From a virus, in the IMG/VR virus record IMGVR_UViG_3300008448_000414, positions 1-30,284 of that record: a DNA stretch of 30,284 nucleotides. The stretch is one strand, 5' to 3'. The notes beneath the pieces were generated by a model that was not told the origin of the DNA, did no database searches, and saw only the letters and a program-made list of their open reading frames with translations. How positions within the stretch are numbered: position 1 is the stretch's first letter; every line of letters starts with the position of its first letter. This document shows, one piece after another, positions 1-30,284 of the stretch. Position numbers and translations under genes: made by a program.

Positions 1-336
1 TTAGGATTTTTACAAGGAACTATACTAGTCTTTATTCTACAGCTTGTAGGGTTTTATTTTTATAACAGCAAAAATAGTCAAGTAAAAGCGCAAATAGAAG
101 AGCAATACAACATAGTTGTAAGTGAATTGCTAGAAAAAAGTTATGTAAATGTTATCTGCCCTTGTGGTAATGTTAATGAAAAGACATTATTCTTTGAATT
201 AGAAGATACAAATTTTACTTGTGAAAAATGCAGTAGTAGGTATAGGGTTGAAATGGTACTTAATCCTGTACTGCTTACCGAACCTGCAAATTTAGAAAAT
301 GCTTTTAATGTTATTAAGAAGAAGGAACTTCCATAA
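1..336 (+). CDS. Membrane-anchored zinc-ribbon protein, 5' end outside window
   Basis: The reading frame is open from the first base of the window, so the N-terminus is missing and 111 residues remain. The first 21 visible residues are a hydrophobic segment (ILVFILQLVGFYFY), most likely a transmembrane helix, followed by a charged, probably helical linker. A small metal-binding module follows, with Cys53-x-Cys55 and Cys74-x-x-Cys77 in window numbering, spaced like a zinc ribbon. A TTG at 127 is in frame but would remove the membrane segment, so I do not take it as the start. It lies 13 bases upstream of the next same-strand gene, so it probably shares an operon with the small protein and the glycosyltransferase. 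No function is assigned; a membrane-tethered zinc ribbon could bind a host or phage protein at the inner membrane (inference). Confidence 0.7.
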   Translation, partial: LGFLQGTILVFILQLVGFYFYNSKNSQVKAQIEEQYNIVVSELLEKSYVNVICPCGNVNEKTLFFELEDTNFTCEKCSSRYRVEMVLNPVLLTEPANLENAFNVIKKKELP

Positions 337-349
337 AATAGAGTATAAG

Positions 350-592
350 ATGAATAATATTAAATTCGAACTAAAGAACGGAAAAACACATGAAATGTCT
401 ATTGATGAACTTGCTCGATGGGCATGTCTCCTTGAAGGAGTAGAACAAGTTTCTAAAAAGTGTGAAGAAATGGGATTGAGTGGGGATGATGATTGCTGGA
501 TCAAGCCACTAGCATTTCAAAAATATATTGATGAGCGATTTCATTCTATGAAGCACGACTTGACGGTTGAAGCTACTCTTGGTAGACTGTAA
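350..592 (+). CDS. Hypothetical small acidic protein, 80 aa
   Basis: I do not recognise this protein. The ATG at 350 is chosen over the in-frame ATG at 299 because 299 lies inside the preceding gene and would add an unlikely arginine-rich leader; the compositionally normal protein begins MNNIKFELKNGK. It has two cysteines, a WACLLEGVEQ helix, an acidic GDDD turn and no membrane segment. Its TAA overlaps the ATG of the glycosyltransferase gene (TAATG at 590-594), a translational-coupling arrangement, so the two are probably made together. It could be a regulatory or accessory partner of the enzyme, but that rests only on gene order. Confidence 0.65.
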   Translation: MNNIKFELKNGKTHEMSIDELARWACLLEGVEQVSKKCEEMGLSGDDDCWIKPLAFQKYIDERFHSMKHDLTVEATLGRL

Positions 593-1395
593 TGAATTTT
601 GTTTCTGTAACAGATGTAAATCAGTATAAGTATGTATTTCCAAGCATACTATCTTTAGATTCTTTTAATAGACCATTTAAATATTTTATATGCACTAGCT
701 GCATATATACTTTTAATCTTTTAAAAGATGTTTACAAGCATTTAAAATTAAAAAACGGTGAGGTAATTATTTTAAATATACCTTCCTTTTTTGAATATTT
801 TAATATTAACTCACTTTCTGGTAATCATGAATGGATTAGTAATACTACTTTAGATAGACTAGTATTACCCTATGTAACAGATATTGAAAAAGTTGTATAT
901 TTAGATACTGACGCCTTTCCTGTTTCAGACTCTATATTTGATATTAATTTTAAAGTTTCAGATAAAGGTATAGGAGCAGTTCCAAATATTCCTAAAATAG
1001 TAGATCACGTAATAAATTTTAGTGATGCAGAATTTCTACTATCTTTTGCAAAAACTAACTTTACTACATTTAACGCAGGTATACTCTTTTTAGATTTAGA
1101 GTTATTAAGAAAAAATAAACTAGCTGAATTTGTTAAAGAACTTTATTCTATTGGAGATAATAGAATATACATTAATGATGAGCTTATATTAAATCTCTAC
1201 GATCCTAATTACGAGACATACCCATTAAGTTACAATGTAACTCCATTCATTAAACATAATTTTAGTGAAATTAACATTGTTCACTTTTCAGGAAAAAATT
1301 ATAAGCCCTGGGTATCGCCTATAGTATGTGAAAACGCTAAAGTTATTCCGTACTATCATTTATGGCAATATTACTATACGTCTTTTTTTAGCTAA
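592..1395 (+). CDS. Glycosyltransferase, family 8 type (GT-A fold)
   Basis: Predicted retaining sugar-nucleotide glycosyltransferase of the GT8 (LgtC/glycogenin-like) type. Visible family marks, in order, are a VVYLDTDAFPVSD segment with the metal-binding DxD at Asp105-x-Asp107, an FNAGILFLDL segment at about 160-169, an acidic NDELILN segment near 195, and the C-terminal HFSGKNYKPW at 231-240, matching the family's H-F-x-G-x-x-K-P-W motif that contacts metal and nucleotide. At 267 residues it has the size of the minimal catalytic domain. No signal peptide or membrane segment is evident, so it should act in the cytoplasm. It converges on the tail-adhesin cluster with an 8-base overlap at 1388-1395. 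Possible acceptors are host surface glycan precursors, a virion protein or modified DNA; the sequence does not say which. Confidence 0.85.
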   Translation: MNFVSVTDVNQYKYVFPSILSLDSFNRPFKYFICTSCIYTFNLLKDVYKHLKLKNGEVIILNIPSFFEYFNINSLSGNHEWISNTTLDRLVLPYVTDIEKVVYLDTDAFPVSDSIFDINFKVSDKGIGAVPNIPKIVDHVINFSDAEFLLSFAKTNFTTFNAGILFLDLELLRKNKLAEFVKELYSIGDNRIYINDELILNLYDPNYETYPLSYNVTPFIKHNFSEINIVHFSGKNYKPWVSPIVCENAKVIPYYHLWQYYYTSFFS

Positions 1396-2935
1396 TACAT
1401 CCAAAGCTAAAAGTATAGCTAGAATCATCTAGAGGTGAGTCAACATATATATAGGCATAAGGATCTCCTGTTAGTGACTTTGTAAATGTAGCTGTTCCTG
1501 AGCTAGGTCCAGAAACCGGAGAATATCCAATATCAGTAAGTTTGTAATTATAACCCGCACTTCCTCTAAACCCGGTGTTTATAACTTCTACATTATTATA
1601 AACAACAGTAAATCTAGAAGGAATTTCATTAGTTGAAAAGCTAAGAACAGGAGTACCTGTTAAAGCTCCAAAATTGACTCTATAACCAGACCTTCTAGGA
1701 AGTTGGAGATACGTTACAGATTTATTGCTTGTGGAATTACCGTAGGTAAAGATTCTGGTATTTACTTTACCTGTCACGGTAACACCACAATCAATTTCTG
1801 AGGATACAACACCAGAAGTATCTTCAGAAATTTGTGTTTGAGTACTACAAATACCGAACACTGAAATAGGAGTGGAAATACTTGTTATTCCAGTAGGTAT
1901 AGCGGTATTTGTCTCACACCATGTATATTTGTAAACTAAAGATAGCAAGTTCTTTTTAAAGCAGTTATCTGTAGAACTATAAATTGTAGGCATTTGTAAT
2001 GCTCCGGCGAGTACTGATATATTATTTAAATCATACAATGAAATAGGATATTTAAATCTAGTAGCAAGAAACCTACTTTTGTTATTATGGATACTACCGT
2101 CCTTTACTAAGAGAGCAGTATTAATATTAAATTCAGCACCGTAGTTATCAGGAGCCTGTAATCCGGAATATTCGTCAATTACCGTCATCCATCTCTGAGA
2201 GTTATTTAAAAAGGCAGATAAAGTAGTAGGTTCAAAGGAAGAATACAGTTCACTATTAAACGCAAAATTTATATTTTCAGGCCAGTTAGATCCATATTCC
2301 GGTAACTCATCCGTATTTCTTAATAGGTATAGTATATTGTTATTATAATAAACTCCATCGTAGGGAGCATTATATGTTACAGAAGTAGAAGGTATAAAGA
2401 AAGTCAGCCCTTTAGTTGTCTTAAAAGGAATTGAAACCTCATACTTTGAGTACCAACTTGTAGATAGCTTATACTCGAAGTTAATGCTCTGATCATAACT
2501 TAAAGGTATTGGAGTACTAAGAACGTTTCTCGCAAAAGGAACTCCATCAGTAGTTTTTATTGCAAACTCTCTTATAGTTTCACTTTGCACAGAGCTAGGA
2601 TCTGTTGCAAATATAGATATATACGCTTTAGAAGTTAGCGTATCAGAAAATGTTTGTAGACTATCTCTAGATACATTAATTAATTCGGGATTACTGCATG
2701 CAGATAGGACGCCATTGAGACCGTATCCTAAAACACCAGATAAACTAGAGCTCACACCAAAATCAACATATGAAAGTGCTGAAGAAAAAGGAACAGAAGA
2801 TAAAGCTACCAATCCTGACGAGAGAATAGTATTTTTACACCAACCAGTGTCGTGTACCACGCCAGTTTTGCTTAGTACTCTTAACCTATACTCACCGTAT
2901 AAGTTATAGTTATAATTAATAGTATTATTATACAT
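1388..2935 (-). CDS. Tail fibre/adhesin-like virion protein
   Basis: A 515-residue beta-rich, Ser/Thr/Asn/Tyr-rich protein with no membrane segment or catalytic motif. The N-terminus (LYGEYRLRVLSKTGVVHDTG followed by a KNTILSSGL turn) resembles the start of many phage tail proteins that open with an 'xxGWFxNLI'-type strand. The last 75 or so residues (VEVINTGFRGSAGY, a Gly/Ser/Pro turn, then YAYIYVDSPLDDSSYTFSFGC) resemble a C-terminal module I associate with phage tail adhesins that ends in an aromatic-rich strand and a Cys. The start overlaps the stop of the lectin-like gene by 8 bases, so the two are cotranscribed from the late box at 4145. Likely receptor-binding or fibre-tip component; exact role unknown. 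Confidence 0.6.
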   Translation of the reverse strand: MYNNTINYNYNLYGEYRLRVLSKTGVVHDTGWCKNTILSSGLVALSSVPFSSALSYVDFGVSSSLSGVLGYGLNGVLSACSNPELINVSRDSLQTFSDTLTSKAYISIFATDPSSVQSETIREFAIKTTDGVPFARNVLSTPIPLSYDQSINFEYKLSTSWYSKYEVSIPFKTTKGLTFFIPSTSVTYNAPYDGVYYNNNILYLLRNTDELPEYGSNWPENINFAFNSELYSSFEPTTLSAFLNNSQRWMTVIDEYSGLQAPDNYGAEFNINTALLVKDGSIHNNKSRFLATRFKYPISLYDLNNISVLAGALQMPTIYSSTDNCFKKNLLSLVYKYTWCETNTAIPTGITSISTPISVFGICSTQTQISEDTSGVVSSEIDCGVTVTGKVNTRIFTYGNSTSNKSVTYLQLPRRSGYRVNFGALTGTPVLSFSTNEIPSRFTVVYNNVEVINTGFRGSAGYNYKLTDIGYSPVSGPSSGTATFTKSLTGDPYAYIYVDSPLDDSSYTFSFGCIS

Positions 2936-4139
2936 ATATTACGCTTAGATTTGTTATGCCCGTATAACTTCCTGTGGGTTCAAACGTATTACCGGTATAG
3001 ATATTTACGCTACTATCAAATAACCTCCAGGCATCATTTATAGCTGTTAATTTTAATGTTACAGTATGATTAGAATTTGCATAACCAAAAGCTGTAGTTC
3101 TTGATAAAATAGTATTTAGCTGGATCACGCTTAGTGCAGGTCCATAGTTTAGTAGGTCATACGCTGTTGCTATATTAGAACAGGTCGTTAACTCGCAAGT
3201 ATTAATTGCTGCAAGAGATCCTTCTGACATGTAGCTTAATACTCTAGTATTATAAGTAACAGTTGATTCAGCTGGTGCTGGGTAATTTACCTCAGGTACA
3301 TCTGCACCACACGGCTCAATTAAACATACAGGTCCAGGGTCAATACAAGATAAGCATAAAGATTCTACAGGAGCAGCTGTCACCGGGGGTATATTGCACC
3401 CCGTGCAGTTAGCTGAGCTAAGAGGTATATAAGGAGATCCCTCTACATGAAAATTCTTTAAATAAAATACCCCTACTTTATTGGGATCAGAAGAACTAAT
3501 AGGAGATGCAAAGGATAAACCTACTTTATACAGCGTGTCTACATTTACCGACAGTGAAACATTTTGCGTAACTAAATTTATAAAAGCATCTGATGGGTTA
3601 TTCCTATAGTCAATATATAGCGTTCTGCCCAAATTACCTAATCTAGCTCTTACTGTTTTATAGTTTAAAGTATTTTCAACAATACTAAAATTAGAATCAA
3701 TGCTAGTTATAGGTGTGTAAAAGGAAAGAGTATTATATGCGTAAGATGTAGCCCCACCTCTTATCGCAATAGAATTTTTCTGTACTTCATGATCCTTTAC
3801 TCCGTCTCTAGAAACGTAAGTTCCTATAGCTGCAGATACACCAAATAATCCCGTAGTATCGAACCCTACCCCTATTACTGCTCCAGAAACCCCGCTTTGT
3901 ATTCCATAGGTCGGAATAATGTCTCTTGATGAAAGGCCGGAATAACCTAAATCAATACCACCATTACCACCAGTTAAGCTATTTGCATTAGTTAAGAACA
4001 CCGTGAACCCCGCTTCTGTATCCGGATTACCGCTAATAGCATAATCAAAAGACCATACAATATCGTATAATGGTGAATAATTAAAATCAGACGCCAGGTT
4101 AAAAGTTTTGGAATTAGCAGGTAATACAGGATACTGCAT
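2928..4139 (-). CDS. L-type-lectin-like virion protein with Cys-rich linker
   Basis: Residues about 20-240 follow the strand order of legume/L-type lectins (concanavalin-A-like sandwich): EAGFTVFLTNANSL, a glycine-rich GGNGGIDLGYSG turn, AVIGVGFDTTGLFG (the family's 'VAVEFDT' strand), VRARLGNLGRTLYIDYR, and LYKVGLSFASP (the 'VGFSA-TG' strand). A short Pro/Cys-rich linker follows, with CTGC at 245-248, CLSC at 262-265 and C272/C277, then a roughly 120-residue unknown beta domain. Canonical legume-lectin metal ligands were not verified residue by residue. An exact TATAAATA late box lies 5 bases before the ATG, and the next gene overlaps by 8 bases. I infer a glycan-binding tail tip protein; the fold call is by pattern, not by search. 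Confidence 0.65.
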   Translation of the reverse strand: MQYPVLPANSKTFNLASDFNYSPLYDIVWSFDYAISGNPDTEAGFTVFLTNANSLTGGNGGIDLGYSGLSSRDIIPTYGIQSGVSGAVIGVGFDTTGLFGVSAAIGTYVSRDGVKDHEVQKNSIAIRGGATSYAYNTLSFYTPITSIDSNFSIVENTLNYKTVRARLGNLGRTLYIDYRNNPSDAFINLVTQNVSLSVNVDTLYKVGLSFASPISSSDPNKVGVFYLKNFHVEGSPYIPLSSANCTGCNIPPVTAAPVESLCLSCIDPGPVCLIEPCGADVPEVNYPAPAESTVTYNTRVLSYMSEGSLAAINTCELTTCSNIATAYDLLNYGPALSVIQLNTILSRTTAFGYANSNHTVTLKLTAINDAWRLFDSSVNIYTGNTFEPTGSYTGITNLSVIYV

Positions 4140-4144
4140 ATCTA

Positions 4145-4152
4145 TATTTATA
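4145..4152 (-). promoter_or_regulatory. Late promoter box TATAAATA
   Basis: Exact match to the T4-type late promoter box, 5 bases before the ATG of the lectin-like gene and inside the 16-base gap after the previous stop codon. With T4 geometry, transcription would start at or beside the ATG. Confidence 0.65.
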
Positions 4153-4155
4153 CAT

Positions 4156-4365
4156 TTAAACTTTTACAAACACTAAAGTCATCTGTTCGCCATCTTTAAA
4201 CTTAGTTAAATGAACTAACTTATATCCAAGTTTTTTATACTCTCTGTATATTGTACTAAAAAAGTCTTTTTTGATATTAATAATGATACTATCTCTTACA
4301 TCGTCTACTAGTACGAAGTCTGTAAACTCTTCACCGAGTGCATAAGCTCTACAAGTACCACCCAC
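4156..4365 (-). CDS. Hypothetical small protein, 69 aa, GTG start
   Basis: I do not recognise this protein. The GTG at 4363-4365 is the only usable start before an in-frame stop (the TAA at 4375-4377) unless translation begins further inside the gene. The protein mixes strands and helices (FVLVDDVRDSIIINIKK, then TIYREYKKLGYKLVHLTKF, then a final MTLVFVKV strand), giving a plausible small alpha/beta fold with no membrane segment and a single cysteine. It sits between the 52-residue gene (9-base gap) and the lectin-like gene within the fibre module, so it may be a chaperone or accessory for fibre assembly, as small genes between fibre genes sometimes are (inference). A CTTAAATA sequence, a variant of the late box, lies 6 bases before the GTG. 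Confidence 0.55.
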   Translation of the reverse strand: MGGTCRAYALGEEFTDFVLVDDVRDSIIINIKKDFFSTIYREYKKLGYKLVHLTKFKDGEQMTLVFVKV

Positions 4366-4371
4366 ATATAA

Positions 4372-4379
4372 TATTTAAG
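4372..4379 (-). promoter_or_regulatory. Possible variant late box CTTAAATA
   Basis: Six bases before the GTG of the 69-residue gene and overlapping the stop codon of the preceding gene. It differs from NATAAATA at one position, but two other genes here have the same NTTAAATA form at the same spacing. Confidence 0.3.
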
Positions 4380-4533
4380 TTAAATAGTCAGTAATCTGCT
4401 TTACTTTAGCATACAACTCTTTAAGATCATCGAAAGAGACATCACTATTAATACTAATATTATGGGCTTTGAGAATCTTCTCTAACAGAATAAAATCTTC
4501 TTCTGTTAGCCCTTCAACAATAAGTTCTTCCAT
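4375..4533 (-). CDS. Hypothetical very small acidic protein, 52 aa
   Basis: An ATG at 4531-4533 opens 52 codons ending in TAA at 4375-4377. The protein starts MEELIVEGLTEEDF and continues through two amphipathic helices (FILLEKILKAHN; FDDLKELYAKVKQIT). It is strongly acidic and helical, with no cysteine. It begins one base after the stop of the collar-domain fibre gene (TAATATG), the same compact coupling seen at other real gene junctions here, and it fills exactly the gap that would otherwise be noncoding. A small helical acidic protein directly after a fibre gene fits a fibre assembly or attachment factor, but no family is recognised. Confidence 0.6.
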   Translation of the reverse strand: MEELIVEGLTEEDFILLEKILKAHNISINSDVSFDDLKELYAKVKQITDYLT

Positions 4534-4534
4534 A

Positions 4535-6199
4535 TTAGTATGTATAGCCGACTACTCGTAGTGCAAGATTATCTCCACTCGATGTATTAACTCTAAAGGC
4601 GCAAACTAAATTACCGCCATTATTTGTAGATAGTGGTAATATAGTCTGTGTAGAATTAGCTATATAATCTCCCTTTCCAGCAGCGGCTGAAGCGTTTATC
4701 CAAAACTCTGTTGAACCAATATACTGTGTTCCTATTGTTGTGAGTAATGATATATTCGGAGCACCAGCGATTATTCGTACTATGCTACCACCATCCGGAC
4801 CCGACTTACTAATCCAACTATCAACAATTAGATTTTTAGCACTAGGAGGTACACTATATGTAGATACAGTACCTGCGTAATCGGTAAGATAGGGGTAAGC
4901 ACTTATAGTGAAGGTCTGACCTGTAAAGTTATTTGTTGAAGGTATAATACTAAAAGGTGTTTGAAAAAATACCATACCTGAAGAGTTTACATTGTAAGCA
5001 TTTTGCGAGCCTGGCGCTACTGCTGATAGTGTTCCGGTTTTTTCATTAGTGACAGATGTTACTCTACCATACTGATCCGCTGTAAATGTACCTCTTACTA
5101 AAGTACTACCGGCAAATACTGATTGTAATCCGAGTTGTACGTTACCTGATAAAGGGCTAAGAACGCTAGCACCTGTACCATTTACTGTTGCACATACTGG
5201 TGATGTTATTGTAAATTGCGAGCTTACTATATTATCTGGCTTTGCTTTTATTATATACAGAGCGCCTGCAGCGCTTAAAACAGAATTACTGCCAGAAGCT
5301 ACGTTAAATGTAGTAGTAGTAGCTGGAGCACCATTTACACCGTAAAGTGTTTTGTTAATTAAATTAGGCACCCTAAACTCATTTGTACTACCTGTACCAA
5401 AAGAAGTTCCTATTACGCTATATAAGTCTGGATATACAGTACTGAGAGCTGGTTGACCGTTACATAATAACCACCCGGTTGGTTCATTACCACCTGCAGA
5501 TACAAAGGGCATTATAGATCCTACTGGTACCTGGCCAGCTGTACCTGATACAAACAATGTAGAGCCAGCTGAATAAACATCCCATCGTAAATTACCTGCG
5601 GAATCTGTAGTCAAAAAGGTGTTATTAGCACCACCAGACGCTGGCCATCTGTAATCTACGTTATTTATTGTTAAATTCTGAGTAAGGTTAAGTTTATTAG
5701 TTGTTAGAGGTTGTATCTTATCTACGGAGATGCTACTACTTAACGCAATTTTACCTGACTCTAATGCAATATCTCTTCCAAGCAAGTTTAAAGAAACATT
5801 TCCAGCAGAAAGCTGATTTACTACTAATCCGTTAGAGAAAGTAGCACTTAATGTTCCGTTACCCGGGGAATAAACACCACCTATAGGCGACCATCTTGTT
5901 GTATCAGTAGGGTCACCTCCTAAGAAAGTGTATAGTACATTGTTATCACTATCAAACGCAATATCACCGGTAATAGCATTGGTAAAGGTAGTTACAAGCG
6001 GATTAGAACCTAAAAATTTACTACCACCTACCAGATTACCTCCTAGAGTTTGGCCATCACCAACATACAGTCTTTTTGTATCAGTAGTATAGCCAAGCTC
6101 GCCTTCTGATAGAATAATATTTTGTCTATCGACATTAGCTCCTCTTCTTACCAATAGTTTAAGAAGAGTATTTTCAAAAATTTCAATTTTCTTTGACAT
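4535..6199 (-). CDS. Tail fibre protein: Mtd-N-type domain plus tail-collar domain
   Basis: A 554-residue fibre protein. Residues about 12-58 (LLVRRGANVDRQ, ILSEGELGYTTDTKRLYVGD) match the short domain found at the start of many phage fibres, related to the major tropism determinant N-terminal domain, which typically anchors the fibre to the virion. Residues about 225-281 form a phage tail-collar domain: VPVGSIMPF, EPTGWLLCNGQ, then PDLYSVIGTSFG and FRVPNL. Between and after these are Gly/Ser/Thr-rich beta repeats typical of trimeric fibres; the C-terminus ends in a DNLALRVVGYTY strand. It follows the 369-residue paralogue after a 2-base gap, so both are translated together. The role is probably a short-tail-fibre or side-fibre component. 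Confidence 0.8.
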   Translation of the reverse strand: MSKKIEIFENTLLKLLVRRGANVDRQNIILSEGELGYTTDTKRLYVGDGQTLGGNLVGGSKFLGSNPLVTTFTNAITGDIAFDSDNNVLYTFLGGDPTDTTRWSPIGGVYSPGNGTLSATFSNGLVVNQLSAGNVSLNLLGRDIALESGKIALSSSISVDKIQPLTTNKLNLTQNLTINNVDYRWPASGGANNTFLTTDSAGNLRWDVYSAGSTLFVSGTAGQVPVGSIMPFVSAGGNEPTGWLLCNGQPALSTVYPDLYSVIGTSFGTGSTNEFRVPNLINKTLYGVNGAPATTTTFNVASGSNSVLSAAGALYIIKAKPDNIVSSQFTITSPVCATVNGTGASVLSPLSGNVQLGLQSVFAGSTLVRGTFTADQYGRVTSVTNEKTGTLSAVAPGSQNAYNVNSSGMVFFQTPFSIIPSTNNFTGQTFTISAYPYLTDYAGTVSTYSVPPSAKNLIVDSWISKSGPDGGSIVRIIAGAPNISLLTTIGTQYIGSTEFWINASAAAGKGDYIANSTQTILPLSTNNGGNLVCAFRVNTSSGDNLALRVVGYTY

Positions 6200-6201
6200 A
6201 A

Positions 6202-7311
6202 TTAGTAGGTAAAGATTGGGATTGCGAATCTATCAACGGTAGTTCCTAGATCTGATCCGGTATTAACAAATGCTAAGAAACCAGCAGAGGAAAGCTGTAT
6301 ATTCTGTGTAGTAGTACCGTTACCAGAAGCCGCATCTATAATAGTATGGCTAGTTTTTATAGCATCACTTGAAATTTGATCTGGAGCTCCAAAGAATATA
6401 TTATTTAAATTAGAAATTGTAGACGTTTTACCTGAGAATGTGTCAGATACAGTGTAGGTAGTCCCGTATATTTGTCCCTTACTATTATAAATTACATTTT
6501 GAAAGTTTGTTATACCTCCACCAACTACATCTGTAACACTTATAACACCCGCAGTGTTAGTAATAGAAGTATTATCTACACTTTGAAGTACTGTTTGTAC
6601 ATTGGCTCCTACAGTAAGACCTGCTCCGAATATACCACTACTTAGAGAAGCAAAATTTACTATACCAGCAGGCATAGCAGTTAATGTTAGTATCCCGGAA
6701 TTGTATCCAAAATAAGTAGGGTCAGCATTTACTGTAATTTTTACACCATCTCCACCAACTATACCGTTTCCAAAAGATGCAGTTTTAATTTTATTTTGAT
6801 CAATAGCACTTAATGTAATATAATTCGAACTTAAGACAATATATCGACTATCAACATTAGCAGATAGTCCATTAGCAACTGTAGCAATTATACCACCCTG
6901 TGAATAACCTGCAGAAGAGTTAAATTTTGTACCCGTTATACCATTATTTTTTATTTGCAAGTATCTATTAGGAGTACCTGTATACTCTAAAGTCGAATTA
7001 TCCGGAGTTAATTCAATTAGACCCCAAGAGCTTAAAGAAGTATAATCACTTGCTGTAAGCTGATACAATAATGTACCTGCATATACTGCATCTCCTAAAA
7101 ATGCAGGTATAGCAGTTAACTGGTTTTGATTGGTGATAGGAGTATAGAGTTTGGTACCTATGGTATTACCACCAGTGGTAACGCCATCTCCCACAAATAC
7201 TCTATTAGTATCAGTGGTATAGCCAAGTTCTCCTTGCTCTAAAAGAACTAACTTTCTTTGAGCATCTGTACCCCTTCTAATTTTAAGTTTTATAATGCTA
7301 ATATCAGGCAT
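6202..7311 (-). CDS. Tail fibre protein with Mtd-N-type anchor domain
   Basis: A 369-residue paralogue of the downstream fibre gene at its N-terminus: KIRRGTDAQRKLVLLEQGEL, then GYTTDTNRVFVGDGVTTGGN. The rest differs, being a low-complexity beta-rich shaft (repeated SxG/NTxG turns, VGGGITNFQNV, GTTYTVSDTFSG) without a collar motif. The last residues (VDRFAIPIFTY) end in an aromatic strand like its neighbour's GYTY. The shared N-domain suggests both fibres attach at equivalent sites on the same baseplate partner. It starts after a 3-base gap from the upstream gene and ends 2 bases before the next, so translation is probably coupled. Receptor-binding role is inferred. Confidence 0.75.
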   Translation of the reverse strand: MPDISIIKLKIRRGTDAQRKLVLLEQGELGYTTDTNRVFVGDGVTTGGNTIGTKLYTPITNQNQLTAIPAFLGDAVYAGTLLYQLTASDYTSLSSWGLIELTPDNSTLEYTGTPNRYLQIKNNGITGTKFNSSAGYSQGGIIATVANGLSANVDSRYIVLSSNYITLSAIDQNKIKTASFGNGIVGGDGVKITVNADPTYFGYNSGILTLTAMPAGIVNFASLSSGIFGAGLTVGANVQTVLQSVDNTSITNTAGVISVTDVVGGGITNFQNVIYNSKGQIYGTTYTVSDTFSGKTSTISNLNNIFFGAPDQISSDAIKTSHTIIDAASGNGTTTQNIQLSSAGFLAFVNTGSDLGTTVDRFAIPIFTY

Positions 7312-7314
7312 AAA

Positions 7315-7995
7315 TTATGATGTTCTTTCCCAGATGTAAATACCAAATGCTGGTGGTGTAGTTTGTGAAGTTGCAGAGCCGCTCGACTCAATAGGTAGAG
7401 ATGTTTTTATACCATAGGGTGAACCAGTTTGTGAGATTACTCTTACACCAGTACCATCACCTGGAACATATCTCATAGAGTATGAATTACCATCATTCCA
7501 GTCACCGTATATAATGTCTATATCATTATTACCGGCAGAAGTAAACTGACCAATACCATGCTTATGAGGTGGCACTGTTATAGTTACATTATACAGACCA
7601 TCACCATTTCCTTGAGTATATGTTTTAATTGTAGCATTTGTATCTGTACCAGTACCTACACCTACAATAAATCTACCTTGACTTGTAGCTACCCATGTAG
7701 TTCCTGGAAACAAAGTACCTGGGTTAGCACTATTTGTTGATAGGTATATAGAACCTACAGGATATACAATATCAATAACTCCTATAGGGTTGCCTAGTGC
7801 AAAACTAGATGCACTTAAAGTACCGCAAACAGTTACACCGTCACAATTTCTACCCACCTTTAATGAAAGTTCATTTCCAACGCCATCGTATAGCTCAGCT
7901 TGACTTCCACTAGATAGATTTGATAGAGATTCATTAGCATGAATCACAGTTTGGTATGTCTGCGATATGTTCTGTTGTGTAAAACTCTTAGGCAT
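7315..7995 (-). CDS. Baseplate gp10/gp12 C-terminal-like fibre protein
   Basis: A 226-residue protein. The N-terminal 65 residues (HANESLSNLSSGSQAELYDG, then ELSLKVGRN) look like the short trimeric attachment domain of many phage fibres. From residue 78 the sequence YPVGSIYLSTN, TLFPGTTW, GRFIVGVG, PPHKHG and finally PPAFGIYIWERTS follows the gp10 C-terminal/tail-collar-type domain common at phage baseplates. His144-x-His146 matches the paired His that binds metal on the trimer axis in related fibre knobs (established for T4 gp12 and gp37). Small for a fibre, so it is probably a baseplate-attached short knob or an adaptor for the two longer fibres downstream. A poor late-box match (ACTAAATA, 7 bases upstream) is not counted as a promoter. 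Confidence 0.8.
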   Translation of the reverse strand: MPKSFTQQNISQTYQTVIHANESLSNLSSGSQAELYDGVGNELSLKVGRNCDGVTVCGTLSASSFALGNPIGVIDIVYPVGSIYLSTNSANPGTLFPGTTWVATSQGRFIVGVGTGTDTNATIKTYTQGNGDGLYNVTITVPPHKHGIGQFTSAGNNDIDIIYGDWNDGNSYSMRYVPGDGTGVRVISQTGSPYGIKTSLPIESSGSATSQTTPPAFGIYIWERTS

Positions 7996-8013
7996 TCGTT
8001 ATTATTTAGTGGT

Positions 8014-9945
8014 TTAATTTATTATTAGAGTGTTTTTTAGTTTAGTTGTAGTAGTTCCTAAAACTTTAACTACAGATTGCTGGTCATCTACTTTAGTTAG
8101 CTCAAGAAGTTGTTTTTGCAACAAGAGAATATTAGATAAGCATCTGTTTATAACACTAACAATACTTTTTTCATTATCGTGGATGTAATAATCTTCTAAC
8201 TCTAAGTTTGCAAACTTACTAAAGTCAATATTATAGTTATAGTCTTTAAGCTTTACTATACCTTTATAATCATACTCACCAAAAAATCTTCCTATAAGAT
8301 TATTCTTTATAGAGAATATATCTCTCAACACTTTATATAGCTCCCTATTTACAACACTAGTTTGAATAAACTCATCATCAAGGTTTATACCTATGCTTTT
8401 TGCTCCAAAACTATACAAATTAGACGGTTTAATTATTTTCTTAAAGGTATTAAGTTCATTTATCACATAAAGCCTACCTTTTGTAATAATTAAGATCTTA
8501 TCATAGTCTTCATCTACAGGCATAACTCTAAACCCTTTATAATTATCTGCAAACATAGATATGACAGTAGTCCCTGTATCACCAACCGGTGTAAATGAAC
8601 CATTCCATATCCAATTAGCAGAGCTCCATCCTACCTCAGTATTATTCCAAACATCTGAAGGAGTAATTTCCGAATCCGTACTTGCCGATGCAGTAAAAAT
8701 GATATCTTCCGAGATTCTACCTATAGCCACATTAGATCGACTTACAAAAAACTTATAAATCTGCTTATTTGTACAAATATAGTAGTAATCGCTATTATTA
8801 TAAGAAAACTCTATATTTTTAACAGTTTCATCATCAACTAACGTAATAGGTAGTATGTTTCTTTCTTGCAATACAAAGCATTCGTCAAAAATATACAATT
8901 TTAAAGTATTGGATACTTTAGTAATAATATATAGCAGATTAAAGTAAGGATTAAACTCTATAGCTTGTAGTTCTTCTCTTTTAAGAGGTATAGTGGTGAT
9001 TCTACCCACATAATTAAAACGCGTATTATAAATTTTTAAACCGTAATTTCCAGAATCATGTACAACGAGATATGTGCCATTAGTAGCTAAATGCTTAGGT
9101 TTATTAAATCTATTATTATCCGTAATACGGCCTTTACCACCGATAGCTTCTATGTAATTTCGCCTATTAGCTAGTGCAAGATCTCCATTAAAGTAGCCTC
9201 CTATATCATACTTATATACATTATTATTATCTACGTCAGATATAAAAATATAATTATCAGCTCTACAAATACTGTCAAGTCTGCCGAAAGTTAAGGTGTT
9301 TATAGGAGTGCTAACACCTCTCACTCCACTTACACTATCAACATAACTGCTTCTCTCAATTACATTTAACTCTGTGTTATTACCGGTTAGGGAAATAAAT
9401 TCTGTATCTGTGATTGCAAATACAGAAAAGGAATTACTATCATCAGTATTGAGAGCAAAATTAAATTGATTAATTCCACTCAAATAAAAGTACACTGCAG
9501 AATCGCCAAATAAAATAGTATCTGAATAGTTAGTATATGCAGAAAAAGTAGTATCTGTAGGAGTCTCTACCCCATAATATTTTATTAATGATGTTATAGG
9601 TAGATCATTATTAGGCATAAAAGATCTAGAGTATAAGAAAGTATTATTGTCCTGCAGATTTTTAAGTTTTTGATAAAAAAGCCTAGATGTTAAAAAGTCA
9701 TTACCTTGAAGTAATACTTCATTTTCATTATTTGGTAAAGGTAGATCATCTGTTATTGATCTATTTTTAAAAAATCTAGATACTAGCAAATCGGTCTCGA
9801 AAGTATTACTTAAACTCAACTGCACACTTGTATTGTCAATATAAGGTACCCCGCTTAGCACCTCTACATAACCTGTATAAGCACCTGAAGCAGTATAAAA
9901 TATACCAGTATCTGCGTAAACTCTCTTATAGTCGTAGTACTCCAT
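8014..9945 (-). CDS. Virion protein with NHL-like beta-propeller
   Basis: A 643-residue protein, beta-rich throughout. Residues about 215-420 have the periodic pattern of an NHL/six-bladed propeller: DSICRADNYIFISDVDNNNV, YKYDIGGYFNG, a GGKGRITDNNRFNKPKHLA segment followed by LVVHDSGNYGLKIYN, then AIEFNPYFNLLYIITK. These are the 'GxxDGxFxxPxGIAxxxxGxVYVxDxxNxRI' type of repeat. The C-terminal 100 residues are more helical (ILLLQKQLLELTKV). The ATG overlaps the stop of the 1105-residue gene (TAATG), so synthesis is tightly coupled. It lies between wedge and fibre genes, so it is probably a peripheral baseplate protein offering a carbohydrate or protein-binding platform (inference). Confidence 0.65.
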   Translation of the reverse strand: MEYYDYKRVYADTGIFYTASGAYTGYVEVLSGVPYIDNTSVQLSLSNTFETDLLVSRFFKNRSITDDLPLPNNENEVLLQGNDFLTSRLFYQKLKNLQDNNTFLYSRSFMPNNDLPITSLIKYYGVETPTDTTFSAYTNYSDTILFGDSAVYFYLSGINQFNFALNTDDSNSFSVFAITDTEFISLTGNNTELNVIERSSYVDSVSGVRGVSTPINTLTFGRLDSICRADNYIFISDVDNNNVYKYDIGGYFNGDLALANRRNYIEAIGGKGRITDNNRFNKPKHLATNGTYLVVHDSGNYGLKIYNTRFNYVGRITTIPLKREELQAIEFNPYFNLLYIITKVSNTLKLYIFDECFVLQERNILPITLVDDETVKNIEFSYNNSDYYYICTNKQIYKFFVSRSNVAIGRISEDIIFTASASTDSEITPSDVWNNTEVGWSSANWIWNGSFTPVGDTGTTVISMFADNYKGFRVMPVDEDYDKILIITKGRLYVINELNTFKKIIKPSNLYSFGAKSIGINLDDEFIQTSVVNRELYKVLRDIFSIKNNLIGRFFGEYDYKGIVKLKDYNYNIDFSKFANLELEDYYIHDNEKSIVSVINRCLSNILLLQKQLLELTKVDDQQSVVKVLGTTTTKLKNTLIIN

Positions 9946-12900
9946 TATTTAAAATCTACAAATTGTATATCATTAATACTTACACCGACAGGTAGTGTTT
10001 TGTACACCTCGTTAGTTACAATACTTTTGATATTAGTTTTCATTTCCTCGTTTGTTATACCTGAGTTTTTAATGTAAACATTAATTTTTTTAGATGAGCT
10101 AGAAATAGGCGAAAACTTAAAGTATCTTTCTATTTCTTCTATATTATTTCTTTGACCTGCAGGTATAGATAATACCAAATCATCTATATTCTCATCAAAT
10201 AAGTTTATTGCAAGGACCTCGCTATCATAGAGAGGTCTGTTATATATTAACAGATTTTTTACCTTCACACCATTAATAAAATAATATCCCTTCTGATTTA
10301 AATATGATGCTAGATCTAGCCCGTTGTAAAATCCCGTGCTACCTGCATAAATCTCATCGCTTAAAATTTCTTGTATTTGATACTTACCCGGCTGAACAGT
10401 AATATTTTTATATATGTTACCATCTACAAACAGAGTAATATTGCCCTGCAATGAATCAAATCTATAGGTAAAGGTATGAACCCCTTTATCAATTTGATCA
10501 AAAGTAAATTTAATATTCTTTGTAACAATATCTTCTGATGATAGGTAATTTGTAAGAGTTAGTTTAAAATCTAACCCATTGTCTAAATTATACTGCTTAT
10601 AAAAATCAAATCCTGTGGTATTCGATTTTGTTCTTGTGGTAAATGGAACAGTATATCTATATCCATTTTTATTGTAACCTGTTATAGATGTAGAAGAGGT
10701 GCTATTATTAAGTGTATTTAGTATACCTAAATTGTTATTACTATCAACATACGTTAGCATGAAGTACTCTTTTAATCCAACATTAGTATATTCTCTTACT
10801 ACATCAATAGTTTGAATTATACTACTTAATCCTATAAATTGCGTATAGTCAGTTTCGCTTAGTATAGTTCTAGATTGATCTACTACTAGAACTTTTGTGC
10901 TGTTATTTGCTACGGCAATTTCATTTTTACTATTAATCGCAAAATCTATAATATTATTAGTAGATGAAGATATAAAGTTTGTAAATTCACCAGACCTTAT
11001 ATTTTGCTTAATTAACAACTCATTGTTAACAAGATATAATACATTTTCCGGATCGATATGTTTTAACTTATAACCAGGAAATCCTATCACATTGCCATTA
11101 TATGTTGTAATGCTTTTTTGCGATTCAAAAGTAGGAGAAGTATTGCTCAGAGTTGCAATAATAGTTGATTTAATCTCCTTAGTATTGAAATTATTTTTAT
11201 TAATCTCAATACAATCCCCTGAAGTGTTAAGTAGTAGGATGACTCTATCATCATCTTGACATTGGTTGATGTAATTAATTGTAGAGGAAGGAAGAACTTC
11301 CAATCTTGTCTTAATACCTAGAGCATTTACTTTGTAGAAGTATCCATCCTGACAAGAGACTAAGAAGCCTTCGAGATTTTTTCCTCTAATTATACTTATG
11401 ATAGGTCTAACAAATGCGATAGTGTTAATTAACACCATATCTGTATTGTATACATACAGGGTATTATCCTTAGTAAAGTATAAGAATGGAGTTATAGCTT
11501 CATCATTGATAACACCAAAACCTTTATCTGTATAATTACCTAACAGTTGATAGCCATATTTTTTTGCAGGATCAACGTATATATCAAACGATATAGTAAA
11601 CGAGTTGGTCTCATTAATAGCATTTGATACTTCAAATTTATTATATTTATCTCCATTATATTCTATACTATTAGAACTATATACTTGAGGTGCATTATTA
11701 GAGTTAAGGTAGCCTACAAATCCACTAGCAAGGGGAGCAGTTGTACCTATAAACGCATTTAAATCATCTGAACCAACACGTGAATAATAGTACTTAGTGT
11801 TAGGTTCGATGACTAAATCGCTTTTTTTATCAAAAAACGCTCTAGCAGCTATATCTGCTCTATCAGCAAAATTAATGTGATCTACACTATCAAAGAAAGA
11901 AGGCTCATAAACAGGAAATCCAGATAAAGCATCCTGCTTTAAAATTAAATCTGGGTAATAATACCTATCAACCCAAACTCCTACGGATTGACTATTACCA
12001 CCCGATAGCCATGTACATAGATATCTACCGTTACCTTCTTCAATAGAATTACCTCTAAGGCAAAAAATCTTATCTGCAATTACAGGCGATCTACCTCCAA
12101 TAGCACCGTTAACAGCAAACTTAGTATCGTTTATGTTAAGTTTTTTAAACGGATAGATAGAAGATGGGGTAGTAAAGTAAGTATCGGTACCATTTATTAC
12201 CTTAATATCTTTATCATACCAAACATAGGTTAGGGAAATATTATCATTACCTTTTTCTTGACTATTGCCAGTCTGTAATGACATATATTCTCTAAAATCT
12301 ACATCTGGATATAATAAAGAACCAGAAAGGGTAGATATACCACGTTTAATATAATTTTTCTCTGACTTAAAGTCGTTTAGAGTAAAATAGTTTAAAGTAG
12401 CATTATTATTACTTAAAGTGTTGTAATTGGTAGTAAGTACATACTGACCTTTATTATTAAATGAACTCTTAAAATCATTTAAAGATAATTCGTTACTCTT
12501 ATTAGGATTATAACTTACCCAAGAGTTATTAAAGTTAGAGGTTATATTAAGAAAGTCGTAATTTACCTTAATAATGTTATAACCATTTCTATTAAAGCCA
12601 CCTGAGGTATAGGGTTGAAGTGTTAATTTATCCCCACTTAATGTTACTATTTTGGCTCCACTAAGGGTATTTTTAAATAGCATTAGATATCCATCAGAAT
12701 CTAAAAGATATCTAAACATATCAGGTCTCTCTAAAGCGAGTGACACAGTCTCAGAGTCATAACTATAGAAAGTAAGAGGTCCATTTTCTATTACATTTAA
12801 AAAGTAATCTTTAATACCATTATTATGCTTTACTCTTAAGTATGTGTCGCTAAGTATCTCTAATTCAAAATTAATATTATTTTCAAATCCAACAAAAGAA

Positions 12901-13262
12901 GACAATAATACTCTAGCAGAAGCTACGTCTGGGTCGCTAGTATTATTAAACTTATAAATGTACAAATATCTATTTTCATCGCCAATTAGTGTATTAAAAA
13001 TTAAAGGCGTGGTTAATGTCTTTAACTGAATTGGTACTTCATTTATTGTAAATATATCGTTTAGGTATACTTTACCAGTAAGGTATTGCGATGTGTAGTT
13101 GTTTATAGTAGTGTCAACTAATCCTGACAGTGCTTTAATTCTATTAAAAATAAATCCCTGCTCGTACCCAGTGCGATATTGTTTTACCTGCAAATATGGA
13201 TCAACATATGTTGCACTTAGGGTATTAACCGCTGAAACACTATAAACAGATAAATTACTCAC
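9945..13262 (-). CDS. Large baseplate-associated protein with LamG-like modules
   Basis: At 1105 residues this is the largest protein in the window, starting with GTG (13260-13262). Around 550-590 is a LamG/concanavalin-like beginning (NSFTISFDIYVDP, YQLLGNYTDKGFGV). Roughly 600-860 is propeller-like (repeated 'NTLYVYN', 'DGYFYKVNALG', 'NEIAVANNSTKVLVVD' strands). Around 920-1020 a second LamG-like part appears (KGVHTFTYRF, ITLFVDGNIYK, FINGVKVKNLLIYNRPLYDS). The C-terminal 45 residues (KKINVYIKNSGITNEEMK, then a helix and LPVGVSINDIQFVD) look like a small alpha/beta docking domain. It follows the 193-residue gene and is coupled to the 643-residue gene. Likely a baseplate wedge or peripheral adhesin; no T4 counterpart is assigned. 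Confidence 0.65.
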   Translation of the reverse strand: MSNLSVYSVSAVNTLSATYVDPYLQVKQYRTGYEQGFIFNRIKALSGLVDTTINNYTSQYLTGKVYLNDIFTINEVPIQLKTLTTPLIFNTLIGDENRYLYIYKFNNTSDPDVASARVLLSSFVGFENNINFELEILSDTYLRVKHNNGIKDYFLNVIENGPLTFYSYDSETVSLALERPDMFRYLLDSDGYLMLFKNTLSGAKIVTLSGDKLTLQPYTSGGFNRNGYNIIKVNYDFLNITSNFNNSWVSYNPNKSNELSLNDFKSSFNNKGQYVLTTNYNTLSNNNATLNYFTLNDFKSEKNYIKRGISTLSGSLLYPDVDFREYMSLQTGNSQEKGNDNISLTYVWYDKDIKVINGTDTYFTTPSSIYPFKKLNINDTKFAVNGAIGGRSPVIADKIFCLRGNSIEEGNGRYLCTWLSGGNSQSVGVWVDRYYYPDLILKQDALSGFPVYEPSFFDSVDHINFADRADIAARAFFDKKSDLVIEPNTKYYYSRVGSDDLNAFIGTTAPLASGFVGYLNSNNAPQVYSSNSIEYNGDKYNKFEVSNAINETNSFTISFDIYVDPAKKYGYQLLGNYTDKGFGVINDEAITPFLYFTKDNTLYVYNTDMVLINTIAFVRPIISIIRGKNLEGFLVSCQDGYFYKVNALGIKTRLEVLPSSTINYINQCQDDDRVILLLNTSGDCIEINKNNFNTKEIKSTIIATLSNTSPTFESQKSITTYNGNVIGFPGYKLKHIDPENVLYLVNNELLIKQNIRSGEFTNFISSSTNNIIDFAINSKNEIAVANNSTKVLVVDQSRTILSETDYTQFIGLSSIIQTIDVVREYTNVGLKEYFMLTYVDSNNNLGILNTLNNSTSSTSITGYNKNGYRYTVPFTTRTKSNTTGFDFYKQYNLDNGLDFKLTLTNYLSSEDIVTKNIKFTFDQIDKGVHTFTYRFDSLQGNITLFVDGNIYKNITVQPGKYQIQEILSDEIYAGSTGFYNGLDLASYLNQKGYYFINGVKVKNLLIYNRPLYDSEVLAINLFDENIDDLVLSIPAGQRNNIEEIERYFKFSPISSSSKKINVYIKNSGITNEEMKTNIKSIVTNEVYKTLPVGVSINDIQFVDFK

Positions 13263-13268
13263 TTAATA

Positions 13269-13276
13269 TATTTATT
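13269..13276 (-). promoter_or_regulatory. Late promoter box AATAAATA
   Basis: NATAAATA-type box 6 bases before the GTG of the 1105-residue gene, in the 27-base gap after the preceding stop. An AGGA just upstream of it is too far from the GTG (15 or more bases) to act as a ribosome binding site. Confidence 0.45.
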
Positions 13277-13289
13277 TCCTAATGCTAAC

Positions 13290-13871
13290 TTACAAATTAA
13301 GACTTGTAAGAGGAGCCACTATTGTTGGTGTAATAAGTGGAGTTCCTTGAGTATCTAGCACGGTAATAATGGTAGACATATCTGATTTACTTTCAAAGTT
13401 TGTGAAAGTTTTGTTAGATTCTATCGGTAGTATTTGTGAGTTAAGTATTCCGAGGTCTTCTACATCGTCATAATACGAGTCCCAGAATACAGCTATAGGT
13501 TGCTTTATAGTAGTAAACCCTCCATTCTCCCATTCTATGGTTACAGTAGGGCAAAAACATGCAGAATACACGTTATTATCATTATAATACTCGTGAGAAT
13601 ATACTGTCATTACACTACCACCTAACTTACCATAGAGGATTTCATCGAAAATCGATTGCTCTCTATAGTTAAAAATTAAATCCCTACTTTTTGTAAGAGT
13701 AGGTGTATTATCATCCCAATCTATAGTAAGTGAATTCACTTTAACATTAACTTCACTAACACCAGTAAGAACGAGGTACAAATTTGTTGCACCCTTTAAT
13801 GAAACGGTAGGTCTTGCAATTATAGTATTAATTTGCTGTCCTATATTTAAATCAATACTTACATTTTTCAT
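13290..13871 (-). CDS. Small PKD-like virion protein
   Basis: A 193-residue beta-rich protein. The pieces LTIDWDDNTPTL, VYSHEYY and CPTVTIEWENGGF are reminiscent of a PKD/Ig-like fold (W-D-D/G-x-T, then H-x-Y), although the loop between them is longer than usual. Two cysteines (ACFC) lie close together. No signal peptide or membrane helix is seen. The ATG overlaps the TGA of the 974-residue gene (ATGA), so it is translationally coupled to that protein and probably made in fixed proportion. Position suggests a small wedge or wedge-adaptor subunit, analogous in place but not demonstrably in sequence to T4 gp8 or gp9. Confidence 0.5.
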   Translation of the reverse strand: MKNVSIDLNIGQQINTIIARPTVSLKGATNLYLVLTGVSEVNVKVNSLTIDWDDNTPTLTKSRDLIFNYREQSIFDEILYGKLGGSVMTVYSHEYYNDNNVYSACFCPTVTIEWENGGFTTIKQPIAVFWDSYYDDVEDLGILNSQILPIESNKTFTNFESKSDMSTIITVLDTQGTPLITPTIVAPLTSLNL

Positions 13872-16792
13872 ATTATCATAGCTCCACTTGATGTATCTAT
13901 ACTATAACTACCGGAAATAGAATTTATAGTAGTAAATGTTGTTGACGGCGAAGTAAAGTTGGTTGTGTTAATATACTTCTCAGGGAGGTATATCTTGGAG
14001 GTGTAGAAAGTAGCGATATTATTGCTAATATCAAACTCATAATCAAAAATATAACACAAGTTATTATTATCATTACCAACAAAAGTTAATTTATATAGTT
14101 CATTAAATGAATTATAGGTGATAGTAGGTGTTGTTATTTTAACAATATTAACATTGAAGGTATTACTAAATACTCCACTTAAAGAGAATATAGAAGATAG
14201 GGAAGATACTTCACTATTTTTTGGGAATATCTTTGTAGTGGAGTTATCACCTATATTGTATTGATATATAGCAGGGTAAATTACCTTATTGTTAGTTGCA
14301 GACAGAGCTGCAAGTGTTTCTGTAATAAAGAAGGTGATGGTTTTATCCTTCTCATTAAAGAATCTATTTGAGAATGAATTTATATTATTTTCTTTTGTGT
14401 AGTATGTATTTTTTGTAGCAGGTGTAGTAAAATTACTATCTTCATAAGCAATCTTATCAAATACTAAGTAGTTATCTGACTGCACTACAATAGTATCATA
14501 AACTACATCAAAATCTTTTAGACCTGTATAAATCTCGTTCTTTACAGAAGAATTATATTTACCAAATATCTTATAAAGAGCTGTTGATAGAGGATATGAG
14601 TAAGAATAAGCTTGATTCTTTACAAACATACTACCTTCGAGATTTCTTTTAGTTAGCTGCGATTTAAATTCATTAACACCAGATAATTCAGATAACTCAG
14701 AATAGCTATTTGGTGATACTTCATCTACATATACGTAGTTATTATCGTATATGTAATCATTTGCGGTATCTGTAATATCTGTAAAGTAGCCACCGTCATA
14801 ATCTGAAACTCCTATAGCAGACAGTATGTATTTTACATCTAAAGTAAAATCAGCGTTTGTAACTCCTGGTGAGGTAAAGTAACCTCTAACTACAGGGGTT
14901 AAAGAAGATACACCTGCATCAGTTAACTCTTGATAATAGTAAGGTAAGCTAGAAGGATATGCGCTACTATCACCTAAAATAGGATCTGGTAGTAATGTGT
15001 TGTCTAAAAATGTAAATCCGCCGCAGTCTTTAACACCTACATTTACAGTTCTCGAGTCTAATGAAGTGCCGAGAGCAAAACCAAATGTATTAAGTTCTTG
15101 ATAAGGTGAGAATTCTCTAAAATAAAGGTAGTAGGGTGACCCGGTTAAGCTAAAGGTGCTTGTATCTATAGTAATACTGGTAAGTCCAGATCTTACTGTA
15201 TACCCCGACTGCGATGCGATAGAGTAATCAAATCCATACCCCTCTTGAGGATCGTAAAATACATTGCCGTTTAAGAGTAAATTTAGTATATAGGAATCAG
15301 GTGCTTCGGTTACTGTCTTAAAAGTCTGTCCAAACTTATCTTTTAACAGAGCATATTCATTACCGAATACATCGGTTTGATACTTGGTAATATACCCGCT
15401 ATTGTATAAATCGCCAAAATTTAAAAGTATACTATTATCTGTAGCTAAATTTTTGAGCTCGTTTTGTTCTCTAGTATAATAAGGAGTAAAATTCTGCTCA
15501 TCATTTAACACTTTTGGATCACCTATTGCAAATCCAGAAGATGCGCTACGAACATCAGGCTTAAAGTTATATTCGAATACCAACGGGTAATTATTTTGAC
15601 TGTTTATAGATACGTTACTATAAACATTAGGGTCAGGAAATAGATAAACTGATCCCGCAGATAACTTTGTATTATCTACGGAGTAAGTATAGTTTGAAGC
15701 ATTTAGCTTGAAGAGACCAAATCTATCAGGCTTAAAAAATATACCTACATCTCTCAGTAGTCTCTGTGAATTAGATTGTACAGCAGCTACATCAGCTGTT
15801 TGTAAATTTTGAACATTAGCAAATGGTTTTTCCGCTTTTACCAATACACCTGAAGTATAAGGTGAGGTAGTAGTATCTATATAATAGATATCAACCCCTA
15901 TATATTTTTCTAATAATTTTTGCTGGAGTGCTAATCTATCTTCTGTATTGAATCCGCATAGGTTAATACAATTTTGATCTTTAAGAGCTAGAGGATTTAA
16001 GGGATCGCAAGTTACGTCATACTCTAAAGCAGTATTAACAGCTAAAGGTATCTCAGTTAAAAATACTTTACTACTGAAAATTATATCTGTATTATCGAAA
16101 TATACAGTGTAATCTAAGTCATTAAGGTTTGAGGTATAAAACTCACGCCTTAGACCTTCTTCATTTACATTTGTTCTAGGTAAATCAAAGTAGTTAGAGT
16201 AAACATCTACATACTCATGTATATCAATATTGAGATTATTAACTATATTAGATAGAGAATAATTTAAAGTGGTATAATTCGGATCATCTTCTGCAGATAC
16301 AACATAATTATATATTTTTTCGTAAAGAGATCTTTCAACAGATAGTTGAGTTCCTTTTATTTTGTTTCTATCTACAGCGTATTTACCTTTTTCACGTTTT
16401 TCTTTAAAGAACAATACTATCTGTCTTATTTTCTCTGCAAAAAACGGGATCGCTATGTCGAGATCTACCGGATCAGTATAGTCAAGTGTTTTTAAGAAGT
16501 GAAGCTCTTGCTGTGTTGAGTAAGTTAAAGTAAGTTCTTTAAGAAATTCTACGTAGAGATTTACAAATTCCGTAGTTGTATTAAATCTAGTGTTAGCAGC
16601 AGTACTCCACTCTTGAAGATAGTATATATAGAATTTATTATACTCATCAGGTGAATACTCTACATTAGTATTCATTATAAAATCAAGAAAACTAAAAGGC
16701 TTGGTATTGTCCTTTGCAATCGACTTATCGGAGAGGCTATTAGTAATCGAGTCTTTAATTATAGCTGTACTAAATGTAATATCACTTACCAT
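13868..16792 (-). CDS. Large baseplate wedge protein candidate (gp7-sized)
   Basis: A 974-residue protein. The first 210 residues are helical, with an amphipathic region at about 115-170 (AIPFFAEKIRQIVLFFKEKR, then VERSLYEKIYNYVV), a type of segment I associate with large baseplate proteins in T4-like marine phages. The rest is Tyr/Asn/Ser-rich beta sequence with many short domains. Length and position, two genes after the gp6-like gene, fit T4 gp7 (about 1030 residues), but I see no decisive motif and the adjacent 746-residue protein competes for that role. It starts at its own NATAAATA-type box and is coupled to the 193-residue gene by an ATGA overlap. Confidence 0.5.
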   Translation of the reverse strand: MVSDITFSTAIIKDSITNSLSDKSIAKDNTKPFSFLDFIMNTNVEYSPDEYNKFYIYYLQEWSTAANTRFNTTTEFVNLYVEFLKELTLTYSTQQELHFLKTLDYTDPVDLDIAIPFFAEKIRQIVLFFKEKREKGKYAVDRNKIKGTQLSVERSLYEKIYNYVVSAEDDPNYTTLNYSLSNIVNNLNIDIHEYVDVYSNYFDLPRTNVNEEGLRREFYTSNLNDLDYTVYFDNTDIIFSSKVFLTEIPLAVNTALEYDVTCDPLNPLALKDQNCINLCGFNTEDRLALQQKLLEKYIGVDIYYIDTTTSPYTSGVLVKAEKPFANVQNLQTADVAAVQSNSQRLLRDVGIFFKPDRFGLFKLNASNYTYSVDNTKLSAGSVYLFPDPNVYSNVSINSQNNYPLVFEYNFKPDVRSASSGFAIGDPKVLNDEQNFTPYYTREQNELKNLATDNSILLNFGDLYNSGYITKYQTDVFGNEYALLKDKFGQTFKTVTEAPDSYILNLLLNGNVFYDPQEGYGFDYSIASQSGYTVRSGLTSITIDTSTFSLTGSPYYLYFREFSPYQELNTFGFALGTSLDSRTVNVGVKDCGGFTFLDNTLLPDPILGDSSAYPSSLPYYYQELTDAGVSSLTPVVRGYFTSPGVTNADFTLDVKYILSAIGVSDYDGGYFTDITDTANDYIYDNNYVYVDEVSPNSYSELSELSGVNEFKSQLTKRNLEGSMFVKNQAYSYSYPLSTALYKIFGKYNSSVKNEIYTGLKDFDVVYDTIVVQSDNYLVFDKIAYEDSNFTTPATKNTYYTKENNINSFSNRFFNEKDKTITFFITETLAALSATNNKVIYPAIYQYNIGDNSTTKIFPKNSEVSSLSSIFSLSGVFSNTFNVNIVKITTPTITYNSFNELYKLTFVGNDNNNLCYIFDYEFDISNNIATFYTSKIYLPEKYINTTNFTSPSTTFTTINSISGSYSIDTSSGAMII

Positions 16793-16798
16793 TAATCT

Positions 16799-16806
16799 TA
16801 TTTATC
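16799..16806 (-). promoter_or_regulatory. Late promoter box GATAAATA
   Basis: NATAAATA-type box 6 bases before the ATG of the 974-residue gene, in the 26-base gap after the previous stop codon. Confidence 0.45.
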
Positions 16807-16818
16807 CTTATTAGGCAA

Positions 16819-19059
16819 TTATAAAAACAGGTTCAGGCCATCATATAACTCTTTTGTAACTATATTGGAAATAATACCTTCTTTTTTAGACCAATCAGCG
16901 TAAGAAGAATTAGTATATTGTAGAGTTGTATTAAAGTCGTTAAAATCAATAACGCTTCCTGTAATAGTTCCATTTATACCAGGTGTATATTCATAGAAGA
17001 GATAATAATTGCTTATATCTTCTCCCAAATTATCAGAAGGTAATACTAAGCCCCATCCCCAGGAATTATTATAGTCGCTTAGTTTATAGGTATTACCGGA
17101 AAGAGATATACCATAAGAGCATAGTGGTAGATAGGTGTTTAGATACTTGTAGTTACCGCTGAACTTTTCAAATGCTACTAAATCTGTACCCGCTGTAACT
17201 GTATATTGAATACTAACACCATTACCGAGATTTTTACCGTAAATATCACTACTTAGATACCCATACGTATTAAAGTTTTCACTAAAAGCGTTTTTAACTC
17301 CGAATAATTTAGAATGACTAATAGACAACAAATTAATTAGTCGTCCTAGCCCCACGGGGTAGTTCATATTAAAGGAAGTAAACTGAATATCATCTTGATT
17401 CATTAACTTAAGTAATGAACCTAACTGATTTACATTACCGTAATCTAGAGTTGCATTGTTACTTACAAAATTTTGTATTTTCTCGTATGTAGTTTTACCT
17501 ATAGATGTTTGTTCAGAACTTATATTACCAAATATAGTACCTAGAAATTGATCAAATAGATTTATTTTATCTAAAAATAGTGGTTGGAATGCAATACTTT
17601 TGAAGGCATCTTGAAAATCTATTTGCTCACCTTTTTTAGCTATATTATAAACTCCGCCTGATGGATAGACGTTAAAGGTATTGCTATTTCCTAGAAGCTG
17701 TACTATATAATCTTCTATTACTAAAGCGCTAGTGTCTTCTGCTAAGATATTCTCATCACTCTCGCTATTAATTCTGAATAATTCTTCAGGTAATATAGAT
17801 CTTGCAGAAATATATACATTCTCCTGCAAAGTATTAAAATTCGTGATAAGATACCCCTTATAAAATCCTCCCTGTGATATACTTGTAAGACTTTGGAAAT
17901 CGGCAAAAAAGTATGCTTGATACGAGCCTACTGCTTCCTCAAGTTCAAGCATATCTATGTTATTCTCGACATATATAGTACTCAAGCTTTCGGTTAACAG
18001 TGATTGTGGAAGCGTAATACTAGAAAAATTAGTAACACCGTTTGTTAACTGAAAGTCTATATCAACTAACCGAGGGAGATTTTTTATAGTAAAATTCTCC
18101 GAGTCTTTAACTTTAACTACAAATCCTATCTTAGTGTTAGAAAATTTATTCTTACTAATATTAAATGTATTTGACGTAGTGCCTTCTCCATCTATACCGT
18201 TTGAAGAAATAGATAGATAATTATAATCGTTATTGTTGTATATAGAAGCTTTACAACCTACGGTAGATGTATTGCTGTAAGGTCTTAGCTCTGCAGGCTG
18301 ATAACCAAACATAATATTTACATGCGAAGAGGGAAGATCGTCTTTGTAAAAAACAAACCGTTCGCCTGTTAGTCCGCAAAAGAAAGCATCTGTATCTGTT
18401 GAGGATTTTCGAACAATATTATTTCCAGATAGACCTATATAGATAGGAGTTGAGATTGTATTGAAGGATGATACTTCTACAAATTCTGTTAAATTATTAA
18501 TGCCAGTTAGTAGTAAATATACAGAACTTGAAGGGTAGAGATGACCGTATCTCGTATTAACTAGATTATCTCTAAAATAATCTAAACTATTGCTTCCAGA
18601 AATAAACGCTACTATAGAAAGATTATTTTCAGGATCATTATTTAGTGCTTGCCAGGAAATACCATTTGTTATTTTTACCGGGTCAGTAAATCTTCCTGCA
18701 GATAATTGAAGCTGAGTTGCGTTATTCGCAGTTATGAGTATAAAGTCTTCAATATAATTTTTTATAGTAACGTTTACAGAGTAGGAATCATAATAGCTCT
18801 CTCCTGTAGCGTCATATAAATAGCATGTGACTTTATATTTACCAGCATCTTGATACGTATGGGTCGCTGTAACAGTCTCAGATGTTGTATTGTCTCCAAA
18901 ATCCCATACTATTCTTTTTCTAGATAAAAAATTTTCAGTAGTGTCTAACTTCGGAATAAAAGTAAGAGGTGTAAAGGGTAACGCGTAACTACTGGTAGAT
19001 GGAGTACCTGTGTAGTCAACCGTATTAAAAAAGGCAAATGTTGTATTAATATTACTCAT
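16819..19059 (-). CDS. PKD-domain baseplate protein
   Basis: A 746-residue protein with a clear PKD domain at about 35-100: RIVWDFGDNTTSE, then ATHTYQDAGKYKVTCYLYDA and a closing YSVNVTIKN strand, including the hallmark W-D-F-G-D (52-56) and H-T-Y (67-69). The remaining 640 residues are beta-rich with some helical stretches (for example GSLLKLMNQDDIQF). Its ATG is inside the last codons of the gp6-like gene (8-base overlap), so it is tightly coupled to a wedge protein; in T4 the gene after 6 is 7. It could replace gp7 or be a wedge-bound adhesin. PKD domains commonly mediate protein or polysaccharide binding. Confidence 0.7.
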   Translation of the reverse strand: MSNINTTFAFFNTVDYTGTPSTSSYALPFTPLTFIPKLDTTENFLSRKRIVWDFGDNTTSETVTATHTYQDAGKYKVTCYLYDATGESYYDSYSVNVTIKNYIEDFILITANNATQLQLSAGRFTDPVKITNGISWQALNNDPENNLSIVAFISGSNSLDYFRDNLVNTRYGHLYPSSSVYLLLTGINNLTEFVEVSSFNTISTPIYIGLSGNNIVRKSSTDTDAFFCGLTGERFVFYKDDLPSSHVNIMFGYQPAELRPYSNTSTVGCKASIYNNNDYNYLSISSNGIDGEGTTSNTFNISKNKFSNTKIGFVVKVKDSENFTIKNLPRLVDIDFQLTNGVTNFSSITLPQSLLTESLSTIYVENNIDMLELEEAVGSYQAYFFADFQSLTSISQGGFYKGYLITNFNTLQENVYISARSILPEELFRINSESDENILAEDTSALVIEDYIVQLLGNSNTFNVYPSGGVYNIAKKGEQIDFQDAFKSIAFQPLFLDKINLFDQFLGTIFGNISSEQTSIGKTTYEKIQNFVSNNATLDYGNVNQLGSLLKLMNQDDIQFTSFNMNYPVGLGRLINLLSISHSKLFGVKNAFSENFNTYGYLSSDIYGKNLGNGVSIQYTVTAGTDLVAFEKFSGNYKYLNTYLPLCSYGISLSGNTYKLSDYNNSWGWGLVLPSDNLGEDISNYYLFYEYTPGINGTITGSVIDFNDFNTTLQYTNSSYADWSKKEGIISNIVTKELYDGLNLFL

Positions 19060-20860
19060 CCTCTACTATAATTTTTGTGGTAAGCTTGGAGATATCGTAA
19101 AAATACGCATACTCGAATTTTTTAAGCTGTATATTTTGTGATGTAAAACTAATATCATCTACAGGGTAAGATGGATTCCACGCTATTAACGATAATATAG
19201 GCACTTCAAATTGCGTGTCTGTTCTTCTTGTAACTATAGAGGAGACACCGTCTATATTTAGAATTTCATTTACTATAGAAGATGTATTTACAACTTGACC
19301 TAATTGAATATTATCAAAGTATGTCTTGAAAATATTAGCTACATTATTTTTTATAACGTTAGTGCTAATTCTAATATTAGGATCTTTTTTAATAACAAGC
19401 ACGGTTACATCTTTAAGATCAACACACTCTACTTCACCTTGTATCTGCAATCCTAAGTTTATAGCCTTGTATACAGGATCTATAGTAACTACATTCTGTG
19501 TTAAGTCTTTCTTTAAATTACATTCATTGATAATAAGCTGTTTTTGCGAAGCATTTAAATAATTAGGTATTTGTTCATTTATTATAGTTGAAATCTTAGG
19601 TACAGATACCACGTACACGTTATTAAATGATGTAGAGTTTGAGAAATTAACCTGATTAAAAAGAACTCTACAATCTTCATTAGGTTGATTTAACCCTACA
19701 CTATAGTAATACCTCATTAATTCATTTACGTATTCATCATTACTGAGAATTTTTACGCTTTTTATTACATTATTAAAGCTTCTATTAATGAAATATTCGT
19801 AATCAGTAGCTGTTACAAGTCTATTTTGAAGAGAAAATATCTTTGGTGCGTTATTTTTTATTTGCTCAATAGTCTCTGCCTGTGATATAGGAGAACTATC
19901 ATTGGTATTATTAGTTATAAGCTGACTTAAATTACTACCTACAATAAAATTGTCTGTAGAAGCATAAATGTCAGTTACAATCTCGTTAAAGGTAGAAGTG
20001 TTGTATAGATTAAAAAAGTTACCCAGTAACACATTAGAACCTATTTGACCTTGAGATCCAGAAGAGAATACGTAATAGATTTGTACTACATCTCCCTCTT
20101 CCAACTTTTTACCATTAGTACCATTACCAAACTTAAACTCAAAATTTCCATTTTCGTTTAAACGCTTTTCATAAACTAAAGCATTTGAATCCTCCAAGAA
20201 TAAAGAAGAGGTTTCATTCCACTCCTGCCATTTTCCAGATTGTATGCTTTTTATAAAGATCGTAAATGAGTTATCAGCTATAAATCTACTATCTGCAGTA
20301 TTATCTGGTAAATTAACAACTGTTAATATTTCAAAATTTTCTCCTACTGCAGTATATTTTGGATGTTCTGTAATAGAACCTTGATAGAGAGTATTATTGT
20401 TAATACTTAAAGTTTCATCTACTTCTGTTGTCTTTTCAAAAGAAATATCATCGATAGTAGTAAAAGGTATACCGGATGAAGCTATAGTGGAAAATCTCCT
20501 GAGTATATAATTATTAGGAGCTAATCCGCTAGATCCTGATAGTGAAATATTTACTAACGAGGTTTGCTTGCCAGCCGGTTTGTAATTTAAATTTGATACT
20601 AGTTTATTGATATTTTCGTATAGCTCCGCTGTAGTAAAAGTAGATTCCGAGGAAGTTGTGTTGAGATAAAAGAGTAACACATGATACATGTATGCTACTA
20701 TATCTATAAATGCATTTAGGTTTGACCCTTCGTAAACTTGATCTCTAAATACCTCACTCTCATTTAAGCGGGTAATTATTAATTCCTTAATAGTAGTTGC
20801 ATCAAATGCAGTATAGCTATTTTTAGGTAGGGTAAATTCAGTAAAGCTTTTAATACTCAT
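19052..20860 (-). CDS. Baseplate wedge protein, gp6 / baseplate-J family
   Basis: A 602-residue homologue of the baseplate J/gp6 family, the wedge subunit that closes into the ring controlling sheath contraction. Family features: an N-terminal helix with DVYEG-like context (EVFRDQVYEGSNLNAFIDIV), the helical AYMYHVLLFYLN run, ELYENINKLVSNLNYKPAGK, a central FKFGNGTNGKKLEEGDVVQI strand pair, and NRLVTATDYEYFI at about 360, matching the family's 'AVTxxDYExLA' motif. T4 gp6 is about 660 residues, so the length fits. It starts 2 bases after the gp25-like stop and overlaps the PKD gene by 8 bases. The 25-6 order is the same as in most contractile tails. Confidence 0.88.
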   Translation of the reverse strand: MSIKSFTEFTLPKNSYTAFDATTIKELIITRLNESEVFRDQVYEGSNLNAFIDIVAYMYHVLLFYLNTTSSESTFTTAELYENINKLVSNLNYKPAGKQTSLVNISLSGSSGLAPNNYILRRFSTIASSGIPFTTIDDISFEKTTEVDETLSINNNTLYQGSITEHPKYTAVGENFEILTVVNLPDNTADSRFIADNSFTIFIKSIQSGKWQEWNETSSLFLEDSNALVYEKRLNENGNFEFKFGNGTNGKKLEEGDVVQIYYVFSSGSQGQIGSNVLLGNFFNLYNTSTFNEIVTDIYASTDNFIVGSNLSQLITNNTNDSSPISQAETIEQIKNNAPKIFSLQNRLVTATDYEYFINRSFNNVIKSVKILSNDEYVNELMRYYYSVGLNQPNEDCRVLFNQVNFSNSTSFNNVYVVSVPKISTIINEQIPNYLNASQKQLIINECNLKKDLTQNVVTIDPVYKAINLGLQIQGEVECVDLKDVTVLVIKKDPNIRISTNVIKNNVANIFKTYFDNIQLGQVVNTSSIVNEILNIDGVSSIVTRRTDTQFEVPILSLIAWNPSYPVDDISFTSQNIQLKKFEYAYFYDISKLTTKIIVEDE

Positions 20861-20862
20861 AA

Positions 20863-21348
20863 TTATACGAAGGTGTAGCCATCATTATTTAATACACTTT
20901 TAAGTGATAGGTTGTTTACATTTAAAGATGGCACAGATATGTTTAAGTCAATCTTATACTCTTGATCTTCAGTGTTTGCAACTACATTTATCTTATTAAT
21001 TTTAACTCTCGGTTCTTGAGTTACTAGTCCGTCAAAAATATCTCTACCAATAAAGAAAGCGCCAGTCTCATTTACAGGCTCAAAAAGATAGTCTCTTAAA
21101 TCTAAACCAAATTGCGGATTTAATAATTTTTCTCCTGGCGAGGTAGTTAAAATATTTTGTATAGCTGTAATAACAGATGAAGCATCTTGTATAGAAACTA
21201 AATCTTTCTTTTCACTAGCTTGGAATAGCTCCGGATTATTTGTATATCCTAGAGTTAAGTCAAGTTGTATATCTTTATATAGATAGCCAGCTTCTAAAGC
21301 CTTTTCAACCTCTGTTGTAGGCTTAACTATATTTAACTTAATAGCCAT
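20863..21348 (-). CDS. Baseplate wedge protein, gp25-like (GPW/gp25 family)
   Basis: A 161-residue member of the GPW/gp25 family, which joins the wedge to the sheath at the baseplate rim. The diagnostic segment is at about 72-91 (GEKLLNPQFGLDLRDYLFEP), followed by QEPRVKINKINV, matching the family's 'E-P-R' strand. It is somewhat longer than T4 gp25 (132 residues), with extra residues at the N-terminus. An exact TATAAATA late box lies 6 bases before the ATG, so this gene heads the wedge operon gp25-gp6-PKD protein, whose members abut or overlap. Confidence 0.9.
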   Translation of the reverse strand: MAIKLNIVKPTTEVEKALEAGYLYKDIQLDLTLGYTNNPELFQASEKKDLVSIQDASSVITAIQNILTTSPGEKLLNPQFGLDLRDYLFEPVNETGAFFIGRDIFDGLVTQEPRVKINKINVVANTEDQEYKIDLNISVPSLNVNNLSLKSVLNNDGYTFV

Positions 21349-21354
21349 TACTAA

Positions 21355-21362
21355 TATTTATA
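21355..21362 (-). promoter_or_regulatory. Late promoter box TATAAATA
   Basis: Exact T4-type late box, 6 bases before the ATG of the gp25-like gene, in the 37-base gap before the wedge operon. It is one of three exact matches in the window. Confidence 0.65.
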
Positions 21363-21385
21363 GTAAAAGCCTGATAAGGAATTCA

Positions 21386-21598
21386 CTATTGAGCTGTGTA
21401 CTCTTTAAGTAAATTATCTACTATATTATCGAAAGACTCCTTAGCTGTAGATAATGCAATTGCTACGGCTTGCTTTTGAGCTTTTTTCTTTGATTTAGGT
21501 TTAGAAGTACCGATCTTACCTTTCTTCTTATAGGTATGCATAAGCTCCTTTACATTAGAAGAAATGGTTTTTTTAGATGAACCTTTTTTGAGTGGCAT
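21386..21598 (-). CDS. Small Lys-rich phage protein (MPLKKGSSKKTIS type)
   Basis: A 70-residue basic protein beginning MPLKKGSSKKTISSNVKEL, a start I recognise from a widespread family of small phage and prophage proteins of unknown function that also share the AQKQAVAIALSTA motif seen here at about 46-58. I chose the ATG at 21596-21598 over one 27 bases upstream because the upstream one lies inside the preceding gene, the family starts here, and an AATAAATA box lies exactly 5 bases before it. The middle is a Lys-rich KPKSKKKAQKQ stretch. A nucleic-acid-binding or capsid-internal role would fit the charge, but is not shown. Confidence 0.7.
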   Translation of the reverse strand: MPLKKGSSKKTISSNVKELMHTYKKKGKIGTSKPKSKKKAQKQAVAIALSTAKESFDNIVDNLLKEYTAQ

Positions 21599-21603
21599 AA
21601 ACT

Positions 21604-21611
21604 TATTTATT
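21604..21611 (-). promoter_or_regulatory. Late promoter box AATAAATA
   Basis: NATAAATA-type box 5 bases before the ATG of the small Lys-rich gene; it overlaps the stop codon of the upstream gene. Its spacing supports the 21598 start. Confidence 0.4.
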
Positions 21612-21882
21612 ACCAATTTTTGCAAGAATAATACTTAGCTGTACCAGGCTTAGCAGACGAGCACTTATGTCTTGCTCTAAATGATTTTCTCTTCTTAGGA
21701 TTGGACTTTTTGATTCTAAGATTAGGATCACCGTAATGGATTCTCTTAAGCTTACCTTTCACACGAGCGCATCTCATATACTTTTTATCAGATCTAGTAG
21801 ACGATTGTTGACCTGTAACTTTAGTACATCTAGCACCTTTTTTTTCTGATAAGATCTCCTCCACTAAAATATCAAATTGCAT
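21610..21882 (-). CDS. Small basic Cys-containing phage protein (KSFRARHKC type)
   Basis: A 90-residue very basic protein. The C-terminal half has the motif SNPKKRKSFRARHKCSSAKP followed by TAKYYSCKNW, which I recognise from a family of small phage proteins of unknown function (DUF5872-like, named from memory), also found as a C-terminal module on larger structural proteins of T4-like marine phages. Four cysteines (C19, C38, C74 and C87) could bind metal. The N-terminus, MQFDILVEEILSEKKGA, is a short amphipathic helix ending in L-S-E, like T4 capsid-targeting sequences cut by the prohead protease. I infer a DNA-associated internal head protein. Confidence 0.65.
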   Translation of the reverse strand: MQFDILVEEILSEKKGARCTKVTGQQSSTRSDKKYMRCARVKGKLKRIHYGDPNLRIKKSNPKKRKSFRARHKCSSAKPGTAKYYSCKNW

Positions 21883-21887
21883 GTAAT

Positions 21888-21895
21888 TATTTAAT
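21888..21895 (-). promoter_or_regulatory. Possible variant late box ATTAAATA
   Basis: Five bases before the ATG of the 90-residue basic gene. One mismatch to NATAAATA, but the spacing is the same as for exact boxes. It faces away from the + strand box at 21902 in a 32-base divergent gap. Confidence 0.35.
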
Positions 21896-21901
21896 TAAAA
21901 G

Positions 21902-21909
21902 TATAAATA
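21902..21909 (+). promoter_or_regulatory. Late promoter box TATAAATA
   Basis: Exact T4-type late box 5 bases before the ATG of the 197-residue gene. The divergent gap is only 32 bases in all, so little room is left for any other promoter element. Confidence 0.65.
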
Positions 21910-21914
21910 ATGTT

Positions 21915-22508
21915 ATGGCTAAAACAAAGAAGTTTTTAACACTACTCGAAACTTACATGAATCGATTTGAACGAGGCGGATTTTTAGTAGGTGATGTTTT
22001 TAAATTCAGCGATGGTTTCAAAAATTCAGATTCCTATAAAAAGCTAGGAACTAATACAAAAGAAATGATCGATCAAATGATTGAAACAGGTCTTCATGTA
22101 AGAGTTGTAGGTATTAAAGACACTAGCGGTTCACGTTATCCAGGTAATCCACAGACTACTACACAAGATGTTATCTTAACTCTTGCTCTTGACAATGGTG
22201 GTGGTAGATATACCCACTATGTATCTGTTGAACCTGATCCTAGCTTAGGTGAACCACAGAGATTCTACCCTAATCTTCCACCTATTCCTGATGCTGTTGT
22301 TAGAAAGAACAATGTTAACATCAAGCCTCAAGAAGTAGAAGATTATGATAATTTAGCTAACAAAACTGATAGAGGCGATGGTAAGCTATCTGATACTAAT
22401 CTTACTCTACCAGACCAAAACACTGTTATTCCAAGTCAATCAGTTACTCCTTCTCCAGCAGTAGCTTCCTACACCCATGAATATCTTAAAGATATAGAAA
22501 AATATTAA
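21915..22508 (+). CDS. Hypothetical late protein, candidate internal head protein
   Basis: A 197-residue protein without a recognised family. The N-terminus, MAKTKKFLTLLETYMNRF, is a basic, amphipathic helix containing L-L-E at 10-12, like a capsid-targeting sequence. Residues about 15-115 look like a folded alpha/beta domain (GGFLVGDVFKFSDGF; MIETGLHVRVVGIKD; VILTLALDNGGGRYTHYVSV). The last 80 residues are Pro/Asn/Asp-rich and probably extended. An exact TATAAATA box 5 bases upstream marks it as a late gene, consistent with a virion or assembly role. No membrane segment or catalytic motif is seen. Confidence 0.65.
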   Translation: MAKTKKFLTLLETYMNRFERGGFLVGDVFKFSDGFKNSDSYKKLGTNTKEMIDQMIETGLHVRVVGIKDTSGSRYPGNPQTTTQDVILTLALDNGGGRYTHYVSVEPDPSLGEPQRFYPNLPPIPDAVVRKNNVNIKPQEVEDYDNLANKTDRGDGKLSDTNLTLPDQNTVIPSQSVTPSPAVASYTHEYLKDIEKY

Positions 22509-22516
22509 TCACTTAA

Positions 22517-22524
22517 CATAAATA
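22517..22524 (+). promoter_or_regulatory. Late promoter box CATAAATA
   Basis: NATAAATA-type box exactly 5 bases before the ATG of the alanine-rich gene, in the 21-base gap after the previous stop. Confidence 0.5.
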
Positions 22525-22529
22525 ACTAT

Positions 22530-22904
22530 ATGAGAAAAGCCGATTGTCTTTTATTGGAGAGCGCATACAGCTCTATATTGCTAAAATCCCGTCTAGAAAA
22601 TTTAACAATTTCACAATTGCATAATGTTATTGAAAATGCATCTAGCTCAGAACTAGATATTATTGAAGAGGCTCTCGGAGGCTTTGGAAACTTATTTAAA
22701 GCTGGTAAGCAGGCGGTTCAAGGCGCAGGCACTGCTGTTAAAGGCGCTGTTCAAGGAGCAGCACAAAGAGCTGGCGCTGCTGTTACAGATGCAGCACAAA
22801 GAGCTGGCGCTGCTGTTACAGATGCAGCACAAAGAGCGGGTACTGCAGTTCAAGGCGCTGGCCGTGCTGCAAAAGCAGGTGCTCAACAAGTTAAAAAAAT
22901 GTAA
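22530..22904 (+). CDS. Alanine-rich 11-mer-repeat late protein, interrupted by frameshift
   Basis: The zero-frame product is 124 residues. Residues 1-50 are a helical head (MRKADCLLLESAY, then LDIIEEALGG), and from about 55 to 120 runs an Ala/Gly/Gln-rich amphipathic 11-residue repeat (AAQRAGAAVTD and variants), like LEA-type or apolipoprotein-like helices. The frame ends at TAA 22902-22904, immediately after a run of seven A (22893-22899). The -1 frame then stays open to 23188 with a protein of the same style, so one extra A would give a continuous 219-residue protein. L-L-E at 8-10 and I-E-E/A at 46-48 fit T4 prohead protease sites, so an internal, perhaps ejected, head protein is a reasonable guess. 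The CATAAATA box marks it as late. Confidence 0.65.
   Translation: MRKADCLLLESAYSSILLKSRLENLTISQLHNVIENASSSELDIIEEALGGFGNLFKAGKQAVQGAGTAVKGAVQGAAQRAGAAVTDAAQRAGAAVTDAAQRAGTAVQGAGRAAKAGAQQVKKM
22758..22856 (+). repeat. 33-base tandem repeat, three units
   Basis: Units at 22758-22790 and 22791-22823 are identical; the third, 22824-22856, is diverged after its first 14 bases. Each encodes the 11-residue unit AAQRAGAAVTD. The identity of the first two units at DNA level suggests recent duplication or slippage, so repeat number may vary between relatives. Confidence 0.85.
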
Positions 22905-23188
22905 AACAAATATACCAGACTGGTGAGCAAGAAGCTGCAGCAGAAAAAAGAAAAGCAGAAGTAGCAAAATCCGTAGGTGCTTTATTACAACAACTTGAAG
23001 CATTAAAAGAAGCTAACCCTAAAATTGGACAAGAAATTGGTAATATAACTGACCTTACCATCGGACAAATTCAATCTCTCGTAAAACGTGGTTTAGAATC
23101 TAAGCAACGTGCTGCTAGAGGTGCTAGACAGCAAGGTTTCTTCGGTAAAGTGGGAACTGCTGCACAAAAAGCATACGGTCAAGCTTAA
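22895..23188 (+). other. -1-frame continuation of the 11-mer-repeat gene
   Basis: This frame is open from 22895 to TAA at 23186-23188 (97 codons) and encodes a clearly natural sequence: an Ala/Lys/Glu helix (TGEQEAAAEKRKAEVAKSVG), a second helix (LLQQLEALKEANPKIGQEIG) and a basic C-terminus (RAARGARQQGFFGKVG, ending AYGQA). It has no ATG and no well-placed GTG or TTG, so it cannot easily be started on its own; it should be the C-terminal half of the upstream protein. The junction is an A7 run. Explanations are a homopolymer sequencing or assembly error, a real inactivating mutation, transcriptional slippage on A7, or programmed -1 frameshifting. The stop overlaps the clamp-loader stop by four bases on the other strand. 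Confidence 0.75.
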
Positions 23189-24105
23189 ACTTTTTCAAGT
23201 GCGATCCAACAGGCAAAGCAGTTAATCTCTTTATCTAACACAAACGCACTCTTATAGAGATGATCAGCAATTATTGCGATCATCTCTTTCTTTTTGAGAT
23301 CATCAAGAGGTCGATCGTAGATGTAGTTTAGAAAGTCTCTCATAAGACTATCGTAATCACCATAAAATCTATCTTCGCTCTCAATAAGAGTTTTTCTTAA
23401 TGATAATACGTCTTTTTGCTGGATAGCAGAATTAATGGTTTCGAGCAGAGTTCTATCAACAGAGATATTAGTAATAGATAGAGTCTTATCAATACAGTTC
23501 TTCTGAATCTCATTAATACACTTTCGAAAGTCGGGGAAGTTAACTTTAATAAGCTCAACAAACTTACGCTTTTGGTCTGCATCAATCTGGATACCTTCTT
23601 GCTGAAGTATACTATAGCACCTCTTCACAGTATCCTCAATAACAGGCTTGATATCAAGAGATTGGCATCTGGATTGTAGAGCAGGAATGATCTTATGCTT
23701 GTAGTTAGCAGTTAAGATAAACCGCGTATACTTAGCAAAAGACTCCATGGTATTCCTCAAAGCAGCTTGTGCTTGTGAAGTAAGACCGTCGCACTCGTCA
23801 AGAATAACTACCTTAATCTTACCATCAAACGACTTAGTTTGAGAGAAATTAGTTACCTTATAACGAATAGTATCAATACCCGATTCGTCAGAAGCATTGA
23901 TGTATAGAAAGTTACACCCGAGGATATCATTTACAATGATCCTAGCAAGAGTAGTCTTACCAGTCCCTGGTGTTCCTACAAACAATAAATTAGGAATCTC
24001 TTCTTTGAACCCTTGGACTATTTCACGAGTCCTCTCAGGTAGAATGAGATCTTCTAACTTCTGCGGGCGATACTTTTCAACCCAGATACCTTTCAAGTCT
24101 AGCAT
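23185..24105 (-). CDS. Sliding clamp loader subunit, T4 gp44 / RFC-small type
   Basis: A 306-residue AAA+ ATPase that loads the sliding clamp at the replication fork. It has IWVEKYRPQKLEDLI at the N-terminus (the RFC 'WVEKYRP' box), Walker A GTPGTGKTT at 44-52, Walker B VVILDECD at 99-106, a sensor-1 region ILTANY at 130-135 and the RFC-signature S-R-C at 145-147; the C-terminal third is the helical collar. T4 gp44 is 319 residues. I chose the ATG at 24103-24105 over an in-frame upstream ATG because it directly follows the dUTPase stop (TAATATG) and begins at the conserved N-terminus. The small partner (gp62) and the clamp are not in this window. Confidence 0.92.
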   Translation of the reverse strand: MLDLKGIWVEKYRPQKLEDLILPERTREIVQGFKEEIPNLLFVGTPGTGKTTLARIIVNDILGCNFLYINASDESGIDTIRYKVTNFSQTKSFDGKIKVVILDECDGLTSQAQAALRNTMESFAKYTRFILTANYKHKIIPALQSRCQSLDIKPVIEDTVKRCYSILQQEGIQIDADQKRKFVELIKVNFPDFRKCINEIQKNCIDKTLSITNISVDRTLLETINSAIQQKDVLSLRKTLIESEDRFYGDYDSLMRDFLNYIYDRPLDDLKKKEMIAIIADHLYKSAFVLDKEINCFACWIALEKV

Positions 24106-24106
24106 A

Positions 24107-24613
24107 TTATTGTCCTGATGAACCAAAACCCTTAGCACCACGCTCAGTTTCAGTCTTTTTTCCTTCTCCCATAACTACAGTATAGTTCTTATATACAACA
24201 AATTGCGCAATCCTATCACCACTACTTACGGTATAGTCAACATCAGTGTTATTATAGAGCTTGATACCAGCATTTCCACGGTAAGGTTGATCAATAATAC
24301 CAAAATGAGGAGCAATACCATGCTTGAACCCAAGCCCTGATCTGCCTTCAACCCTTACCCAATATCCCGGAGTGATATCAGCAAACTCAAGACCAACATC
24401 AACAACAGCACTACCACGAGCAGGAATAATCTTATGCTCAACGCTATATACATCAAATCCAGTATCGTCATCATGGTTTTTAGTTGGAATCTTAGCATCC
24501 GGATGTGTCTTAACGAACTTTACTAATGCGTCAATCTTTTTAAAGTAATCATAATTAACTGTAATACCACCAGGATCTAGTTCGTATCCCATATTAGCTG
24601 TAATTGTATCCAT
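24107..24613 (-). CDS. dut: dUTPase (deoxyuridine 5'-triphosphate nucleotidohydrolase)
   Basis: A trimeric-type dUTPase of 168 residues, converting dUTP to dUMP and PPi, which keeps uracil out of phage DNA and supplies dTMP precursor. All five family motifs are visible: DDDTGFDVYS (48-57), GRSGL (90-94), GIIDQPYRGNAGIKLYN (105-121), SGDRIAQFVV (131-140) and RGAKGFGSSG (158-167). Motif I has Gly-Phe-Asp and motif III the catalytic-water Asp (108). The ATG at 24611-24613 is preferred to one 93 bases upstream because the longer form adds an unrelated hydrophobic leader that overlaps the divergent gene; an AGG lies 7-9 bases before it. A 28-residue N-terminal extension precedes the usual core. 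It is coupled to the clamp loader. Confidence 0.95.
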   Translation of the reverse strand: MDTITANMGYELDPGGITVNYDYFKKIDALVKFVKTHPDAKIPTKNHDDDTGFDVYSVEHKIIPARGSAVVDVGLEFADITPGYWVRVEGRSGLGFKHGIAPHFGIIDQPYRGNAGIKLYNNTDVDYTVSSGDRIAQFVVYKNYTVVMGEGKKTETERGAKGFGSSGQ

Positions 24614-24620
24614 ATAACCT

Positions 24621-24648
24621 ATTGTAAATGTTGATTTGAGTAAATCAA
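24621..24648 (-). promoter_or_regulatory. Possible sigma70-type early promoter for dUTPase and clamp loader
   Basis: On the minus strand TTGATT (24643-24648) and TACAAT (24621-24626) are separated by 16 bases, 4/6 and 5/6 matches to TTGACA/TATAAT. Seven bases separate the -10 from the ATG. There is no late box on this side, which fits early or middle expression of replication genes. Confidence 0.35.
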
Positions 24649-24649
24649 G

Positions 24650-24657
24650 AATAAATA
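24650..24657 (+). promoter_or_regulatory. Late promoter box AATAAATA
   Basis: NATAAATA-type box 6 bases before the ATG at 24664, 2 bases from the possible early promoter that faces the other way. Confidence 0.45.
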
Positions 24658-24663
24658 TATGGT

Positions 24664-25095
24664 ATGGAAGAAGATTTAGATGAAGCAGTAAATGACATTC
24701 TCTCACAATTGAGAGGTAATGTCGCTTTAGCTAAAAGAGAGCCAGAAGAGGAACTTACAAAAGATATGTTAGAATCCTTTATTATTAAAAACTCAGGTAA
24801 GCTTATTACTAAGTCTTTAAACATTGTTGATAATGTAAATGATTATGTAGCATCTGCTCCAGATGCAAAGGACGTAGCAGCTTTAGCTGAATTAATTGCA
24901 GCAACTTCTTCAGCAATTGAAACACTCAATAAAGTATATATCTCAGATGAGAGAAATAAAACTCAGGTAAAGGTAAAGCAAATGGATGTTGATTCGAAAG
25001 AAAGAATGAACATTACAGATAACAAGACAAGGGTTCTTTTATCTAGAGAAGATATTATGAAAGCATTAGTAAATGATGATGCTATAGATGTTTAA
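24664..25095 (+). CDS. Candidate small terminase subunit (gp16-like)
   Basis: A 143-residue, acidic, almost entirely helical protein. The central part (LITKSLNIVDNVNDYVAS, then DVAALAELIAATSSAIETLN, KVYISDER) has the layout of the T4 gp16 core: a first helix, a break with acidic or polar residues, then a helix with the 'ALAxLIxATxxxIxTLNK' type of spacing, followed by a charged tail. T4 gp16 is 164 residues. T4-type small terminases form rings that recognise concatemeric DNA and stimulate gp17. A late box is 6 bases upstream. The large terminase is not adjacent, unlike T4, where 16 and 17 overlap; that weakens the call. Alternative: an unrelated helical scaffold or chaperone. Confidence 0.5.
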   Translation: MEEDLDEAVNDILSQLRGNVALAKREPEEELTKDMLESFIIKNSGKLITKSLNIVDNVNDYVASAPDAKDVAALAELIAATSSAIETLNKVYISDERNKTQVKVKQMDVDSKERMNITDNKTRVLLSREDIMKALVNDDAIDV

Positions 25096-26795
25096 GATTT
25101 TCTTAGGACTCTTACTTTCATACCCACAAAATTATTACTAAAGCTTGTGTTATTTCTTATGGTAATTTCTGTACCATCAGCAAAAGCTTTACCCGCATAT
25201 GTACCTGTAGGTCTAACACCACCTATTTTATATAAAAGCCAAGGCGTAACATCCAAACGGGTATTAAAATCTAAACCTCCTCTATCAATTACTACTACAT
25301 TTTTGTAGACTTTATTTTTATAGGTAATTTCAACTACAGCATTTAATGGATTAACATTATATTTTCTAAGATCGGAATTTTTAAGAGCTACACCATTGTT
25401 AAATGCTTTTTTTATTAATTTGGTATAATCTTCATTATTATAATATCCTTCATTTATATATTTTACAAATCCATCATTAGCACCTATCTGAGAATTATTG
25501 ATAGTACCAGATTGACTAGGACAATAGATATAATTAGTATCGTATATACCAATACCTTTTATAGTAAGTAAATCGCCAGAGGTTGCATAAAAACTATCGC
25601 CCCACACTGTTCTCCCTGAAGGAGAGTCAGGATCTCCAATATCGTACCATCCACCGAAAGTACTAACTTGATCACCCGGCATTACAGTAAATTCATAGTA
25701 AACCTCACCTGTATTATTTGATACAATCGTATCTTCTCCATTATAAAGCTCTCTATCACCATCGTAAATCGCTTCTTTATAATTTGAACCTGTGATTAAC
25801 CTATTTACAAAAGGAATAAACCCTAAAGCTTCTTTATTAGTATTACTGGTACCTCCTGTATTTACACTTGGACCTGTGATATCTCTTTCATAAACTACAC
25901 CATTAGATTGATCTGCTACTTCAGGTTTATTTGATGTACTATAATTCATATCCGGGTTATACGGATTATATCTATTAGCTTGTTGATATTGCCTAAAACA
26001 ATCACCCATTTTGTTAGCGGTTTTACCCAATATGTTAGAAGCAGCAGAATTATGATCTAAATACGACTTAAAATCTGGTGTGTAAATATAACCTTCTGCG
26101 TTAATACCACCTCTCAGAGATACTCCCGATCTAGCTTTTTTAACCAAAGCATCAGTATCTTTTATTGTAAACATACTAATACACTCAGTCCATGCTGCTT
26201 GACCAATAGCAGCTAATTCAGCAAAGCTATCAGTAAAAGCAGTTGGCACTTTATTCCATATGTCTTTACCTACTCCTCCTACACCGGTAGTAAACTCACC
26301 TAGTAAATCCGCAAAAGATGGCATGGTAGCTAAATTCATGTTAGCAGATTGTTCTGCTAATTTAGCAACTGACTCTGAATTTTGAGAAAAATAGTTACAT
26401 GGCGAGTTTAAGCAATCCTTAAAAGCTTCTTTAAGAAGAGTAGCAAATCTAGAATTATAGTCGCCGGTTTCTGGAATCCTCGTATAATTTCCCAAGACAT
26501 ATTCAACTCTTTGAATTTGACCCTTAAAAGCAGGGTATAAGTTTATCTTGCTAGCATAGAAATTAATAGTAGATACATCCAATGCCGGTCCATTTACTAT
26601 AAAGTCCTCTGTAAATTGCTTTACCGCGTCTTGATCGCCATTTAATCCTTTATTAAAAAGTATAGCTAAATCAAAATCTAACTTAAGATCTGGATCATCT
26701 ACTAAATCGCAAAAAGGTGAGCTATATTTAAGAAAATCTCTACTTATAGCATAACCGAATAATTTTTCTGCCAAATTGTTAGAATAGATAATCAT
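25092..26795 (-). CDS. Baseplate hub/spike candidate with RlpA-like barrel domain
   Basis: A 567-residue protein. The N-terminal half is mostly helical (LLKEAFKDCLNS, then FADLLGEFTTGVGGVGKDIW). The C-terminal 110 residues have the layout of a double-psi beta-barrel as in RlpA and expansins: NPLNAVVEITYKNKVYKNVV, Asp504-Arg505-Gly-Gly, then TRLDVTPWLLYKIGG (cf. 'DRGP...RxIDLSxAAAxxLG') and a closing MKVRVLRKS strand. Such domains bind or cut peptidoglycan; catalytic residues were not verified. It follows the hub-like 482-residue gene in the tail hub operon, a place and size resembling T4 gp5 (575 residues, a lysozyme-bearing spike). An ATTAAATA box is 6 bases upstream. I infer a cell-wall-acting spike or hub. 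Confidence 0.55.
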   Translation of the reverse strand: MIIYSNNLAEKLFGYAISRDFLKYSSPFCDLVDDPDLKLDFDLAILFNKGLNGDQDAVKQFTEDFIVNGPALDVSTINFYASKINLYPAFKGQIQRVEYVLGNYTRIPETGDYNSRFATLLKEAFKDCLNSPCNYFSQNSESVAKLAEQSANMNLATMPSFADLLGEFTTGVGGVGKDIWNKVPTAFTDSFAELAAIGQAAWTECISMFTIKDTDALVKKARSGVSLRGGINAEGYIYTPDFKSYLDHNSAASNILGKTANKMGDCFRQYQQANRYNPYNPDMNYSTSNKPEVADQSNGVVYERDITGPSVNTGGTSNTNKEALGFIPFVNRLITGSNYKEAIYDGDRELYNGEDTIVSNNTGEVYYEFTVMPGDQVSTFGGWYDIGDPDSPSGRTVWGDSFYATSGDLLTIKGIGIYDTNYIYCPSQSGTINNSQIGANDGFVKYINEGYYNNEDYTKLIKKAFNNGVALKNSDLRKYNVNPLNAVVEITYKNKVYKNVVVIDRGGLDFNTRLDVTPWLLYKIGGVRPTGTYAGKAFADGTEITIRNNTSFSNNFVGMKVRVLRKS

Positions 26796-26801
26796 ATACT
26801 T

Positions 26802-26809
26802 TATTTAAT
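26802..26809 (-). promoter_or_regulatory. Possible variant late box ATTAAATA
   Basis: Six bases before the ATG of the 567-residue gene, partly overlapping the stop codon of the hub gene. One mismatch to NATAAATA, the same variant as at 21888. Confidence 0.3.
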
Positions 26810-28253
26810 TTTGCTGATCCTGTATACCTTCAATAGGCTGGTTATTAAATAACTGCTCGTAAAATCCTGATTCTGTTAATGTAGTATTTCTGTTTAGATA
26901 AAATTTTACTGCTATTATTTCATTTTCATATCCAGATCCTTTAAAGATATGCTTTACAGAAGTTACAAAATAATATCCGTTTATATCATCCACATCTTTA
27001 CTTGATTCATTAGATGCAATAACACGTATAAACTTTCCAGGTTCTCTATATACATTACCTTGGACTCTAAAAGTTATAGCTATATTATCAAAAATAAAGC
27101 TTTTCATAATCATGCTAATTAAACTATCGGCCCACTCTCTTATTTCTGGTGTTACTGCAAACGTATTGTCTGTTGTTAGTATCTCGCTCTCACCTTGTTG
27201 TGTAGTTTTAGCTAATGATTTTTCAGGTAAATTAGACTCGTATGTAAATCCTAAAATAGCTTTTTGAAAATAATTTCGTAACAGCCTATAAGGTATATAC
27301 TCATTTAAAGTGGCACCGCTTACAATATTATCAGTAAAACTATTTCTGTAATCTACCCATTTTTTAGAAAGCACGTCCTTGTAGTCGGGCTTTATAATAT
27401 CGTATTTATCTACAAAATTAGCTCCTAAAGTTTTATTTGTAAAAGTGCCACCCATTGTAAACGTATCTGTGACATAATCTGAAAGATCTACATTTGAATC
27501 ACTTTCAGAAGATTTTAACTTTTCGAAAAACTCTCTTATATACTTACCTAAATTTATAAGTACGTATTTTCTTTTAAAATCATTATCTTCACAGACTGAT
27601 TTTACTGTAAGTAACCCCGGCTCTCCTGGGTAATAAAACGTATGTCTATAGATTCTTCTTAACAACTCGTAGTTGTTCATTAATAGCGTGTGTACAGCGC
27701 CTGGAGGTGCAGGTAGTATGGTTGGTTCAAATTGACCTATAATGTTTTCTTCTGACTCGTTTAAACTAGATGTGATAATCTTTTTAAGATAGCTTGAAGC
27801 AGTACCCTCTCGAGTGTCTATTCTGTTATTAGTGTCGGTTAAAGGAAAAACCTTATTTCTTAAAAGAGAGACTATATCTTCTTCAAAAGTTAGAGCTATT
27901 TTTTTATCCACCATATTAGCAGAGGATTCACCCGCTTGACTTAAAATAGCTTGAAAAGATAATTTTTGAGGTCTAGAGTTAAAAGCTAGAAAGTCTTTAT
28001 TAGTAATATCAAAACCTATAACATTAATACCCGTGTTTATATCAAAAATATTTAACTTTTGTAGTATGCCATCAAAGTTAGATATACTAATGACACCTTG
28101 AACCCCTGGAAATGATAAGTTATCTTCTATCTCAAGATATTCTATACTACCTTTTGTAATTGGTAGTACACAAGATTTACACGCTTTTCTATTACCCATG
28201 TAAACATTAAACTCATACGTGCTGTTATTGATAGTTACAATGTTGTTACTCAT
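26805..28253 (-). CDS. Baseplate hub protein candidate (gp27-like position)
   Basis: A 482-residue protein. The N-terminal 110 residues (SIEYLEIEDNLSFPGVQGVI, ISNFDGILQKLNIFD) have the pattern of the first barrel domain of tail hub proteins (gp27/gpD-like): an 'xxExxL' strand, then a 'GVISI-N-GxL' strand. The later part has a helical stretch (NYELLRRIYRHTFYY, KYIREFFEKL) and ends with a VKHIFKGSGYENEIIAVKFY strand pair, which resembles the C-terminal barrel of hub proteins. It overlaps the gp53-like gene by ATGA and precedes the 567-residue candidate spike, matching a hub-then-spike order. The hub is the platform that joins tail tube to spike. Call rests on pattern and position; a structure search is needed. 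Confidence 0.55.
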   Translation of the reverse strand: MSNNIVTINNSTYEFNVYMGNRKACKSCVLPITKGSIEYLEIEDNLSFPGVQGVISISNFDGILQKLNIFDINTGINVIGFDITNKDFLAFNSRPQKLSFQAILSQAGESSANMVDKKIALTFEEDIVSLLRNKVFPLTDTNNRIDTREGTASSYLKKIITSSLNESEENIIGQFEPTILPAPPGAVHTLLMNNYELLRRIYRHTFYYPGEPGLLTVKSVCEDNDFKRKYVLINLGKYIREFFEKLKSSESDSNVDLSDYVTDTFTMGGTFTNKTLGANFVDKYDIIKPDYKDVLSKKWVDYRNSFTDNIVSGATLNEYIPYRLLRNYFQKAILGFTYESNLPEKSLAKTTQQGESEILTTDNTFAVTPEIREWADSLISMIMKSFIFDNIAITFRVQGNVYREPGKFIRVIASNESSKDVDDINGYYFVTSVKHIFKGSGYENEIIAVKFYLNRNTTLTESGFYEQLFNNQPIEGIQDQQN

Positions 28254-28630
28254 AGGTTAACTTGCTTAGATATACTGTTTAAGACATTTTCTACATACTG
28301 TGGTAATATATATTTTACCTCTATACCTGCTTTTGCATAAAAGATATTTTCTGGCTTATTAATTAAGAAAATTAACCACCATAAAAACTGCGTACCGTAT
28401 AATTTATATGATAGAGTAGTCCAAGGTAAATCTCTATTTAAATCAAAAGACCCCAACAAAGATTTATCTATGGTTTCAGGTATAATTACCTTTTTAAGTA
28501 TATTATAATAGTAATAAAAGTTATCTGAAGTTTTTTCAACTTGATAGACTTTAAATATACTTTCATACCTTTCTAGATCTAGCGAAGGTAGTTCTGAAAT
28601 ATTATTTTGTAAATTTCCGTAATCTATCAT
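28250..28630 (-). CDS. Baseplate wedge protein, gp53-like
   Basis: A 126-residue protein. The segment LPWTTLSYKLYGTQFLWWLI followed by FLINKPEN (about 67-95) is the conserved core of T4 gp53-type baseplate wedge proteins ('D-I-P-W...S-Y-x-L-Y-G...Y-W-W-I...I-N-K-P'), related to LysM domains. T4 gp53 is 196 residues, so this is a short form lacking part of the C-terminus. Both ends use ATGA overlaps with neighbours. In T4, gp53 clamps the wedges around the gp6/gp25/gp7 core; here it lies in the hub operon rather than with gp25 and gp6. Confidence 0.8.
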   Translation of the reverse strand: MIDYGNLQNNISELPSLDLERYESIFKVYQVEKTSDNFYYYYNILKKVIIPETIDKSLLGSFDLNRDLPWTTLSYKLYGTQFLWWLIFLINKPENIFYAKAGIEVKYILPQYVENVLNSISKQVNL

Positions 28631-29721
28631 ATTACTGAGGTTTGTATAACTGATGAGGTGAACCCATTATCTACCATTGCATTACCTGTATCAGCTAGTA
28701 AGCTTTTTACTGTAAGGGATACTTGATATGCTTCTGGAATAGGTGCTTTTACTGTCTGACCGGTAGGTAGAGTTACATCTAGTAATCTTTTGGTTCCAAC
28801 AAAATCAACTGACATATTATTGATATATGCGTACGGTATATATTTTACCCCCGGAATGTAAATTGAATATAATTTAGGAGGTAAAATACGCGAGAATGAA
28901 GTTCTGTAAGGTTTATTTTGATAGGATAATATCCATAATAGTTCATAGTTTTGAACATATGGTAAGTAATTATTACTTGTAAAGGTATTTAAAAGAGGAA
29001 AAGATATATCAAAAGTATCGCCATCTTCAGGATATTGGAAATATTTAGGTTTTTCAATATATGTACCAGGAGTAAAAAAGTTAATGCCAGATGCTATGGT
29101 ATCTGCAGCTCCTATCATAGTATCTGTAATTAAATTAGAAAACAAAGGTCTATTTTGTTGCGAACTTCCAAATGAATTGCTTTGTTTTATAAATGAATTA
29201 TCAAGATACGGTAATACGTATTTGAATCCTGTTGGTTGTGTATAGTATATACCTATATACGACTTTAACCTATCACCTAGTATTGCTTGGTCGTTAGATG
29301 TAGCTGCTATTTTTCTAATATTGTTTTTAAAATCGTTAAATTTTTGCTTAGCGTTTTTATTTGAAGTATCAGCGCATTGATCAAACTTAGCTAATAAAGA
29401 TGTAATCTTATCTAAAACTTCATCTATACTATCATCTAACCAGGATGATGATATAATAGCATTTACGTAATATAATGCTGAAGATATGAGAGAGTTTTGA
29501 AGTTGCTCTCTTTCTACTAGATATACAGCAGGTATTTTATCTAAGATTTGATTTTTAGGTGATACTGTCCAAGAAAAATCTCTTCTAACATCAATATATC
29601 CCCGTGGTATAAGCTTAACAACATCATCCGTGTTGGATACGTATGCTTTTTCTACTGCACCTATTTTATATAATGGTGTAGTAGATTGTTCTGTTACAGA
29701 TGCGTAGTATGGTCCTGGCAT
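28627..29721 (-). CDS. Baseplate tail-tube junction candidate (gp48/gp54-like)
   Basis: A 364-residue protein, the same length as T4 gp48. The N-terminal part has a helical segment (SSALYYVNAIISSSWLDDSI, then VLDKITSLLAKFDQ), and the C-terminal 130 residues are beta-rich (FDISFPLLNTFTS; IPYAYINNMSVDFVG; PEAYQVSLTVKSLL), which fits the tail-tube-like fold of gp48/gp54, the proteins that cap the hub and start tube polymerisation. Its gene lies between the tape-measure-like C-terminus and gp53, as gp48 follows gp29 in T4. No diagnostic motif distinguishes gp48 from gp54, and only one such protein is seen here. Confidence 0.5.
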   Translation of the reverse strand: MPGPYYASVTEQSTTPLYKIGAVEKAYVSNTDDVVKLIPRGYIDVRRDFSWTVSPKNQILDKIPAVYLVEREQLQNSLISSALYYVNAIISSSWLDDSIDEVLDKITSLLAKFDQCADTSNKNAKQKFNDFKNNIRKIAATSNDQAILGDRLKSYIGIYYTQPTGFKYVLPYLDNSFIKQSNSFGSSQQNRPLFSNLITDTMIGAADTIASGINFFTPGTYIEKPKYFQYPEDGDTFDISFPLLNTFTSNNYLPYVQNYELLWILSYQNKPYRTSFSRILPPKLYSIYIPGVKYIPYAYINNMSVDFVGTKRLLDVTLPTGQTVKAPIPEAYQVSLTVKSLLADTGNAMVDNGFTSSVIQTSVI

Positions 29722-29725
29722 ATAA

Positions 29726-30284
29726 TTAAGCTAAAAGTTTGTAATCAAATAATGGTGTTGTATCTACATCGTAAGCTTTTCTATTAAAAATTCTCTGCTT
29801 ACTAGAGTCGTTACCTCCTGTCTGAACAATTGTAGGTTTTTGCTTGCTAAGAAATTGATTAGACATCGCGGTGTTGGTTTCGATCTTCGCTAATAATTCA
29901 ATTTGTCTCATAGTAGCTTCTAGAAGTGATCTAGAATACGATACCATCATATTATCTTGCTTCTTAAAAATGCGATCTAGAGGACCTCCTGATTTAAGAG
30001 CCATAATGTCGTCATCATTACTAATACCATAAACTTTACCATTTTTAAAGACAGCATCGTTGTATGGTCCTTTATAATTTTCATAAAACGCAGGCACTTC
30101 GCGTTTACTATTTTTTAATTTACCTGACTGTAGTTCAAGCATTCTATTTTGATATGACCGGGTTTGATTCATAAGTAAATTTCTTGCTGGTATATCATCG
30201 GATTTTAACCAATCATAAAATCTTAGAGCTTGTAAAGTAAAGGTACCACCTGGGACCATATTCATAGCTACATCAACTTTAGAT
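29726..30284 (-). CDS. C-terminal part of tape-measure-like protein, 5' end outside window
   Basis: The frame is open to the right edge of the window: six further codons continue past the first internal Met (30263-30265), so the N-terminus lies outside. About 185 residues are visible. The tail of the protein (SNDDDIMALKSGGPLDRIFK, then MRQIELLAKIETNTAMSNQF) resembles C-termini of phage tape measure proteins, which often carry a D-D-x-I/V-A-x-K-x-G-G-P-L/I segment followed by a helix with 'xxELLxxIxxNT'. It precedes the gp48-like gene by four bases, as gp29 precedes gp48 in T4. Full length and hydrophobic core cannot be judged here. Confidence 0.55.
   Translation of the reverse strand, partial: SKVDVAMNMVPGGTFTLQALRFYDWLKSDDIPARNLLMNQTRSYQNRMLELQSGKLKNSKREVPAFYENYKGPYNDAVFKNGKVYGISNDDDIMALKSGGPLDRIFKKQDNMMVSYSRSLLEATMRQIELLAKIETNTAMSNQFLSKQKPTIVQTGGNDSSKQRIFNRKAYDVDTTPLFDYKLLA

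Follow-up and report, generated by a model that had tools for sequence, protein, structure and literature searches.

Late promoter boxes at a fixed distance from start codons suggest leaderless messages in an uncultured T4-like phage lineage

Phage gene expression is taught from bacteriophage T4, whose late genes depend on leaders that carry Shine-Dalgarno sites. The viral DNA described here raises the question of how late proteins would be translated where the late promoter box lies so close to the start codon that hardly any leader could fit between them. The window, by which we mean the whole stretch analysed, is a fragment of 30,284 bases with 33% G+C. It encodes T4-type genes for gp6-like and gp25-like baseplate wedge proteins, a gp44-like clamp loader and a dUTPase, as well as another wedge subunit and further tail genes with a gp10 C-terminal or a tail collar domain. 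Judging from the homologues of gp6 (phrog_219, 1e-44), gp25 (phrog_261, 1.5e-21) and gp44 (phrog_168, 3e-80), the phage is T4-like and belongs to the T4 superfamily. The best match to its gp44 among 50,697 phage records reaches only about 41% identity, and there is therefore no close cultured relative among those records, while IMG/VR contains relatives in the form of 31 contigs found via gp6 (41-67%) and 80 via gp44 (68-82%). Two of the genes serve as landmarks:

19052..20860, minus strand: gp6-like baseplate wedge gene, coupled to the gp25-like gene across a 2-nt gap; marks the phage as T4-like
23185..24105, minus strand: gp44-like clamp loader gene, directly after the dUTPase gene and stop-start coupled

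Two adjoining tail proteins (window positions 4535-7311) have a common N-terminal Mtd_N (major tropism determinant) domain, to which the one at 4535-6199 adds the tail collar domain, and a glycosyltransferase family 8 gene (592-1395, plus strand) stands at the edge of the structural block. Two long relatives carry a tmRNA (L126:15777-16193 and L144:4252-4661, both on the minus strand; Rfam RF00023, 132-134 bits), each with an unusually long tag peptide, and one of these two also has three tRNAs (Leu, Met, Arg).

An earlier note on this DNA had listed eleven late boxes, each separated from a start codon by 5 or 6 bases, and all eleven were recovered at those positions, eight of them as NATAAATA and three as NTTAAATA. 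A further variant with a 7-nt spacer, ahead of a gene for a gp10 C-terminal-like tail protein, is probably a twelfth and weaker late box. In the order of their coordinates, the boxes are:

4145..4152, minus strand: late promoter box TATAAATA, 5 nt to the start codon at 4139, gene 2928-4139
4372..4379, minus strand: late box CTTAAATA, 6 nt to GTG 4365, short ORF 4156-4365
8003..8009, minus strand: probable late box variant CTAAATA, 7 nt to ATG 7995, gene 7315-7995
13269..13276, minus strand: late box AATAAATA, 6 nt to GTG 13262, gene 9945-13262
16799..16806, minus strand: late box GATAAATA, 6 nt to ATG 16792, gene 13868-16792
21355..21362, minus strand: late box TATAAATA, 6 nt to ATG 21348, gp25-like baseplate wedge gene 20863-21348
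21604..21611, minus strand: late box AATAAATA, 5 nt to ATG 21598 (an internal ATG within a longer ORF), gene 21386-21598
21888..21895, minus strand: late box ATTAAATA, 5 nt to ATG 21882, gene 21610-21882
21902..21909, plus strand: late box TATAAATA, 5 nt to ATG 21915, gene 21915-22508
22517..22524, plus strand: late box CATAAATA, 5 nt to ATG 22530, gene 22530-22904
24650..24657, plus strand: late box AATAAATA, 6 nt to ATG 24664, gene 24664-25095
26802..26809, minus strand: late box ATTAAATA, 6 nt to ATG 26795, gene 25092-26795

The short ORF at 4156-4365 with its GTG start is the weakest gene among those headed by a box.

The spacing is far sharper than chance would produce. ATAAATA occurs twelve times on the two strands of the window, four times at 5 nt and four times at 6 nt from a called start, and at no other spacing between 0 and 28 nt. 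For this test we set each start blindly at the first ATG of the ORF, and for the null we shuffled the upstream regions by dinucleotides; against it, WTAAATA at 5-7 nt was observed 8 times in the window where 0.1 were expected, and 141 times where 4.2 were expected in six related contigs (759 genes), which are of common descent, so that p-values overstate their independence and are only indicative. In the two longest relatives, of 197 and 171 kb, the peak persists from end to end, as the full-genome check proposed in the earlier note had asked. The window and all the long related contigs examined show the sharp spacing of 5-6 nt, while late boxes at 12-53 nt were depleted in the six related long contigs (36 against 62 expected). 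The motif itself is not over-represented in the window, with 4 copies of TATAAATA against 11.4 expected by shuffling; what is peculiar about the box is its position only, not its abundance. A control with the reversed motif proved invalid, since ATAAATA read backwards is the same string.

Such proximity might be ascribed to a compact genome whose short intergenic gaps push promoters near to the starts, leaving leaders from a few bases to tens of bases long, and the gaps at the promoter-headed genes of the window are indeed only 9-37 nt. However, a limit set by the gaps predicts a spread of distances rather than a peak at 5-6 nt, similarly compact AT-rich T4-like phages (Mosig, PA5oct, T4) mostly keep 15-30 nt, and the initiator signature described below sits on the start codon, which makes compaction an exceedingly improbable cause.

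The spacing is also specific to the gene and is kept in the relatives even where the flanks diverge. Among distinct upstream regions of relatives, the box before 21915 lies at 5 nt in 47 of 52 and that before 21882 at 5 nt in 17 of 19, whereas the box before 16792 lies at 6 nt in 19 of 23 and at 7 nt in the other 4; before 22530 it lies at 5 nt in 6/7 relatives. Boxes at 5 nt occur, among the IMG/VR matches listed, also in contigs that use Shine-Dalgarno sequences. This conservation bears on the possibility that the boxes are late promoters of minor importance, and that the messages that matter come from distant promoters and obtain their leaders via read-through, as could happen in principle given that most genes lie in co-directional blocks. 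The divergent genes 21882 and 21915 speak against it: only 32 bp separate their starts, both boxes fall inside that gap, and both are held at exactly 5 nt in the proportions just given. Late boxes are moreover depleted at the distances that a leader would require, and a leader obtained by read-through would have no Shine-Dalgarno sequence to use. We therefore consider a dominant role of read-through very unlikely.

If the boxes act as late promoters in their own right, the start of transcription can be predicted from T4. There, the late box stands roughly one turn of the helix ahead of the transcription start, with its first base at -13 (PMC2988020), and +1 is therefore the sixth base after the box (box+6); 15 of the 18 leadered boxes of T4 have a purine at this position. 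In the 5-nt boxes of the clade, box+6 coincides with the initial A or G of the start codon, and a pyrimidine occupies -1 in 326 of the 340 distinct cases, compared with 491 of 871 (56%) promoter-less genes; the cases are related by descent, and the p-value is therefore no more than indicative. Box+6 is a purine for 73% of the 6-nt boxes and 83% of the 7-nt boxes, which would correspond to leaders of one or two bases. T4 numbering and these signatures taken together suggest that transcription would begin with the start codon itself after a 5-nt spacer, and one or two bases ahead of it after a spacer of 6-7 nt. As to the start codons of the clade, GTG is commoner after late boxes (78/558) than in promoter-less genes (30/926) and TTG is rarer (4 versus 25), and the second codons behind late boxes are often GCN (Ala).

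The machinery that would read these boxes has counterparts in the relatives. The late sigma factor gp55 (phrog_234) was detected in 8 of 20 related contigs, with E-values down to 5e-27, and not on the window fragment; a gp45-like clamp was present in one of eight related contigs. In the clade, late boxes head the genes for tube, sheath, portal, major capsid, protease, terminase and endolysin. Together with the box itself, these target genes and counterparts are consistent with promoters of the T4 late type, probably read by a gp55-like sigma factor of the phage on the host RNA polymerase. The base profile of the box genes has no strongly conserved position in the -35 region.

The proximity of promoter and start codon is not limited to late genes. 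In the six related contigs, TATAAT peaks 5-8 nt before starts (71 observed, 7.2 expected), mainly at 6-7 nt across the clade, and two classes can be distinguished. An early class, TTGAWW-N16-TATAAT, ends at the start codon; TTGA ends 17-19 nt upstream of TATAAT in 49 of 91 near-start TATAAT sites. A second set of such sites has AGGAAC ending 5 nt upstream and forms a middle-type class, AGGAACT-N4/5-TATAAT, which likewise ends at the start codon and in which the AGGAACT box stands in place of the -35 element (contigs L126-L163: G001-G004, G008, G010). It lies closer to the -10 element than the MotA box of T4, at -30, does, being 4-5 nt before TATAAT; a search of the clade for MotCF gave no match, as did the control search. 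The classes are divided by function, with early and middle-type promoters at replication genes and late boxes at virion and lysis genes. Early-class targets in the relatives comprise dUTPase, UvsX, UvsY, single-strand binding protein, helicase and gp55, and middle-type targets comprise helicases, clamp loader, thymidylate kinase and polynucleotide kinase. The gp55 gene has its early-class promoter anchored at the start codon in several relatives (loci L115-L122). The window itself contributes one example of the early class, in which TACAAT lies 7 nt ahead of ATG 24613 of the dUTPase gene (24107-24613, minus strand):

24621..24648, minus strand: early-class promoter of the dUTPase gene, TTGATT at 24648-24643, 16-nt spacer, TACAAT at 24626-24621

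The strongest case for leaderless transcription is that one and the same nucleotide is indicated by all three promoter classes. The proposal of leaderless or near-leaderless late messages, made in the earlier note, is well supported by the position of the boxes, their conservation, the signature of the initiator and the difference from T4-like phages with leaders, but its scope was too narrow, as the early and middle-type promoters, including that of the window dUTPase, are anchored at start codons too. The same classes weigh against a reading of ATAAATA as an element of translation instead of a promoter, namely a stretch that is AU-rich, is unstructured or binds S1, or a context of the Kozak kind as in Bacteroidota. 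The phage does lack Shine-Dalgarno sequences, and adenines ahead of the start help initiation in Flavobacterium (PMC6847099). Yet coupled genes within operons have no ATAAATA, a second motif, TATAAT, is anchored at the 6 nt expected for sigma70, the TTGA element resembling a -35 keeps a fixed spacing from TATAAT outside any ribosome site, and the motifs partition by gene function. Messages of F. johnsoniae, the example for Bacteroidota, are mostly leadered (PMC6847099), and TAnnTTTG, the -7 element of that phylum, is not enriched here (2 against 3.4 expected and 1 against 2.5), where TATAAT is enriched instead. A purely translational role of the motif is in our estimation very unlikely.

How genes are translated is reflected in what lies ahead of their starts. 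In box genes of the clade, Shine-Dalgarno sequences were found in 0/112 and 0/57 in two sets and in 16/321 (12.5 expected) in a third, and tetramers of this kind near the starts of non-box genes numbered 9/223 against 10.4 expected and 20/476 against 26.7. The same counts gave 27/48 against 3.4 expected in T4, 30/54 against 4.8 in Mosig and 19/36 against 3.7 in HTVC008M. The earlier note had seen no convincing Shine-Dalgarno sequence at the box genes of the window, and the AGGA-like strings near them indeed lie only upstream of the box or touching it, and so ahead of the predicted 5' end. Its remark that genes without a box mostly abut an upstream gene holds as well: 13 of the 16 such calls in the window have an upstream stop within -8 to +4 nt. 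Two modes, promoter-anchored or coupled, account for most starts; by strict motifs some 190 of the 849 gene calls made in the six contigs belong to neither, and in those calls one-mismatch boxes are enriched about threefold at the same spacing. Since the absence of Shine-Dalgarno sequences is phage-wide and no mark of box genes, it more likely mirrors the initiation mode of the host than a late-phase trick for winning ribosomes. A phage-encoded bS21 was considered as a cause of the lost Shine-Dalgarno use, and none was found in 20 contigs.

With regard to the host, Bacteroidota would be attractive in view of the missing Shine-Dalgarno sequences, but the promoter type, with its TTGA/TATAAT early promoters and the unenriched TAnnTTTG, argues against such a host. 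Actinobacteria and Deinococcus-Thermus are the groups richest in leaderless genes (PMC3160421); the actinobacterial host marker WhiB was not found in 14 contigs, and an actinobacterial host is still compatible with the data. A scan of bacterial genomes with gp44 yielded only three distant matches, two of them in archaeal metagenome bins at 36-43% identity, and pointed to no host.

We regard it as highly probable that gp55-type late promoters placed at the starts produce leaderless mRNAs in this lineage, and that the early and middle-type promoters, which share the layout, would make the whole programme leaderless. Initiation would then proceed without Shine-Dalgarno sequences, most likely through direct binding of the ribosome to the 5'-terminal AUG or GUG, and the downstream genes of each unit would be translated by stop-start coupling. 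On balance we also favour a broader proposal, in which a widespread uncultured T4-like lineage has its entire early, middle and late programme leaderless, has abandoned Shine-Dalgarno sequences and employs an AGGAACT middle box unlike that of MotA, in a host whose ribosomes would initiate mostly at start codons on the 5' end, or in some other way that needs no Shine-Dalgarno. This layout departs from T4 and points to an unusual start of protein synthesis in the host of an uncultured phage. It suggests that a phage can retain its transcription machinery and yet exchange the mode of translation initiation, apparently via a promoter shift of about 20 bp, so that promoter-to-start spacing could serve as a computable marker for the translation mode of the host. 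The clade provides a natural set of hundreds of predicted leaderless genes with leaders of 0-2 nt. The open-access literature searched contained no description of T4-like phages with leaderless late messages; each of the three elements (late box, gp55, leaderless messages) is known singly, and their combination as the rule for a whole T4-like programme appears new within that literature.

For comparison with known systems, T4, S-PM2, Syn9, HTVC008M and Mosig were put through the spacing and shuffle tests as controls, and spacings were counted in PA5oct and DLP6. The clade resembles the T4 late system (gp55/gp33/gp45; T4, KVP40, S-PM2, Syn9) in its TATAAATA/NATAAATA box with a purine 6 nt downstream, in the late virion genes that it serves, in the gp55 homologue and, for one contig, in the gp45-like clamp. 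Whereas the clade has its boxes at 5-6 nt and no Shine-Dalgarno, those of T4 and the cyanophages, like those of PA5oct, mostly lie 14-37 nt upstream, and in T4 a leader with AGGAG-type Shine-Dalgarno sites fills the space between box and start. By the same mechanical count as in the clade, the distances are 12-35 nt in T4, 19-37 in S-PM2, 21-36 in Syn9, mostly 15-32 in the pelagiphage Mosig and mostly 16-37 in PA5oct. The Pelagibacter phage HTVC008M (Kyanoviridae; region L112, positions 10000-59000) stands between the two, with five late boxes exactly 5 nt before starts, a leaderless layout as in the clade. In contrast to the clade, it mixes in late genes with boxes at 18-36 nt and AGGAG, has Shine-Dalgarno sequences in 19 of 36 non-box genes and has no clear near-start TATAAT class. 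The near-start layout is thus not confined to the lineage of the window, but there it is the rule, and HTVC008M, as a cultured phage with both layouts, offers a ready experimental system. Leaderless genes of bacteria, in Actinobacteria and Deinococcus-Thermus, are recognised by TANNNT some 12 bp ahead of the start (PMC3160421), a -10-type box at the start codon to which the TATAAT of the clade, at 6-7 nt, is comparable. They make up roughly 20-40% of the genes of a cell (PMC3160421), as against most operon heads of the virus, and differ from the clade, which has three promoter classes, one of them ascribed on sequence grounds to a viral sigma factor. Among phages, the cI mRNA of lambda, cited as leaderless in PMC9031893, is a message that starts at its AUG, as predicted in the clade; there a single repressor gene is concerned, while here it would be the whole lytic programme.
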